Of a stretch of DNA of 64,000 nucleotides, positions 1-64,000 are shown piece after piece (position 1 is the first letter of the stretch; each line of letters opens with the position of its first letter). This DNA is from a bacterium (GTDB lineage: Bacteria > Deinococcota > Deinococci > Deinococcales > Deinococcaceae): assembly GCA_021810505.1 (NCBI GenBank), contig JAJZIR010000001.1, forward strand, positions 248,001 to 312,000, read 5' to 3'. The notes beneath the pieces were generated by a model that saw nothing but the letters and a program-made list of their open reading frames with translations, did no database searches and had not been told where the DNA came from. The translations under genes were made by a program, and so were the position numbers.

Positions 1-777
1 CACCTGCCCGCGCTGATCCCGGAGGGCGACGTACTCCAAGCGCTCGCCCAGAGCGGCCGCGGCGTTGTAGGGCAGCGTCCAAGGGGTTGTCGTCCAGACC
101 AGCAGGGCCGAGCCGGCGGGGAGGCCCAGGTCTTCTGGCCGCTCCAGCGGGAAACGGACGTAGACCGAGGGATCCTCGGTGTCCCGGTAGCCCTCGCTGA
201 CCTCGGCGCTGCTCAAGGTGGTGCCGTCCCTGGGGCAGTAGGGAACCACCCGGTCGCCTCGGTAGAGCAGACCTTCCGCCCAGAGGCGCTGGAGGCTCCA
301 CCACACCGACTCGATGTAGTCAGGGGTGAGGGTCAAGTAGGCTTGCTCGAAGTCGAGCCAGTAGCCCATCCGCTCGGTGAAGTCCTGCCAGATCTGCTCG
401 TAGGAGAACACGCTCTGCCGGCAGGCCGCGTTGAAACGGGCTACGCCGTAGTCTTCTACCTCGCGCTTGCTGGCGAAACCCAGCTGCTTTTCTACCGCCA
501 ACTCGACCGGTAGGCCGTGGGTGTCCCAGCCAGCCTTCCTAGGGACGAAATAGCCCTGCATGTTCCGAAAGCGGGTGAACAGATCCTTATAGGCCCGGGA
601 CTGGACGTGGTGGATCCCCGGAGCGCCGTTGGCGGTCGGCGGACCCTCGTAGAAGGAGTAGGTAGGGCCCTGGGGGTGGAGGCTGCGGCGAAAGACGTCT
701 TCGCGCTTCCAGAATTCTAAGACCCGGCGCTCCTGCTCGGGAAGGTTCAGCTCAGATACCGGTTCGAACAAGGGCAA
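1..777 (-). CDS. ileS: Isoleucyl-tRNA synthetase, N-terminal part (gene runs off the left edge)
   Basis: Class I aminoacyl-tRNA synthetase that charges tRNA-Ile in the cytoplasm. Translating the minus strand from 777 gives an open frame to the window edge with hallmark IleRS sequence: [16 protein letters not shown], where GAPGIHH stands for the class I HIGH motif, then [23 protein letters not shown] and the editing-domain [13 protein letters not shown] stretch. I start it at a TTG (775-777) because GAGGAGG lies 5 nt upstream and no ATG or GTG is better placed; a second TTG two codons later is possible. The remaining two thirds of the protein lie outside the window. A T-box leader precedes it. 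Confidence 0.93.
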
Positions 778-784
778 GGGAACC

Positions 785-1020
785 TCCTCAAAGCGCGGCG
801 CGTCCCAGCTGTCGGGACGCGCTCGGCGTGGTACCACCCGGACTTCATCCCCCTAAGGGGATCTCGAGCTTCCGCTGACGGGGGAGACCGGCCCGGTCTA
901 GTGAGCCTATCGGCTGTTCTTCGGGCGGCGCAGGGACGTAGCCCTCAAGAGGGGATGCGGGCCGGCCCAGACCTCGCCGGGCTCGCACCGTCCCCGGCTC
1001 GCTGTGAGGTGGGCGCCCGG
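785..1020 (-). promoter_or_regulatory. T-box riboswitch leader of ileS, probably translational
   Basis: The minus strand carries the diagnostic T-box bulge GGGTGGTACCACGCC (825-839). A perfect 9-bp hairpin follows, GCGCGTCCC / GGGACGCGC with a 7-nt loop (798-822), and then the ileS ribosome-binding site. No U-run follows the hairpin, so it looks like a Shine-Dalgarno sequestering type rather than a terminator. Upstream, a GCCGGG/CCCGGC hairpin (976-998) resembles the short stem I region of actinobacterial-type ileS T-boxes. A possible isoleucine specifier ATC lies at 954-956, but I could not fold the RNA to confirm it. By family knowledge, uncharged tRNA-Ile should turn ileS expression on. 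Confidence 0.8.
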
Positions 1021-1058
1021 CCGCTTGGCCTCCTTGGCGCCTTGCTTGGGGGCGAAGC

Positions 1059-1087
1059 TTGCAGGGCCCGGAAGCCCGGCGTATACT
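1059..1087 (+). promoter_or_regulatory. Promoter of the transaldolase-rho-pdxST operon
   Basis: TTGCAG (1059-1064) and TATACT (1082-1087) are separated by 17 nt. The predicted start near 1094 is about 70 nt upstream of the first gene. It overlaps the start region of the divergent ileS promoter, so the two promoters are nearly back to back. Confidence 0.65.
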
Positions 1088-1099
1088 TCACCTGGTGCC

Positions 1100-1128
1100 A
1101 TGGTAGGCGGGAACCGAGTCCCCGTCAA
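1100..1128 (-). promoter_or_regulatory. Promoter of the ileS T-box transcript
   Basis: On the minus strand TTGACG (1123-1128) and TACCAT (1100-1105) are separated by exactly 17 nt. Transcription would start near 1093 and give a leader of roughly 315 nt that contains the T-box. Confidence 0.65.
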
Positions 1129-1162
1129 GGATGGCGTTCTTCCCCAACAATAAGGAGGGTGC

Positions 1163-1815
1163 ATGAAATTCTTTATCGATACCGCCGTCGTGGAGGAAAT
1201 CCGCGAGGTCCACTCCTGGGGAGTCCTCTCAGGCGTGACCACCAATCCCAGCCTGGTAGTGGCTTCTGGCCGGAATTTCCACGAAGTTATCAAGGAGATC
1301 GCCCAACTGGTCGGCGGATCCATCTCCGCCGAGGTGACTGCCCTGGAGACCAAGGAGATGGTGGCGCAGGGTAAAGTGTTGGCCGCCCTACACCCGGCGG
1401 TGGTGGTCAAGGTCCCTTTGACCCCAGCCGGCCTGGGGGCCTGCGCGGCGCTGCGCGCTGAGGGAATCCGGGTCAACGTGACCCTGTGCTTCAGCGTCAA
1501 CCAGGCCATGCTGGCCGCCCGAGCCGGGGCCAGCTACATCTCGCCCTTCGTCGGCCGGATCGACGATATCAACGGTAACGGTATCGAGCTGGTGCGGGAG
1601 ATCGCCGAGGTCTACGCGCTGCACGACATCGAGACCGAGGTGTTGGCGGCCAGCCTGCGCCACCCCCGCCACGTCACCGAGGCGGCGCTGGCCGGGGCCC
1701 AGGTCTCTACCTTGCCCTACAAGGTCTTCAAGCAGATGATCAGCCACCCGCTCACCGACAAGGGCCTGGATCAGTTCATGCAGGACTGGGCCAAGGGAAG
1801 CTCCAAGCAGGCGAA

Positions 1816-1819
<4 letters not shown>
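1163..1819 (+). CDS. tal: Small transaldolase / fructose-6-phosphate aldolase family
   Basis: 218-aa TIM-barrel aldolase of the short transaldolase (TalC/FSA) family, cytoplasmic, acting on fructose-6-phosphate or sedoheptulose-7-phosphate in the pentose phosphate pathway. The sequence begins MKFFIDTA and has GVTTNPSL near residue 25. The Schiff-base lysine is K83 in VVVKVPLT, followed by the SPFVGRIDD segment. Length is typical for the subfamily. ATG 1163 is preceded by AAGGAGG. The stop overlaps the rho start as ATGA. Choosing between true transaldolase and F6P aldolase activity from sequence alone is not safe; the Deinococcus homologues are usually named transaldolase. Confidence 0.92.
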
Positions 1820-3102
<1,283 letters not shown>

Positions 3103-3122
3103 GCCGCCCTGGAGATGACCGC

Positions 3123-4007
3123 ATGAGCGAGACCGCAACGCTGAGGATCAAGACCGGCTTCGCCGAGATGTTCAAGGGGGGCGTGATCATGGACGTGGTC
3201 ACCCCCGAGCAAGCCCGCATCGCCGAGGCGGCGGGAGCCGCCGGGGTGATGGCCCTGGAGCGAGTCCCCGCCGATATCCGCAAGCAGGGTGGGGTGGCTC
3301 GGATGAGCGACCCCAAGATGGTCAAAGGGATCATCGCCGCGGTGAGCATCCCGGTAATGGCCAAGGCCAGGATCGGGCACACCGCCGAAGCCCAAATCCT
3401 GCAGGCCTTAGGGGTCGACTTCGTCGATGAGTCGGAGGTGCTGACCCCGGCCGACGACAACTTCCATATCGACAAGCACGCCTTCCAGGTGCCCTTCGTC
3501 TGCGGGGCTAGGAACCTAGGGGAGGCGCTGCGGCGGATCGGCGAGGGGGCCAGCATGATCCGGACCAAGGGCGAGGCCGGGACCGGCAACGTGGTCGAGG
3601 CGGTGCGCCACGCCCGGGCGGTGCTGGGGGAGATCCGCAAGCTGCAGGCCATGCCCAAGGAAGAGCTGATGAGCGCGGCCCGCGACCTGGCGGCCCCCTA
3701 CGACCTGGTCTGCTGGGTGCACCAGTACGGCCGGCTGCCGGTGGTCAACTTCGCGGCCGGTGGGGTGGCCACCCCGGCTGACGCCGCCCTGATGATGCAG
3801 CTGGGACTGGACGGGGTGTTCGTGGGCTCCGGGATCTTCAAGAGCGGCAACCCCGAGAAGCGGGCCCGGGCCATCGTCAAGGCGGTCACCCACTACCAAG
3901 ATCCCCAGGTGCTGGCCGAGGTCAGCGAGGACTTGGGGGAGCCCATGGTCGGGATCAACATCGACACGCTGCCCGACGAGGAGCGGCTTGCCGTCCGGGG
4001 CTGGTGA
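3123..4007 (+). CDS. pdxS: Pyridoxal 5'-phosphate synthase, synthase subunit PdxS
   Basis: 294-aa PLP synthase of the DXP-independent vitamin B6 pathway. It builds PLP from ribose-5-phosphate, glyceraldehyde-3-phosphate and ammonia delivered by PdxT. The frame shows the canonical MDVV (D24), the active-site lysine in MAKARIGH (K81) and the phosphate-binding GEAGTGN loop. The frame is open from a TTG at 3099, but I choose ATG 3123 because it follows GGAG at a good distance and gives the usual [16 protein letters not shown] start. It lies 20 nt after rho and overlaps pdxT by 20 nt. Confidence 0.97.
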
Positions 4008-4581
4008 GCTGGGGGTCCTGGCTCTCCAGGGCGATTTCCGCGAGCACCGCGCCGCGCTAGAGCGGCTGGGGGTTCCCAGCCGCGAGGTCAGGTTGCCGGC
4101 CGATCTCCAGGGCCTGCGCGGCCTGATCCTCCCTGGGGGCGAGTCCACCACCATGGTGCGGCTGATGGAGGATTTCGGCCTAGCCGACCCGCTGCGCGCC
4201 TTCGCCGAGAGCGGAGGGGCGCTGTGGGGTACCTGCGCCGGCGCCATCTTGCTGGCCAAGAGCGTGGAGGGCCGGGAACAGCGCAGCCTGGGCCTGATGG
4301 GGATCGCGGCCGTGCGCAATGCCTACGGGCGGCAGATCGATTCCTTTGAGACCCCCCTGCAGGTAACCGGCTTAGCCGATCCCTTCCCGGGGATCTTCAT
4401 CCGCTCTCCCAAGCTGAGGCCGCTGCCCGGGGCCCAGAAGCTGGAGGTCCTAGCCTGGCTGGAGCGGGAGCCGGTGCTGATCCAGCAAGGCAACCGGCTG
4501 GCTAGCAGCTTCCACCCAGAGCTCTCCGCAGACTTGCGGCTGCACCGCTACTTCGCCTCCTTGGCCGGCCTGCCGGTCTAG
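3988..4581 (+). CDS. pdxT: PLP synthase glutaminase subunit PdxT
   Basis: 197-aa class I glutamine amidotransferase that supplies ammonia to PdxS. Motifs visible: [12 protein letters not shown] near the N-terminus, [10 protein letters not shown] (oxyanion strand), the nucleophile in WGTCAGA (C83) and the SSFHPE dyad (H176, E178). The start is a TTG (3988) with GAGGAG just upstream; no ATG or GTG fits, and the frame begins inside the 3' end of pdxS. The overlap and order pdxS-pdxT match the 1:1 complex. Confidence 0.93.
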
Positions 4582-4654
4582 CCAGGAAGGCGAAGTGGCC
4601 GCCCGCCTGGCTTAGCATGCGTTTGGCCGGGGAGCGGTCGGGAAGGGGGAGGGC

Positions 4655-5650
4655 ATGCGCAGACGCAGGGTCGCCGTCCTGGGCGCCACCGGTATGGTCG
4701 GACAGTCCTATCTTCTGAAACTCGAGCAGCACCCCTGGTTCGAGGTGGTGGCCTTGGCCGCTTCGCCCCGGTCGGCGGGCCGCCGCTACCTGGAAGCAGC
4801 TTCCTGGGTGCAGCAGGAAGGCATCCCGGCCGCCTTTACCGGTATGGAGCTGCTCCCCCCTTCGGCCGCGGCCATCCGAGCCAGCGGGGCGGAGCTGGTC
4901 TTCTCGGCGCTGCCCAGCGAGGCAGCCAGAGAGCTGGAGAGCGAGCTGGCCACCTCGGGGCTCAAGGTGGTGGCCGACACCGCTGCCCACCGCATGGACC
5001 CAGAAGTCCCCTTGGTCATCCCCGAGGTCAACGGCGAGGCGGTGTCGGCGCTGTCCGGCCCCGGCTATATCGTGAGCAGCCCCAACTGCTCCACCATCGG
5101 GCTGGCCATGACCTTAGCCCCGCTGCAGCGCCACCTGGGCCTGAGCAGGGTCTGCGTGACCACGCTGCAGGCGGTCTCCGGAGCCGGCTACCGGGGCGTG
5201 CCCTCCATGGCCATCTTGGATAACGTAGTGCCCTACATCGCCAACGAGGAGGAGAAGATCCGGCGGGAGACCCACAAGATCCTGGGCGCCGATTTCGAGA
5301 TCTACGCCCAGTGCACCCGGGTCCCGGTGCTGGCTGGGCACTTAGAGACCGTTTTCGCCGAGCTGGCCGCCGAGGTGGAATTGCCCAGGCTGCGCGAGCT
5401 GATCACCGACCTGCCCGCCCTGGGGTTGCCCAGCAGCCCCGAGCGCCCCTTGCTGCTCAGGGAGGAGACAGACCGGCCGCAGACCCGGCTGGACCGAGAG
5501 GCCGGGGGCGGCATGACCACCAGCTTGGGCCGCCTCCGGCTGGAGGGGCGGATGCTGCGCTACGTCCTTCTGAGCCACAACACCGTGCGGGGTGCGGCCG
5601 GCAACGCCATCTTGATCGCCGAGCTGCTGGTAAGCCGCGGCCTGGCCTGA
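4655..5650 (+). CDS. asd: Aspartate-semialdehyde dehydrogenase
   Basis: 331-aa NADPH-dependent enzyme converting aspartyl phosphate to aspartate semialdehyde, the branch point to lysine, threonine and methionine. The Rossmann motif [12 protein letters not shown] starts at residue 6, and the catalytic cysteine is C145 in SSPNCST. The [17 protein letters not shown] helix and overall length point to the archaeal/fungal-like Asd subfamily rather than the enterobacterial one. ATG 4655 follows a GGGGGAGGG site. lysC starts 10 nt downstream, so the product of the next gene is this enzyme's substrate source. Confidence 0.95.
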
Positions 5651-5660
5651 GGAGGAAGCT

Positions 5661-7088
5661 GTGAAGGTGATGAAATTCGGCGGCACGCTGATGGGCAGCG
5701 CCGCAGCGATCCAGCGCTCAGCTGAGCTGGTGCTGCGCTGGGCTGGGCAGGAGGCGGTGGTCACGGTGGTCTCGGCCATGGCCGGGGTGACCGAGGCGCT
5801 GCTCAAGCTGGGCGCCCAAGCCGAGGCCGGCGAGCTGGAGGAGGTCACCGCCGGCTGGAAGGCGCTGCGCTTCCGGCACCTGGAAGCCGGGGCCTCGCTG
5901 GGAACCCAGGCCGCGACCTTGGAGCAGATCGACGAGCTGCTGGAGACCTTGCGCCAGACCCTCTACGGTATCTACCTGCTCAGGGAGCTCAGCGGCCGCT
6001 CCAGAGACCTGCTCCTGTCTTTCGGGGAGCGGCTGAGCGCGCCGCTGATGGCGGCGGCGCTGACCAAAGCCGGCAGCCGGGCGGTGGCGCTGACCGGGGG
6101 GGAGGCCGGCCTGCTCACCAGCGACCACTTCGGGCACGCCAGGCCGCTGCCCCAGACCGCTGAGCGGCTGTCCCTGCAGCTTTTGCCGCTGCTGGCCGAG
6201 GGGAGCATTCCGGTGGTCACCGGCTTCATCGGCGAGACCAGCTCGGGGGTGATCACCACCCTGGGTCGGGGGGGCTCGGACTACACCGCGACCTTGATCG
6301 GCGCGGCCCTGAAGGCCGATGAGGTCTGGACTTGGAAGGACGTGGACGGGGTGATGAGCGCCGATCCGCGGATGGTGGAGGGTGCCGTCAACCTGGAGTA
6401 CCTCTCCTACGGCGAGGTGATGGAGCTGGCCCACTTCGGGGCCAAAGTGCTCCACCCCCTAGCGGTTACGCCGCTGCAGGAGAGCGGCATCCCGCTGCGG
6501 GTCAAGAGCGCAGCCGATCCGGACGCCGCCGGCACCCTGGTGCGCGCCGAGAGCGGCCCCTCCGGGCCGGTCAAGGCAGTGACCAGCTTGCGCCAGGCCT
6601 GCATCCTCACGGTCAGCGGCGCTGGGATGGTCGACGCCCCGGAGAGCCTGGCCCAGATCTTCTCGCTGCTGGCCCAGCGGGGGATCAGCGCCTTGATGAT
6701 CTCGCAGAGCTCCTCGATGGCCAACCTGTCGCTGGTGCTGCGGGCCGCCGAGGGCCAGCCGGCCCTCTCGCTGCTCTCCGAGCGTTTCTTGCGCTCGGAG
6801 TGGGTCAGGGATGTCCAGCTGCGCGAGCAGGTGGCGGTGGTGGCGGTAGTCGGAGAGGGGATGCGCGGTACCCAGGGGGTGGCGGCCAAGCTGTTCGGAG
6901 CCCTGGCGGCAGAGGGGATCAACCTGCTGATGATCGCCCAGGGCTCCTCGGAGCTCAATATCTCCCTGGCTATCGAGGCAAAAGACGAAGCCCTAGCGGT
7001 GCGCGCCGCCCATCAGGCCTTCCTGTCCAGGCCGGACCACAGCTCCAAAAAGGCGGCCGGTTCCGGCAGGCTCTCGGTCTCCCACTGA
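5661..7088 (+). CDS. lysC: Aspartate kinase
   Basis: 475-aa aspartokinase, first step of the aspartate-family amino acid pathway. An amino-acid kinase domain starts KFGGTLMGS (K5) and includes the [16 protein letters not shown] motif, followed by two ACT domains ([20 protein letters not shown] and [20 protein letters not shown]) that normally bind the inhibitory amino acid. The start is GTG 5661 after AGGAGG. It forms an operon with asd. Its 3' end overlaps the convergent hydrolase-like gene by about 75 nt. No lysine riboswitch is seen upstream. Confidence 0.95.
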
Positions 7089-7711
7089 AGGCTCTCCTCG
7101 CCGAGCCGGCTAGGGCCGGCGCCGCCGAAGCGCCCCTGGGCCCGGGCCGCGGCGGCGTGGCGGGTGAAGGTGGGCAGGCCGGTGTGCAGCGCCCAGAAAA
7201 CATCGCTGTACAGGGGGACGCTGACCATCAGCGCCCGCAGCGGCCTGGCCCGCACCCGAGCGATGGGGTTCAGGGCCAACCGGCTGCGGCAGGGCGCACC
7301 AGTACCCAGAGCAGCGCTCAGGCCGCTGGTGACCAGGTGGGCCTCTCCGCAGACTTCCAGCAGGAAATCGGATAGAGCGCTGTCCAGCAGCGCTCTATCC
7401 AGCCGGCCGGGGTAGGGGGGGCTGTAGCCGAAGCCGGGCAGGTTGGGCAGGTAGACCAGCCGGTCTCCGGAGAGCCGCTCGGCCAAGGCCAGCCAGTCGT
7501 CGCTGGAGCAGGAAGGGCGCAGGTCGTGCACCAAAACCGCGGGCGGCTTCCCCGGGACACCGAACCTGGCGTAGCGCAGCGGGTAGCCGTTCCAGTCGTA
7601 CTCGTAGAGCCGGCAGGGGGGAGAGTGGGGCCGCAACCGCAGCGCTTCCGAGGCGGCCCAGGCCAGGGCGGTGACTGCCCCCAGCCGCAGCAGGGAGCGG
7701 CTCAGCCGCAC
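7013..7711 (-). CDS. Membrane-anchored alpha/beta hydrolase-like protein, nucleophile elbow degenerate
   Basis: 232 aa. The N-terminus ([19 protein letters not shown]) looks like a signal anchor. [43 protein letters not shown] matches the early strand and oxyanion-hole part of alpha/beta hydrolases. The usual GxSxG elbow is replaced by [10 protein letters not shown] and no catalytic His is evident, so it may not be a hydrolase. GTG 7711 overlaps the tpiA stop, and the 3' end overlaps lysC on the other strand. It is the last gene of the leftward gap-pgk-tpi cluster. Confidence 0.7.
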
Positions 7712-8412
7712 AGCGCCGCCATCTCCGCCACCTGCTCCAACTTCAGGCTGGCTCCGCCGACTAGAGCCCCGTCCAGCTCCGGCCTCAGGAACTGCGCCAG
7801 GTTGGCCGCGTTCACGCTCCCGCCGTAGAGCACCGCCGCTCCGGGCAGCCTGCGCTTCAGGGCCAGGCTGACCTGGGCGGCGTCCTCTGGATGGCAGCTC
7901 TTGCCGGTCCCGATGGCCCAGACCGGCTCGTAGGCCAGCCGCAGGGGACCTTCGCCAGCCACTTCCAGGGCGGCTTCCAGCTGGGCCAAGCTGTACTCCA
8001 GCTGCCCGCCTCGCTGCCGGACCTCCCAGGGCTCTCCCAGGCAGAGCAGCGGCAGCAGACCGGCCGAGCGGGCCCGCGCCAACTTGCGCCCGATCAGGCG
8101 ATCGCTCTCGGCGTGCTCGCTGCGGCGCTCGCTGTGGCCCACCAGCACTTGGCTGCAGCCCAGGTCGGCCAACATCTCGGCGGCCACGTCGCCGGTGTGG
8201 GCCCCGAACTGTTCGGCGCTGAGGTCTTGGGCACCCAGAGCCACCCGGCTGCCGCGCAGGGCAGCGGCCAGGGCGCTCAGGTGGGTGAAGGGGGCGAAGA
8301 GCGCCAGCTCCAAGCCGGCTGGCCAGTTAGAAGAGAGCTCGGCGAGCCGCTCGGCCCAGGGGCCGGCTTGGCTGGGCAGCAGCTGCATCTTCCAGTTCAG
8401 CGCCAGGATCAC
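7702..8412 (-). CDS. tpiA: Triose-phosphate isomerase
   Basis: 236-aa glycolytic TIM barrel interconverting dihydroxyacetone phosphate and glyceraldehyde-3-phosphate. Active-site residues are K8 in NWKM, H93 in VGHSERR and E162 in [10 protein letters not shown], with the phosphate-binding YGGSVNAAN and GALVGGASL loops. The start is GTG 8412, overlapping the pgk stop as GTGA. Slightly shorter than the usual 250 aa, with no missing core motif. Confidence 0.96.
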
Positions 8413-9592
8413 CGCATCGCCTCGACCCCGGGTAGCACTTGCCCCTCTAGGAACTCCAAGCTGGCTCCGCCCCCGGTGGAGACGTGGCCCATGCGCTCCG
8501 CCACTCCGCTCTGGCTGACCGCGCTGACCACGTCGCCGCCGCCGATCACGGTGTACGCGGAAAGGTCGGCCATGGCCCTGGCCACGAAGAAAGTGCCCTC
8601 GGCGAACCTGGGCATCTCGAAGACCCCCAGCGGCCCGTTCCAGAAGACCATCTTGGCCTGAGCCAATTGCCTCGCAAATTCCTGCCTGGTCTCTGGGCCG
8701 ATGTCCATACCCTCCCAGCCCGGCTCGATCTGGCCGGCTGGTACCACCAGGGCCCGGGCGTCCTCGGCGAAACGGTTGGCGGCCACCACATCGCTGGGCA
8801 ACACGATCTTGCTTCCAAAATCGGCCAGCAGCTTGGCGGCGTAGTCCAACTGGTCCTCTTCGAGCAGGCTGGAGCCAATCTCGCCCCCCTGGGCCTTGAT
8901 GAAGGTATACGCCATCCCACCGCCCAGCAGCAGCCGGTCGACCCTGGGCAGCAGGTTCTGGATCACCTTCAGCTTATCGCTGACTTTGGCCCCGCCCATC
9001 ACCACCACGTAGGGGTGCTGGGGGTCGTCCAGCAGCTTGGAGAGCGCGGCGACCTCCTTCTCCAGCAGCAGGCCAGCGGCGTGCGGCAGCAGCGCTGCCA
9101 CCCCGCTGACCGAGGCGTGGGCCCGGTGGGCGCTGCCGAAAGCGTCTAGAACGAAGGCGTCGGCCAGGGCGGCCAGCTTGCGGCAGAGCGCCGGATCGTT
9201 CTTGGTCTCACCCGGCTCGAAACGGATATTCTCCAGCAGGGCTACTTGGCCGCCTCTGAGCTCCGAGACCTGCTGGCGTACCGCCTCGCTGGAGGGCAGC
9301 TCCCTCAAGTAAGCGACCTCTTGGCCCAGCAGCCCTTCTAGGGCCCCCGCCACCTCCCCCATGCGGTCTTGGGCGCCTTCCGGGATGGCTGAGCCGCTCA
9401 CCGGCTGGGGCCGGCCCAGGTGGCTGACCAGGACCAAGCCGCTGGCACCGGCCTGCTGCAGGGCCCGCAGGGTAGGCAGGCTGGCCCGGATCCGGGTATC
9501 GTCGGCGACCACCCCGCCCTGCACCGGCACGTTGTAGTCCACCCGCACCAGCACCCGGCGGCCGCGCAGGTCCAAGTCCTGCAGCCGGCGCA

Positions 9593-9593
<1 letters not shown>
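8409..9593 (-). CDS. pgk: Phosphoglycerate kinase
   Basis: 394-aa glycolytic kinase transferring phosphate from 1,3-bisphosphoglycerate to [11 protein letters not shown] and [11 protein letters not shown] form the N-terminal substrate domain; [23 protein letters not shown] and the C-terminal [13 protein letters not shown] nucleotide loop are intact. The frame extends upstream, but ATG 9593, which overlaps the gap stop as TGATG, gives the family's usual N-terminus. Translation is probably coupled to gap. Confidence 0.96.
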
Positions 9594-10630
<1,037 letters not shown>

Positions 10631-10642
10631 TTAGGACACCAA

Positions 10643-11947
10643 CTAGGGCTCCAGCCGGGTCAGCATCCTGGGGAAGGGGATGGCTTCGCGCAGGTGGTCT
10701 AAGCCGCAGATCCAGGCCACCACCCGCTCCAGGCCCATACCGAAACCGGAATGGGGCACGCTGCCGTAGCGCCGCAGGTCCAGGTACCAGCGGAAAGCCG
10801 CCTCGGGCAGCTGGTGGCTAGCCAGCCGGGTCCGCAGCAATTCTAAGTCGTGGATGCGCTGCGAGCCGCCGATGATCTCGCCGTAGCCTTCCGGGGCGAT
10901 CAGGTCGGCGCACTCGGCCAGCTCCGGCCGCTGGGGGTTAGGCTGCATGTAGAAGGCCTTGATGCTGGCCGGGTAGGAGTGGACGAAGACCGGGTGGCCG
11001 AAGTGCTGGCCCAGCAGGGTCTCATCCGGGGCACCGAAATCCTCGCCCCAGGGCAGCTCCCTGCCGAGCTTAGCCAGCAGCTGCAGGGCTTCTTCATACG
11101 ACACCCTAGAGAAAGGCTGCTCGGCGGCGCGGCGCAGGGGAGCCTGGTCGCGCTCCAGGATCTCTAGCTCGTCCTGGCAGCGCTCCAAGACGTAGGCGAC
11201 CAGGAACCGGATGAGCTCCTCCTGCAGGGCCATGTTCCCCTGCTGGTCGCAGAAGGCCATCTCCGGCTCCAGCATCCAGAACTCCAGCAGGTGCCGCCGG
11301 GTCTTGGACTTCTCGGCCCGAAAGGCGGGACCCAGGGTGTAGACCTTGGAAAAAGCCAGCGCCCCGGCCTCGGCGTAGAGCTGGCCGGACTGGGACAGGT
11401 AGACCTTGGCCTCCCCGAACAGGTCGACCTCGAAGAGCTCGGTGGTCCCTTCGGCGGCGTTGGGGGTAAAAATCGGCGCGTCGAAGCGGAGGAAGCCGCG
11501 GCCGTCCAGGAACTCGGAGATGGCCCGTTCCAGGGCAGCCCGCACCCGCAGGGTCGCCCAGGGCCGCCGGTGGCGCAGCCAGAGGTGGCGGTGGTCCATC
11601 AGGAAGTCGACGCCGTGCTCCTTGGGGGTGATGGGGTAGGCCTCCGAGCGGCTCAGCCGAGCGAGGAGCTGGGTATCCAACTCCAAGCCCCCTGGAGCTC
11701 TAGGGTCCTTGCGCAGCACCCCGGTCAGCTCCAAGGCGTCTTCGGGAGCGAGCCGCTTGGCCAGCTCCAGGGCTTCCGGGTGTGCCCCGCCGTCGATAAC
11801 CGCCTGCAAGAAGCCGCTGCCGTCGCGCAGCTGCAAGAAAGCGATGCGCCCGCTGGAGCGCACCCGCTGCAACCAAGCCTGCAGCTTCACGGTCTGGCCG
11901 CTCTCCAGCCGGGCCAGGGAGGCGATGTCGGTCCACATGGCCGCCAT
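10643..11947 (-). CDS. asnS: Asparaginyl-tRNA synthetase
   Basis: 434-aa class IIb synthetase. An N-terminal OB-fold anticodon domain ([26 protein letters not shown]) precedes the catalytic core with [23 protein letters not shown], motif 2 ([21 protein letters not shown]) and motif 3 ([13 protein letters not shown]). The [10 protein letters not shown] segment and the short core are AsnRS-like rather than AspRS-like, and a separate AspRS gene lies two genes upstream. ATG 11947 lies just after the HAD gene; ATG 11938 is an alternative start. Confidence 0.92.
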
Positions 11948-11948
11948 C

Positions 11949-12740
11949 CTACAGCCCCCAAGACAGCGCGATAGCCTCGGCCAGACCGCCGGCGTCGACG
12001 TCCCGGACCAGGTGGCGGGCGGCCGCCTTGACCTCCGGCTCGGCGTTACCCATGGCCACCCCGTGGCCTACCAGCGCGACGCTCTCCAGGTCGTTCTGCC
12101 CGTCTCCTACCATCATGACCTGCTCCAAGCCCAAGCCCAAATCCGCAGCCAGCCGGGTGATGGCCGCGGCCTTGCCCACCCCCTTAGCGGTCACCGAGAG
12201 AAAGCTGACCCCCGGCATCACCGGCGAGGGCGCTGAGGAGACCGAGAGCTCCGGACCCAGGTCCAGAAAGCGCTCCCGATCGCCGTCCGGAATCACCCAC
12301 TGGACCCGCACCGCCTGGTGGAGGGTGGTCAGGAGGTCTCCGGTCACGAAGGGTACCCCTAGCAGGGCGGCGTGCCGGACCAGGATGGGGTCGGCCCGCT
12401 CGGCCCGGTAGTCGAAGTCGCGGTAGACCTCCAGCGGCTTGGCCTCCCGCCTGGCCCGCTCTACCAGGGCGGCTACTTGGCCGGCGCGCAGCCGAACCGA
12501 CCGGGAGCGGCCATCCCCGACTTGGACCACGCTGGCTCCGCTCTGGAAGATGTGCCAGCCCTGGGGGTCCAGGCGCCTGGCATAGTCGAGGGCCAGGCCG
12601 AAAGCTGGCCGGCCGCTGGTGATGGCCAGGCGCTGCCCCTTAGCTCGGGCCTTGGCCGCCGCCTCCCAGACCGCCGGGTCGACCTGCCCGCCAGAGCCCA
12701 CCAGGGTGCCGTCCACGTCGATGCAGATCAGCCCGATCAT
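11949..12740 (-). CDS. Cof-type HAD-superfamily sugar-phosphate phosphatase
   Basis: 263-aa HAD hydrolase of the Cof/YidA (IIB cap) group. The nucleophile motif is DVDGTL (D8, D10), motif II is AITSGRP, and motifs III/IV are in [14 protein letters not shown] and [12 protein letters not shown]. Substrate is unknown; relatives hydrolyse sugar phosphates, nucleotides or flavin phosphates. ATG 12740 overlaps the aspS stop (ATGA), so it is translated with the synthetases. It sits between aspS and asnS, perhaps only as an operon passenger. Confidence 0.88.
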
Positions 12741-14434
12741 GCCAGCCGCAGGCCCAGCTCGGCCAGCTGCGCGGCTTCCACCGCTCCTGGGGCGTCCACC
12801 AGGGGGTCGGCGCCGCGGTTGTTCTTGGGAAAAGCGATCACGTCGCGGATGCTGCTCGCCCCAGCCATCAGCATGACCAGGCGGTCGATGCCCAGGGCCA
12901 CGCCGCCGTGGGGGGGAGCTCCGAATTCCAGCGCCCTGAGGAAGAAGCCGAACTTGGCCTCGACTTGCTCGGGGCCGAGCCCCAGCAGGCTGAAGATTTT
13001 GCGCTGCAGCTCCATGCGGTGGATGCGGACGCTGCCGCCACCGACTTCGTAGCCGTTGAGTACCAGGTCGTAGGCCAAAGCCCGCACGCCTCCCAGGTCG
13101 CCCCGCTCCAGGAGCGGGAGGTCCTCGGGATTAGGGGCGGTGAAGGGGTGGTGCATGGAGACGTAGCGGTTCTCTTCCCCCGACCACTCCATCAGCGGGA
13201 AGTCGGTGACCCAGCAGGGCGCGAAGCGGGGGGCTCCCTCCAGCAGCGAGAGCAGGTCGCGCAGGGCCAGCCGCAGCGCCCCGAAGGCGGCGCCCGCCTG
13301 CTGGCCGCGCAGGAACAGCAAGGTCGCCTTGGGGAGCTCCGGGGGCCGGAAACCGGCGGCCTCCAAGGCGGTCGCGATCCCGCCGGAGAGCACGCCCGCC
13401 TCCAAGCGGCTCCAGGGCAGCTGCGAGAAGCCGAAGCGGCGGGCGGTCTCGGCCAGCTGGTCCAGCTGCTTGCGGCTCAGCGGCGGGGCGGCCAGCAGGC
13501 TCAGCGGCCCCTCTCCGGGCAGGCCCGGCAGCTCGGGCGCCCAGCTGCCCAGCTGCTGGATCTCCAGGCCGAAGCGCAAATCCGGCTTGTCGCTGCCGTA
13601 GCGCAGGGCGGCCTCCTGGTAGCGCAGCCTGGGGAAAGGTCTAGGTAGATCGGCGCCCAGGACTTCCTGGAACAGCGCGCGGACCAGCTCTTCGACCAGG
13701 GAGATCACGTCCTCCTGCTCGACGAAGCTCATCTCCAAGTCCAGCTGGGTGAAGTCGGGCTGCCGGTCGGCCCGCAGGTCCTCGTCGCGGAAGCAGCGGG
13801 CCAGCTGGAAGTACTTGTCGACTCCGGACATCATCAGCAGCTGCTTGAACAGCTGCGGGCTCTGCGGCAGAGCGTAGAACTGCCCGGGCTGCAGGCGGCT
13901 GGGGACCAGGAAATCCCTGGCTCCTTCCGGGGTGGACTTGGTCAGGAGGGGAGTCTCTACCGACAGGAAACCGCGCTGGTCGAGCAGGCGGTAGAGCGCC
14001 GCGAAGACCTGGTGGCGCAGCCGCAGGGCCGCCTGCATGGCCGGCCTGCGCAGGTCGAGGAAGCGGTAGCTGAGCCGCAGCTCCTCGTTCACGCCCTGGT
14101 CGTCGAGCGGAAAGGGGAGGGGTTTGGACTCGGCCAGCAGCTCCAGCTGCTCGGCCAGCAGCTCGAAGCGCCCCAGGCCCGGCTTGCGCTGTTTCTCGGG
14201 CCTGAGCTGCAGCGTCCCGGAGACGGCGACGATGGCCTCGGCGTGCAGGGTCTCGGCGGCGGCGAAGCAGGCAGACTGCGGCGTCACCTGGACCTGCAGG
14301 GTGCCACCGCGGTCTCTAAGCTCCAGGAAGATCAGGCCGCCCAGGTTGCGCAGCCGGTGCACCCAGCCGGTCAAGGTCAGCTGCTGGCCGACTGCTTCCG
14401 GTCCCAGCTGTTCGAGTAGGTGGGTTCTCCTCAT
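12737..14434 (-). CDS. aspS: Aspartyl-tRNA synthetase
   Basis: 565-aa bacterial-type class IIb synthetase. It shows the OB-fold ([21 protein letters not shown]), the YRFLDLRRP hinge, motif 1 with [21 protein letters not shown], motif 2 ([23 protein letters not shown]), an inserted GAD domain and motif 3 ([13 protein letters not shown]). Length is close to E. coli AspRS (590 aa). I take ATG 14434 because GAGGAG precedes it; an in-frame ATG 12 nt upstream has no ribosome-binding site. The frame stays open further upstream, but that part is out of frame with hisS and not coding. Confidence 0.95.
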
Positions 14435-14442
14435 CGCGCTCC

Positions 14443-15750
14443 TCATCGTGAAGTGTCCCTGCCAGCCGCCCAGCCCAGCTGGGCGGCCAGTTGGGCGGCG
14501 CCGGTTTCCCAGCGTTCCCCGCTGGCCAAATCCTTGAGGCTGACCCGGCCGGAGCCGCGCTCCTCGGGACCGATCAGCCCCAGCCAGCGGGCCCCCCGGC
14601 GCAGCGCCTCCCGCTGGTGGGTCGCGGCCGGTCGCGGCCGGTAAGCGAATTCGGTGGTCCCTAGCGCCCGGAGCTCCCGGGCCAGGGCTAGGACGGCTGG
14701 CTGCTCGGCCTCGGTGAGGGCGCCCAGGTACAGGGCGCTGCCGAGCTCGGGCTCCTGCAGGGATTGCTCCTCCTGCAGGGCCAGGAGCAGGCGCTCCACC
14801 CCCAACGCCCACCCCACCCCGCTCAGGGCTTTCCCGCCTAAGAGCTCGGAGAGGCCGTCGTAGCGGCCGCCGCCGCCCAGAGCCGACTTGGCTCCGATGC
14901 CGCCGTGGTGGAGCTCCCAGGCGGTGCGCTGGTAGTAGTCCAGCCCGCGCACGATGCTGGGGTCGAGCTGGTAGGGGACCCCCCAGCTGTCCAGGTAGCC
15001 GGTGACCGCGTCCAGGTGCTCCCGCGCTTCCTCCCCCAGGAAATCCAGCAGGTTTTGGGGCGCTAACTCGGAGAGCAGCTCCTGGTCGGCCGGCGCCTTG
15101 GAGTCGAGGATGCGCAGGGGGTTGACTTCCAGGCGCCGGCGCGAGTCGGGAGAGAGCCGCTCCTGCGCGGGGGAGAGCAGCTCTCGCAGGTAAGCGCGGT
15201 AGCGCTCGCGGTCGGCCGGATCGCCGACCGACCCGACCTTCAGGTGGGCTTGCCCCAGGCCCAGGACCTGAACTACCGACCACATCAGGTCGATGGCCTC
15301 GGCGTCCGCCAAGGGCTGATCGGAGCCCAGCACCTCGTAATCGATCTGATGGAACTGGCGCAACCGCCCCTTCTGAACGTTCTCAGCCCGAAACATCGGG
15401 CCGGAAGTCCACAGCTTCAGAGGCGCCGGGAGCTGTTTGAGGCCGTTCTCCAGGTAAGCCCGGACCACCGAGGCGGTGCCCTCGGGCCGCAGGATCAAGT
15501 CGCCGTGACCGCCCTGGTAGCGGACCTCGAACATCTCCTTGAGGACGATGTCGCTGCTCTGGCCCACACCGTGCTCGGCCAGCTGCCGGCTCTCCAAGAT
15601 GGGCGTGGCGATGGCCTGGGCGCCGGCTCGGTTGAGCACCTGTCCAGCGCTGTGGAGGATCCGAGAGAAAGCCGCCTGGGATTGCAGCGGGCCCGGCCTG
15701 GCCAGCGGCGGCAATAGATCCATGGTCCCTTTGGGGCGGGAGATGCTCAC
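14443..15750 (-). CDS. hisS: Histidyl-tRNA synthetase
   Basis: 435-aa class IIa synthetase. Motif 2 region [15 protein letters not shown] and [20 protein letters not shown], the histidine-specific signatures [12 protein letters not shown] and [12 protein letters not shown], motif 3 [15 protein letters not shown], and a C-terminal anticodon domain are present. I choose GTG 15750 because a TATACT box sits 6 nt upstream, which suggests a leaderless transcript; TTG 15753 is also open. First gene of the leftward hisS-aspS-HAD-asnS-gap-pgk-tpiA run. Confidence 0.95.
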
Positions 15751-15756
15751 CAAAGG

Positions 15757-15762
15757 AGTATA
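15757..15762 (-). promoter_or_regulatory. -10 box of a probable leaderless hisS transcript
   Basis: TATACT on the minus strand, 6 nt before the hisS GTG. No convincing -35 and no Shine-Dalgarno sequence is present. Confidence 0.45.
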
Positions 15763-15787
15763 GCCAACGGCGCGGGGAGGGGCGGTC

Positions 15788-16165
15788 TCAGGAACTGCTG
15801 CCAGGCGCGGAAACCGAGAACGGCAAGGTGTTGGAGGCTACGCTCCCTACATCGACGAACAGGAAGCCACCGCCGGGATTCAGGTTGGGCGGCAGCTTGA
15901 AGATGATCTCTGAGCTGGTCCAACGCACCACGTCCTGCGGGGGGATGGCGATCCCGCCGTGGCCACCCAGGGTTGCGCCCACGTAGATGGCGCTGTCCTT
16001 GGGGCCACCTAGGTAACGTCCCAGGATGGTGACCTCCTGGCCCGGCGCCGCGCTCGAGGTGACCTGATAGACCACCGGGGTGATGGTGACGCCAGCGGTC
16101 GCCATCCTGGGAGCACAGGCCACCAGCAGGGTGCTGGCTGACAGGAGCAGAGTGGTCTTCTTCAT
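15788..16165 (-). CDS. Small lipoprotein with an IPT/TIG-like domain
   Basis: 125 aa. The N-terminus [17 protein letters not shown] is a lipoprotein signal with lipobox LVAC, so it should be lipid-anchored outside the cytoplasmic membrane. The remainder ([15 protein letters not shown] ... [14 protein letters not shown] ... NTLPFSV) has the strand pattern and W-T-S-S-E-I-I-F motif of IPT/TIG immunoglobulin-like domains. ATG 16165 follows GGAGG; the frame extends further upstream but that part contains the promoter. No partner is obvious; function unknown. Confidence 0.75.
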
Positions 16166-16183
16166 TGGACCTCCGTGAGATCC

Positions 16184-16212
16184 AGTGTAGAGCTTGCGGC
16201 CGCCGCGGTCAA
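16184..16212 (-). promoter_or_regulatory. Promoter of the small lipoprotein gene
   Basis: Minus strand TTGACC (16207-16212) and TACACT (16184-16189) with a 17-nt spacer; the start would fall about 10 nt before the GGAGG site. Confidence 0.65.
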
Positions 16213-16246
16213 CGAGGGTCGCGCTCTCCCCCGCCTTTCTTTTTTG

Positions 16247-16272
16247 GTGATGATAATGCGACTTATCATCAC
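16247..16272. promoter_or_regulatory. Perfect 10-bp palindrome, operator-like
   Basis: GTGATGATAA and TTATCATCAC form a perfect inverted repeat around a 6-nt centre. It lies between the vapC stop and the lipoprotein promoter, 34 bp upstream of the -35 box. The T-rich flank lies on the wrong side for a vapC terminator. AT-rich TGATAAT-type half-sites recall Fur-family boxes, but this is only a resemblance. Confidence 0.5.
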
Positions 16273-16301
16273 TGAAGGTAAAAGGGAAGAGCTGGCCCCC
16301 T

Positions 16302-16709
16302 CTATCTAGCGATCTGTACGATCGCAACGGCGACCTCCGCGGGTACTTTATCCCAGGCCGCGTCCGCGGTGAGGACAGCTAACCCGAGCCGCTTGCCCAA
16401 GGCCAAGCAGGCCCGGTCTCCCAGCGACAACCCCTGGGACTTGGTGAGCGGTCGGAGCTCCGCGGCGATCACGGCGTCCGCTCGGGTGAAGGGCGCCACC
16501 TCGACGGCGCCGCCGAGAATCCTCCTATCCCGCAAGGCCTCCTCGAGTCGCTGCGGGTCCCCGCCGCGCTCGGCCACTTTGCTGTAAACCTCACAGAGGT
16601 TCACGGCGCTGATCAAAGCGCCGGCCGGTAACCGGCGGACGACCTCGTCCGCCCCGGGCTCTCCGTTCAGGTAGGCCAAAAACGCGGAGGCGTCTAGAAC
16701 GGCGCTCAT
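16302..16709 (-). CDS. vapC: VapC-type PIN-domain ribonuclease toxin
   Basis: 135-aa PIN-domain protein with the full acidic quartet: D6 (VLDASAF), E40 (NLCE), D98 (SLGDRACLALG) and D116 (TADAAW). VapC toxins cleave tRNA or rRNA and are held inactive by a partner antitoxin. Its ATG overlaps the stop of the upstream AbrB-like gene (ATGA), the normal vapBC arrangement. Confidence 0.9.
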   Translation of the reverse strand: MSAVLDASAFLAYLNGEPGADEVVRRLPAGALISAVNLCEVYSKVAERGGDPQRLEEALRDRRILGGAVEVAPFTRADAVIAAELRPLTKSQGLSLGDRACLALGKRLGLAVLTADAAWDKVPAEVAVAIVQIAR

Positions 16710-16987
16710 TCCTTGGCGGCCTCACCCCGGCGCTCCTCCAGGAGCTCCGCGGTGAGGGCCCGGTCAGCGAGCTCTGGGTACAGCTGAACCAGGAGCCCTT
16801 TCCCGCTCTCGGCGATCTCTCTGGCGCTGACGAGTTTGACCTCGACCGCTCCCCCGGCCTGGTCTTGTTCTACTTGAAACAGGATCCGGTCACCTTCCTG
16901 GAGCCCCAAGGCTTTGCGTAGCGGCGCGGGTAGTCCTATCCGCCCTTTGGCGCCGAGGTGGGTCGGGTAGTGCTTTTTCTCTCCCAT
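16706..16987 (-). CDS. vapB: VapB-type antitoxin, AbrB/MazE (SpoVT) fold
   Basis: 93 aa. The N-terminal swapped-hairpin AbrB-like DNA-binding domain is seen in LGAKGRIGLPAPLRKALGLQEGDRILF, followed by a C-terminal tail expected to wrap the toxin. It should bind VapC and autoregulate the pair. ATG 16987 has no Shine-Dalgarno site; an extended -10 box (TGGTACAAT) ends 7 nt before it, so the mRNA is probably leaderless. Confidence 0.85.
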   Translation of the reverse strand: MGEKKHYPTHLGAKGRIGLPAPLRKALGLQEGDRILFQVEQDQAGGAVEVKLVSAREIAESGKGLLVQLYPELADRALTAELLEERRGEAAKE

Positions 16988-16994
16988 ATTTTGT

Positions 16995-17003
16995 ATTGTA
17001 CCA
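16995..17003 (-). promoter_or_regulatory. Extended -10 promoter of vapBC, leaderless
   Basis: TGG-TACAAT on the minus strand, TACAAT at 16995-17000, 7 nt from the vapB ATG. Confidence 0.55.
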
Positions 17004-17070
17004 CTCCTCTATTTTTGACACTTCTCGGCGTTTCCCAGGTAAGTCACCGCTCGCCACGGTCTGCGGGCCG

Positions 17071-17079
17071 TGATAGGAT
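17071..17079 (+). promoter_or_regulatory. Extended -10 promoter of the GNAT gene, leaderless
   Basis: TGA-TAGGAT (TAGGAT at 17074-17079), 7 nt before the GTG start at 17087; no Shine-Dalgarno sequence. Confidence 0.5.
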
Positions 17080-17086
17080 CCGCTGC

Positions 17087-17671
17087 GTGCAGTTATATCC
17101 GGACTACCCGGTCCGCAGCGCCCGGCTGCGGCTGCGCCCTCTAGGCAGCAGCGACACCCAAGCTCTCCTGGCCTACCGCTCCCAGCAAGACGTCTGCCGC
17201 TTCGTGCCCTTTGAACCCATGGACGCCTCGGATATCGCCCAGAAGCTGAGCGGCGGCTGGTCCAAGCGGGCGATCGCCGCCGAAGGGGACGCTCTGATCC
17301 TCGGCGTCGAGCTGGCTGCTACCGGTCAGCTCATCGGCGATATCATGCTCGCCTTCAAGAGTGCCGAGCACCGAGGTGGCGAGATCGGATGGATGCTGCA
17401 TCCCGACTACGGCGGCCAGGGCTATGCCACCGAGGCGGCGCACGCCACCTTGCACCTAGCTTTCGACCAGCTCGGGCTCCACCGCGTGATCGCCCGCGTG
17501 GACGCCCGCAACGCTCCCTCGCTGCGGCTGGCTGAGCGCTTGGGGATGCGCCGTGAAGCTTACCTGGTCAGCAATGAGTGGTTCAAGGGCGCTTGGAGCG
17601 ACGAGATCGACCTAGCTATTCTGGAGGACGATTGGCAGGCTCAGCACCTCGCCGGCTCCTGCCCGCGATGA
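17087..17671 (+). CDS. GNAT-family N-acetyltransferase (RimJ/RimL type)
   Basis: 194 aa. The RimJ/RimL-like pattern is clear: LRLRPLGSSDTQALLAY at the N-terminus, then IGDIMLAFK, EIGWMLHPDYGGQGYATEA (the acetyl-CoA pyrophosphate loop QGYATEA) and VIARVDARNAPSLRLAERLGMRREAYL. It probably acetylates a protein N-terminus, amino sugar or small molecule; the substrate cannot be told. I start at GTG 17087 because an extended -10 box (TGATAGGAT) ends 7 nt before it; the open frame upstream is not homologous-looking. Confidence 0.85.
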   Translation: MQLYPDYPVRSARLRLRPLGSSDTQALLAYRSQQDVCRFVPFEPMDASDIAQKLSGGWSKRAIAAEGDALILGVELAATGQLIGDIMLAFKSAEHRGGEIGWMLHPDYGGQGYATEAAHATLHLAFDQLGLHRVIARVDARNAPSLRLAERLGMRREAYLVSNEWFKGAWSDEIDLAILEDDWQAQHLAGSCPR

Positions 17672-17800
17672 GATCGCAAAGAGCCCGCCGGCCTCTAGCC
17701 CCAGCCACCTGAGCTCGGCCGGAGGCCCTGAAACCCCCTGCTGCTCCACCAGAATCCGCGCGGGCGTGATCCGGCCATCCGGGTTCCACACTTTACTCAT
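17612..17800 (-). CDS. Possible 62-aa small protein, convergent with the GNAT gene
   Basis: Short open frame starting MSKVWNPDGRITPARILVEQQG. It overlaps the last 60 nt of the GNAT gene on the opposite strand. Upstream on the minus strand CTGACC (17831-17836) and TAACAT (17809-17814) are 16 nt apart, and the ATG follows 8 nt later, like the leaderless genes nearby. No family recognised; it may be chance. Confidence 0.25.
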   Translation of the reverse strand: MSKVWNPDGRITPARILVEQQGVSGPPAELRWLGLEAGGLFAISSRAGAGEVLSLPIVLQNS

Positions 17801-17912
17801 GGAAGGTCATGTTAGCTATCGTGTATTGCTGGTCAGAGCCTACGGTTGTAGGAAAGTCATTCTGGATCTCGCCGCCGGCGAGACGATCAGAGTCAGAAAG
17901 CGAGGTAAGGGT

Positions 17913-19133
17913 ATGGCCAAGCGGTCCACTCTCGGTATCTTCTGCGCATTGGCGTTGGGGGGCGCAACCGCCTTAGCCCAGCAGAGCTCGGTGTTCACCA
18001 TCGGGACTCTCTACGCTGGGTCCGGTTCGTTTGCTACCTCCTCGCTGCCGCAGTACCAGGGCCTCAAGTTCTGGGCTCAGCAGGTCAACGCCAAGGGCGG
18101 CGTCTACGTCAAGTCCCTGGGCAAGCGCCTCAAGATCAAGATCGTCGCCCTGAACGATCAGAGCTCGACCTCGACCGCCGAGACCGAGTACAACCAGCTG
18201 ATCACCCAGGATCACGTCAACCTGCTGGTCGCCGATTTCGGCTCGGTCCTCACCTCGGTGGCGATCCCCCTGGCCAACGAGCACCACGTCCTGCTGATCG
18301 ACCCCACCGGGACCGGAGCCAGCTTCTTCCCCAAGCCCAATCCCTACCTGGTCCTGGCCGCACTGCCGACCTCCGCGGTCTGGCCGGACTCGCTGGCCAA
18401 CTTCTTGATCGCGAGGAAGCTGAAGCGGGTCGCCATCCTCTACGACACCAACGATTTCGACCAGTCGCAGGCCCAGACCTTGGCCCAGAAGCTGAAAGCG
18501 GCCGGAATCACCCCGGTCTACGACAACGGCGTGTCGACCAGCACCTCCAACTACACCGTCTTGGTCCACGACATCGCTGCGACCAACCCCCAGGTGGTAG
18601 CCGAATTCGGCTACTCGGCCAACGACATCCCCTTCCTCCAGGCCGTCGACTCCAGCGGCCTGAAATTCAACCTGGTCTTCACGGTCTTTCCCGGCCAGCT
18701 CGAGCAGCTGCTCCAGAAGAACGTGGGGACCGCCGGCCTGAACGGTACCCTGACCTACCCCACGCCCCCGCTGTTGGCCTACAACAAGGTCAACTTCGGC
18801 CTGGGCGTGAACGCTTTCACCCGCGCTTTCAAGGCGGCCGGGATGGGAGCCCCCAATTTCTTGGATATCGCCGGCTACAACAGCGGCCTGGTCATCCAGC
18901 GAGCCCTGCAGCTGACCAGCGGCCTGAAGCCCTTGGCGCTGCGCCGGGCGATCCAGAGCTTTTCCGGGAAGATGTTCACCTTAGACGGCCTGTTCAAGGT
19001 GCAGAGCAGCGGCGCCCAGGTCGGGGAGCTGCTCCCGGTCGCCCAGTTCCAGATGCAGGGCGGCCAGCTCAAGCTGGTGATCGTCTACCCCAAGAACGTC
19101 GCCACCGGCAAGCTGCTCTACCCTGCCCCCTAG
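17913..19133 (+). CDS. livK: Branched-chain amino acid ABC transporter, substrate-binding protein (LivK-like)
   Basis: 406 aa. A Sec signal peptide (MAKRSTLGIFCALALGGATALAQ) precedes a periplasmic-binding-protein type 1 fold (FTIGTLYAGSGSFATSSLPQYQGLKFWAQQVNAKGGVYVKSLGKRL is the typical LivJ/K opening). ATG 17913 is chosen because the signal peptide starts there and GGTAAGG precedes it, though the frame opens earlier. Ligand may be a branched-chain amino acid, amide or other compound; LivK-like specificity is not readable. First of five import genes. Confidence 0.9.
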   Translation: MAKRSTLGIFCALALGGATALAQQSSVFTIGTLYAGSGSFATSSLPQYQGLKFWAQQVNAKGGVYVKSLGKRLKIKIVALNDQSSTSTAETEYNQLITQDHVNLLVADFGSVLTSVAIPLANEHHVLLIDPTGTGASFFPKPNPYLVLAALPTSAVWPDSLANFLIARKLKRVAILYDTNDFDQSQAQTLAQKLKAAGITPVYDNGVSTSTSNYTVLVHDIAATNPQVVAEFGYSANDIPFLQAVDSSGLKFNLVFTVFPGQLEQLLQKNVGTAGLNGTLTYPTPPLLAYNKVNFGLGVNAFTRAFKAAGMGAPNFLDIAGYNSGLVIQRALQLTSGLKPLALRRAIQSFSGKMFTLDGLFKVQSSGAQVGELLPVAQFQMQGGQLKLVIVYPKNVATGKLLYPAP

Positions 19134-19177
19134 GTCCGTAAGTCCCAGGCCCACTCCCGCCCACCCCAGGAGATAAG

Positions 19178-20059
19178 GTGTTCCTACTCGAATACGCCGT
19201 CTTGGCGGGCATCCTCTACGGCCTGTATTTCAGCTTGATCGGTATCGGCCTCAACCTGACTTTCGGCGTGCTCAAGATCGTGAACCTGGCCCACGGAGAC
19301 TTCCTGATGCTGGGCGGCTTTCTGGCCTATTTCCTCTACAGCGCTCTGGGGCTGAGCCCGCTGTGGGCGGTCCCGATCAACCTGGTCCTGTTCGTCGCGC
19401 TGGGCGGTTTGCTCTACGCCTTGCTGATCCCCAGGCTCCGCCAGTCCCGCGACCCGGAGATGGCCTCCTTCATCCTGTTCTTCGGGCTATCGCAGGCCAT
19501 CGAGGCCCTGGCCATCTTGGCCTTCGGCAACAACCAGCGCTCCCTGCCGGCTGCGGCCATCGGCCCGGGGACCATCTCGCTGTTCGGCCAGGTCTTCCCC
19601 CTCTCCTGGGCGGCGGCCGGGGCGGCCGGGCTGCTCTCGGTGCTCCTGCTCTATCTCTACCTCTACCACACCCGGTTGGGCCAAGCCACCCGCGCGGTGA
19701 TGGCCAGCCGGGAGGAGGCGGTGGCCAGCGGCCTGTCGGTGGGGCGCATCTCGGCCCTGGCTTTCGGAATCGGCCTGGCCCTGGCGGCCATCGCCGGCGT
19801 CTTCGCGCCGTACCTGCTGGGGGGGATCAGCCCCAACATGGGGGTGGCGGTGACCACCACTTCCTTTACCGTGATCGTGATCGGCGCCCTCGGAAACCCG
19901 GTCGGGACGGTGGTAGGGGGGCTGATCTACGGGCTGGCGCTGATGCTGATGGAAACCTACGCGTCCTCCTGGGCGACTCTGCTCCCTTACCTGCTCTTGG
20001 TGATCACCTTGCTGATCTGGCCGTCGGGCCTGCTGGGCAGGCGGCTGCGCAGTGCCTAA
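19178..20059 (+). CDS. livH: Branched-chain amino acid ABC transporter permease LivH
   Basis: 293-aa integral membrane permease with about eight hydrophobic segments. The LivH signature GLNLTFGVLKIVNLAHGDFLMLGG is near the N-terminus, and the EAA-like loop VMASREEAVASGLSVGRISALAFGIG lies in the middle. GTG 19178 follows AGGAG. It overlaps livM by 8 nt. Confidence 0.93.
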   Translation: MFLLEYAVLAGILYGLYFSLIGIGLNLTFGVLKIVNLAHGDFLMLGGFLAYFLYSALGLSPLWAVPINLVLFVALGGLLYALLIPRLRQSRDPEMASFILFFGLSQAIEALAILAFGNNQRSLPAAAIGPGTISLFGQVFPLSWAAAGAAGLLSVLLLYLYLYHTRLGQATRAVMASREEAVASGLSVGRISALAFGIGLALAAIAGVFAPYLLGGISPNMGVAVTTTSFTVIVIGALGNPVGTVVGGLIYGLALMLMETYASSWATLLPYLLLVITLLIWPSGLLGRRLRSA

Positions 20060-20966
20060 ACTCCGGGGCCACGCCTGGGCGATCGCCGTCCTCCTGGCGG
20101 CCTTCGCCCTGGCCCCGAGCTTCTACGGCAACCACAGCGTCCTGTTCTCCATGGCTGCCTTCGTGGCCCTGGCCGAAGGCCTCAACGTCCTCTACGGCTT
20201 TACCGGCTACCTGCCCTTTGGCTACGTCGGCTTCTTCGGGACCGGCGCCTACGGCGCCTCGCTGGCCATCTTGGCCGGGACGCCTCCGCTGTTGGCCCTG
20301 CTGGTCGGGGCCGCTGCCAGCGTGGTCCTGGCCGCGCTGCTGACGCCGCTGCTGCGCCTCTCCGGCGCCTATTTCTCGATCGCCAGCCTGGCCACCGCCG
20401 AAGCGATGCGGCTGATCGTCTCCAACCCGGCGCTGACCCCGCTCACCAAGGGCCCTTACGGCCTCAACCTGCAAGCCGCCTTCCACCCCCACCAGAGCTA
20501 CTGGGCCATGCTGGTCATCTTGGCGCTGACCCTGGCGCTGGTCAGCTACCTGCGCCTCTCCCCTTTCGGCCTGGCCCTGCAGGCGGTCCGGGAGGACCCG
20601 GTCAGCGCGGCGATGGCTGGGGTCCCGGTGGTCTATGCCCGCTCGGCAGCTTGGTTGCTGAGCGCGGCGGTGGCCGGCTCGGTCGGGGGCGCCTTCGCCT
20701 GGCACCTCTCGGTGTTCTACCCCCAGACCGTCTTCAGCCTGAGCACCTCGATCTTCGCCATCGTCTTCACCCTGTTCGGGGGAGCCGCCACCCTGCTCGG
20801 CCCCGCCACCGGCGCAGTCCTGCTTTACGCCCTCTACACCGCGGTCGGCTTGAGCGCCCCGCAGTACTTCCAGCTGATCTACGGCCTGCTGATCGTGGGC
20901 CTGGTGCTGTTCCTGCCCTACGGCTTGACCTCCCTGCTGCAGCGGCGGGGTATCCATGTGCCCTGA
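20052..20966 (+). CDS. livM: Branched-chain amino acid ABC transporter permease LivM
   Basis: 304-aa permease. ALAEGLNVLYGFTGYLPFGYVGFFGTGAYGASL matches the LivM motif, and LALQAVREDPVSAAMAGVPVVYARSAAWLLSAAVAGSVGGAF is the ATPase-coupling loop and following helix. GTG 20052 lies inside the livH 3' end, and the gene overlaps livG by 11 nt. It pairs with LivH to form the channel. Confidence 0.93.
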   Translation: MPKLRGHAWAIAVLLAAFALAPSFYGNHSVLFSMAAFVALAEGLNVLYGFTGYLPFGYVGFFGTGAYGASLAILAGTPPLLALLVGAAASVVLAALLTPLLRLSGAYFSIASLATAEAMRLIVSNPALTPLTKGPYGLNLQAAFHPHQSYWAMLVILALTLALVSYLRLSPFGLALQAVREDPVSAAMAGVPVVYARSAAWLLSAAVAGSVGGAFAWHLSVFYPQTVFSLSTSIFAIVFTLFGGAATLLGPATGAVLLYALYTAVGLSAPQYFQLIYGLLIVGLVLFLPYGLTSLLQRRGIHVP

Positions 20967-21671
20967 GCCGCTGCTGGAAGTCCGCGCCCTCAGCAAGAGC
21001 TTCGGCGGCCTCCAGGCCCTGGGCGGGGTGAACCTCAGCCTGGCCGAGGGGGAAATCCTGGGCTTGGTCGGGCCCAACGGCTCGGGCAAGACCACCCTGA
21101 TCAACGCGGTCAGCGGCCTGCTCAGGCCGGACAAGGGCGAGATCCGCTTCGGCGGCAGGTCGCTGCTCGGACTGCACCCCCACCAGCGGGTCCACTTGGG
21201 AATCAGCCGAACTTTCCAGTCTCCTAAGCCGTTTGCCGGGCTGAGCACCCTGCAGAACCTGGAGGTGGCCTGGAGGTTCGGGTCCGGCCGGAGGGGGCCC
21301 CCGCCCCAGGAAGTGCTGGCCGCGCTCGGCCTGGAGAAGTTAGCCAGGCGCGACGCCGCCAGCCTGAACAGCGCCCAACAGAAGAAGCTGGACCTGGCCA
21401 GGGCGCTGGCCACCGGCCCCAAGCTGCTCCTAGTCGACGAGCTGGGCGCCGGCCTGAACGCCGCCGAGCTCTCCGAGATGGCTGACTTCCTGGGCGCCCT
21501 GGCGGTCCAGGGGGTCGCTTTGCTGGTGGTCGAGCACCTGCTGGGCTTCCTGGACCGCCTGACCAAGCGCCTGATCGTGCTCAACGCCGGCAGGGAGATC
21601 TTCGAAGGTGACCTCCAGGCAGCCGCGCAGGATCCTCAAGTGGTGGCGGTGTTCCTCGGGGAGGGTGGGGC

Positions 21672-21675
<4 letters not shown>
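20956..21675 (+). CDS. livG: Branched-chain amino acid ABC transporter ATPase LivG, atypical signature motif
   Basis: 239-aa ATPase. Walker A is GPNGSGKTT, and the LivG-specific GISRTFQSPKPF Q-loop is present. The signature, usually LSYGQQRRLEIARAL in this family, reads LNSAQQKKLDLARAL here, losing the Gly. Walker B is LLLVDELGAGLN, with Leu where Pro is usual. The signature loop is therefore degenerate in the second position set, though the fold is intact. GTG start within the livM 3' end. Confidence 0.9.
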
Positions 21676-22394
<719 letters not shown>

Positions 22395-22450
22395 GCCCGC
22401 CCCGGTCGGGTCGCCCTCTCCCCCACTGCCGCCCTCCTTGGGAACATCCT

Positions 22451-22496
22451 CTACTAGTGATACTTTTCACGATATTCTTAGCTCGTGAAAGATATC
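22451..22496. repeat. 46-bp palindromic spacer repeat, copy A
   Basis: TTTCACGA (22465-22472) and TCGTGAAA (22483-22490) are a perfect inverted repeat with a 10-nt centre, preceded by ACTAGTGA. The 46 bp align without gaps to copies at 28574 and 36032. Copy A lies 57 bp after livF. Confidence 0.75.
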
Positions 22497-22592
22497 TTCG
22501 CTCTCCTTCGGCCTCCGCTGGGCGGGCGGCTGGCCCAGGAGTTACCCGGCGGGACAGACAGCCTTGATGGCGGCGCGGCTCCACCTTAGAAT

Positions 22593-22616
22593 CCCGCCAG
22601 GCTCGGCGGGCTTTTT
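22593..22616 (+). terminator. Rho-independent terminator after the liv operon
   Basis: CCCGCC and GGCGGG arms with a 6-nt loop, followed by CTTTTT. It is 27 bp before the next gene, so it could also attenuate readthrough into that gene. Confidence 0.7.
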
Positions 22617-22643
22617 CCCTGAAGTCTAGAAAGGAAGTCAGGC

Positions 22644-24317
22644 GTGCATAGGCGCAGCGGGTACTGGAGAGCCCTCGGCTTCATCGGCTTGGGGTTGCTG
22701 TTAGCTAGCTGCAACCCCAAGCCGAGCGCGCAGGGAGTAGAGCTGACGCTCCACCTGCCCGGAGAGATCGGGGGGGTCCCGGCAAAAGACCTGGAGGCGC
22801 GGGTGCAGGCGGGGAGCCAGCCGGCCAGGAGCTACCCGCTGGCCCAGCCGGGAGCCTGCCGCACCTCCGGCTCTGCCACCAGCTGCGAGCTGCAGCTCGC
22901 GCTACCCCCGGGGAGCTACCTGCTGAGGGCGGTTCTGGCGCGCAGCTCGGCCGAGGCCACTCCCCTCGCCTACGCCACCACCCCCGTGACCGTCCTGCCT
23001 GGGAAAAGCGAGCGGCTCTCCCTCACCTCGGGGGGGGTCCTGACCGGCGCCAGCATCGCACCGGTCAGCGGGGCGCTGATCCTGACCCACAGGAACTCGC
23101 GCGGAGCGGTCACCGGCTACGACTTGGCCGGCGCAGAGAGCATTCCCGAGACCTTCACGCTCACCCTCCACGGCGCAGCCGGAAGCGTCTTGCTCGAGCC
23201 CGCCTCCGGGGCCTCCCAGCCGGTGCTGTGCGCGGGGAATCCCCAAGAGCTCCGCGTCCGGGCAGCCGGGCTGGGGCAGTACCGCCTCAGAGCCCTGCGC
23301 CCTTTCGGTGCTAGCCCCCAGAGCCTCTACCTGGCGCGGGGAAGCTGCTCGGGAGCGGCGCTAGGCCGGCGTGGCGGCGAGGCGCCGCCCGCTGCTCTGC
23401 CCGAGATCACCGAGACCCAGGCGGTGCTGGTGAGCAATCAGAACAGCAACGCGGTCACCGCCTACACTGCCCAGGGAGATTCGCTGGCTTTCCGGATCCA
23501 GGGGCTGTCTTCCCCGTTTGGCCTAGCCTTTGACCCGCAAAACGGCTGGCTGTACGTGGTGAGCAGCAGCACCAACCGCTCCGGCCGCGTCACCGCCTAC
23601 CAGACGCCGACCGGGAAACCGGCCCTGCGAGGGGAGCTCCACTTCTCGATCCGAGCTGGGCTCGCCAGCCCGATCGGTTTGGCCCTGGACCCCGAGAACG
23701 GCCTGCTGTACGTGGCCAACGAGTTGGGCGGGACCACCGGTACCGTCACCGCCTACCGCGCGCAGACCGGGGTGGAGCTCGGCCACCCCTTCATCGGCAG
23801 CGGGCTGGCCGGCCCGATGGGCTTGACCGTAGACCCCAAGCGAGCTCAGCTGTACGTGACCAACTACTACCCCAGCAACACCCTCACCGCCTACCGGGCC
23901 CGGAGCGGGACCCGGGAGAGCATCGGCGGCAAGAGGGCCATCCGCAGCGGGCTGTTCTTCCCGGAGGGCTCGGCCTTTGACCCGCACAACGGTCTGCTGT
24001 ACGTGGCCAACTACCTAGGTGGGGCCGGGCGCAAAGGCAGCGTCACCGCCTACCGGGCCCGGAGCGGGACCCGGGAGAGCATCGGCGGCAAGAGGGCCAT
24101 CCGCAGCGGGCTGTTCTTCCCGGAGGACCTCGCTTATGACTCGCAGAACGGTCTGCTGTACGTGGCCAACCTAGGCGGCGGGGCCGGGCGCAAAGGCAGC
24201 GTCACCGCCTACCGGGCCCGGAGCGGGAACGCAGAGAACCTGACCGGGAGCGCCACCCGCGGGGGAGCGATCACCGCGCACCTAGACGCCCCGGCTTTCC
24301 TCACAGTGGTGCCGTAA
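22644..24317 (+). CDS. Lipoprotein with YVTN/NHL-like beta-propeller repeats (paralogue 1)
   Basis: 557 aa. Lipoprotein signal with lipobox LLASC near residue 23. The N-terminal third is beta-rich; the rest holds at least five repeats of the form DPxNGLLYVANxxGxxGxVTAYRA, typical of a YncE/NHL-type propeller blade. Two blades are near-identical at DNA level with a 159-bp period. The GTG 22644 start follows AAGGA. It is related to the gene at 26229 (shared TQAVLVS, GLAFDPQNG and VTAY motifs). It is exported and probably binds a ligand or partner at the cell surface; no catalytic motif seen. Confidence 0.8.
   Translation: MHRRSGYWRALGFIGLGLLLASCNPKPSAQGVELTLHLPGEIGGVPAKDLEARVQAGSQPARSYPLAQPGACRTSGSATSCELQLALPPGSYLLRAVLARSSAEATPLAYATTPVTVLPGKSERLSLTSGGVLTGASIAPVSGALILTHRNSRGAVTGYDLAGAESIPETFTLTLHGAAGSVLLEPASGASQPVLCAGNPQELRVRAAGLGQYRLRALRPFGASPQSLYLARGSCSGAALGRRGGEAPPAALPEITETQAVLVSNQNSNAVTAYTAQGDSLAFRIQGLSSPFGLAFDPQNGWLYVVSSSTNRSGRVTAYQTPTGKPALRGELHFSIRAGLASPIGLALDPENGLLYVANELGGTTGTVTAYRAQTGVELGHPFIGSGLAGPMGLTVDPKRAQLYVTNYYPSNTLTAYRARSGTRESIGGKRAIRSGLFFPEGSAFDPHNGLLYVANYLGGAGRKGSVTAYRARSGTRESIGGKRAIRSGLFFPEDLAYDSQNGLLYVANLGGGAGRKGSVTAYRARSGNAENLTGSATRGGAITAHLDAPAFLTVVP
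23885..24235 (+). repeat. 159-bp tandem repeat inside the propeller lipoprotein gene
   Basis: The unit beginning CACCGCCTACCGGGCCCGGA starts at 23885, 24044 and (partial) about 24200. The first about 80 bp of units 1 and 2 are identical, and the rest differs by scattered changes. The period equals 53 residues, one propeller blade, so this is a recent in-frame blade duplication. Confidence 0.85.
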
Positions 24318-24416
24318 GGGCTGCCCCTCCGGCGCAGGCAGGGTGGGAGCTCGGCCCCGCAGGGCCTACCGGCTTCACTGCGGGGATCCAGAAGCCTTCT
24401 CACCCGGCGCAACTGC

Positions 24417-24422
24417 TACACT
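24417..24422 (+). promoter_or_regulatory. Extended -10 promoter of propeller lipoprotein 2, leaderless
   Basis: TGC-TACACT; TACACT ends 7 nt before the ATG at 24430 and no Shine-Dalgarno sequence is present. Confidence 0.5.
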
Positions 24423-24429
24423 CAGCAAC

Positions 24430-26004
24430 ATGCCAAGCACCGAAAAGTCCGGAGTACCCCTGCGCGCAGCCGCCCACCAGATCGCGCTGCCCATTGCCGG
24501 CGCGCTGCTCGGCGCCGGCTTATTGGCCGGATGCGGCCAGCAAGCCGCTCCCGTCCAGGCCAGCCTGAGCGGCTTCAGGGCCAGCCAGAGCACGCTGCCC
24601 AGCCAGGGAGGACAGTTGACGCTGCGCTGGAGCGGCACGGACGCCCTCAGCTACCGGCTCACCGGCAGCGGGGGAGCGGGGAGCAGCAGCCTCAGCCTTG
24701 CTCAGGGGAGCGACCAGGCCACCGTCACCTTGCCCTACAACTACAGCCAGAGCCCCTTGGCGGAGACCTATACCCTGACCGCCCAGGGCAGTCAGGGCAG
24801 CGCGCCGGCCAGCCAGTCGGTCACCGTGACCGTCGCTGGGGTGCAGGTGAAGACCGTCTCGCTGGCCTCAGCGTTGGGGTTGAGCAGCGGGGAGATCATC
24901 CTCTTTCCCAAAGTAGCGGTAGACAGCCAGGGCAACGTCTGGATGCTCAGCGTCCAAGACAGCGGAGGCGCAAATCTGAAGGTGACCGAGTACGACCCAG
25001 CGGACGGAAAAATCTCGGTCTTTCAACCGGATGCGCTCTCTCCTTTGAGCGGCGAGAACATCTTTTTCACCGGCCTCACCGCCGACCCTTACGGCAACGT
25101 CTGGATCAGGTTCGCGAGTACCGCCTCGGACAACGACGCCGGCGTCTTGGAGATCCAGCAGGGCACGACTCCCTCCCAGCTAGCAGCCGGTCAAGGCATC
25201 CAGCTCTACCAGGGAGGAGCGGTAGCGGGAACAGCGGCGGCTGGGCCCAGCTTCCTCAATATCACCAGCGATCCCCAGGGCAATATCTGGATCGCTGGGA
25301 CGGAGCAGCCAGTAGAGATCCCCAGGGGAGTCAGCCCCAGCCAGCTGGCAGCCAACACTCCCCCTACCTACTCGGGCTTGGGCCTCTCGGTCAGCCTGGC
25401 CAGCGACCCCCAGGGCAACCTATGGGATTGGTCTTTCAACGGCTTCGGGCAGGCACAGCTGATCGAGATTCCTGCAGGGGTCAGCCCCTCCGCCTTCGAC
25501 CCAGCCAGCCTGAGTTACAATCTCGGCTCGGTGGGCTCTCGGCTCGGGCCTGGTCTGGAGTTTTTCGGCCCCGAGCAGATCGGCAGCAGCCTAGCCGCGG
25601 ACCCCGGAGGCAACCTGTGGTTGAGCGATACCCAAAACACCGCGGTGCTCAAGGTCCCCTCCGATCTGAGCCCGGCCAGCTTTGACCAGCAGATGGTCAG
25701 CGACCCCTCGGCTTTTCTCTACACCGGCTTCAACAGCCCGTTCGCGACCGCTGTCGACAGTTTCGGCAACGTCTTCGTCGCCGGCCTGCGGGTGAGCGGC
25801 GGCGAGACCGCAGACCAACTCAGCCGCATCCCAGCCGGAGCCCAGAGCAGCCAGTATTCGGCGCTGTCCAACACCTTTCTCGGCACCTCGGCGTTGGGGC
25901 TGAGAAGCAACGCCGCCATCGATGCTTCCGGGAACGTCTGGATGGCCACCCAGACCGGCTTGGCCGAGTTCGTAGGTGTAGCCGCCCAAGGCAACCTGCC
26001 CTGA
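24430..26004 (+). CDS. Lipoprotein with Ig-like domain and seven-bladed propeller (paralogue 2)
   Basis: 524 aa. Signal with lipobox LLAGC (about residues 35-39). An Ig-like beta domain follows (GQLTLRWSGTDALSYRLTGSGG). Then come seven repeats of the type (A/V)DxxGNVW(M/I): DSQGNVWML, DPYGNVWIR, DPQGNIWIA, DPQGNLWDW, DPGGNLWLS, DSFGNVFVA, DASGNVWMA. That count fits a closed seven-bladed propeller of the virginiamycin-B-lyase/SMP-30 type. Catalytic residues of the lyase are not evident to me. ATG 24430 is taken from the leaderless promoter. Confidence 0.8.
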   Translation: MPSTEKSGVPLRAAAHQIALPIAGALLGAGLLAGCGQQAAPVQASLSGFRASQSTLPSQGGQLTLRWSGTDALSYRLTGSGGAGSSSLSLAQGSDQATVTLPYNYSQSPLAETYTLTAQGSQGSAPASQSVTVTVAGVQVKTVSLASALGLSSGEIILFPKVAVDSQGNVWMLSVQDSGGANLKVTEYDPADGKISVFQPDALSPLSGENIFFTGLTADPYGNVWIRFASTASDNDAGVLEIQQGTTPSQLAAGQGIQLYQGGAVAGTAAAGPSFLNITSDPQGNIWIAGTEQPVEIPRGVSPSQLAANTPPTYSGLGLSVSLASDPQGNLWDWSFNGFGQAQLIEIPAGVSPSAFDPASLSYNLGSVGSRLGPGLEFFGPEQIGSSLAADPGGNLWLSDTQNTAVLKVPSDLSPASFDQQMVSDPSAFLYTGFNSPFATAVDSFGNVFVAGLRVSGGETADQLSRIPAGAQSSQYSALSNTFLGTSALGLRSNAAIDASGNVWMATQTGLAEFVGVAAQGNLP

Positions 26005-26066
26005 GCCAGGTGAGTTAGGGTTAGGGTCCGCCAAGCTACCGGGGTCGGCCAGTTCGAACTTACAGT

Positions 26067-26108
26067 GCGTGACCTGCAGGGGGCTGGAGCGCGTGACCTG
26101 CAGGGGGC
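26067..26108. repeat. Two 18-bp direct repeats between the propeller lipoprotein genes
   Basis: GCGTGACCTGCAGGGGGC occurs at 26067-26084 and 26091-26108, period 24 bp. A short TTAGGGTTAGGG run lies at about 26016. The repeats are about 90 bp upstream of the next promoter; role unknown. Confidence 0.6.
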
Positions 26109-26192
26109 GTCCCCGGCTGGCAACGCGCGGCCGACTCAGCGAACCGCGCGTGCCGGCCGGCACCTGGTGAAAGGGCGGTAGGTGCCCGGAAC

Positions 26193-26221
26193 TTGCTTGC
26201 CCCGGTCAGGCATGCTATCCT
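26193..26221 (+). promoter_or_regulatory. Promoter of propeller lipoprotein 3, leaderless
   Basis: TTGCTT (26193-26198), 17-nt spacer, TGC-TATCCT (26216-26221), then 7 nt to the GTG start at 26229. This is the best complete example of the leaderless arrangement in the window. Confidence 0.65.
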
Positions 26222-26228
26222 GCCTGGT

Positions 26229-27620
26229 GTGAAATACCCCACAATTTGGCCTTACGCGGCGGCAGCTCTCGTCACCGGTTTGCTGGCAGGTTGCGGCCAG
26301 GTGGCAACCCCGGCTGGACAGGTATCCGACATCAGCGCAGCCAGCCTGGCCCCGGTGGGTTCATCCCAGCTGCTGCTCAAGGGCACATCGGGCTACACCA
26401 TCGCCGGAGCCCAGAGCGTCCCGGAGACCTTCAGCCTGAGCTTGACCGGTCAAGGAGGAGCCTCGGTCAACCCCAGCTCGGTGACGCTCTGCGCCGCCGG
26501 GGCCAACGCCGGCGATCTGAGCGTCACGCCGGTTCCCGGCCAGAGCGGAGAGTACGCTCTGCAGGAGAGCAGCTCCGCCCAGGGCAGCGACGTCACGGTA
26601 AGTCTGGAGCTGAAGTCCGGAGCTAACTGCTCGGGGAGCTTGGTCGATCAGGCGGGAACCTCTACGCCGCTCAGCTTGCCCAGCGTCACCCTGACCCAGG
26701 CGGTGTTCGTCAGCGTCATCCAGGGATCCGGGAGTCCCCCCATCGCCAACTTCGTGTTGGCCTACACCGCGGACGGCAGCCAGTTGCCCTTCGAGCTCAC
26801 GAGGCAGGACAGCCTGAATGTCCCGGAAGGATTGGCCTACGACCCGCAGGACCAGCAGATCTACGTGGCCAACTATGGGGGTGGCAGTTTCTCCGGCTCA
26901 GTCACCGCCTATTCGGTGAGCAGCGGAGCAGCGTCCTCCAGCTTCAGCCTGAGCTCGCTCAGTCAGGGTTCGACGATCAGCAATCCATACGCCTTGGCTT
27001 ACGGGCTCGTGGGCGGCCAGCAGCAGCTCTTCGTCCTCAACTCTGGGAGCGGAGATCTACTCGCCTACTCGGCGACGAGTGGAGTCCTGTCAACTAACTT
27101 CCCGGCGGTGACCTCCACCAACGGCCTGGAGAGTACCCAGGGGATCGCCTACGACCCGCAGAACGGCGAGATCTACGCAGCTAACTACCAGAGCGGCTCG
27201 GTCACCGCGTACTCGGCGTCGACCGGGATTCAGCAAGCTTTCAACGTCAGCAGCTCCCAGGCCGACGGGGTCGCTTACGACCCGCAAAATCAGCAGATCT
27301 ACGTCACCAATTACAGCAGCGGCACACCGTCCCAGTCCACCGTCACCGCCTACGCCATATCGAGCCAAAAATCAGTCCTAACGATCCAGGGGGGGTTGAA
27401 CGGGGCCTTCGGAATCGCGTACGACCCGGTCAATCAGCAGATCTACGTGGCCAACTACGGCGCGGAGGCGAATAGCGCAGGTATCAACGGCACCGGGACC
27501 AACGTGGTCAGCTACGACGCTAGCGGGAGCCCGGTGTCTTTGAGCGGCGGCGCCACCAGTGCAGGCGCCATCTCGACAAAGAGCTACGGGGTCCCGCAGT
27601 ACGTGCTGGTGGTGCCCTGA
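26229..27620 (+). CDS. Lipoprotein with YVTN-like beta-propeller repeats (paralogue 3)
   Basis: 463 aa. Lipoprotein signal with lipobox LLAGC (YAAAALVTGLLAGCGQ). An N-terminal beta domain shares GYTIAGAQSVPETFSLSLTGQ with the 22644 protein (GYDLAGAESIPETFTLTLHG). The C-terminal half has about five blades with YDPQNQQIYVANYxxGSVTAYS. GTG 26229 is set by the promoter; the upstream open codons overlap the -35 box. Likely surface-exposed; function unknown. Confidence 0.8.
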   Translation: MKYPTIWPYAAAALVTGLLAGCGQVATPAGQVSDISAASLAPVGSSQLLLKGTSGYTIAGAQSVPETFSLSLTGQGGASVNPSSVTLCAAGANAGDLSVTPVPGQSGEYALQESSSAQGSDVTVSLELKSGANCSGSLVDQAGTSTPLSLPSVTLTQAVFVSVIQGSGSPPIANFVLAYTADGSQLPFELTRQDSLNVPEGLAYDPQDQQIYVANYGGGSFSGSVTAYSVSSGAASSSFSLSSLSQGSTISNPYALAYGLVGGQQQLFVLNSGSGDLLAYSATSGVLSTNFPAVTSTNGLESTQGIAYDPQNGEIYAANYQSGSVTAYSASTGIQQAFNVSSSQADGVAYDPQNQQIYVTNYSSGTPSQSTVTAYAISSQKSVLTIQGGLNGAFGIAYDPVNQQIYVANYGAEANSAGINGTGTNVVSYDASGSPVSLSGGATSAGAISTKSYGVPQYVLVVP

Positions 27621-27915
27621 GCCAGGGGCCTTGGCGCCCGGCAAGAGAGCCTGGGAGCGCGTCCTCCGGAACCGTTCGGCCTACCAGCGGGCAGCGCAGT
27701 GCCGAGGTGGGCTGAGCCAGCGTGCCCACAGAAGGGGCGCGGGAGGGGTACTTCGCAGCACTCGCAGAGGGTGGCCATGGGACAATGAGGCGGGAGGTGC
27801 GGGGGCAGAGCGGTCAAGTTCGTCGGGGCCACCCGGCTCGCGCCGGCAGCTGGCCGAGCTACGCTTCCGTCCTGCTAGGCTAGTCAGTGAGCCGAGTGGA
27901 GGCGAGCCGGTAAAG

Positions 27916-28122
27916 ATGAGCTATGTTCTAGGCCGATTGGTGGGGGACGCCCTAGCCCTGGCCCTGTACCTCGCACCGACCATCCTGGCCGCTCGGCGGC
28001 ACAAGCGGAGCCTTCTGCTGATCAGCCTCTTGGACGTCTTGCTGGGTTGGACGCTGCTGGGTTGGATCGCGGCGTTGATCTGGGCCTTTCTCCCGGACCG
28101 CAAGGGAGCCGGGGGGCAGTGA
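27916..28122 (+). CDS. Small membrane protein, superinfection-immunity-like
   Basis: 68 aa with two hydrophobic segments. The C-terminal motif SLLDVLLGWTLLGWIAALIWAF matches the conserved core of the superinfection immunity family (T4 Imm-like; the family core is roughly N-x-x-LGWT-x-x-GW-x-x-ALxWA). In phages Imm blocks DNA entry of a second phage; bacterial members are of unknown role. ATG 27916 is the only reasonable start; a GGAGG lies rather far upstream. The open frame before it is not protein-like. Confidence 0.65.
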   Translation: MSYVLGRLVGDALALALYLAPTILAARRHKRSLLLISLLDVLLGWTLLGWIAALIWAFLPDRKGAGGQ

Positions 28123-28645
28123 AGCTCAGAGCCGCTGCGCCGCGGCCGCCTTCCCCGCCACCGCTGCCCGGGGCGGCTCTCCGCGTATCCCATGGCGGCC
28201 ACGCCTCTCCGCCCAGGGGGTACGCAGCAGCCCGCTAAAACCGTGTGCAGCCGGCAGCACCCGCTCAGCTCGCCGGGTTCCGCGCGCTGCCGGGCTGGTG
28301 GGTTCTGCGCGCTGCCGGGCTGGGCCGGAGCCTCCTGCGAGCAGACCTCCAAACCTTGCAGCTGGCCAGTGGCCCCGCCGAGCCGCCGCGCGCTGGCGAG
28401 GTGGCAGGGCGTTGCGGCTGGGCATGCATCGGCGCGGCCTGAGCGCGGCCGGACCTCTCCTCTGCCCTGCGGCGCCAGCTTGACCGCCGCCCAGGCGGGT
28501 GCACCGCGGCTGCAGCCGCACGCTCACTTCAAGACCGCCCTCCGCCCCTGTCGGACCCTGCGCACGCGCGATACAACTAGTGACTTATTTCACGATATTC
28601 CTAGATCGTGAAAATTATCCCGGAATGCATTGGGTCCAGCTGGCT
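28123..28645. other. 523-bp spacer without a supported gene
   Basis: Very GC-rich DNA between the small membrane protein and the end of the RelE-UvrD gene. Several open frames cross it on both strands but none looks protein-like. It holds a 16-bp direct repeat CGCGCTGCCGGGCTGG (28281-28296 and 28306-28321) and palindromic repeat copy B. Confidence 0.6.
28574..28619. repeat. 46-bp palindromic spacer repeat, copy B
   Basis: TTTCACGA (28588-28595) and TCGTGAAA (28606-28613) with a 10-nt centre, preceded by ACTAGTGA as in copy A. It ends 26 bp from the stop of the RelE-UvrD gene. Confidence 0.75.
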
Positions 28646-30685
28646 TCAGAGCTCGGTCCTCTCCCAGAGATCTTCGGGAATTTCTCCCAGGAAGGGGCTG
28701 GGGGAACTCCGATTAGCGGTGAGCACCAAGCTGCGCATCGCGCGCGAGCAGCCCACGTAGAACAGCTTGCGGAAGCGGGCCTGGTACCCAGCCCGCTCAG
28801 GGAGCGGGACGCTCACCTGCTGCGGGAGGACACCGTGGCTCACGTCCAGCAAGAAAACCGCCGGGAACTCCAGACCCTTGGCCGAGTGGAGGGTCAGGAC
28901 CTTGATAGCCGGAGCGTCCAGCTCCAGGCGGTCTCCCTTGACCATATCCGCCGGCAACCCAGCGGCCCGCAGCTCCCCGGCCACCTGGCTGGCCAGCTTG
29001 CGGTCGGGGCAGAGCACCGCCACCCCGGCATAGGGCAGCCGCTCGGCCAAGCAGACCCCGCGGATCAGCTCGGCCAGGCGCGCGCCGTCTAAGTGTCCCC
29101 CGCCGCAGAGCACCAAACCCGGCTTGCGCCCCTCCTGACCGCCGGCGCCGGGGAGCTCCTCGCCGGCCAGAGAGGGGTGCTGAGCGATCGCGGTGAGCAG
29201 CGCGTGGATCTGCTTGGTGGAGCGGTAGTTGCGCCGGAGCACCAAAGAGCGGCCCCGCATGTCGAGCTGCTCATCGATTCCCCGGAAAGAAAATCCCCCG
29301 GAGTAGAGGGTTTGGTTGGCGTCGCCGGTCAGGTAGAGACCCTCTCGACTATAGGCTAGGCGCAACAGCAACCGCAGCAGCACTGGCGAGAGGTCTTGGA
29401 TCTCGTCGGCGATCACCGCGTCGTAGGCGGGACGGGCTAGCTCGGCGGCCTGCATCCGGGCGCGGCCGATGCTGAGCTTGCCTTTACGGGCCAACCGCTC
29501 GGTCCAAGCGCTGTAAGCCGCCCAGACCACCTGGCGATCGGCCTCAGCCAGCGGCTGCTTGCGGCCGCTGCGGGGAAAGGCTAGGTAACCGGCCTGGTCC
29601 AGGCCACAGTCCTCGATCACCTCGGTGAACTCGTCGAGCAGGTAGCGCTCCCCCAACCGAAACAGGGTGGGATTGCGCATCTCGGCCAGGACCTCCTTCA
29701 GCGCGGTCAGGGGCTGGCCCTCCAAGGCGAGCTGAGCGTTTACCCGCTGTTGGACCAGCGAGTCCACGGTGCGCACCTCCAGCCGCAGCGACAGGCCGCG
29801 CTGCTCCAGCAGCCGGGTGAGCAGCTGCTCAGAGTAGTGGGTGAGCGTCCTAGTGTAGGTGGCCAGCAGCACCCGGGAACCGGGCTGGTTGCGGGCCAGC
29901 TGCAGCACCCGGTAGAGGGCTACGACCGTCTTGCCGGTCCCCGGACCACCGCGCACCAGAGCTGGACCGCGCAGCCGCCAGCTGGCCGCCTGCTCCTGCT
30001 CGGTATCCAAGCGCAGCAGCAGGTCGCTGACCCGGCCGCTGAGGAAGTCGTCGAGCTCCTTGCTGGAGGCGATCTGGTACTGAGGCTCCTGCTGGGTCCG
30101 GTCCAGAGAGGGGGGGTAGAGCCCATCCATCACCCGCTCGATGACCGGAGCCGGAATCTCGAGGGCCAGCAGGGCATCGGGGTCCTGGCAAGCGCTCAGG
30201 GAGGAGAAGTACTCTTCCGGGACACCCCAGGCCGCAAGGAACTCGGCGTCGAGCTGCAAGCGCTCTTGGATAGGCGGCTCGGCCACCAGAGCCTCATCCT
30301 GGCTGAGCCCAGCGGCGGAATCCAGCTCTGGGCCGGCCTGCGCCCCGGCGTCCTCGCCCAGCGGTAGGTCTAGATCCGAGAGAGCGCTCTCCCCTAAGCC
30401 AGCCGGGACCGCGCCAGCCGAGAAGGGCCGGCGGTAGGTCTCCGTGCGGCGGCGGCGCACCGCGTGGACTTCCAAAGCGTCTTTGCGGCGGAAAAACACC
30501 CGCCAGGAGCCGACCCGCAACCGGAAAAAACCGGGGTAGCTCCTGATCGGCTCGATGTCGCTCTGCCCGGTCTCCGTCTCCGAGCAGAGGCGATCGATGG
30601 CTTCGCGCACCAGCTCGCGGTCCGAGGCCGGTAAGCGCAGCAGCTCGCGTTGGGCGGTCTTGGTGATGTAGAGGCCGTAAAACAC
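28646..30685 (-). CDS. RelE/ParE-like domain fused to a UvrD-family helicase
   Basis: 679 aa. Residues 1-85 form a RelE/ParE toxin-like domain (ITKTAQRELLRLPASDRELVREAI ... YPGFFRLRVGSWRVFFRR ... VHAVRRRRTETYRR). An acidic linker follows, then a superfamily 1 helicase: Walker A GGPGTGKTVVAL, Walker B VIADEIQDLSP, motif III GDANQTLYSGGFSFRG, motif IV RRNYRSTKQI and motif V/VI LTLHSAKGLEFPAVFL and FYVGCSRA. The GTG 30685 start follows AGGAGG. It is divergent from the AddB-like gene. The fused domain may sense stalled ribosomes or RNA, or may only bind nucleic acid; activity is not readable. Confidence 0.88.
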   Translation of the reverse strand: MFYGLYITKTAQRELLRLPASDRELVREAIDRLCSETETGQSDIEPIRSYPGFFRLRVGSWRVFFRRKDALEVHAVRRRRTETYRRPFSAGAVPAGLGESALSDLDLPLGEDAGAQAGPELDSAAGLSQDEALVAEPPIQERLQLDAEFLAAWGVPEEYFSSLSACQDPDALLALEIPAPVIERVMDGLYPPSLDRTQQEPQYQIASSKELDDFLSGRVSDLLLRLDTEQEQAASWRLRGPALVRGGPGTGKTVVALYRVLQLARNQPGSRVLLATYTRTLTHYSEQLLTRLLEQRGLSLRLEVRTVDSLVQQRVNAQLALEGQPLTALKEVLAEMRNPTLFRLGERYLLDEFTEVIEDCGLDQAGYLAFPRSGRKQPLAEADRQVVWAAYSAWTERLARKGKLSIGRARMQAAELARPAYDAVIADEIQDLSPVLLRLLLRLAYSREGLYLTGDANQTLYSGGFSFRGIDEQLDMRGRSLVLRRNYRSTKQIHALLTAIAQHPSLAGEELPGAGGQEGRKPGLVLCGGGHLDGARLAELIRGVCLAERLPYAGVAVLCPDRKLASQVAGELRAAGLPADMVKGDRLELDAPAIKVLTLHSAKGLEFPAVFLLDVSHGVLPQQVSVPLPERAGYQARFRKLFYVGCSRAMRSLVLTANRSSPSPFLGEIPEDLWERTEL

Positions 30686-30950
30686 AGCTACCTCCTATTC
30701 GCCCAAGATACGAAGGGGCTCTAGCCACGATATTGGCACAAAGCGCCTAGCGGGGCAAGCCAGGAGGGGGCGGAGCGCCTGCAGGCGTAGGTCAGGGGTG
30801 CCGAACCGGGAAAGCTCCCCCGGCGTGCGGATTCTCGGCCGGCCGGAAGCCACCTGCGCCAGCCGATGGTGACTGCAGAAAGGGGTTGGGGAAGTGGCGC
30901 GAAGCTGGCCGCGCAAACCGGAAATCCGGGAACCCCCGGAGGCAGCGTGC

Positions 30951-30956
30951 TAGAGT
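30951..30956 (+). promoter_or_regulatory. Probable extended -10 box of the addB-addA-like operon
   Basis: TGC-TAGAGT (TAGAGT at 30951-30956), 15 nt before the TTG start; no clear -35. Confidence 0.4.
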
Positions 30957-30971
30957 CAGCCAGGGAACCTC

Positions 30972-33416
30972 TTGGACCGAGCGATCTTCCTCACCTTTCC
31001 GGAGCGGCCGGCCAAGCTGTCCGCCGAAGTGGCGGTACCCAACCGGGCCGCCGCGGAGCGGCTGGGGCTGGGCCAAAAATCCTTCCAGTCGCTGGAGACC
31101 TTTGCCCAGTACGCGGTGGGCGGGGGCCGGCTGCTCAGCGAAGCCTCGGCCCACCTGCTGCTGGCCGAGGCGCTGTCCGGGCTGGACCTAGCCGGCAGCG
31201 CAGGGTGGGCGGCCCGGCTGCTGCCCACCCTGCGCCAGATCCTGCACGCCGGCGGGAACCGGCAAGCGCTCAGCCAGATCGGCCGGGGGCAGCTGCCGCT
31301 GCGGGCTCTTCAGGCCTACTTGGAGCTGGTCCACAGCCAGGGCAAGCTGGACCGAGCCGAGCTGTTCTGGGAGGCAGCCAGGGTGACCGAGCCCTGCTTG
31401 GAGCTGACGGTGTGGGGCTACCCCCGGCTAGGGGAAGATCAGCTGGCTTTCCTGTGCGCGGCGGCGGACACGGGAAGCGCGCTCTACCTGCCGGGGGGGC
31501 CAGCCTGGGAGCAGGAGAGCGCCGCCGCGCACGCCGAGCTTGAAAGGCGCGGCTGGCGGCTAGCCGCGCAGCGGGAGGGGGGGCAGCTCGCCCCCCGCCG
31601 CGCCTACGTTTTCCCCAGCCTGGAGGACGAGGTCCGGTGGACCTTGAGAGAGGTCGCCGCTCTGCTGGGGCAGGGGGTAGAGGCGCGGCAGATCGCCCTG
31701 GTCAGCCGCCAAGCCGCCCAGCTGGGGCCGCTGATCCAGGCGGTGGCAGCCGAGTACGCCATCAAGGTGGACTTGGACTTCGCCGTCCCCTTGGGGCAGA
31801 CCCCTTTAGGCAGCTGGCTCTCCGACCTGATCTCCGCCGGCGAGCAGGGCTGGCCCCAGGGGGCCAGCCTGCAGCTGCTGCAGCGCTGGCCTCTATCCGG
31901 GGAGGAGCGGCTGCAGCCAGCGCGGAGCTGGCAGGAATCTGGAGGTAGCGGCCCCAGGACCGAGTGGGCAGCGCGGTTCAGAGAGCTGGCCAGCGGCCTG
32001 ACAGCGCCCTCTCTGAGCGGACGGCACCAAGACGCCAAAGAGGCCTGGGAGGAGGCGCTCTCCCACTGGGAGGAGCTGAGTGGGGAGATCCCCGCCCAGC
32101 AGGCCCTGCGGGAGATCCGGCAGCTCCTGGCCGTGGAGAGCGTGCCTTTCGCCAGGGACCCCCAAGGCGTGCCGCTGCACACGCCGCTGAGCCTCCTGGG
32201 GGGCAGCTTCCGAGAGGTGTTCTTCCTAGACCTCTGCGAGGGCCGCTCTCCGCCGAGGCCCCGCGAGGACCCCAACTTGGACAGCTTCTCCCGGCTGCAG
32301 CTCAGCGAGCTGGGCCTGAGCCTAGAGCTCCCCCAGCAGGCCGAGCGGCGCGAGCGGCTGACCTTCTTGGCCGCCCTCCCCGCCGCCGAGCAGCGCCTGA
32401 CCCTCAGCTACGCCCGGCTGGGGCAGCCGGGTGAGCAGCGGGAGAGCCCCTACTTCGCCGAGCTGGACCTGCCCCCCGAGGAGGCCCCCTCCCCCGCGCC
32501 CTGGAGCCCCGAAGAGCGCCTGGAGCGGGAGCTGCTTTCCGGGAGCGGAGGGGGGCGCCCGGAGGCGGAGGGAGCGCAGAGGGCGCTGCGGGCCGAGCGA
32601 GAGCGCTACGGCAGGGAGTACGGGCGCTGGGACGGGGTGGTGGGCCCTTTAGAGTTGGCCGAGCGCTCCTACTCGGTCAGCGAGCTGAACACCCTGCTGG
32701 CTTGCGGCTTCCGTTGGATGGCCGGCCGGGTGTGGAACCTGACCGAGGGGCCGCAGGGCGAGGAAGCCCTGGTGGGGCAGCTGGTCCACAGCGCCCTGCA
32801 GCAGCTGCAGCGCCGCGCGGCCGCGGCGGAAGACCTCAGGAAATCCGCCCTGGAGCAGCTGGAGGCGGCCTTCTGCGAGGCCGAGGCCGAAGTGTTGCCG
32901 GAGGACCCCTCCCCCTTCTGGCCGGCCACCCGCCAGGCGCTGCTGCGCCGGCTGCGCCGGCTCATCGGGTTGCCCGATTTCCTCGGCGAAGGGGACCAGC
33001 CGGTGGCCAGCGAGCGCAGCTTCCGAGGAACCTGGCAGGGCCTGTCGGTGCGCGGCCGGGTGGACCGGGTGGACAAGGGCCCGCTGGGGCTGCGGCTGAT
33101 CGACTACAAGCGCAGCCCCAGCTCGGTGCCCAGAGAAGACCTGCAGCTGGAGATCTACCGGAGCGTGGCGCTGCCAGTGCTGTTTCCGGGAGAAGCCCTG
33201 GGGCGGGCCGGCTACCTGTTCTACTGGCAGGCCGGCAGCAGAGATCCCAAGCAGGACCCCGAAAAGCTCAGCCAGATGCAGGCCAAGCTGTTCAGGCGGC
33301 TGCGCGAGGGGCTGCTGTACCCGGTCGAGAACCCCGGCTGCCGCCACTGCCCCTACAGCCTGCTCTGCCGCAAGGGAGCGCGGCTGCAGGGTAAGCAGGA
33401 TCCGGCGTGCGGCTGA
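30972..33416 (+). CDS. AddB/RexB-like protein with C-terminal PD-(D/E)XK nuclease and iron-sulfur cysteines
   Basis: 814 aa. The N-terminal and middle regions resemble the inactivated helicase scaffold of AddB, without a Walker A motif. The C-terminus is a RecB-family nuclease: GRVDRVDKGPLGLRLIDYKRS supplies the acidic and DYK catalytic residues. One upstream cysteine (LLACGF) plus three in CRHCPYSLLC form the four-cysteine set that holds a 4Fe-4S cluster in AddB. The TTG 30972 start is chosen from family-like sequence and the promoter. It overlaps the next gene by 10 nt. Expected to process double-strand ends with its partner. Confidence 0.8.
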   Translation: MDRAIFLTFPERPAKLSAEVAVPNRAAAERLGLGQKSFQSLETFAQYAVGGGRLLSEASAHLLLAEALSGLDLAGSAGWAARLLPTLRQILHAGGNRQALSQIGRGQLPLRALQAYLELVHSQGKLDRAELFWEAARVTEPCLELTVWGYPRLGEDQLAFLCAAADTGSALYLPGGPAWEQESAAAHAELERRGWRLAAQREGGQLAPRRAYVFPSLEDEVRWTLREVAALLGQGVEARQIALVSRQAAQLGPLIQAVAAEYAIKVDLDFAVPLGQTPLGSWLSDLISAGEQGWPQGASLQLLQRWPLSGEERLQPARSWQESGGSGPRTEWAARFRELASGLTAPSLSGRHQDAKEAWEEALSHWEELSGEIPAQQALREIRQLLAVESVPFARDPQGVPLHTPLSLLGGSFREVFFLDLCEGRSPPRPREDPNLDSFSRLQLSELGLSLELPQQAERRERLTFLAALPAAEQRLTLSYARLGQPGEQRESPYFAELDLPPEEAPSPAPWSPEERLERELLSGSGGGRPEAEGAQRALRAERERYGREYGRWDGVVGPLELAERSYSVSELNTLLACGFRWMAGRVWNLTEGPQGEEALVGQLVHSALQQLQRRAAAAEDLRKSALEQLEAAFCEAEAEVLPEDPSPFWPATRQALLRRLRRLIGLPDFLGEGDQPVASERSFRGTWQGLSVRGRVDRVDKGPLGLRLIDYKRSPSSVPREDLQLEIYRSVALPVLFPGEALGRAGYLFYWQAGSRDPKQDPEKLSQMQAKLFRRLREGLLYPVENPGCRHCPYSLLCRKGARLQGKQDPACG

Positions 33417-35845
33417 CCCCCGAGCAGGCCAGGGCGGCCTCGGCCCCGGGCAGCGTGGCGGTGGTGGCCGGAGCCGGCACCGGCAAGACCGCCATGCTGA
33501 CCGAGCGCTACCTGTACCACCTGCGCGGGGGGCTGGGTCCCCTGCAGGTGGTGGCGGTGACCTTCACCGAGCGAGCGGTGGCCGAGCTGCGCAGCCGGGT
33601 GCGCAGCCGGGTGCAGGAGGAGGGGATGGCCGCCCACTTGGGCACCCTGGAGGTCGCCCCGATCACCACCCTGCACGCCCTGGCCCTGCGGATCTGCCAG
33701 GAGCACCCGCTGGAGGCGGGCGTGCCGCCCCAGTTTCGGATCCTCGACGACCTGGAGCGGGCCATCTGGCTCACCGACGCCTTGGCGGAGGCAACCGCCG
33801 AGCTCTCCCCCGAGCAGCTGACCCTCCCCTACCCCCAGCTGCTCAGCTTCCTGGGGCGGCTGCTCGACGACCCGCTGCTGGCCGAACGGGCTCTGGCCTC
33901 GCCCAGCGGCAGCCAGGAGGGCTGGAGCCTGCTGGCCCGCTCGGCCGAGGAGGCGCAGAGCGAGCTGCGCGGCCAGCTGGAGCGGAGCCTGCGGGTACTC
34001 CAGGCCACCCGCGAGCCGGCTGCGGCCGGCGACCGGCGGCTGAAAGTCAAGCGCGAAGCGCAGGCCTTCGTCCTAGCGGCGCTGGGGGCGCAGAGCCCAG
34101 AAGAGCTGCGGCCCGCCCTGAAAGAGTTGGCCGACTTGAACCTGCGCGGGGGCAGCCGAGCGGCCTGGGGGGAGGGCTGGGAAGCGCTGGACAGCCAGCT
34201 CAAGCAGCTTCGGGAGCTGGCCGAGAAGGCCCTAGCCGGTCCGGCCTGCGCCGGGGAGACCCCGGAGGAAGCTGACCTGGAGCTGCTGGCGGCCACCGCC
34301 GAGCTGCGGGGGGCTTACCGGCAGGTCGCGGAGCGGATCAGCGCGGCCAAGGCCAGGGAGGGCGCCCTGGACTTCTCCGACCTGGAGGTGGGAGCGCTGC
34401 GGGCGCTGGGCCAGCCCGCGGTGCGGAGCTACTACCAGGCGCGCTGGAAGGCCTTTCTGGTCGATGAGTTCCAAGACGTCAATCCGGTGCAGGCCGAGCT
34501 CTTGGAGCTGCTGAGCCAGGGCGCCCCGCTCACCGCAGTGGGAGACGCCAAGCAGTCCATCTACGGGTTCCGCCGAGCCGAGGTCAGGGTGTTCCAGGAG
34601 CTCAGCGCCAAGGTGGCGGAGGCGGGCGAGCTGGTGGTCCTGCAGCGCTCCTTCCGCAGCCACGCCGGGCTGATGGCGGCCCTGAACGCCCTGGCGGAGG
34701 CGGCCCTGGGAGAGGAGCACCAGCCGCTGACGGCGGAGCGGGCGGCGCCCCGAGCGGGCCCCCACCTGCAGGCCTACGCCGTGGCCGGGCGGGGCAAAGC
34801 GGGGACCGCCCGGGAGGCAGCGCACCTAGCCCAGAGGGTCGCCGACCTGCTCTCCGGCAGCTTCACCCTAGGGGAAGGGGAGCAGCAGCGCCCGCTGCGC
34901 TGCAGCGACGTGGCGGTGCTGGCCCGCACCTGGAGCGCCCTGGGGGACTACGCCGCGGCGCTGGCGGCGCAGGGGATTCCGGCGCTGGAGGCGGGGGGCG
35001 GCAACCTGCTGGCCACCCAAGTCGCCAAGGACGCCTACCTGCTGCTGCGGGTGCTGGCCGATCCCTCAGACCAGCTGGCCCTGGTGGCGCTGCTGCGCAG
35101 CCCCTTCGTCGCCGCCGATGACCTGGAGCTGAGCGCGCTGCTGGCCGGTCGGGAAGGGCCGCTCTGGGAGCGCTTGGCCGCGGCCGAGAGCCAGGCCATC
35201 CGCTCCGCAGCCGGCTGGCTAGCTCAGCTGCGGGCCCAGCGCGAGCCGCCCAGCCGGCTGCTGGCCCTGGCCAACCGGGCCAGCGGCTACAGCGCGGTGC
35301 TGGCCAACTTGGAGGGGGGAAAGCGGCAGCTGGCCGACTGGAGGGCGGTACTCGAGCTGGTGCGCCAGCTGGAGAGAGGGCGCGAGGACACCGCCCTGGT
35401 AGCGGGGCGGCTGGAGCGGCTGATGGAGCTGGAGGTGACGCTGCCCCGGCCACCCCTAGCCCCAGAGGACGCGGTCAACCTGATCACCTTCCACGGAGCC
35501 AAGGGGCTGGAGTGGCCGGTGGTGCTCCTGCCGGGATTGCATCGCAGCTCCCGCGGCGAGGAGGACGAGGCGCTGCTGGTAGACGGCGAGCTGGGGATCG
35601 CCTTCCGGACCGAGAGCGGCGCCGAGGAGCCGCTGCTCTACCGGATACTCAGGGAGCGAGCCGCCGAGCGCTCCGCCGCCGAGGAGAGGCGGCTGCTCTA
35701 CGTGGCGATGACCAGGGCGAGGGAACTGCTCATCCTCTCGGCGACGGGGCTGAGGGGCGGGTCGGCGGCGGAATGGCTCACCCCCGGGCTCGCGCAGCTG
35801 GGGCTGGAGTGGCAGGAAGTAGCCCAAGTAGACGGAGAAGGCTGA
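33407..35845 (+). CDS. AddA-like UvrD/RecB-family helicase lacking a nuclease domain
   Basis: 812 aa. Complete SF1A motifs: Q-motif LTPEQARAAS, Walker A VAGAGTGKTAML (residues 20-31), TFTERAVAEL, VDEFQDVNPVQ (about 353), GDAKQSIYGFRRA, QRSFRSH, TFHGAKGLEWPVVLL and LYVAMTRAREL. It stops soon after motif VI, whereas typical AddA is about 1200 aa and carries its own RecB nuclease. The GTG 33407 start lies inside the addB-like 3' end. Together the two would form a single-nuclease AddAB-like enzyme. Confidence 0.85.
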   Translation: MRLTPEQARAASAPGSVAVVAGAGTGKTAMLTERYLYHLRGGLGPLQVVAVTFTERAVAELRSRVRSRVQEEGMAAHLGTLEVAPITTLHALALRICQEHPLEAGVPPQFRILDDLERAIWLTDALAEATAELSPEQLTLPYPQLLSFLGRLLDDPLLAERALASPSGSQEGWSLLARSAEEAQSELRGQLERSLRVLQATREPAAAGDRRLKVKREAQAFVLAALGAQSPEELRPALKELADLNLRGGSRAAWGEGWEALDSQLKQLRELAEKALAGPACAGETPEEADLELLAATAELRGAYRQVAERISAAKAREGALDFSDLEVGALRALGQPAVRSYYQARWKAFLVDEFQDVNPVQAELLELLSQGAPLTAVGDAKQSIYGFRRAEVRVFQELSAKVAEAGELVVLQRSFRSHAGLMAALNALAEAALGEEHQPLTAERAAPRAGPHLQAYAVAGRGKAGTAREAAHLAQRVADLLSGSFTLGEGEQQRPLRCSDVAVLARTWSALGDYAAALAAQGIPALEAGGGNLLATQVAKDAYLLLRVLADPSDQLALVALLRSPFVAADDLELSALLAGREGPLWERLAAAESQAIRSAAGWLAQLRAQREPPSRLLALANRASGYSAVLANLEGGKRQLADWRAVLELVRQLERGREDTALVAGRLERLMELEVTLPRPPLAPEDAVNLITFHGAKGLEWPVVLLPGLHRSSRGEEDEALLVDGELGIAFRTESGAEEPLLYRILRERAAERSAAEERRLLYVAMTRARELLILSATGLRGGSAAEWLTPGLAQLGLEWQEVAQVDGEG

Positions 35846-36400
35846 CGCGATCCTGCCGAGCCGCGGGGCGCGGGCGTTCCAGGGGGTCCCAGGGGCCGCA
35901 GAGGCCCGCGCCCCGCCCGGCCGGGGCATGGGCGCTTCCGGATTCAGGCCATAGTGAGCCTCGCGGCCGCGCCAGCTCCCCTCTCCCCTGCTCGCCCCCC
36001 GTCTGGGATGGCCGGTTCGGTCTGAATCTGCCTATAAGTTATTTATTTCACAATAATCCTGGCTTGTTAAAGTTTTCTCTGTTTACCTAGCACGCCAGGT
36101 GCAGATTCGGTCTTGACCAGCTCAGTCGGTAGCGCACCGAACCAGCTAGCTTTACCAGGTGCAGATTGGATAGCGCGAGCGCCGTAGGCGCATCGACGGT
36201 GATCGCCAGCGCGCCGGCCGAAGCGGCTGCTAATCTCTAGGTAGCGCATGGCTTGGTACGGCTGCCTGGCTCCATGCGGCGCATCCCGCCGATGTCCCCG
36301 GCGCCCCCAGCGGGTGAGAAGGCCAGGGGGGATCCCCGGGCCGCGCTCTCGCGTACAGGTAAAGCAGAAAGGCCGGAGCTGACAGCTCGGGGAGGGCCGC
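35846..36400. other. 555-bp spacer without a supported gene
   Basis: GC-rich start, then a more AT-rich stretch with palindromic repeat copy C, a 13-bp direct repeat CCAGGTGCAGATT (36095-36107 and 36155-36167), and between them a tRNA D-arm-like string AGCTCAGTCGGTAG without any tRNA T-arm. The remainder shows nothing recognisable. It is the left shoulder of the defence island. Confidence 0.55.
36032..36077. repeat. 46-bp palindromic spacer repeat, copy C (diverged)
   Basis: TTTCACAA (36046-36053) and TTGTTAAA (36064-36071). Compared with copies A and B, one base pair of the palindrome has changed on both sides (G/C to A/T), which keeps pairing; one further position no longer pairs. Confidence 0.6.
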
Positions 36401-37324
36401 ATGCCGGATAAACCGCAGACTTTGCTCTTGAGCGCTACCGCCTCGCTGGTGTTCATGGCGTCCGCTTGGAGTAGCTCCGCCGCAGTCGGCGATCTCTCCT
36501 TGTCGGTGCCGATGCTCGGCTCTACCGTCGTGATGAAGACCAGTTCGAAATTCGCCGGCGCAGTCTACTCGCTGGTCTTTCGGGGCAGGCAGTTCATCAA
36601 CAGCGCCGACCACGGGCGAGAGCTGCAGAGCGATGTGTTCTTCGGTGGTTACGGAATATGCGACAACCCCACCGAGGCTGGTTCGCGCGCTGACGGGAAC
36701 AAAAACACGACCAGCAGCGTGCTGGAGTGGTCCCGAGCCGAGGGGAATCAGTTATGGACCGTCACCCGAATGGCCTTCTGGTTGCAACCGGGGCAAGCGG
36801 CGTACCCCAAGGGCTGCGGCAGAACATCGCTCGAGCGGGCAGTGAACACTACGGTCACTTCCAGGGATACCGTGAAAGAGCATTTCACCGTAGGACTCCC
36901 CAATTTCCCCAACGTCATCCGGGATAAAGTGACGTTCTACATCTCGAAGCGGCATAAGAGCGCTGTGTTCGAGGCCTTGACCGGGTATGTACCCAAAGAC
37001 TTCTCGCGAGCGCTCTACTACCACCCAAAAACCAAAGAAGCCGTAAGCGCCGGAGCAAGGCAGGGCGAGCAGAAATACCCGGTCATCTTGGCCACCCCGG
37101 ATAACCGCTACGCGATAGCGGTCTACTCCCCGGAATTGCCACAACCTGCTTGGCCAAAGGCCGGCTACGGTCGTTTCAGCTTCAAAAATGTCAACAAGTG
37201 GAATTGCGTCTTTAGAGAGAGCGACATCCAGAAGAAGCCTTACTCCTTTGAGTGCTTCATCGTCCTGGGTACGCTGCGCCAAGTCGAAGGCACGCTGAGC
37301 CGCCTCTACGCCTACAACAAGTAG
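36401..37324 (+). CDS. Secreted protein of unknown function
   Basis: 307 aa. A signal peptide (MPDKPQTLLLSATASLVFMASAWSSSAA) and no transmembrane segment afterwards suggest export. The mature part is beta-rich with several Trp/Tyr/Gly motifs (FRGRQFINSADHGRELQSDVFFGGYG, WTVTRMAFWLQPG, YISKRHKSAVFEALTGYVP). The layout recalls carbohydrate-active or galactose-mutarotase-like beta folds, but I do not recognise a family. ATG 36401 follows GGGAGGG. Codon and base use is less GC-rich than the neighbouring housekeeping genes. Confidence 0.7.
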   Translation: MPDKPQTLLLSATASLVFMASAWSSSAAVGDLSLSVPMLGSTVVMKTSSKFAGAVYSLVFRGRQFINSADHGRELQSDVFFGGYGICDNPTEAGSRADGNKNTTSSVLEWSRAEGNQLWTVTRMAFWLQPGQAAYPKGCGRTSLERAVNTTVTSRDTVKEHFTVGLPNFPNVIRDKVTFYISKRHKSAVFEALTGYVPKDFSRALYYHPKTKEAVSAGARQGEQKYPVILATPDNRYAIAVYSPELPQPAWPKAGYGRFSFKNVNKWNCVFRESDIQKKPYSFECFIVLGTLRQVEGTLSRLYAYNK

Positions 37325-37386
37325 AGCCTGCGGGACAAAAGAGCAGGTGGGCCGGGCAGCGGGCCCCCTGGCGGGACCCAGGGAGC

Positions 37387-38529
37387 TCAGGGAATCTCCA
37401 ACATGACATCGCGTCCGAGCCGTAAGCCAGCTGCTCTACAGGCTTCCTCGGCAATCCGCTGCTTTCGGGAGTTGGAGATATCGGTGTCGAGAAACCAGCC
37501 GGGGACGATCTCGGCGACGTAGTGGCGGAGATCCGGGCGGGTCGGGTGAACCCCTTGGGGGGACGCCGCAATGTAAGAGCGCACCTTTCCCTTCAGCGCA
37601 GGGGCAAGCCTCCCCAGCAGCGATGCGTCCCGGCCAGCGAGCTCCCTAAGCAGCACCAGGAGGGCCTGGGTAGCGTTTTTCGCCCGGATGACCCGGCCAC
37701 CGATAGAGACGGACGCTTGGCCGGCAGGCAGGTCGCTCAGCTGGCTGGGTCTCGGCCGTTCGGCCGCGGGGATAGAAGCTGCGGGTTTAGGCTGGAACTT
37801 GAAATAACTCGCAGCGGCGCGGTCCGAATTGGGGATTTTGAAGCTCGCCAGGAAATCTCCGACCTGCTCCGGATCCAGAGCGGGACCGCCCAGTTGCTGT
37901 ATCTTTTCGCGGATGAGGTCGACCAGCAGGCTATCCCGCTCCTCCACGAGGGCGCTCCAGGCGGCTCTCAGATACTCCAGCGCAGTTCGCCGCTGGCGTA
38001 CGAGCTCGAGGTCCTGGCGGGCGTCCGAGATCGCCTGCATATCCCACACGCGGCGGAATGCGAGGTAGCGCGAGAGCAGGGTGCAGGCTTCAAGCGCGCC
38101 GGCCTTCCACAGGTCGAGGTCGCAGAGAAGTACATCTTGCTCGCTCTGGCCCGCTCGTTCAGGAACGTAGAAGCGCCACTGCAGACCATCGGTGAGTACG
38201 ACTAAGGGTGAACCGAGCTTGGCTGCCCGATCGATCAACCCGGCTGCATGCCGGGGTTCGTCTTCCAGCGCGCCGGGCTCTACAACGTCCAAGAGCACAG
38301 GCTGGCTCCGGTCCGAAGCCAACAAGCCGTAGTCGACGCCCTGACCTTCGGGGCCAGCCGAGTAGGAGCGGCGCACCGCAGAGAGGTCGGCCAGGTCCCA
38401 GCCCAAGCTCTGCAGAATCGGCAGGACGATCGCCTCGCGCACTACCGCCGCATCCCGGTCCCGGTAGAGACCCTGCGACAGGTTGCGGCGGATGGTCTCC
38501 ATCAAGTGGCGAAGGGGGTCTTTGGTCAT
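37387..38529 (-). CDS. HsdR N-terminal-like (type IV restriction-like) protein, catalytic lysine apparently missing
   Basis: 380 aa. Residues 10-150 resemble the HsdR_N_2 domain found in standalone restriction-like proteins: VREAIVLPILQSLGWDL, VDYGLLASDRSQPVLLDVVEPG, LVVLTDGLQWRFYVPE. In active members the D...E-x-K core reads (I/V)EAK; here it reads VEPG, with no lysine. The C-terminal 100 residues are a separate domain ending SNSRKQRIAEEACRAAGLRLG. ATG 38529 follows GGGAG; the open frame upstream is derived from a duplicated piece of the next helicase gene. Last gene of the leftward DISARM-like arm. Confidence 0.7.
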   Translation of the reverse strand: MTKDPLRHLMETIRRNLSQGLYRDRDAAVVREAIVLPILQSLGWDLADLSAVRRSYSAGPEGQGVDYGLLASDRSQPVLLDVVEPGALEDEPRHAAGLIDRAAKLGSPLVVLTDGLQWRFYVPERAGQSEQDVLLCDLDLWKAGALEACTLLSRYLAFRRVWDMQAISDARQDLELVRQRRTALEYLRAAWSALVEERDSLLVDLIREKIQQLGGPALDPEQVGDFLASFKIPNSDRAAASYFKFQPKPAASIPAAERPRPSQLSDLPAGQASVSIGGRVIRAKNATQALLVLLRELAGRDASLLGRLAPALKGKVRSYIAASPQGVHPTRPDLRHYVAEIVPGWFLDTDISNSRKQRIAEEACRAAGLRLGRDVMLEIP

Positions 38530-38562
38530 CTGCCTAACTCCCGCTACAAGGTCGCTGCTGGG

Positions 38563-38680
38563 GAAACCCTCCGGGGAGAGTATTCTCTGCAGCAAAGAGG
38601 CCTAGGCGACCCAGCATACCGCTCGGGCTGAGCAGGATCGGCCGGCCAGAGGCGGTAATCTGGCCGGCGGCATAGCAAGG
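38563..38680 (-). pseudogene. 118-bp duplicated fragment of the upstream helicase gene
   Basis: This stretch matches 39941-40058, inside the neighbouring helicase, at about 105 of 118 positions with no gaps. Read in the helicase frame it still encodes the stretch GQITASGRPILLSPSGMLGR without a stop, then ends in TAG just before the nuclease-like gene. It sits 2 bp after the helicase stop codon. It is probably the remnant of a second helicase copy that was deleted. Confidence 0.85.
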
Positions 38681-38681
38681 C

Positions 38682-41456
38682 TCACTCCGGCGGGCCGCTC
38701 AGGAGTTGCGCAGCGCCCTTGGGATCTTTGACGAACCAGACCACCCGGCGGATCCCCCGCGTCACCGCGACGTAGGCTAGACGGTAAGCCTCATCGCGGG
38801 CCGCCTCGTCGTAGCTCTGGCGGAAGATCTCGGACTCGGCGTAGATAGCGTTGCGCAGGGGGTGGGTCGGGGGCACCTCGCAGTCCTCGCAGAGGATGGC
38901 TACCTCTCCCTGCAAACCCTTGGCGCGGTGGTAGGTCAGGAACTCGACGCCCCTAGAGCGGTTCAGCCCCCGGCGCTGGGCTAGACGCCGGACCTCATTC
39001 AGGATCCGGTTGCTGCGGGCCAGAACCAGGACTTTGTTGGGGTCAGCCTCCGGCAGGCTCTCGACGTAGGCCAGCTGCGCAGCGATCTCCTGGACGATCT
39101 GGCCTCGCCCAGCAGCGGAATCAGGATCAATCTGTACCAGCCGCACGCCGTGGTCGTCCTGACCGTCCAGCCGGTGGGCCCGAGCCTGTTTATCCGTCTT
39201 GAACTGCACCTCGGACAGAATCTTCTCGGAATCGCGCAGGATCGACGGGGTGCTGCGGAAGTTGATGGTCATCAGGTAGCGATCCGGGGTCTGCAACTCC
39301 CTGTGGACCAGGAAGTGGTCGCCGAAGCGGATAAAGATGTCGGGAGTGGTTCCGCGCCAGCCGTAGATGGACTGCCAATCGTCACCGATAGCCATCAGCG
39401 TGGGCTCGCCTCCCAGCTCCAGGACGCGGCGCTGCAGGGCCAGCAGCCAGGCTACGATCTGCGGCGAGATGTCTTGGAACTCATCGATCAGCAGGTTGGT
39501 GAAGGGGGCGAGCGCGCCGCGCTCTAAGCGCACCAAGTGATCCCTCGTCTGGGTCAGGAGCAAGAAAGCTCGGTTGAAAGTCATCATCTTGCGCTCGGCG
39601 AGCAGGCGCTCGAAAGCCGGCCAGAAGATGGCGAGGAGGGCTGCGAAATGGTGCTCGGCGGTGTACTCGCGGAAGGGGGGCAGTTTAGCTAAGGTCTCGG
39701 GCACCTCCATGCCGAGGTTCTCGATAAACGACCCCTGGGCGAAGAGAGCTTCTAGGATATCGACCGCTACGACCTCGCCGTCCAGCTGGAGGAAGAAGCG
39801 CGGCGCCGTGAGGAGCGGGGAATTGCGCCGCAGCTCCAACTCCAGGCGGCGAAGCTGAGCTGGGCCGCGGACGTCGAGGGCGTTGCCGGAATAGAAGGTG
39901 GCAAAGATGCTGCGCCTGACCTTCAGCGCGCCCCGCAGCGGAAACCCGCCGGGGAGAGTATCCTCCGCGGCAAAGAGGCTCAGGCGACCCAGCATACCGT
40001 TCAGGCTGAGCAGGATCGGCCGGCCAGTGGCGGTAATCTGGCCGTTGGCGTAGAAAGGAAAGCCTTCGACCCGCATGACCTCGAAGGGGGTGGGATCGAC
40101 GCCGTCCATCGCCCACTCCGGCGCTTCGCCGGCCTCCTTCAGCTCGGCCCACCTGGCGTTGATGCGCTGGACCAGCCCCAAGTCATCTTGGCTAGAGCGG
40201 CGCAGAGTGTCGTAGCGATACTGCCTCTCGTAGTCGTCTTCCTTGCGGTAGGCAGCCTTTTCGGTCTCGATGCGCATGAGCTCGAGGAGGTGGTGTTTGA
40301 ACTGGGCGTCCCCGTGGAAGGCTGCCAGATAGACCTCCCTGAGCAGGTCGATCTGCTGGTCACCCAGCTGGCCGGCAAAGGGGTTATCGAGGTCGTCGCT
40401 CTCCGCAGAGGTCTTCGGGCCATCATCCAGGACATCGAACCAGGTGATGTCAGAAAAGATCTCCCGGGCCAGGCGGTTGAGGGCGGCGTGAAAGGTGCTC
40501 ACCGCCGAGCGCAACGACTGGTTCAGAGGTTCGAGCTCGCCGGCCGGCATCCGGCTGCGCAAGGGTTCAGCCGAGAGGACTTGGAAGAGCTTGCGGCGCA
40601 GCTCCTCGCAGGACTTCACTGTGAAGGAGATGACCTTCATCTCGCTCAGCGCCACGCCCAGATAGCAGACCAGCAGGGCCACCCGCAGCACCAAGGTGGT
40701 GGACTTCCCCGAACCGGCGGCAGCGATCACGCAGGTGGCGGGATGGTCGCTGAAGACCATGGCCCACTGCTCCTCGGTAGGGGGACCGAGGGCGCCGGAA
40801 GCGACCAGCTGCGCGACATCAGCGCGCATCGCCGCCTTGATCTCCTCCGGGATCAGGAGCCGGCGGGGGCCGTAGAGCGATCGGTCGGCTTGGATGACCG
40901 CTCGCTTGCGCCGGTCCTCGATAACCCAGACCTGCTTGGCCATCCGCCGCTTGAGCTGGGCTTCCAGGTCGGCTATCCGGGCAGCGGCTTGGCGGCTGCC
41001 CTCAGCGAGGCCCTCCTGCCAACCCGCACTCCTCGCCTCAGCGAGCTGCGCCGCCATCAGGTTGGTGCCTTCGGCAAGCCCTTCCTTCCAGGCCGCCGCC
41101 CTGGCTTCGGCTACCGAGGCATCTCGCTGGACAGCGGCTTCGGCGAGGGTTTGCTGGCGGGCATTCGACTTTTCAGCCTCGATATGGGCTTCCAGGTCGG
41201 CTATCCGGGCAGCGGCTTGGCGGCTGCCCTCAGCGAGACCCTCCTGCCAACCCGCACTCCTCGCCTCAGCGAGCTGCGCCGCCATCAGGTTGGTGCCTTC
41301 GGCAAGCCCTTCCTTCCAGGCCGCCGCCCTGGCTTCGGCTACCGAGGCATCTCGCTGGACAGCGGCTTCGGCGAGGGTTTGCTGGCGGGCATTCGACTTT
41401 TCAGCCTCGATATGGGAGTGGATCATGGCAGCCAGCAAGCGGGTCATCGAGTTCAA
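38682..41456 (-). CDS. UvrD-family helicase with duplicated coiled-coil N-terminus
   Basis: 924 aa. Residues about 14-168 are two near-identical 76-residue units rich in Ala/Glu (each itself two versions of a 23-residue AEARxAxWxEGLAEG motif), predicted helical coiled coil. The rest is an SF1 helicase: Walker A AAAGSGKSTTLVLR (about 245-258), VISFTVKSCEELRRKL, LLIDEFQDISPQ (about 655), GDDWQSIYGWRG, INFRSTPSIL, LTYHRAKGLQGEVAIL and YVAVTRG. A long insertion follows motif Ia. The TTG 41456 start has GGAGG 6 nt upstream; ATG 41447 is an alternative. Third gene of the leftward arm; it may drive DNA unwinding in the system. Confidence 0.88.
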   Translation of the reverse strand: MNSMTRLLAAMIHSHIEAEKSNARQQTLAEAAVQRDASVAEARAAAWKEGLAEGTNLMAAQLAEARSAGWQEGLAEGSRQAAARIADLEAHIEAEKSNARQQTLAEAAVQRDASVAEARAAAWKEGLAEGTNLMAAQLAEARSAGWQEGLAEGSRQAAARIADLEAQLKRRMAKQVWVIEDRRKRAVIQADRSLYGPRRLLIPEEIKAAMRADVAQLVASGALGPPTEEQWAMVFSDHPATCVIAAAGSGKSTTLVLRVALLVCYLGVALSEMKVISFTVKSCEELRRKLFQVLSAEPLRSRMPAGELEPLNQSLRSAVSTFHAALNRLAREIFSDITWFDVLDDGPKTSAESDDLDNPFAGQLGDQQIDLLREVYLAAFHGDAQFKHHLLELMRIETEKAAYRKEDDYERQYRYDTLRRSSQDDLGLVQRINARWAELKEAGEAPEWAMDGVDPTPFEVMRVEGFPFYANGQITATGRPILLSLNGMLGRLSLFAAEDTLPGGFPLRGALKVRRSIFATFYSGNALDVRGPAQLRRLELELRRNSPLLTAPRFFLQLDGEVVAVDILEALFAQGSFIENLGMEVPETLAKLPPFREYTAEHHFAALLAIFWPAFERLLAERKMMTFNRAFLLLTQTRDHLVRLERGALAPFTNLLIDEFQDISPQIVAWLLALQRRVLELGGEPTLMAIGDDWQSIYGWRGTTPDIFIRFGDHFLVHRELQTPDRYLMTINFRSTPSILRDSEKILSEVQFKTDKQARAHRLDGQDDHGVRLVQIDPDSAAGRGQIVQEIAAQLAYVESLPEADPNKVLVLARSNRILNEVRRLAQRRGLNRSRGVEFLTYHRAKGLQGEVAILCEDCEVPPTHPLRNAIYAESEIFRQSYDEAARDEAYRLAYVAVTRGIRRVVWFVKDPKGAAQLLSGPPE
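40957..41416. repeat. 228-bp tandem duplication in the helicase gene
   Basis: Positions 40957-41188 and 41185-41416 are virtually identical (I see one base difference), period 228 bp or 76 codons. The duplication is in frame and doubles the coiled-coil segment. Confidence 0.9.
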
Positions 41457-41473
41457 TTTTCCCCTCCTGATAG

Positions 41474-41507
41474 GCTGCAGCTAGTTGTCCGCCCAACTAG
41501 CTGCAGC
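41474..41507 (-). promoter_or_regulatory. 14-bp perfect inverted repeat just upstream of the helicase ribosome-binding site
   Basis: GCTGCAGCTAGTTG and CAACTAGCTGCAGC flank a 6-nt loop. On the minus strand the hairpin is followed within about 10 nt by the GGAGGGG site of the helicase gene. There is no U-run, so it is not a standard terminator. It could be an operator or an RNA hairpin that tunes expression or protects the mRNA 5' end between drmB and the helicase. Confidence 0.7.
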
Positions 41508-41599
41508 TCCAGATTTGCGAGCATGTGCGTTCTCCCGAGCAGATCATCGCGTCTTGATATCCAACTTTCTCCCTGTGCGCCACGAGCTTACTAGATAGG

Positions 41600-43435
41600 T
41601 TACCCCCCGGAGCCCTGCGGATAGAACGCCGCAGCTTCCCCCTGTAGGGTAGGAATCAGCAGAGCGCGGTCTAGGAAGTGGTTGTTGAACTCGCACGACG
41701 TCTCGGGCAAGAAACCGCAGGCATGACAGCATGCCCCGTATTTAGAGCCGTCCTCAGAGGGAGTGTGTTCGGCGCACAGGGGATCTGATGGACAGATCGC
41801 CGCTCTAGCCAAAGCCCGCTGGAGCAGCGGTTCTAAGCGTTCTAGCAGGCCCAGCTCGACCAGTCCACCCAGCGTGCCGTCGGCGTCCGGGGCGGCAGTG
41901 TAGATCAAGATGCCGGCTGCCTCTGACCGGCAGTCAGCGTAGACCCGCTCGCGCAGGCTAGCCGCGTTATAACCGCACTCCAGAGCAAACTCTCGGATCA
42001 AGAGGTGGGCTAGGGTATGCAGCAGCGGGAGGCGCGGACCCCTGACCAAAACGCCGATCCGCTCTTCCGGCGAGAGGCTGATCAGAATCTGCTCGAAGCG
42101 CTCTCTCACCTCAGAGCGCGCTTCCCAATCCTCTAGGGCAGCCGCATCGATCTGCAGAAAAACACCCTCACCGCGAACTTCAAAGGCAGGTATCCACGTA
42201 GCCCGGTCTTTGGTCAGCGGGCCCAGCCGGCCCTGGATGTGGGTGGTGAGCTCATCCGGCGGGATCACCCGGGTAAAACCGATCAGGGCTTCGACGACGC
42301 GCAGGCGGTGCACCAAAACGACGCTCTGAATATGCAGGGAGGGAAGGGGGCCGAGTTCCTCGGCTTCAAACTCCCCGCTCTCCTTTGGCAGTGGCCGAGA
42401 TATCAAGGTCTGGTACTCGGGAGTTTTGAGCGCTTCTTGGCCGAGCTGCTCCCTCTCCTCCGGCGGGATTTGATCGCGCTGCCGCAGGATCTCCGACCAG
42501 ATCTGCGCCTCTTCAAAACCGTCTAGCTGTTGACGCAGGTCTAGGCGCCAGCGAAGCTGATGGCTGAGGTCATCCGAGCTCGAGGTATCAGAGAATTTAG
42601 GAAGTAGGCGCTCGATCAGCGCGCTCAGGCTGCGGTCTTCATCGGGAACGCTGAGGACCGAGCGCATGACCGAGAACCAAGTCACCCGCTTACCCAGGGC
42701 GATCGTCTGCAGGCGCTCGGTGCAGGGATCTTTGTCGAAGAAGTCGTCTAGATGGGGGTGACGACCGCGGCAAGCCGGCAGAGCAGACGCGGCGTCAGGG
42801 CCAAAGGCTGCGATCATGGATTGCTTCTGCCCGCAGCCGCAGACCACCAGAAGATCCTCCAAAGCGTTGGCCTGCTGCGTAGATCTCCAGTAAAGGGATA
42901 ACTGCTCTACGCAGTCGCTCGGACCGCGGTGGACAAACCAGCGCCAGGGGAACTCGTCCAGGTGGCCGGCCGAGCAGATGGTAAGAAAGCCAGCTGGAAG
43001 AGCCAAGGGGGGCCTCTTGCCCTGCTTCGGGCATCCCGGGTGCAAGATTCTTGCCCTGCTGGGGTCGTAGCGGGCGGCAGCTGCCCCCTCGAGCCTGAAC
43101 AGCCCCGAGCTGTACTCAGCCAACATGGAGCACCTGGTGCAGCGGTACCACTGGGGAAAGAGGCGCACCGAAGCGCCCTCGGACAAGCCCGGGGCTCCTT
43201 CGGAAACCGGCGGGCGGATCAAATTCTTTACCTGTTCACCGAGCACCGCCCGCACCCCGGCCAGCAGCCTGGGCTCTTCGATCTTGGATGTATCGCTCCT
43301 GGGATCAACCCTCCATGCGTCTAGGCTATCCGTCAGGACCGAGACGTTGCTCAAGTCGATCAAGGCGCCGGGGCCGTGGTTGCGGAGCAGCTGGCTCCCC
43401 CGAAGGACGCCGACTTGGGGGTGGCGAACAGCCAT
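41600..43435 (-). CDS. drmB: DrmB-like DUF1998 protein (DISARM-related)
   Basis: 611 aa. The N-terminus GVLRGSQLLRNHGPGALIDL is typical of DrmB. Cys-rich zinc motifs follow (YRCTRC; HPGCPK; TICSAGHLDEFPW; VCGCGQ). The C-terminus carries the DUF1998 signature: LLHTLAHLLIREFALECGY, GILIYTAAPDADGTLGGLVELG, then CCHACGFLPETSCEFNNHFLDRALL. In DISARM, DrmB binds DrmA and together they restrict phage DNA. ATG 43435 overlaps the drmA stop (TAATG), so they are translated together. Confidence 0.85.
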   Translation of the reverse strand: MAVRHPQVGVLRGSQLLRNHGPGALIDLSNVSVLTDSLDAWRVDPRSDTSKIEEPRLLAGVRAVLGEQVKNLIRPPVSEGAPGLSEGASVRLFPQWYRCTRCSMLAEYSSGLFRLEGAAAARYDPSRARILHPGCPKQGKRPPLALPAGFLTICSAGHLDEFPWRWFVHRGPSDCVEQLSLYWRSTQQANALEDLLVVCGCGQKQSMIAAFGPDAASALPACRGRHPHLDDFFDKDPCTERLQTIALGKRVTWFSVMRSVLSVPDEDRSLSALIERLLPKFSDTSSSDDLSHQLRWRLDLRQQLDGFEEAQIWSEILRQRDQIPPEEREQLGQEALKTPEYQTLISRPLPKESGEFEAEELGPLPSLHIQSVVLVHRLRVVEALIGFTRVIPPDELTTHIQGRLGPLTKDRATWIPAFEVRGEGVFLQIDAAALEDWEARSEVRERFEQILISLSPEERIGVLVRGPRLPLLHTLAHLLIREFALECGYNAASLRERVYADCRSEAAGILIYTAAPDADGTLGGLVELGLLERLEPLLQRALARAAICPSDPLCAEHTPSEDGSKYGACCHACGFLPETSCEFNNHFLDRALLIPTLQGEAAAFYPQGSGG

Positions 43436-46400
43436 TACGCCTCTCCTCGGCGCGGGCTGCGCTCGCTAACTCGCCAAGGCAGCGCGGCCGCATCCAGAGG
43501 CCGGTCATCCAAAAACAACGGCACTTCCCCTTCGACGTCGCGCATCGAAAATAGAGCGCTGAAGAGCTCCCAGGGGTTCTTGGGCTTTTCGAGCAGGGCG
43601 ACGGCCCGCCCACGCAGTTCAGAGGTGCGGTTATCGTAAGTGAGCTTGCGCCCAGGAAAAGCTGCTTGCTTTTTCCAATCTTTCAGGCGGCGTGCAACCA
43701 TCTCGAGAGCCTGCCGATCCGAGCCCCCTGCGCGGTCTGCGCGCGCGACCAGGGCGCCGACGAGCTTCTCGACTTCGGCTGCAAGCTCGGGATCGTCGAT
43801 TTGGGCGGCACCAGAGTCGGGGTTGAGCGACGCCAAGCGCTGGCGGAGCAAGCCGACCAGAACACCGCTGAGGCCACGGTCGAGTGCCCGCCTGGAGAAA
43901 GGTGTCACCGACTGAGGCTCGACGTAGCGGTAGATGGTACGGTGGTAGGGTACGAAGGTCTGGTAGTGGGAAAAGTCCCTGGGGCGGCTGTACTGGTAGA
44001 GGACAAAGACTACCCCAGGCTTAGCTCGCCCGATACGGCTAGTCGCCTGCAGGTACTCGCTGCTGGCCTTGGGTTGGCTGCAGACCACCATCACGCCTAG
44101 GCGGCTGACATCGACGCCGACCGAGAACATATTGGTGGTCAGCACCACGTCGAGCGGCCTTGGCTTCTGCGCGGCCGCGCTGTTAAAACCCACTTCTAGG
44201 CGGTCGAGGAGCTCGGGGATATCCTCGCTGGGCACTCTGGAGGTGAGCTCGACCACCCCCTCTGGGTTGAGGAAACGCCTGGCCAAGCCGACCGCCTGAT
44301 CTTGCCGGCGTTCCACCAAGCGGCTGCGGATCGCCACGTCATCCTCGGTCAATCGGCGCATGGCCGCCAGATCTCTCAGGGAGTTGAAGTAGCCGATCAA
44401 GGTCAGATAGGGGTCGGCGTAGGGCCCGAAGTGCTCCAGCAGAGCTTGGCCGGCGGTCAGTATCGCCGTATAGATCTGGATCAGCGCGGCCATCTTGGTG
44501 CGCCCAGGGGCCAGAACTCCTACGTAGGTGCGCCCAGGAGCCACCTCGGAGGGCCGCTGCACGGCAAAGTAATTATCACGGAAATCCAACCCTGGAGAAG
44601 GGAAAATCCGAACTGAACGATCGAAAATTCGCCGCATCTGATCGGCCGCCATTCGGGTCGTCGCGGTCGAGGCGATCACTTTAGGGCGGATCTCCCGGCC
44701 CCGGTAGCTCCAGCTGCAGAGCTGATCCACCGCCACCTCGTAAAGACCGACGATGGTTCCCAGGGGCCCGCTGATCAGGTGGAATTCGTCTTGGATAATC
44801 AGATCCGGAGGTCGCAGGGGCAAGGTAGCCTGAGCCTTGACCTCCGGCAACGGAGGGGCAGCCGAATGGAAGTCGTGATCTCTTTCCCCCTCGTGGATCA
44901 GGCCGTGCCGAGGGCACTCCCTGGTGGCACCGCCAAAGAGGGTGCGGACCTCTGGGTTGCGCGCCAAGGCTGCAAACTTATCGACAGTGGCGATCAACAA
45001 GCTGGGCGGACGGCGATAGATCTCTTCATCCACCACCTGTACGGGCAGACCATCCCCTGAGCCGAATGGACAGACGGGGTCGGCGCAGGAGATGACCGCT
45101 CGGCCTCGACCCCGCTTTCCATCCTCGACTTTGACCTGCTTGTCCACCGCGATTCTAGAGCCACACCAAGGGCAGTGGGTGAGCTGCACCAAGGCTTTGG
45201 GGTGCTTCCCGGCCTGCACCTCGCCGATCTGCTCTTTAAGGTCCTCTAATCTATTGGGAGTCACCTTGCTCCCCAGCCAAAGCCCCAAGGTGAAAGGCCT
45301 TGTACCTAACTCTGGGTCCCCTCGGCGCAGCAACTCCAGAGCGCAGATTAAGGCAGCCGCCCGCTGGAACTGCTGCACGGTGAGCAGGCGCAGCGTGTAG
45401 CGCATGATCACCGAGAGCCCCCAGCTGCCGTCGTAGCCACCCACAGCTCCCTGCAGGCGGCGCAAGACGATGGCTAAGGCCGCCGTTCCCAGGTAGGCCT
45501 CGGTCTTACCGCCACCGGTGGGGAACCATAGCAGATCGGCCCTCGGATCCGGGCCACAGCGATCGCGATGCAGGGGATCGGCCAAGGCCGGTAGATTGAG
45601 CAGCATGAACGCCAATTGGAATGGCCGCCAGGCGTGCTGCTCGGCGCCGCTGGGTCCGGGAGTTTCCCCGCGCCGCTGCGCTTGCGCTGCCAGCTGATGC
45701 GCCCTAGCTTCGGCCATCGCCAGGTTGGCGACCCGGAAGGCCTTGAGGGTGCGCGGGTCTTGCAAGGACCTCACCCCCTCCTCGAGGCGGTCCGCGACTT
45801 CACGGCAGGCAGCGAGGCTTTGCTCAGCAGAGTCGTTGCCCCGGGCGCTGCTCTCCAGACCTGCAATCCAGGCGCGATAATCCGAGACCAATTCGCTTAG
45901 CTGGAAGCTCAACTCGGGCAGCGGGAGAGCGGCTAAACGCTGCATACCGAAGCGCCGCTCTTGCTGCCAGCGCCGCTGGGCAGGGCGGTCTCCCTCGCGA
46001 GAACCAGGAACTTCGGTGACAGGGATTTCGACCATCGGCAGCGGCGTAGCGATCAGCTTGGTGGCCCCAACCTCTGGGTCGCCCACCCAAGAGACCGCGC
46101 AGCCGTAGCCCATACCGAAATAGCCCTCGTTGCGGTAGAGAAAGGCTAGCTGCTGGGCCTCCGCATCGAGGCCCTGGGCGAATTGGGACATGTCCAAAAA
46201 TACCGGCTGGCCGCTAGGGTGGTAGACAGTCATTTGAGGCTGAAAGATCCACTTGGCCTCTTTGAGCTGCTCGCTCTCTCGGCAGACAGCGGCGTTCACC
46301 AAAAACAAGGAGACGGTGCGCCTGCCACCGCGCGCCTTGCGCAGCTTGCCGCGCAGCACGATGCCAGGCGAGTCAGGGTCAGGCTTGCGCTCAAAGGACA

Positions 46401-47355
46401 ACTCCTGGTCGGGGCTGGAAAGCTGCAAGGTAAGCGGGACCGCGTGGTCCTGGCGCTTCCACACCTTCTTGGTCGCGCCGGCAAGGTCCGGGTTCTGAGC
46501 GTCGGTGCGGGCGTAGCTACCCCAGCACAACAGCACCTCGAGCTCCAGCACATCTTCGGGCAGCTGGAACGAGAGGCCCATGCTGCGCTGCTCGCCCTTA
46601 CTGGCTAAGCTGCTGGTATCGACAGCGTCTTCGGCAGGGTCAGCGTCGACTCCTTCCCCCCCCACTTCGAGGGCAGGATCCTGCTCGGCTAGGAGGGTAG
46701 GCTGCTCATCGCCGTCAGGCTCATCGTCGGGGTTTGCATCTACCACCTGGGAAGCGGCTTCCGGCGCAGAGCCGGCCGCCGGGTCAGAGATCATCCCGGG
46801 GACCAGACGGCCAACTAAGTAGCGACTCCTGGGAGAGCTCCGCACTTCCTCGCTGGGACCACCGGCCGGACCGAGCAAGTCGGCTGTGACCGAGGACAAA
46901 AACAGATCGCGCAGATAAAGCTCTAACTCCCTACCTTCTAGCGGGGGTGACATAGCAGTAGCCGAGTCGGCCAAGCCTGCCTCCACCAGCCCTAGTCGAA
47001 CAGCGTCAGGTGCAGGCAGCTGCTTCGGGAATATCTCGAAGAGTTGGCGGGAATCGGCAGGTAGGCTGAGGTCTTCGACCCCTCGCTGACCGCTCAGCTC
47101 ACAGACTGAACGCTCCAGCTCGTGCCGTACCCGGAAACAGCGGACGAGCGAGGTGGGTCGTAATGTCCCAGAATCCGGCGCAGCCACCAGCAGGAAGTCG
47201 CCGGGACGCACATCAGAGAACAGGCCCGCGGGACCGACCAGCAGCTGCGGTTGCTCTCTGGAGCCTTGAAAGACCCACCACCTAGGAGCGGCTTCTTGGC
47301 TGGAAAGGCGCTCCGGCCCGGGTGACGGGCGAGGATCAGAGGATTTTTTCGGCAT
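43435..47355 (-). CDS. drmA: DrmA-like superfamily 2 helicase (DISARM-related)
   Basis: 1306 aa. N-terminal 600 residues are family-specific, including an acidic low-complexity stretch around 205-250. The helicase core has Walker A WFPTGGGKTEAYL (about 611), a four-cysteine insertion (CPWCG and CADPVC), the DEFH box PDLIIQDEFHLISGPLG (about 856), SAT-like ASTATT, and motifs V/VI TTNMFSVGVDVSRLGVMVV and QATSRIGR. This architecture with a following DUF1998 gene is that of DISARM DrmA. I take ATG 47355 (GGGGGAG nearby); TTG 47379 is also open. Confidence 0.87.
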   Translation of the reverse strand: MPKKSSDPRPSPGPERLSSQEAAPRWWVFQGSREQPQLLVGPAGLFSDVRPGDFLLVAAPDSGTLRPTSLVRCFRVRHELERSVCELSGQRGVEDLSLPADSRQLFEIFPKQLPAPDAVRLGLVEAGLADSATAMSPPLEGRELELYLRDLFLSSVTADLLGPAGGPSEEVRSSPRSRYLVGRLVPGMISDPAAGSAPEAASQVVDANPDDEPDGDEQPTLLAEQDPALEVGGEGVDADPAEDAVDTSSLASKGEQRSMGLSFQLPEDVLELEVLLCWGSYARTDAQNPDLAGATKKVWKRQDHAVPLTLQLSSPDQELSFERKPDPDSPGIVLRGKLRKARGGRRTVSLFLVNAAVCRESEQLKEAKWIFQPQMTVYHPSGQPVFLDMSQFAQGLDAEAQQLAFLYRNEGYFGMGYGCAVSWVGDPEVGATKLIATPLPMVEIPVTEVPGSREGDRPAQRRWQQERRFGMQRLAALPLPELSFQLSELVSDYRAWIAGLESSARGNDSAEQSLAACREVADRLEEGVRSLQDPRTLKAFRVANLAMAEARAHQLAAQAQRRGETPGPSGAEQHAWRPFQLAFMLLNLPALADPLHRDRCGPDPRADLLWFPTGGGKTEAYLGTAALAIVLRRLQGAVGGYDGSWGLSVIMRYTLRLLTVQQFQRAAALICALELLRRGDPELGTRPFTLGLWLGSKVTPNRLEDLKEQIGEVQAGKHPKALVQLTHCPWCGSRIAVDKQVKVEDGKRGRGRAVISCADPVCPFGSGDGLPVQVVDEEIYRRPPSLLIATVDKFAALARNPEVRTLFGGATRECPRHGLIHEGERDHDFHSAAPPLPEVKAQATLPLRPPDLIIQDEFHLISGPLGTIVGLYEVAVDQLCSWSYRGREIRPKVIASTATTRMAADQMRRIFDRSVRIFPSPGLDFRDNYFAVQRPSEVAPGRTYVGVLAPGRTKMAALIQIYTAILTAGQALLEHFGPYADPYLTLIGYFNSLRDLAAMRRLTEDDVAIRSRLVERRQDQAVGLARRFLNPEGVVELTSRVPSEDIPELLDRLEVGFNSAAAQKPRPLDVVLTTNMFSVGVDVSRLGVMVVCSQPKASSEYLQATSRIGRAKPGVVFVLYQYSRPRDFSHYQTFVPYHRTIYRYVEPQSVTPFSRRALDRGLSGVLVGLLRQRLASLNPDSGAAQIDDPELAAEVEKLVGALVARADRAGGSDRQALEMVARRLKDWKKQAAFPGRKLTYDNRTSELRGRAVALLEKPKNPWELFSALFSMRDVEGEVPLFLDDRPLDAAALPWRVSERSPRRGEA

Positions 47356-47476
47356 CACTCCCCCTTTGGTGAAGCGCAAGCGCAGTCCCTCAATCCAAGG
47401 ATATTCGAGAGTTCAGCGCGGCCGCGCGGATCTAGCCAAATAGCTCGCGGCGAGGCGGCGTCGGCAGCAGATGAGC

Positions 47477-47505
47477 TTGACAAGTAGTGGGGTCCAGCTT
47501 ATAAT
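47477..47505 (+). promoter_or_regulatory. Perfect consensus sigma-70 promoter
   Basis: TTGACA (47477-47482), 17 nt, TATAAT (47500-47505): both hexamers match the consensus exactly. It points toward the DinG-RecQ fusion gene, which starts about 350 nt downstream, leaving a long leader or room for a small RNA or small gene. Confidence 0.7.
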
Positions 47506-47695
47506 GAGGAGTTAGAGTGTTGAATTCAGTATGAAGCAGATGTGTTTGGATAAATCCATACACACCATTTTCATTGGGACGGCCGAGGTGGAGATCTGCG
47601 ATTCGACGAATACAGTGCGTCACGTCAAAGTCCGTGCGATCCAAGCCCGCGAGAAGTGAAGCCTCCTGCCGAAGAGCCCGCTGGAGACCCGGTAG

Positions 47696-47717
47696 GTGCG
47701 TACGCATAGGTACGCAC
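47696..47717. promoter_or_regulatory. 8-bp palindrome, candidate operator
   Basis: GTGCGTAC and GTACGCAC around a 6-nt centre, lying between the consensus promoter and the DinG-RecQ start. Suitable for a dimeric repressor; no regulator gene is obvious in the locus. Confidence 0.5.
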
Positions 47718-47864
47718 GCGTCAGCGCGCAAGCCCGAGCTGGCAAAAGAACGAGCGTCACCACATGACGCGGACGGGCGCTAAGTTGTGCACCAGCTCTG
47801 GCCAGAGCCGATGTAGACCTTCGGCGTCCCACAGGATTGCAGGCCGCTCGCATGAGGAGGTGCT

Positions 47865-50800
47865 ATGCCGGACCACGATCTAGCTCTCGACCTAGAAACC
47901 ACCGCAGCAGACCCGACAAAAGCCGAGATCCTACAGATCGCCGCCGTAACCAGAGCAGGGCAGCAATTTGCACGCTACGTCTCGACCGATAGCGAGATCC
48001 CGGAAGAGGTCTGGGAGCTCACCGGCATCGACCGCGCTACTTATTACCGGGAAGCTGCACCTTTAGCCGACGCTCTGGGCGACTTTTTGGAGGTCGCGGC
48101 CGGCCACCGGCTGGTCGGACACAACATCTACGCCTATGACCTGCCGATCTTGAGGCGGCAAGCCAATCAGGCCGGACTCCGTGCAGCGCTGTGGGAGGAG
48201 TTGCTCTCTGAATCCAACGCTGTCGACACGCTGCGCTGGGCGCAGCTGTGCTTCCCTACCCCACCGGCCGAACTCAACAGCTACCGCTTGATCGACCTCT
48301 ACCGGCTGGCTAGCGGCCAAGAGCTCAGCGGCGCCCATCAGGCGACCCACGACGCCGCAGCTTGCCTAGTGGTCTTGGACTGGCTGCGCAGCCAGCCGGT
48401 TTCGCTCGGTGTCCTAGCCGTTTGGGCCAAGCTGGGGTTGGCTGAGGGCGAAGGGGCAGACCCCGCCGGCGAAGACCAGATCACCCGCCTGCTCAGCACG
48501 CCAGCGCCCATAGACCAGGTAGTCGAGTTTGGGGCGGCGCTCCCCCCACCGGCGGAGTTACCGGAGTCCCTGCTACCCAGCCGGCGCGAAGCGCAGGAAA
48601 AAATGCTGCAGCACGTCACCTCGTGCCTGCAGCGGGGTAAGCGCTTGATCCTGCAGGCCCCGACCGGGACTGGGAAAACCAAGGGCTACCTCTACCCCGC
48701 CCTGCACTGGACTGCGGAGCAGCCACAGGAAAACGGGCGAGTGATCGTCGCGACGCACACCAAAGCGCTGCAAGCCCAGGCCATCGCCGAACTCCAAGAG
48801 TGCGCTAGGCAGGGTTTCATGGTGCAGGCCGTGACGGTCAAGAGCAGCAGGGATCTCATCTGCCCCGCAGCTCTAGGCGATGAGCTGCAGGACTCCGGGC
48901 AGAGCCCAGCGCAAGCCGCCGCCCCGGGCGTCTTGACCCACTTCGTCGCTAGGGGAAAATCCGATCTGGAAAGCCTGCCGCGTTACTGGGACAACCAGGC
49001 GGAGTTCCGCGAGCTGCGCTCGCGGGTGCGCACCAACCCAGCTCGCTGCGAGGCCAGCTGTCCCTACGCTGAGACCTGCGCTTTTCAGACCGACCTGAGC
49101 CAGCGCAAGGAAGCCAGAATCTGGGTTACCAACCAGGCCTGGCTGCTGCGCCACGCTAGGCCCGAAGAAGACGAGCTCGCAGCTTTGGCCCGAGGGGGGC
49201 AGGGCAAGAGGGCGGCCGGAACCTCGGGCAAGATCCACTGGATCATCGACGAGGGGCATAACCTGGAACAGGTAGCCACTGAGGCCTTCTCGTCGGAGAG
49301 CGGTGAAGAGGAGCTGCGCCACCGGCTGCGCCAGCTGCTCGGGCGGGACGGCAAGGGAGGTTTGCTGAAGACCAAGGCGGCCGAGCGGGAATTCGGCCCT
49401 TCCCAGGCCGAAGTGCTCCAGGCCTGCACGCAGGCGCAGGATGCGCTCGAGATCTACGCGAAGAGGCTCAGGGGGCTGGTCACACAATTCGGCGAGAGCA
49501 CACCCGGGCATGGCGCCACGCTCACCCTCGACACGCGTAGCTGCAGGTACAGCGGCTGGACTCCGGTCAGGAGCTCCGAGGAAGCCTGGCTAGAGAGACT
49601 ATTCAAGCTCCGGGAATATCTCAAGCAGGTTGAGAAAAACAGCTGGCTGGGCAGACGGCTTCAGCCGATCGTCGAAGCTTTTCAGAAGCACCAGGAGCTA
49701 GCCCGAGAGCGCAGCGCGGCGGTGAAAGCCCTGCGGGGCCAAGAGGCCGAAAAAGCAGAAGGATACAATTTCTTGCATCAGATCTCCTGGAGCGAGGAGC
49801 GGGGCTTCGTGCAGCTCTGTCAACCGATCGATTTGAGCGACTCGCTGCGGCAGATCTGGGCAGGGCTAGAGAGCCTCACGGTCACCAGCGCCACCCTGGC
49901 AGTGCCCACCGATAAGGACCGGGTCGGGTTCGGTTTCTTCCAGCGCTTGACCGGTCTAGAAAGCGCAGAGTGCCACAAGCTGCCGCCCAGCCTCCCCTAC
50001 GAGCAAGCCCACTTGATCGTCCCGAGCCACCTGCCCGAAGCCCGCAGCAGCTTGATGCGGCGCTTCGACGCGATGGTGCGCACCGAGCTGCGCACCATCT
50101 TGCCCGCCGCTGGGCGCAGTCTGGTGTTGTTCACCAGCAATGAGCGCTTGCGGGAGATGGCCGCTGCCCTAGAGGACCTACCCAACCTGTACCGCCCACT
50201 CACCCGCCGAGAGCGGGATGACGTGGCGCAGCGCATGCAGCGCAGAGGCGAGCCGGGATCGGCCCTGGGGACACGCGGCTACATGGAGGGGGTGGATTTC
50301 CCAGATCTGAAGTTGGTGAGCTTGGAGCGCATCCCCTTCCCGATCCCTAGCCCGCTGCTCAACAAGCGGCAGTTGCTAGCTGCCGCGCAGGGGCTAGATC
50401 CCTGGAGCGACGTCTACCTGCCTAGAGCGGTGTTGTCGTTTGTGCAGGCTTTCGGCCGTCTGATCCGGGATAGCCGCGAGGCCTCTGGTCCCGGCGCCTT
50501 CGTGCTCTGGGACAAGCGGTTGCTGCAGGCGGTCTACCAGAACGCCTTCTTCGAGGCCCTGCCGCGGGGGGTTCAGATCGACAAGCTCCGGGACCGCAAA
50601 GCTTTCTACGACCTCTTGGCGGGTATCTTCGGCGTTCCCAGAGAGGAGCTCCCGAGCGAGCCGCTGGTCACGCAAGCCGATGCCCAGCTGGCCGCAATCG
50701 CAGCCAGCGCGGCGGCGCCGCTCGAAAAAGCTGAGAGGGTTGCCGCGGAATTCTGGGGAGTTAACTTGGGGGATAGCAGCGAGCGGAGCGAGGTGCAGCG

Positions 50801-52928
50801 AGGAGCCATCGCCCAGGCGATCGCCGGACGCGACCTGCTGGTCTTTCTGCCGACCGGTTTCGGAAAGAGCTTGATCTACCAAGTCCCCGCGCTGCTGTCC
50901 AACGGGCTTACCTTGGTCATCTCCCCGCTGATCGCCTTAATGCACAACCAGGTCCAGGACCTGGTCAGCCGCAACCTTCCAGCGGCCTACATCGACTCCC
51001 AGATGCAGGCCGCCGAGAGGCGCGCAGTCTTAGATCAGGTCCAATCGGGCGCACTGCGGCTTCTCTATGTGAGCCCGGAGCGGTTAAACCGCGACCAGCA
51101 GCTGCGCCAGACGCTAGCCGATCTGCCAGCTGGCACCATCGAGCGCGTGGTCTTCGATGAGGCGCACTGCTTGGATCAGTGGGGCTTCAGCTTCCGGCCC
51201 GACTATCTCAAAGCGGCCAAGACAGTGCAAGAGCAGTTCCCTAGCTGCCCCAGGCTGGCCTGCACCGCGACCGCCAGCGGGCAGGTCAAAAAGCAGCTCA
51301 CCGAGCATCTCGGCATGCGGAATCCGGAGACGATCACCAGCAGCCATGACCGCAGCAACCTGCGTTACGACGTCCGCGAAGGCGACGATACCTCCAAGTT
51401 CGGTGTAGTCACCCAGGTGCTCGATTACATCGAGCAAAAGCATTCCGGAGACGCCGCTATCATCTACGCTGGTACCAGAAAGAAAACCGAGCACCTGGCC
51501 TGGGCGCTCAGCGAGCTCGGTTACCGCGCTGACGCCTACCACGCCGGCCTATCCGCCCTCATCCGCAGCCAAGTAGAGGAGCGCTTTCAAAGCGGAGAAA
51601 CCAAGGTGGTAGTCGCTACAACAGCCTTCGGAATGGGCATCGACAAGGCTAATGTCCGCGCGGTGATCCACTACCAGCCACCAGCCAGCTGCCAAGCCTA
51701 CCTCCAAGAATCGGGCCGGGCCGGGCGCGACGGCAAGGATGCCTACGCCGTTCTCCTTTACCACAAGCGAGACTTCAGCCTGGAAGAGCGCAAGCTGGAA
51801 AAGAGCGATCTGGAAAAAGACCAGAGGATCGCCGAAGCTACCCTGCGGCTGCTCGATCGGAGGCCCGGAGCCTGGATTGGCTACTGGAAAGAGCTGTTCT
51901 TGGCGGTAAAAGACGAGCTGGAGGATGACGAAGGCGCCCTAGAGGACGACGAAGGTGCTGAGAGTCCAGGCGATACGCTAGAGGACTTACAGCGCGTCGT
52001 CGGAACACTCGACCACAACGACGTCTTGGCGTTGCGCTATCGCCTAGGAAAGGCCAAGCTGCTGCTCGGACCCTCCACTGGGAGCCAAAAACTTTTCTCG
52101 TACTTGCAGGAGAGCAGTCCGGCCTTCCACCAAATCAGCAGCAGATCGCAGGGAAACAGCGGCGAGCTCGGCCAGCCCTACTACTTGGACTATGCCAGCA
52201 AGGCTTTTGTAGAAGGGCCTTACTCCAAAGACGCCGAGGAGCTCAACAGAAAGCTGCGCTCTATGCAAGAAGAGCAGGTCGCACAGCTCTATCACTACCA
52301 AGAGAGCGCCATCTCGCTAGAGAAGGTGGGTAAGGGATCCAACCTAAAGAGCTGGAGGAGCTTGCAAGAAAAGATCGCGGAACAAAGCCGCTGCGCGCTC
52401 GATAGGATGCGAGACTACGCCAAAACACCGCACTGCAAGCGCCGCGAACTGCTCAGCGCGATCGACGAGCACTGCAGCGGCTGCAGCAGCTGCAGCAGCT
52501 GCGATGGCAGCGCGCCCTGGGAGCTAGGCAAGCCGAGAAACCCTGAGGAGATCCGCAACGCCTTGCGCCCCCTGCGGACCATTCTGCGCTTTCTGGAAAA
52601 GGAGCAAGAAACCTGGGAAGCACAATCTCGAAGCCACCCGTACGGCGGTCTAGGTACCAGCAGGATCGAGCAAGCCCTGCGCGGGGATACTGCCCCTAGG
52701 GGCAAGGCGGACGGCGAGAGCCAAAGCAAGAAATCTCGGGCGGAATGGCGCAACCCGCTCTTCGGATACCTCAGCTTCATCTCCGAGGATTGGATCCGTC
52801 AGGATCTAGAGGAGGCAGGAAGGCGCGGCCTCCTAGAAGTCGGTTCCTATAATGGCAGGCCAACCTATAAGTTATCCAAAAAAGGCCGCGCTTTTCTGCA
52901 CCCGGAGTTGGCTGGGAGGCCGTCGTGA
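47865..52928 (+). CDS. DEDDh exonuclease-DinG helicase-RecQ helicase triple fusion
   Basis: 1687 aa. (1) Residues 1-175: DnaQ-like 3'-5' exonuclease with D9, E11 (LDLET), D92 (HNIYAYD), H158 and D163. (2) About 235-900: XPD/DinG-type SF2 helicase with Walker A QAPTGTGKTK (264-273), an iron-sulfur cysteine set (C333, C395, C399, C405) and DEGH (462-465). (3) About 955-1687: RecQ with LPTGFGKSLIY (about 995), FDEAHCLDQWGFSFRPDY, TTAFGMGIDKANVRAVIHY, QESGRAGRDG and a cysteine cluster at about 1535-1545. The ATG follows GAGGAGG. Exonuclease-DinG fusions are known; adding RecQ gives three enzymes in one chain. It overlaps the next gene by 4 nt. Confidence 0.9.
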   Translation: MPDHDLALDLETTAADPTKAEILQIAAVTRAGQQFARYVSTDSEIPEEVWELTGIDRATYYREAAPLADALGDFLEVAAGHRLVGHNIYAYDLPILRRQANQAGLRAALWEELLSESNAVDTLRWAQLCFPTPPAELNSYRLIDLYRLASGQELSGAHQATHDAAACLVVLDWLRSQPVSLGVLAVWAKLGLAEGEGADPAGEDQITRLLSTPAPIDQVVEFGAALPPPAELPESLLPSRREAQEKMLQHVTSCLQRGKRLILQAPTGTGKTKGYLYPALHWTAEQPQENGRVIVATHTKALQAQAIAELQECARQGFMVQAVTVKSSRDLICPAALGDELQDSGQSPAQAAAPGVLTHFVARGKSDLESLPRYWDNQAEFRELRSRVRTNPARCEASCPYAETCAFQTDLSQRKEARIWVTNQAWLLRHARPEEDELAALARGGQGKRAAGTSGKIHWIIDEGHNLEQVATEAFSSESGEEELRHRLRQLLGRDGKGGLLKTKAAEREFGPSQAEVLQACTQAQDALEIYAKRLRGLVTQFGESTPGHGATLTLDTRSCRYSGWTPVRSSEEAWLERLFKLREYLKQVEKNSWLGRRLQPIVEAFQKHQELARERSAAVKALRGQEAEKAEGYNFLHQISWSEERGFVQLCQPIDLSDSLRQIWAGLESLTVTSATLAVPTDKDRVGFGFFQRLTGLESAECHKLPPSLPYEQAHLIVPSHLPEARSSLMRRFDAMVRTELRTILPAAGRSLVLFTSNERLREMAAALEDLPNLYRPLTRRERDDVAQRMQRRGEPGSALGTRGYMEGVDFPDLKLVSLERIPFPIPSPLLNKRQLLAAAQGLDPWSDVYLPRAVLSFVQAFGRLIRDSREASGPGAFVLWDKRLLQAVYQNAFFEALPRGVQIDKLRDRKAFYDLLAGIFGVPREELPSEPLVTQADAQLAAIAASAAAPLEKAERVAAEFWGVNLGDSSERSEVQRGAIAQAIAGRDLLVFLPTGFGKSLIYQVPALLSNGLTLVISPLIALMHNQVQDLVSRNLPAAYIDSQMQAAERRAVLDQVQSGALRLLYVSPERLNRDQQLRQTLADLPAGTIERVVFDEAHCLDQWGFSFRPDYLKAAKTVQEQFPSCPRLACTATASGQVKKQLTEHLGMRNPETITSSHDRSNLRYDVREGDDTSKFGVVTQVLDYIEQKHSGDAAIIYAGTRKKTEHLAWALSELGYRADAYHAGLSALIRSQVEERFQSGETKVVVATTAFGMGIDKANVRAVIHYQPPASCQAYLQESGRAGRDGKDAYAVLLYHKRDFSLEERKLEKSDLEKDQRIAEATLRLLDRRPGAWIGYWKELFLAVKDELEDDEGALEDDEGAESPGDTLEDLQRVVGTLDHNDVLALRYRLGKAKLLLGPSTGSQKLFSYLQESSPAFHQISSRSQGNSGELGQPYYLDYASKAFVEGPYSKDAEELNRKLRSMQEEQVAQLYHYQESAISLEKVGKGSNLKSWRSLQEKIAEQSRCALDRMRDYAKTPHCKRRELLSAIDEHCSGCSSCSSCDGSAPWELGKPRNPEEIRNALRPLRTILRFLEKEQETWEAQSRSHPYGGLGTSRIEQALRGDTAPRGKADGESQSKKSRAEWRNPLFGYLSFISEDWIRQDLEEAGRRGLLEVGSYNGRPTYKLSKKGRAFLHPELAGRPS

Positions 52929-54184
52929 ACCCTCCGGAGCAGGCCGGAGACAGCGGCACCCAAGCGGGCGAAGCAGGCGAGCTCAGCGAGCAGATACTGG
53001 AGACGGCCAAGCGCCTGCGGAACAACCCGCAGCTGGCCAGAGAGCTCTGTCAGAAGGTCGATCCGAAGCGCTTAGCGGAACTCTGCCGACAGGCGTTTCT
53101 CCCCTCACAGAGCGATCGGCGAGCCCGCGATTTCCAAAGGCTCCGGGCCGAGAAAGCGCTGCACCTTCCACCCAACCACTTGCACAAAGTCACTGGACAG
53201 CAAGTGCTGAAAAACTTGGAAGAGTTATGCCAGCGGGAGGAATCCGCCTCCCTGATGGCGAGCCTGTTGGCAGAGCTAGGGCCAGAAACTGCAGCCCACT
53301 TCAGGGCCGAGCTCGCGGCTGGCGAAGTCGCGCGCGAAGCGAGCGCCGAGCCGGCAGCCACTCGGGAGACCGGGCAGGCAGGATCCGAGCAAGAAGCCGC
53401 AGCAGAAGTCGAGTTCGGCAAAAAGCAGCGCAGAGACCTCGAAAGGTTGCGCCGCCAGCGCCAAGAAGATGCCAGAACTATCGAAAAGTTACAGCGGAAA
53501 AACGATGAGTTAAAACGCCAATTTGACAGGCTGGCGAGAACCTGGCAGAAGAAATTGGCCGAGAGCCAGAACGGAAAAACTCTTCTGAAGGGTCGGTCGG
53601 AAGAACAGGAACAAACTATCCGTGACCTTAAGGACCGGCTCTCTAGGCTTGAGGCGCAACTCTCTACCGCAAGGAGCGATAAGGAGAGGCATGAGCTGAG
53701 AAGCAAAGAGCTGCAAAAACAAAATGCCGGCTTGGAGGCCGAAGCGCAAAAGCTCAGGGAAAACCTAGAACAAGTTCGCTCCAGACTCGAGCGCGCGAGG
53801 GAGGAGCAAGCCAAGCTGACAACCCAGCTGAAGCAGCGGGAGCGCTTAGCGGATTTTCCAAAGGCTCTGGCGACGGATACCGAAAAGGTCTTGCAGGTCG
53901 ACTACGCTCTCTTGGGCCAAAGCCCAGACAAGCGCCTCGAAAACCTGCTGGAGCTGTACGATGCCGTAGTCCACAGGCGGAATCACCCCTCGCTCGAGAG
54001 AACTAACTGGGAGCTGTGCCGGGAACAACTCCAAGGTCTGTTGGTTTTGCAGATCGAGACGCTCCTCGCCGACCTGCGCCAACTCCCGATCCAGCAGTGG
54101 CTGCGCAGCCTGCAATTCTTGCTCGAGGGTGCCGGTGCACCCAGGCAACCCGAGCTCATTCCAAAAAACCGGGGGAGGCCATGA
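52925..54184 (+). CDS. Coiled-coil protein of the DISARM-like locus, 419 aa
   Basis: The start codon GTG 52925 overlaps the stop of the triple fusion. The N-terminal 125 residues look globular (QILETAKRLRNNPQLARELCQKV ... LLAELGPETAAHF). Residues about 155-310 are a long, charged coiled coil (repeated EKLQRKNDELKRQ-, LRSKELQKQNAGLEAEAQKL-type heptads) resembling SMC or myosin rods. The last 100 residues (VDYALLGQSPDKRLENLLELYDAV ... LQIETLLADL) are helical. No enzyme motif is seen. It probably acts as a scaffold or sensor linking the helicases with the downstream proteins. Confidence 0.8.
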   Translation: MNPPEQAGDSGTQAGEAGELSEQILETAKRLRNNPQLARELCQKVDPKRLAELCRQAFLPSQSDRRARDFQRLRAEKALHLPPNHLHKVTGQQVLKNLEELCQREESASLMASLLAELGPETAAHFRAELAAGEVAREASAEPAATRETGQAGSEQEAAAEVEFGKKQRRDLERLRRQRQEDARTIEKLQRKNDELKRQFDRLARTWQKKLAESQNGKTLLKGRSEEQEQTIRDLKDRLSRLEAQLSTARSDKERHELRSKELQKQNAGLEAEAQKLRENLEQVRSRLERAREEQAKLTTQLKQRERLADFPKALATDTEKVLQVDYALLGQSPDKRLENLLELYDAVVHRRNHPSLERTNWELCREQLQGLLVLQIETLLADLRQLPIQQWLRSLQFLLEGAGAPRQPELIPKNRGRP

Positions 54185-54297
54185 CCAACAACCACCCTGA
54201 GACCAGACTTTCATCCGAAGAGCGAGCAGCGCGGGCGACCCCCAAGGCATCCCGGGTGGGAACCAGCCTGTACCGCACAGCTGACAGGCGGCTCTGA
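54181..54297 (+). CDS. 38-aa small protein in the DISARM-like operon
   Basis: Starts MTNNHPETRLSSEERAARAT. Its ATG overlaps the stop of the coiled-coil gene (ATGA) and its own TGA overlaps the next ATG (TGATG). It thus fills the gap exactly and keeps ribosomes coupled. It is basic and Arg-rich (ASRVGTSLYRTADRRL). Whether the peptide itself works or the frame only serves coupling is open. Confidence 0.5.
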   Translation: MTNNHPETRLSSEERAARATPKASRVGTSLYRTADRRL

Positions 54298-54722
54298 TGG
54301 ACCCATCTGAGGAAAAAATCCTAAGGGCTAATCGGCAGATCGAGGAGCTCGATGAGCAAGTCCGCCGCCTCACCGCCGAAAAACAAAGTCTAGAAAAAGA
54401 GCTCAGGCAGGAGCGCGAGAGACGGATTTCCCAAGCGAGCGCACAGATCCCGCGCAGGACCGCAAACGATCCTGATCTCAAGCTCTTCCGTGAGCAGCTC
54501 GAGCTGCTGCAGGGCCAGGAGGCGGAGGTTGCCGAAGCCTTCCGCCGAGGGGTCTGGGGGGAGCTCTCCGAAAGGCTACAGCAGGAGCTAAGCCAAAGGT
54601 TTTTGACCATAAGACAGGGGGTGGTTAGCCAAAAGATGTTCAATGATATGAGCGAGCTCATCCTCGAGCAATGGCTGTTGCTGCGCCGGCTCCAGTTATG
54701 TATTTCAGAGGAAAAGCGATGA
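54297..54722 (+). CDS. Second coiled-coil protein of the locus, 141 aa
   Basis: Residues 5-50 form a heptad-rich coiled coil (ILRANRQIEELDEQVRRLTAEKQSLEKELRQERERR); the rest is predicted helical (FREQLELLQGQEAEVAEAFRRGVWGELSERLQQEL). Start and stop overlap the neighbouring genes by 1 and 4 nt. No known family. Its coiled coil could pair with that of the 419-aa protein. Confidence 0.75.
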   Translation: MDPSEEKILRANRQIEELDEQVRRLTAEKQSLEKELRQERERRISQASAQIPRRTANDPDLKLFREQLELLQGQEAEVAEAFRRGVWGELSERLQQELSQRFLTIRQGVVSQKMFNDMSELILEQWLLLRRLQLCISEEKR

Positions 54723-56467
54723 CGCCCGAGATCAGAGACTTGAAGGGGCTCATCCTGGGAGAGATCGCCCACAGAGGGCCAGTCCTAGCTTCTATCGACG
54801 AGGAGGGTTATCAGTGGCTGCGGCGGCAGATGCGCTCGATCTGGGAGAAGCCAGGCCACGTCGATCGAGACAAGAAGTGGCTAGTCCTCGCATTTCTGCG
54901 CGGCTATACCTTCCATCGGGAAGTCTCAGAGGATGAAAACAAGTTCTGGAGCAATTTTCACAAAGAACTCGGCATCCATCGGGGGGAGCTACCCACTGCC
55001 AAGCAGTACGACCTGCTCGAAAGCGCCCTGCGCTCCTACGAAGGGATTGAGCTGCAGGTACGAGGAGGGAAAGCCCGCCGGCGCCGCGAGTTCGTCAAAA
55101 CAATCGACAGCGTGTGGGGGATCGGGAAGTTTTCGGTCGGGGAGGTCTTGGATCTGTTCCTCGACTATTACAAGAGATTTTCCTCAGAGCGCCCTACTGC
55201 AGTTCCATCCGAGGAGGTGTTCAAGCGGCTACGCCCCAACGAAGGCGCGCAATTTTGGCGACAAGCTGCAGCTTACGGACCGATCCTGGCAGCCCTAGCG
55301 TCACTGATTCCGAGCTTGCTCAAGGCACCCTTGAACTTGGATCTCAACGACCCCGCGAAAGTCGACAGCTGGCTACAGCAGCAGGGTCTAGAGGTGGGCA
55401 CGCCAAATCCCATCCACTTCCTAGCCAACAAGGGACCTAGCTCGCTAGCCAAGCTCTTACGCCTACTCGGGCGCCCTGAACCGCTCAACCCACACCAAAC
55501 CATCGCTCGCCGAAGAAGTGGCGTCGCTCCTGCCACCAGGTCAGCAGGCGGCTTTTCCGGGCAACTGCGGGTCCCAGACGCTACCAGCGACGACCAAGTT
55601 GAACCGATCCTAGTCACCGTGGTCGATAGCTGTAACATCGAAAAAGAAGAGCTCACGTTTCAGCGGCACAACGATCTAGATCCGATCGTGCTGGGAAGGG
55701 CAGAAATCCTGGATTTCTTCTTAGGGGACGAGGAGCCCCAAGCCATCCGCTGGATCCCAGAGCGGTCCCCTACCCACCAGCGCCTCGAGTTTTTTGAAGA
55801 CAAGTGGGTCGAGCTATCGATTGAAGCTAAAGAGCTGACGTGGGGGCATCTAGTCGACGCAGCGAAGGGCAAAGCCTTAGGTATCCTGGAGCTGCCCGCG
55901 AGCAGCGATCCATACCTAGAGGGCAATTTTCCGTTCCCAAAATACCAGCTTAGAGCCAGCCTACAATCCCACCAGGACGATAAGGTCTCAGTTCTACCCG
56001 GTCCGGGTGGGCTCGGCGATCTCCTCAGGCAGATAGAGAAAAAGGCAGAAGCGTACGACGAGCTCCTCATAGAACTGAGCCCTCAGGAAGCAAGCAGGCC
56101 CGCTAGAGCCAGTCATCCGTGGTTTATTTTGCTGCACATTCCAGTACGGCAAAAACCACAGTTCTCGGCAGAGCTGCAGGGTACAGATCTAGTCTTACGG
56201 CTACCGACTTACGATAATTTCTCGGTTCAGCTGGAGCTGAGAGCACCCGAGAAGGTATCTGAATTTAAAGAACTGCAGGCCAAGCGCCAAGCCGAGCTGC
56301 GGCACCCCCTCAGCACCTATCAGTTATTGCTGGGCGGTCAGGTCAGGTTAGTTTTGAACTGGCAAGGAGAGCAGGTAGGCGACCCAATCGAACTCAAAAT
56401 CCCGAAAATTTCTTGGACCTCCCTGCTAGAACAGGGGGTTGGACTTGGAGATCTGTCTGGGATCTAG
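54719..56467 (+). CDS. Unknown 582-aa protein, last gene of the DISARM-like rightward arm
   Basis: ATG 54719 overlaps the preceding stop (ATGA). The N-terminal 250 residues are helical (DEEGYQWLRRQMRSIWEKPGHVDRDKKWLVLAFLRGYTFHREVSEDENKFWSNFHKELGI), somewhat like DNA-binding or recombinase N-domains. The C-terminal 290 residues are beta-rich (LVTVVDSCNIEKEELTFQRH, WVELSIEAKELTWGHLVDAAKG, DELLIELSPQEASRP, VRLVLNWQGEQVGDPIELKI). I see no nuclease, methylase or NTPase motif and no HKD phospholipase-D motif. The function cannot be named. Confidence 0.75.
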   Translation: MTPEIRDLKGLILGEIAHRGPVLASIDEEGYQWLRRQMRSIWEKPGHVDRDKKWLVLAFLRGYTFHREVSEDENKFWSNFHKELGIHRGELPTAKQYDLLESALRSYEGIELQVRGGKARRRREFVKTIDSVWGIGKFSVGEVLDLFLDYYKRFSSERPTAVPSEEVFKRLRPNEGAQFWRQAAAYGPILAALASLIPSLLKAPLNLDLNDPAKVDSWLQQQGLEVGTPNPIHFLANKGPSSLAKLLRLLGRPEPLNPHQTIARRRSGVAPATRSAGGFSGQLRVPDATSDDQVEPILVTVVDSCNIEKEELTFQRHNDLDPIVLGRAEILDFFLGDEEPQAIRWIPERSPTHQRLEFFEDKWVELSIEAKELTWGHLVDAAKGKALGILELPASSDPYLEGNFPFPKYQLRASLQSHQDDKVSVLPGPGGLGDLLRQIEKKAEAYDELLIELSPQEASRPARASHPWFILLHIPVRQKPQFSAELQGTDLVLRLPTYDNFSVQLELRAPEKVSEFKELQAKRQAELRHPLSTYQLLLGGQVRLVLNWQGEQVGDPIELKIPKISWTSLLEQGVGLGDLSGI

Positions 56468-56485
56468 GGGGTATCACAACCCCCT
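56466..56485 (+). terminator. Hairpin at the end of the DISARM-like operon
   Basis: AGGGGGT (56466-56472) and ACCCCCT (56479-56485) with a 6-nt loop; it overlaps the stop codon of the 582-aa gene. No U-run follows, so it may slow RNA polymerase or protect the 3' end rather than end transcription alone. Confidence 0.4.
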
Positions 56486-56586
56486 GACCCGAAAAGGCCG
56501 CGAAAGCCTTCAAGGCAAAAGGGCTATTTGCATTCTGAGGTTGACAGCCTGAAACTGATGACCAGTCCGTTTTGTGCAGAATCTGG

Positions 56587-56614
56587 TTGACTGCCTCCGT
56601 GATTCTGGTATTCT
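56587..56614 (+). promoter_or_regulatory. Promoter of the type I restriction-modification operon
   Basis: TTGACT (56587-56592), 16 nt, TATTCT (56609-56614), about 30 nt before the hsdM start. Another TTGACA lies at 56541-56546. Confidence 0.5.
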
Positions 56615-56644
56615 GTTTCGTGCATACTAGGGTTGGAGCGCGAA

Positions 56645-58663
56645 ATGGCAGAATTGGTAGGTTCGGCGGCAGCACTGGCGGATTTCATCTGGAAAAACGC
56701 CGAAGACTTATGGGGCGACTTCAAGCACACCGACTTTGGCAAGATCATCCTGCCATTCACACTGCTTCGCCGACTGGAATGCGTCCTTGAGCCGACACGT
56801 CAGGAAGTCCGAGATGCTTACAAGGCGCACAAGGAATCAGACATCGACCTTGATCTGATCCTGCGCCAGACCACCCGCTACCCCTTCTACAACACCTCCG
56901 AATACGCGCTGAGTACACTGGGCGGCACCAAGACCCGACAAAATCTTCAGGACTACATCGCGCACTTTTCGGATAATGCCCGCCTCATCTTCGAGCAGTT
57001 CGACTTCTCTAATACCGTCATTCGGCTCGACAAGGCCGGTGTGCTATTCAAGATCTGCAAGAACTTCGCCGGGGTTGATCTGCATCCAGATGTGGTACCG
57101 GACCGGATCATGAGCAACCTCTACGAGCACCTGATCAGGCGATTTGGTGCCGAGGTCAATGAGGGTGCAGAAGATTTCATGACGCCCCGCGATGTGGTTC
57201 ATCTGGCCACCGCGCTTCTGCTTGATCCAGACGATGCCCTGTTCGAGGCCAACCCCGGACTGATCCGCACCCTGTACGACCCCACCTGCGGCACGGGAGG
57301 CTTCCTTTCCGATGCCATGAATCACGTTGCCGAATACGGCAATCGCTTCAAGGTGCCGCCAGTGCTGATCCCTTACGGGCAGGAACTGGAACCCGAGACC
57401 CACGCGGTCTGCCTGACCGGCATGCTTTTACGCACTCTGGAATCCGATCTTGGAAGGGATCTGTCCAAGAATATCAAGTTGGGCAGCACGCTATCCAATG
57501 ACCAGTTCGCCGGAGAGCGGTTTCACTACGGCTTGTCCAATCCGCCCTTCGGCAAGAAGTGGGAAAAGGACTCGGCTGCTGTCAATGCCGAGCACACTGA
57601 GAAGGGCTACGACGGGCGCTTCGGGCCTGGCCTGCCGCGCATCAATGATGGCTCCATGCTGTTTCTCCTGCACCTGGCCAGCAAGCTGGAATTGCCCGAG
57701 CGTGGTGGAGGACGGGCAGCCATCGTTCTTTCCGGCTCCCCGTTGTTCAATGGCGGTGCTGGCTCCGGTGAGTCAGAAATCCGTCGCTGGCTACTGGAAA
57801 ACGATCTGGTTGAGGCCATTGTGGCGCTGCCCACCGAAATCTTCTTCCGTACAGGCATCGGCACCTACCTCTGGATTCTCTCCAGCAAGAAGCCGGAAAA
57901 TCGTCGCCATCAGGTGCAACTGATCAATGCCACGGGCCTTTGGACCTCGATCAAGAACGAAGGCAACAAGCGCCGAATCATTAGCGACGAGCAGATGCAG
58001 CAGATTGTAGACGTGTACGCCGCTGCCGAAAATGGCGAAATTAGCCGCATGCTGGACCATCGCCGCTTCGCCTATCGCCGCATTCGCGTTCTTCGTCCGT
58101 TGCGCATGGCACTGCACGTCAATGTCGAAGCGATGACGAGGCTCATGGACGAGAAAGCCTGGGCCAAGCTCGCGCCGGACAGTCAGGCCGCCTGGAAGCG
58201 CGCCCTGGAGCCGCACATGGGTTCGATGCACCCCTTCGCATGGGCCGAGTCCTTTGTCGACCAAACTGCCAGGAATGACGCCGGCATCGGCAAGGTCACT
58301 AAGGCTTTCGTCAAGGCACTGATTCATGCCTTCGGCGTCCGCGATCCCGAGGGCGAACCGGTGGTCGATGCGGACGGTAAAATCATGCCCGATACCGAAC
58401 TGACCGACTACGAGAATGTGCCGCTCCTCGAGGACATCCGAGATTACTTTGCCCGCGAGGTGCTGCCCCATGTCCCCGATGCGTGGATCGATGAGTCCTA
58501 CGCGGACAAGAAGGACAAGGGCGTGGGCATTGTCGGCTACGAGATCAACTTCAACCGCTTCTTCTACAAGTACGAGGCTCCGCCAAAGCTGGAGGACATC
58601 GACCGGGATCTGAAGCGCGTCGAAGCCGAGATTGCCGCATTACTTGGCGAGGTGACGGAATGA
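56645..58663 (+). CDS. hsdM: Type I restriction-modification methyltransferase subunit HsdM
   Basis: 672 aa adenine-N6 methyltransferase. HsdM_N helical domain (ADFIWKNAEDLWGDFKHTDFGKIILPFTLLRRLE), then the SAM-binding motif YDPTCGTGGFLSDAM and catalytic motif IV SNPPF in GLSNPPFGKKW, with the EDFMTPRDVVHL lead-in. The C-terminal part is longer than minimal HsdM. ATG 56645 follows GGAG; an in-frame TTG lies at 56633. Base composition is lower in GC than the chromosomal genes to the left, and codon choice is different, suggesting recent acquisition. Confidence 0.95.
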   Translation: MAELVGSAAALADFIWKNAEDLWGDFKHTDFGKIILPFTLLRRLECVLEPTRQEVRDAYKAHKESDIDLDLILRQTTRYPFYNTSEYALSTLGGTKTRQNLQDYIAHFSDNARLIFEQFDFSNTVIRLDKAGVLFKICKNFAGVDLHPDVVPDRIMSNLYEHLIRRFGAEVNEGAEDFMTPRDVVHLATALLLDPDDALFEANPGLIRTLYDPTCGTGGFLSDAMNHVAEYGNRFKVPPVLIPYGQELEPETHAVCLTGMLLRTLESDLGRDLSKNIKLGSTLSNDQFAGERFHYGLSNPPFGKKWEKDSAAVNAEHTEKGYDGRFGPGLPRINDGSMLFLLHLASKLELPERGGGRAAIVLSGSPLFNGGAGSGESEIRRWLLENDLVEAIVALPTEIFFRTGIGTYLWILSSKKPENRRHQVQLINATGLWTSIKNEGNKRRIISDEQMQQIVDVYAAAENGEISRMLDHRRFAYRRIRVLRPLRMALHVNVEAMTRLMDEKAWAKLAPDSQAAWKRALEPHMGSMHPFAWAESFVDQTARNDAGIGKVTKAFVKALIHAFGVRDPEGEPVVDADGKIMPDTELTDYENVPLLEDIRDYFAREVLPHVPDAWIDESYADKKDKGVGIVGYEINFNRFFYKYEAPPKLEDIDRDLKRVEAEIAALLGEVTE

Positions 58664-59034
58664 ACGACGCACGGTTTTTGGTTTTTCGTCGCGGAATCTT
58701 CTATGAAGGTGGCGACGCTCAACTTTGGGCAATCACGCCGCCGCCTATGGTGACTCCAGCGAAGTGTGATTTTCTTCCCGTCGTATCGCGCAGAACTCTT
58801 GTATTCCGAGAGGATCTGTTCGATCCATTAACCAGAATCAGACGAGGCAGGCTTTATTCCTGCCTAGGCTGTCGGGGAGATCGCCCACGTTGGTCGGCAT
58901 CCAGGGTCACTAACGGGCTGTATGGGCCGCTTGTTGGAATTGCCACGGATAATTTTAACGAAGAAGATCGGTGTGAAATCGACCATGTGCGTGAGCGGGC
59001 GGTCATGCTGTCCGCGCCGGAGGAACAAGGATGA
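58660..59034 (+). CDS. 124-aa protein of unknown function between hsdM and hsdS
   Basis: Begins MNDARFLVFRRGIFYEGGDAQLWA. The ATG overlaps the hsdM stop and the stop overlaps the hsdS start (ATGA at both ends), so it is a genuine operon member. Two cysteines in a short CLGCRGDRPRW segment could bind metal. No recognised family; possible roles are regulation or protection from foreign anti-restriction proteins, but that is a guess. Confidence 0.7.
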   Translation: MNDARFLVFRRGIFYEGGDAQLWAITPPPMVTPAKCDFLPVVSRRTLVFREDLFDPLTRIRRGRLYSCLGCRGDRPRWSASRVTNGLYGPLVGIATDNFNEEDRCEIDHVRERAVMLSAPEEQG

Positions 59035-60380
59035 GCCATTACAAGCCCTATCCGGCTTACAGGGATTCCGGCGTGGAGTGGATGGGGGAGGTGCCGGAGC
59101 ATTGGACGGTTCAGCCCGTAAAGCATTTATACAGCGCACGTCTTGGGAAAATGGTTCAGCCTCAATCCAAAAGCGATGACGACGTTTTAGTACCTTACCA
59201 TCGAGCGCAAACTGTTCAATGGGAGCGTATTGAACATGAGCAAGTCGAACATATGTGGGCCAGTCCTTCTGAGGTCGAGGTATATTCGCTTGAAGATGGG
59301 GATTTGTTAATCTGTGAAGGTGGTGACGTTTGTCGCGCAGCGATATTTAGCAAGTTCGATAACAAACCGATTATTTTTCAAAACTCCATTCATCGTGTCA
59401 GGCCACTAAATGGCAATCAACCTGAATGGCTGTTACGATTAATGCAGATTGTCCGAAGCAGCGGATGGATTGACGTTCTGTGTAGCAAGAACACAATTGT
59501 TCATTTTACCAGTGACAAATTAGCTTCGCTCAATTGCCCCTGCCCTCCGTTGGATGAGCAGCAAAAGATTATCACGGCACTTCGTGGCGAAACCTCCCGC
59601 ATCGACGCCCTGATCGCCAAGAAAATCGAATTCATCGAACTGCTGACCAAGAAGCGCCAAGCGCTCATCTCGCATGCCGTTACCAAGGGGCTGAACCCCA
59701 AGGCGAAGATGAAGGATTCTGGGGTGGAGTGGATTGGGGAGGTGCCGGAGCATTGGGGTGTAAGTCCATTTAAGTGGCAAATCGGACGAAACGACGGTGG
59801 TGTGTGGGGCACCGACCCTGATGGTATCGATGACACTACCGTTCTGCGATCAACTGAACAGACTGTAGATGGGAGGTGGCGGCTGGATGACCCAGCGCCA
59901 CGAAAGCTATCACCTACTGAGAAAGCCGCAGCACTGCTCGCGGATGGCGACCTTGTCGTAACCAAGTCGAGCGGGAGTTCACTCCATATCGGAAAGACAA
60001 CTATCGTCACCCCAGAGATTGCTGCGATGGGTTGCTGCTACTCGAACTTTATGCAGCGTATTCGGCTGAAGCCTTCGTTCCAATCAAAGTTGGCGTGGTA
60101 TGTGATGAACAACGACATCGCGCGGCTGCAATTCGACTTACTTTCCAACTCGACCACCGGCCTCGCCAACCTGAATGGCACGATGATCGGCCAGATGCTT
60201 CTGACCGTCCCGCCGATTTCCGAGCAATCCGCAATCGTAGCCTACCTAGATCGCGAAACCGCCCGCATCGACGCCCTGATTGCCAAAACTCAGCACAGCA
60301 TCGACCTCCTCAAGAAGCGCCGTTCCGCCCTCATTACCGCCGCCGTCACTGGCCAGATTGACCTCAGGGGTGCGCTGTGA
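59031..60380 (+). CDS. hsdS: Type I restriction-modification specificity subunit HsdS
   Basis: 449 aa with two target-recognition domains. Each begins with the same motif (DSGVEWMGEVPEHW at about 12 and DSGVEWIGEVPEHW at about 229) and ends in a helical spacer (LDEQQKIITALRGETSRIDALIAKKIEFIELLTKKRQALI and the similar C-terminal copy). The two TRD middles differ, so the recognised site should be bipartite and asymmetric. It directs HsdM/HsdR to that site. Confidence 0.93.
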   Translation: MSHYKPYPAYRDSGVEWMGEVPEHWTVQPVKHLYSARLGKMVQPQSKSDDDVLVPYHRAQTVQWERIEHEQVEHMWASPSEVEVYSLEDGDLLICEGGDVCRAAIFSKFDNKPIIFQNSIHRVRPLNGNQPEWLLRLMQIVRSSGWIDVLCSKNTIVHFTSDKLASLNCPCPPLDEQQKIITALRGETSRIDALIAKKIEFIELLTKKRQALISHAVTKGLNPKAKMKDSGVEWIGEVPEHWGVSPFKWQIGRNDGGVWGTDPDGIDDTTVLRSTEQTVDGRWRLDDPAPRKLSPTEKAAALLADGDLVVTKSSGSSLHIGKTTIVTPEIAAMGCCYSNFMQRIRLKPSFQSKLAWYVMNNDIARLQFDLLSNSTTGLANLNGTMIGQMLLTVPPISEQSAIVAYLDRETARIDALIAKTQHSIDLLKKRRSALITAAVTGQIDLRGAL

Positions 60381-61258
60381 AGTCATTTGAATCGTTCCAC
60401 CTGGATGGCGCCATTCGCTCCGAACTGCTTGGAGAATTAAGAAAAATCGAATGGCTTCGGTCCACGCTAGGTGCGCTGGCTCAATTCACGATTGTGGTGG
60501 ACGCCAACATCATTCTTGGAGATCTGCTCTGGCTTGTCAAAAAACGCAGGAATCCTGATGCGGTCACTGAACTGATGGAGTGTATCTCCGCAGGAACCAT
60601 CACGGCTTATATTTCCAGATCCGTCCTGAACGAAGTGACCAAACACATCCCCAGTATTGCCAAACAAAAGAATCTTCCCGAGGACGAACTTAATGCTGAG
60701 TGGAAGACGTACCGAAAACTTCTAAAAGTCAGAACCCCTAGGAAGTCGCTCATCGATAAATACGCAAAGGGGCAAGACCCGGACGATGCGCCGACCCTGG
60801 CCCTTGCGGACATGATCCGGGCATGCGGCATTCTTAGCAAGGATTCCGACATTGTGGCGATGGGCGGGATTGTCATTGAATTGAGTTTTACGCAAATCGC
60901 CCGTGACTACTCAAGAAAAACAGCGATTCGCGCGGCCATCCAGTTTACAGGAACGAGCGGAATAATCGTTGCAGGATTAGCAGTAAAAGTTGCTGCTGAT
61001 AGCTTGATCTGGCTGACCCAATCCATGCCGAAGCCAGTGTTACTGTTGTTCTTTGTGGCCGCTCTTGCGATTCTTGCAGACCAGAAATCACGCGAAAAAG
61101 TCATCGCATTACTGCAACCTCTCACAGCATCAATTTCTGAAAATTCGCCAATCGTCCTTGATTTTCTTGCAAGGCTCGGCTCGACACTGGCCGAAAATTA
61201 TACGCCTGCGCCAGAGATTCGCTTGCAGCCGCCAATCAACAGAGGATCGTCCGCATGA
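60377..61258 (+). CDS. PIN-domain ribonuclease-like protein with C-terminal membrane segments, inside the type I operon
   Basis: 293 aa. Residues 38-165 are a PIN domain with D42 (VVDANIILGDL), E86 (SRSVLNEVTKH), D136/D137 (DPDDAPTLALADMI) and D156/D158 (SKDSDIV), so the acidic site looks complete. Residues about 190-235 contain two hydrophobic stretches (IIVAGLAVKVAADSLIWL and PVLLLFFVAALAILA). GTG 60377 overlaps the hsdS stop and the stop overlaps hsdR. The placement resembles the anticodon nuclease PrrC, which waits inside a type I operon and fires when restriction is inhibited; the PIN enzyme itself is unrelated to PrrC. Confidence 0.8.
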   Translation: MKSFESFHLDGAIRSELLGELRKIEWLRSTLGALAQFTIVVDANIILGDLLWLVKKRRNPDAVTELMECISAGTITAYISRSVLNEVTKHIPSIAKQKNLPEDELNAEWKTYRKLLKVRTPRKSLIDKYAKGQDPDDAPTLALADMIRACGILSKDSDIVAMGGIVIELSFTQIARDYSRKTAIRAAIQFTGTSGIIVAGLAVKVAADSLIWLTQSMPKPVLLLFFVAALAILADQKSREKVIALLQPLTASISENSPIVLDFLARLGSTLAENYTPAPEIRLQPPINRGSSA

Positions 61259-64000
61259 ACGACACAGCCCATCAAGAAAAGCATTTCGAAGCCTACGTCG
61301 TTTCCAAGCTAAAAGCCCAAGGCTGGAAGGTCGGCGACACGCTCAAGTACGACACTGAACGTGCCCTGTATGCGGACGACTTGATCTCCTGGTTGGAAGC
61401 CACCCAACCTGAAAAATGGACCAAGCTCCAAAAGGATAACGGAGAGCGCGCCCTGGATGTCCTGATGGATCGCCTCGCCAAGGCCCTGGAACAGCATGGA
61501 ACCATGCACGTCATCCGCAATGGATTCTCGATTGCCGGTTGCGGCCATATTGACCTCACTGAGGCGGCGCCGGAAGACAAGCGCAACGACACAGTGCTCA
61601 AGCGGTATGCCGCCAATATTCTGCGAGTAGTGCCGCAACTCGAATACCATCCAACCCGCAAGCTGGCGATTGATCTGGTGCTGTTCATCAATGGCATCCC
61701 GGTCGCCACCGTGGAACTGAAGACGGATTTCACCCAATCCGCTGATGCGGCCGTGGAGCAGTACAAGACCGACCGGCTGCCCTACGACTCCAAGACCAAG
61801 CGCCGCGAGCCTCTCTTGACCTTCAAGCGCGGTGCCGTCGTGCATTTTGCGATGTCCGATTCAGAAATCCAGATGGCGACCAAGCTTGATGGTGAGAACA
61901 CCACCTTCCTGCCATTCAACCAGGGCAATGACGGCCATGCTGGCAACCCGCCCCGTGAGGACAAGGAATATCCTGTTGCCTACTTCTGGGAGTGGATCTG
62001 CCAGCGTGACGCCTGGCTGCGCATCTTTCACAGCTTCGTCTATGTCGAGAAAAAGGATGTGGTTGACCTGAAGGGCAACTGGTCCAAGAAAGAAACTCTG
62101 ATATTTCCACGCTACCACCAGTGGGCGGCGGTCAATGAGATGATTAGTGACGCGCGCGCCAACGGCCCCGGCATGCAGTACCTGGCCGATCACAGCGCAG
62201 GTTCAGGTAAGACCAGCACCATTTCATGGACAGCCCACGATCTGGTCAAGCTGCGCCGGGACAACGGCGATGCCATCTTCAACAGCGTCATCATCGTCAC
62301 TGACCGGAACGTTCTGGACAGCCAGCTCCAAGATGCTGTAAAGCAGATCGACCATCAGTTCGGGGTGATCGCGGCTATTGATCGCCAGAAGTCCTCCAAG
62401 TCGAAAAGCAAACAACTGGCGGAAGCGCTGCTGGCCAACACGCCGATTATCGTGGTCACCATCCAGACCTTCCCCTACGCGATGGAAGCCATCGTCACCG
62501 AGAAGTCCCTCAAGGACAAGAGCTTCGCAGTGATCATCGACGAGGCGCACGCTTCGCAAACGGGATCGACGGCCGCCAAGCTCCAGGCAGCGCTCTCCAT
62601 GAGCGGCAAAGGCAAGATGGCGTCGCTAACCGTGGAAGAACTGCTGGAGGAGTTGCAGAAGTCGCGGGCACGGCCGAAGAATATCAGCTACTTCGCCTTC
62701 ACCGGCACGCCGAAACATTCCACACTCATGCTGTTCGGTCGTCCGGCTGACCCTTCACGCCCGGCCTCCAAGACCAACCTGCCGCAGCCGTTCCACCGTT
62801 ATCCCATGCGCCAGGCTATCGAAGAGGGCTTCATCCTTGATGTGCTTAAGGGTTATGTGCCATACAAGACCGCCTTCAATCTGTCCAAGCAGGTCGGCGA
62901 CACCAAGCGAGTCAGCGGCAAGCAGGCCAAGCGGGCACTGGCCCAGTGGATGTCCCTACATCCGACCAACGTCACGCAGAAAGTGCAGTTCATCATCGAA
63001 CACTTCCACAGGAACGTTGAATACCGGCTGGATGGCAAGGCCAAGGCCATGGTGGTCACCAGCTCGCGTGCCGCCGCCGTGCGCTACAAGAAGGGGTTCG
63101 ACAAGTATATCGAGAAGCACCAGGAATATGCCGGCATTCACTCACTGGTGGCCTTCTCCGGCAAACTGACCGGCAAGCAGGTCATGCACTCCGACGATGA
63201 GCGAATCGCCGGAGAAGTCTTCGTGGTGGATGAAGACGAGGAATTCACCGAGATCAGCATGAACCCCGATGTTGCCGGCCAGGACTTGCGGCTGGCCTTC
63301 GAGCGCCCCGAGTATCGGGTCATGCTGGTGGCCGACAAGTTCCAGACTGGATTTGATCAGCCCAAGCTTGTTGCCATGTACGTGGACAAGAAGATCGCCA
63401 ACGACGTGGAAGTCGTCCAGACCTTCTCGCGCCTGAACCGCATCGCGCCCGGCAAGGATGAAATCTTCATCATTGATTTCGTAAATGATCCTGCCAATGT
63501 GCGACGAGCGTTCGCCATGTACGACGATGGCGCACAGATCGACGACATGCAGGACCTCAATGTGGTCTATGAGATCAAGGAAGCGCTTGATGCTCAGGGG
63601 CTATACGAGGCGGAAGACCTTGCCGCCTTCAAGGAAGCTCGCTTCAAGACCATCCGTGACATCACGCAGGCGCAGGAGCCACAGCACAAAGCGCTCTATG
63701 CCGCCACGGAGCGGTCCACGCGCCTCTTTAACCAACGCCTGAAAATGCTGCGCGAGGCCGTGAATACCTGGGAATCTGCTTACGAAAAAGCGCACAGCCA
63801 GGGAGACGAGGCGGGCATGAAAACGGCGGATCATCACCGCCGGGAACATGCGGATCAGATCAAGACCATCATGACCTTCAAGGCAAGTCTGGGGCGGTTT
63901 TGTCGTACTTACGCCTACATCGCCCAGTTGGTCGACTTCGGCGATCCAGAGCTGGAGAACTATGCCGCGTTTGCCAAACTGCTTCAGAAGCGCCTCAATG
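61255..64000 (+). CDS. hsdR: Type I restriction endonuclease subunit HsdR (3' end beyond the window)
   Basis: The frame is open from ATG 61255 to the window end, 915 codons. An N-terminal nuclease domain with the D-x(n)-E-x-K core is seen in KLAIDLVLFINGIPVATVELKTD. The DNA-translocating SF2 motor has Walker A ADHSAGSGKTSTI, DEAH in VIIDEAHASQTG, TGTPKH, and motifs V/VI FQTGFDQPKL and QTFSRLNR. The start overlaps the PIN gene stop (ATGA). All catalytic motifs expected in this part are intact. Confidence 0.95.
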   Translation, partial: MNDTAHQEKHFEAYVVSKLKAQGWKVGDTLKYDTERALYADDLISWLEATQPEKWTKLQKDNGERALDVLMDRLAKALEQHGTMHVIRNGFSIAGCGHIDLTEAAPEDKRNDTVLKRYAANILRVVPQLEYHPTRKLAIDLVLFINGIPVATVELKTDFTQSADAAVEQYKTDRLPYDSKTKRREPLLTFKRGAVVHFAMSDSEIQMATKLDGENTTFLPFNQGNDGHAGNPPREDKEYPVAYFWEWICQRDAWLRIFHSFVYVEKKDVVDLKGNWSKKETLIFPRYHQWAAVNEMISDARANGPGMQYLADHSAGSGKTSTISWTAHDLVKLRRDNGDAIFNSVIIVTDRNVLDSQLQDAVKQIDHQFGVIAAIDRQKSSKSKSKQLAEALLANTPIIVVTIQTFPYAMEAIVTEKSLKDKSFAVIIDEAHASQTGSTAAKLQAALSMSGKGKMASLTVEELLEELQKSRARPKNISYFAFTGTPKHSTLMLFGRPADPSRPASKTNLPQPFHRYPMRQAIEEGFILDVLKGYVPYKTAFNLSKQVGDTKRVSGKQAKRALAQWMSLHPTNVTQKVQFIIEHFHRNVEYRLDGKAKAMVVTSSRAAAVRYKKGFDKYIEKHQEYAGIHSLVAFSGKLTGKQVMHSDDERIAGEVFVVDEDEEFTEISMNPDVAGQDLRLAFERPEYRVMLVADKFQTGFDQPKLVAMYVDKKIANDVEVVQTFSRLNRIAPGKDEIFIIDFVNDPANVRRAFAMYDDGAQIDDMQDLNVVYEIKEALDAQGLYEAEDLAAFKEARFKTIRDITQAQEPQHKALYAATERSTRLFNQRLKMLREAVNTWESAYEKAHSQGDEAGMKTADHHRREHADQIKTIMTFKASLGRFCRTYAYIAQLVDFGDPELENYAAFAKLLQKRLN

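What the first reader, a model, noticed from the sequence alone, without database searches (positions are those of the whole stretch)
37387..56467. A large divergent DISARM-related locus without methyltransferase or DrmC
Two operons face apart from one spacer. Leftward: DrmA-like helicase, DrmB-like DUF1998 protein, UvrD-type helicase, HsdR-N-like protein. Rightward: exonuclease-DinG-RecQ fusion, coiled-coil protein, 38-aa ORF, second coiled-coil protein, 582-aa unknown. Classical DISARM has drmA-drmB-drmC plus a DNA methylase. Here the methylase and the phospholipase-D protein are absent and are replaced by three further helicase modules and structural proteins. It sits next to a type I restriction system. 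Inference: a distinct anti-phage or anti-plasmid system that recognises invader DNA without host methylation marking.
Basis: partly seen in the sequence, partly recalled or inferred. Interest (0 to 1): 0.92.

Follow-up and report, generated by a model that had tools for sequence, protein, structure and literature searches.

The report
DISARM core beside unrelated helicase-nuclease operon
The stretch is a bacterial defence island in which the two core genes of the known anti-phage system DISARM sit back to back with a separate, never-studied four-gene operon, built round a giant exonuclease-helicase-helicase protein, that recurs by itself in hot-spring bacteria such as Thermus thermophilus and may be an unrecognised way of destroying foreign DNA.

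Summary
Leftward, drmA and drmB are genuine DISARM genes: both pass NCBI's curated cut-offs, and their nearest relatives lie in complete class 1 DISARM loci. drmC, drmD and a cognate methylase are absent from the locus, and no drmC-like protein was found in the genome. The UvrD helicase and the HsdR-N-like protein downstream are local additions: none of the 80 closest UvrD loci has drmA or drmB within 10 kb, and the HsdR-N-like protein has lost its catalytic lysine. Rightward, an exonuclease-DinG-RecQ fusion, two coiled-coil proteins and an unknown protein form an independent operon. It recurs without drmA/drmB beside it at all 16 sites examined in Thermus and related genomes, including plasmid pTT27 of T. 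thermophilus HB27. Fusion and unknown protein always occur together. Across genomes the operon and DISARM meet only as often as chance predicts. The fusion was noted in 2005; I found no description of the operon. It may be an accessory anti-invader helicase-nuclease, but repair remains a strong rival. A type I restriction system follows, and an ARMADA type I-like system lies just beyond the window. Interest: moderate, carried by the rightward operon.

The parts
43435..47379 (-). drmA, DISARM YprA-type helicase (first ATG at 47358); GGGKT and DEFH motifs, RecA2 motifs and the CPWCG zinc motif conserved
   Evidence: NF038325 DISARM_DrmAS 1173.8 bits against cut-off 950; PADLOC DrmA E=5e-280; alignment with four DrmA proteins of complete class 1 loci, 40-45% identity
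41600..43435 (-). drmB, DUF1998/MZB protein, start overlaps the drmA end
   Evidence: NF038324 570 bits against cut-off 240; Pfam MZB
38682..41456 (-). UvrD-type helicase with an N-terminal coiled-coil stretch made of a 228-nt tandem duplication; 143 bp after drmB; not a DISARM component elsewhere
   Evidence: Pfam UvrD; repeat D1; 80 closest relatives lack drmA/B within 10 kb
37387..38595 (-). HsdR-N-like protein, PD-(D/E)xK site degenerate (EVK replaced by DVV); likely start 38529
   Evidence: weak matches of about 30% identity to 270-390 aa HsdR-N-like proteins; alignment; no plasmid, Pfam, PHROG or PDB match
47477..47505 (+). consensus sigma-70 promoter in the spacer, pointing to the rightward operon; followed by a 42-codon ORF 47531-47659
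47865..52928 (+). DEDDh exonuclease - DinG/XPD helicase - RecQ helicase fusion, 1687 aa; exonuclease residues and Walker A motifs conserved, DEAH-box residues present (DEGH in the window's DinG part)
   Evidence: alignment A2 with D9, E11, D92, H158, D163, GTGKT, GFGKS invariant or nearly so; full-length relatives in 13 other genomes
52925..54184 (+). coiled-coil protein 1 with a conserved C-terminal domain; 4-base overlap with the fusion gene
   Evidence: alignment A3; relatives only in Thermus and Allomeiothermus plasmids and the Deinococcota loci
54181..54297 (+). 38-aa ORF with overlapping start and stop on both sides; not found in the other loci
54297..54722 (+). coiled-coil protein 2; equivalent to the 156-209 aa gene of other loci by position and composition, weak by sequence
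54671..56467 (+). unknown protein, conserved helical N-terminal domain (LRGYxxYREVPENxxxFW) and a C-terminal region; likely start 54719
   Evidence: alignment A1; no Pfam, NCBIfam, PADLOC, PHROG or PDB match
56633..64000 (+). neighbouring complete type I restriction system: hsdM 56633-58663, 124-aa ORF, hsdS 59031-60380, PIN protein 60377-61258, hsdR 61255 to past the window end

Best explanation
Two unrelated modules lie back to back in a horizontally acquired defence island. The left one is the DrmA-DrmB core of a class 1 DISARM, shorn of drmC, drmD and its methylase, with a UvrD helicase and a degenerate HsdR-N-like gene added locally. By analogy with DrmAB of Serratia it would load on DNA with a 5' single-stranded overhang, translocate, and block or hand over invader DNA; with no nuclease of its own it may be impaired or depend on other systems of the island. 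The right one is an independent accessory operon. Its giant protein would act as a one-chain RecBCD-like end-processing machine: DinG (5'-to-3') and RecQ (3'-to-5') run along opposite strands in the same direction while the DEDDh exonuclease trims the 3' end, held and targeted by the two coiled-coil proteins and the unknown protein. I think its likeliest use is destroying invading or incoming DNA (phage, plasmid, transforming DNA). Shown: gene content, motifs, independence of the two modules, obligate pairing of fusion and unknown protein. Inferred: polarities, complex formation, targets and the defence role.
For: DrmA and DrmB pass curated cut-offs; the closest relatives are complete drmD-drmM-drmA-drmB-drmC loci, one in the same family of bacteria. 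Cassette fusion-cc1-(cc2)-unknown in the same order in 14 other genomes and on Thermus and Meiothermus plasmids; full-length fusion in 13 other genomes, all 13 also with the unknown protein, chance about 5e-16. No drmA/B beside any of them. Catalytic residues conserved across 39-43% identity. Accessory character: 14 of 111 genomes; present in strain HB27 but the DinG and RecQ parts absent from HB8 (PMC1274311); pTT27 recQ Highly Permissive in Tn-seq (PMC13140390); third-position GC below most neighbours. Next to CRISPR-Cas and/or BREX genes in T. thermophilus HB27, A. silvanus and T. oshimai. B. subtilis DnaQ-DinG degrades single-stranded DNA 3'-to-5' (PMC12525004). DrmC is dispensable and often missing (PMC9142583).
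Against: Several chromosomal copies sit among housekeeping genes, one near recA, which fits repair as well as defence. None of the cassette proteins except the fusion has a recognisable domain, and the structure models were too poor to use. No functional data exist. B. subtilis DinG lacked robust helicase activity, so the two-motor picture may be wrong. Comparison with other phyla is limited to plasmids, phages, viral contigs and 299 Pseudomonadota genomes.
Confidence: 0.55

Rival explanations
1. The rightward operon is a DNA repair or recombination accessory: the fusion resects or unwinds stalled forks and broken ends, and the partners tether it to chromosomal DNA.
For: DnaQ-DinG and RecQ are classical repair enzymes; B. 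subtilis DinG acts at stalled forks (PMC12525004); chromosomal copies often have housekeeping neighbours, one near recA; the protein was discussed among DNA-repair differences between strains in 2005 (PMC1274311).
Against: Patchy presence, 14 of 111 genomes; differs between strains HB27 and HB8; pTT27 recQ tolerates insertions; several copies lie among CRISPR and BREX genes on megaplasmids; GC3 below most neighbours.
Confidence: 0.35
2. The leftward genes are the remains of a class 1 DISARM that lost drmD, drmM and drmC and no longer works.
For: Nearest relatives are complete five-gene loci; repeats around uvrD and the HsdR-N-like gene show local rearrangement; the HsdR-N-like site is degenerate.
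Against: drmA and drmB are full length with motifs conserved; drmC is dispensable in tested DISARM systems; other loci keep drmA-drmB with varied partners, for example Sphingomonas without drmC, Tsukamurella and Deinococcus gobiensis.
Confidence: 0.4
3. The nine genes are one divergent DISARM-like system.
For: Back-to-back arrangement on one spacer; shared low-GC island.
Against: No other genome held has the combination; the cassette stands alone in all others; co-occurrence with drmB is at chance; the UvrD is unlinked.
Confidence: 0.04
4. DrmAB here works in trans with the other systems of the genome: the PglX-like methylase and the nuclease-bearing YprA helicase of the ARMADA-like set, or the type I methylase, supply marking and cutting.
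For: ARMADA-type YprA, BrxHII-like and PglX-like genes on the same contig; a second BrxHII-like/PglX-like pair on contig 17.
Against: Those genes are only about 30% identical to DISARM drmD and drmM and form their own recognised set; no evidence of cross-talk.
Confidence: 0.1

Closest known systems
DISARM class 1 (drmD-drmMI-drmA-drmB-drmC)
   Same: DrmA and DrmB are clear members; overlapping drmA-drmB order
   Different: no drmC, drmD or adjacent drmM; UvrD and HsdR-N-like genes instead
ARMADA type I (Bell et al. 2025, PMC12458937)
   Same: YprA-family helicases; an ARMADA type I-like set lies on the same contig just right of the window
   Different: the locus in question has helicase and DUF1998 parts as separate genes and no BrxHII-like or PglX-like gene
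DnaQ-DinG-RecQ fusion of T. thermophilus HB27 (Omelchenko et al. 2005, PMC1274311)
   Same: same three-domain protein, about 41% identity over nearly the full length; same order of following genes
   Different: the 2005 paper, in the passages read, noted the protein only, not the operon
RecBCD/AddAB/AdnAB end-processing enzymes (from general knowledge)
   Same: helicase plus nuclease acting on DNA ends; two motors of opposite polarity as in RecBCD
   Different: unrelated superfamily 2 motors and DEDDh exonuclease in one chain; an AddAB-like pair lies separately at 30972-35845
Firmicutes-type DnaQ-DinG (TIGR01407) and type IV CRISPR DinG
   Same: exonuclease and DinG domains
   Different: scores below the family cut-off (209.5 against 547.7 bits); RecQ fused; no csf genes seen
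Gabija GajB
   Same: UvrD-type helicase matches GajB models
   Different: generic helicase similarity; no GajA beside it

Membership tests
DISARM | DrmA helicase | tested here: met
   NF038325 1173.8 bits against 950
DISARM | DrmB DUF1998 protein as a separate gene next to drmA | tested here: met
   NF038324 570 bits against 240; one-base overlap
DISARM | DrmC phospholipase D protein (dispensable according to PMC9142583) | tested here: not met
   no match in window or right flank; only one sub-threshold PLDc_2 match in the genome, on another contig
DISARM | cognate DNA methylase DrmMI or DrmMII in the operon | tested here: not met
   the only genome matches to DrmMI belong to an ARMADA-like set and an orphan pair; DrmMII not searched genome-wide
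DISARM | DrmD (class 1) or DrmE (class 2) | tested here: inconclusive
   no DrmD match in the window; DrmE not searched separately
DISARM | anti-phage activity | not testable with these tools
   needs plating assays
ARMADA type I (for the set right of the window) | YprA helicase with fused DUF1998 and C-terminal Vsr-type nuclease, then BrxHII-like helicase, then PglX-like methylase | tested here: met
   L068 19220-7475: DEAD and MZB domains, weak sub-threshold DUF559 at the C-terminus; DruE-, DrmD/BrxH- and DrmMI/PglX-like matches in that order. Tree placement not tested
ARMADA (for the drmA/drmB locus) | BrxHII-like and PglX-like genes in the operon | tested here: not met
Gabija | GajA next to the UvrD helicase | tested here: not met
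   neighbours of the UvrD are drmB and the HsdR-N-like protein; no GajA match among the nine proteins
Dpd (DpdF) | DpdF above its curated cut-off | tested here: not met
   205.5 against 550 bits, RecQ domain only
Known anti-phage system for the rightward cassette | any system-specific model for the fusion's three partner proteins | tested here: not met
   coiled-coil background or nothing in PADLOC, NCBIfam, Pfam, PHROGs

The most novel reading that the evidence does not exclude
The exonuclease-DinG-RecQ protein with its two coiled-coil partners and the unknown protein is an undescribed four-gene anti-invader system of the Deinococcota, working as a single-chain two-motor helicase-exonuclease. 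It is already present on the megaplasmid of the laboratory strain Thermus thermophilus HB27, where it can be tested directly.
Probability: 0.45. Interest if true: 0.65.

Novelty: new variant of a known kind. Interest (0 to 1): 0.45.

Why it matters
If the rightward operon proves to be a defence system, a model thermophile has carried an unrecognised one next to its CRISPR loci, built on a helicase-nuclease plan not seen in the catalogued systems searched here, and it can be deleted and assayed at once. If it is a repair module, it is a rare case of a two-motor, one-chain end-processing enzyme. The leftward half adds one more example of the DrmAB core travelling with varying partners, and the neighbouring ARMADA-like set shows DISARM and ARMADA relatives together in one island.

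Tried and rejected
A UvrD link to DISARM: 80 closest UvrD loci and 111 Deinococcota genomes gave no case; a Tsukamurella DISARM locus has a UvrD gene, but it is not specifically related to this one. The HsdR-N-like protein as replacement nuclease: catalytic lysine lost. DrmD/DrmM of the right flank as the missing DISARM genes: they belong with an ARMADA-type YprA gene. Coiled-coil matches to JetC, LmuB and SMC proteins: composition only. PDB and viral-contig searches for the unknown protein: nothing. The viral-contig search with the fusion returned matches to the RecQ region, with no second cassette gene and no full fusion. The 38-aa ORF as a split start of coiled-coil protein 2: the summed length fits (179 aa), but the sequence does not resemble the other starts.
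Full report
What is there. The window lies in a 2.31 Mb genome of the phylum Deinococcota (the phylum is inferred from relatives that coincide in size or match with named Thermus and Allomeiothermus plasmids). GC content falls from 0.70-0.74 left of 36 kb to 0.61-0.65 over 36-52 kb and 0.54-0.59 to the right, as expected of an acquired island. drmA and drmB overlap by one base; uvrD starts 143 bp after drmB; the HsdR-N-like gene follows. To the right, the fusion gene and coiled-coil gene 1 overlap by four bases, a 38-aa ORF overlaps coiled-coil genes 1 and 2 at its ends, and the unknown gene probably starts at an ATG overlapping the stop of coiled-coil gene 2. The spacer holds a perfect sigma-70-like promoter pointing right.

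The leftward pair is DISARM. DrmA scores 1173.8 bits against NCBI's DISARM cut-off of 950 and DrmB 570 against 240. Their nearest relatives in plasmids and in a genome of the same family (G001) are complete class 1 loci with drmD, an MmeI-type methylase, drmA, drmB and drmC. Helicase and zinc motifs of the window's DrmA are conserved. No drmC is present in the window or the right flank, and the genome has a single sub-threshold PLD match, on another contig. The published DISARM structure paper reports drmC to be dispensable and often missing (PMC9142583), so its loss alone does not exclude function. Loss of the methylase is less usual, but drmA-drmB pairs with other partners exist, for example in Tsukamurella and Deinococcus gobiensis, and a Sphingomonas locus lacks drmC.

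The UvrD and HsdR-N-like genes are not part of a conserved set. The 80 loci with the closest UvrD relatives, mostly Pseudomonas, contain no drmA, drmB or HsdR-N-like gene within 10 kb. No other Deinococcota genome has a close UvrD of this kind. The HsdR-N-like protein has only weak relatives, whose PD...EVK-type site is intact in the closest ones; in the window the EVK is DVV, so catalysis is unlikely. A 228-nt tandem duplication in uvrD and a 124-nt copy of a uvrD segment just upstream of the HsdR-N-like gene show local rearrangement.

The rightward genes are a separate operon. The unknown protein (598-aa query) was found in 15 other genomes of 111 held; one of these (G095) is a marginal match. 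In the 14 others the same contig carries the fusion, coiled-coil gene 1, usually a recognisable coiled-coil gene 2, and the unknown gene in that order; none has drmA, drmB, uvrD or the HsdR-N-like gene beside it. One of the 14 is cut by a contig end within the fusion. A direct search with the fusion found it full length in 13 other genomes, all of which also hold the unknown protein; the hypergeometric chance of such overlap is about 5e-16, not corrected for relatedness of the genomes. drmB occurs in five other genomes; overlap with the cassette is one genome, on different contigs, against 0.64 expected. On plasmids, all 21 records with at least 80% coverage of the fusion are Thermus, Meiothermus or Allomeiothermus. 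A Deinococcus actinosclerus plasmid has the three-domain fusion with a different, 886-aa partner. The profile of the unknown protein found nothing in 299 Pseudomonadota genomes or in viral contigs.

What the fusion should do. Across nine aligned proteins the DEDDh residues (D9, E11, D92, H158, D163), the Walker A motifs of DinG and RecQ, three cysteines of the DinG iron-sulphur region and zinc-site cysteines of the RecQ end are conserved. B. subtilis DinG, which has the same exonuclease plus DinG layout, degrades single-stranded DNA 3'-to-5' (PMC12525004). RecQ and DinG have opposite polarities (general knowledge), so on one duplex they could travel together as RecB and RecD do. This is inference.

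Defence or repair. For an accessory, invader-directed role: patchy distribution; HB27 has the fusion while HB8 lacks its DinG and RecQ parts (PMC1274311); the recQ on pTT27 is highly permissive to transposons (PMC13140390; that this is the fusion gene is my reading); lower third-position GC than most neighbours; neighbours that are CRISPR-Cas or BREX genes in HB27, A. silvanus and T. oshimai. For repair: the enzyme types, and chromosomal copies beside housekeeping genes, one near recA. In T. aquaticus, T. brockianus and M. taiwanensis the neighbours are toxin-antitoxin, plasmid-maintenance or ordinary genes. I put defence slightly ahead (0.45 to 0.35). A 2025 review of DinG-like proteins contains no mention of RecQ (PMC11981726), and I found no paper describing the operon; most subscription papers are not covered by the library.

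Surroundings. A complete type I restriction system with a PIN-domain gene follows. Right of the window, at about 71475-83220 in window numbering, lies an ARMADA type I-like set in the published gene order (YprA helicase, BrxHII-like helicase, PglX-like methylase; PMC12458937). A second BrxHII-like/PglX-like pair without a YprA gene beside it lies on contig 17.

Verdict. The DISARM half is a reduced member of a known system. The right half is a recurrent, essentially undescribed operon that deserves a direct test in T. thermophilus.

Noticed in passing
L068 7475-19220 (-), about 71475-83220 in window numbering: ARMADA type I-like set: YprA helicase with DUF1998 and a weak Vsr/DUF559-like end, BrxHII-like helicase, PglX-like methylase.
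   Followed up: partly
[quoted passage not shown]
   Followed up: partly
window 38557-38680 and 39935-40058: 124-nt direct repeat, 88% identical: a segment inside uvrD is copied just upstream of the HsdR-N-like gene.
   Followed up: no
window 40950-41405: 228-nt tandem duplication, 98% identical, in the coiled-coil start of the UvrD helicase.
   Followed up: no
window 47477-47659: Perfect TTGACA-17-TATAAT promoter followed by a 42-codon ORF in the divergent spacer; possible leader peptide of the rightward operon.
   Followed up: no
window 60377-61258: PIN-domain gene inserted between hsdS and hsdR of the type I restriction system, with a 124-aa unknown ORF between hsdM and hsdS.
   Followed up: no
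window 30972-35845: AddB-like (PD-(D/E)xK) and AddA-like (UvrD) genes directly left of the island.
   Followed up: no
L028 12640-15818: What looks like an IS607-type element (inferred from the ORFs) interrupts the coiled-coil 1 gene of the cassette in genome G039.
   Followed up: no
L168 9773-17730: Deinococcus actinosclerus plasmid carries the exonuclease-DinG-RecQ fusion with an unrelated 886-aa partner and a UvrD-like gene upstream.
   Followed up: partly
L068 1807-5157: 1116-aa protein of no known family next to an apparent transposase with two overlapping frames; has an HDRY motif reminiscent of phospholipase D proteins.
   Followed up: no
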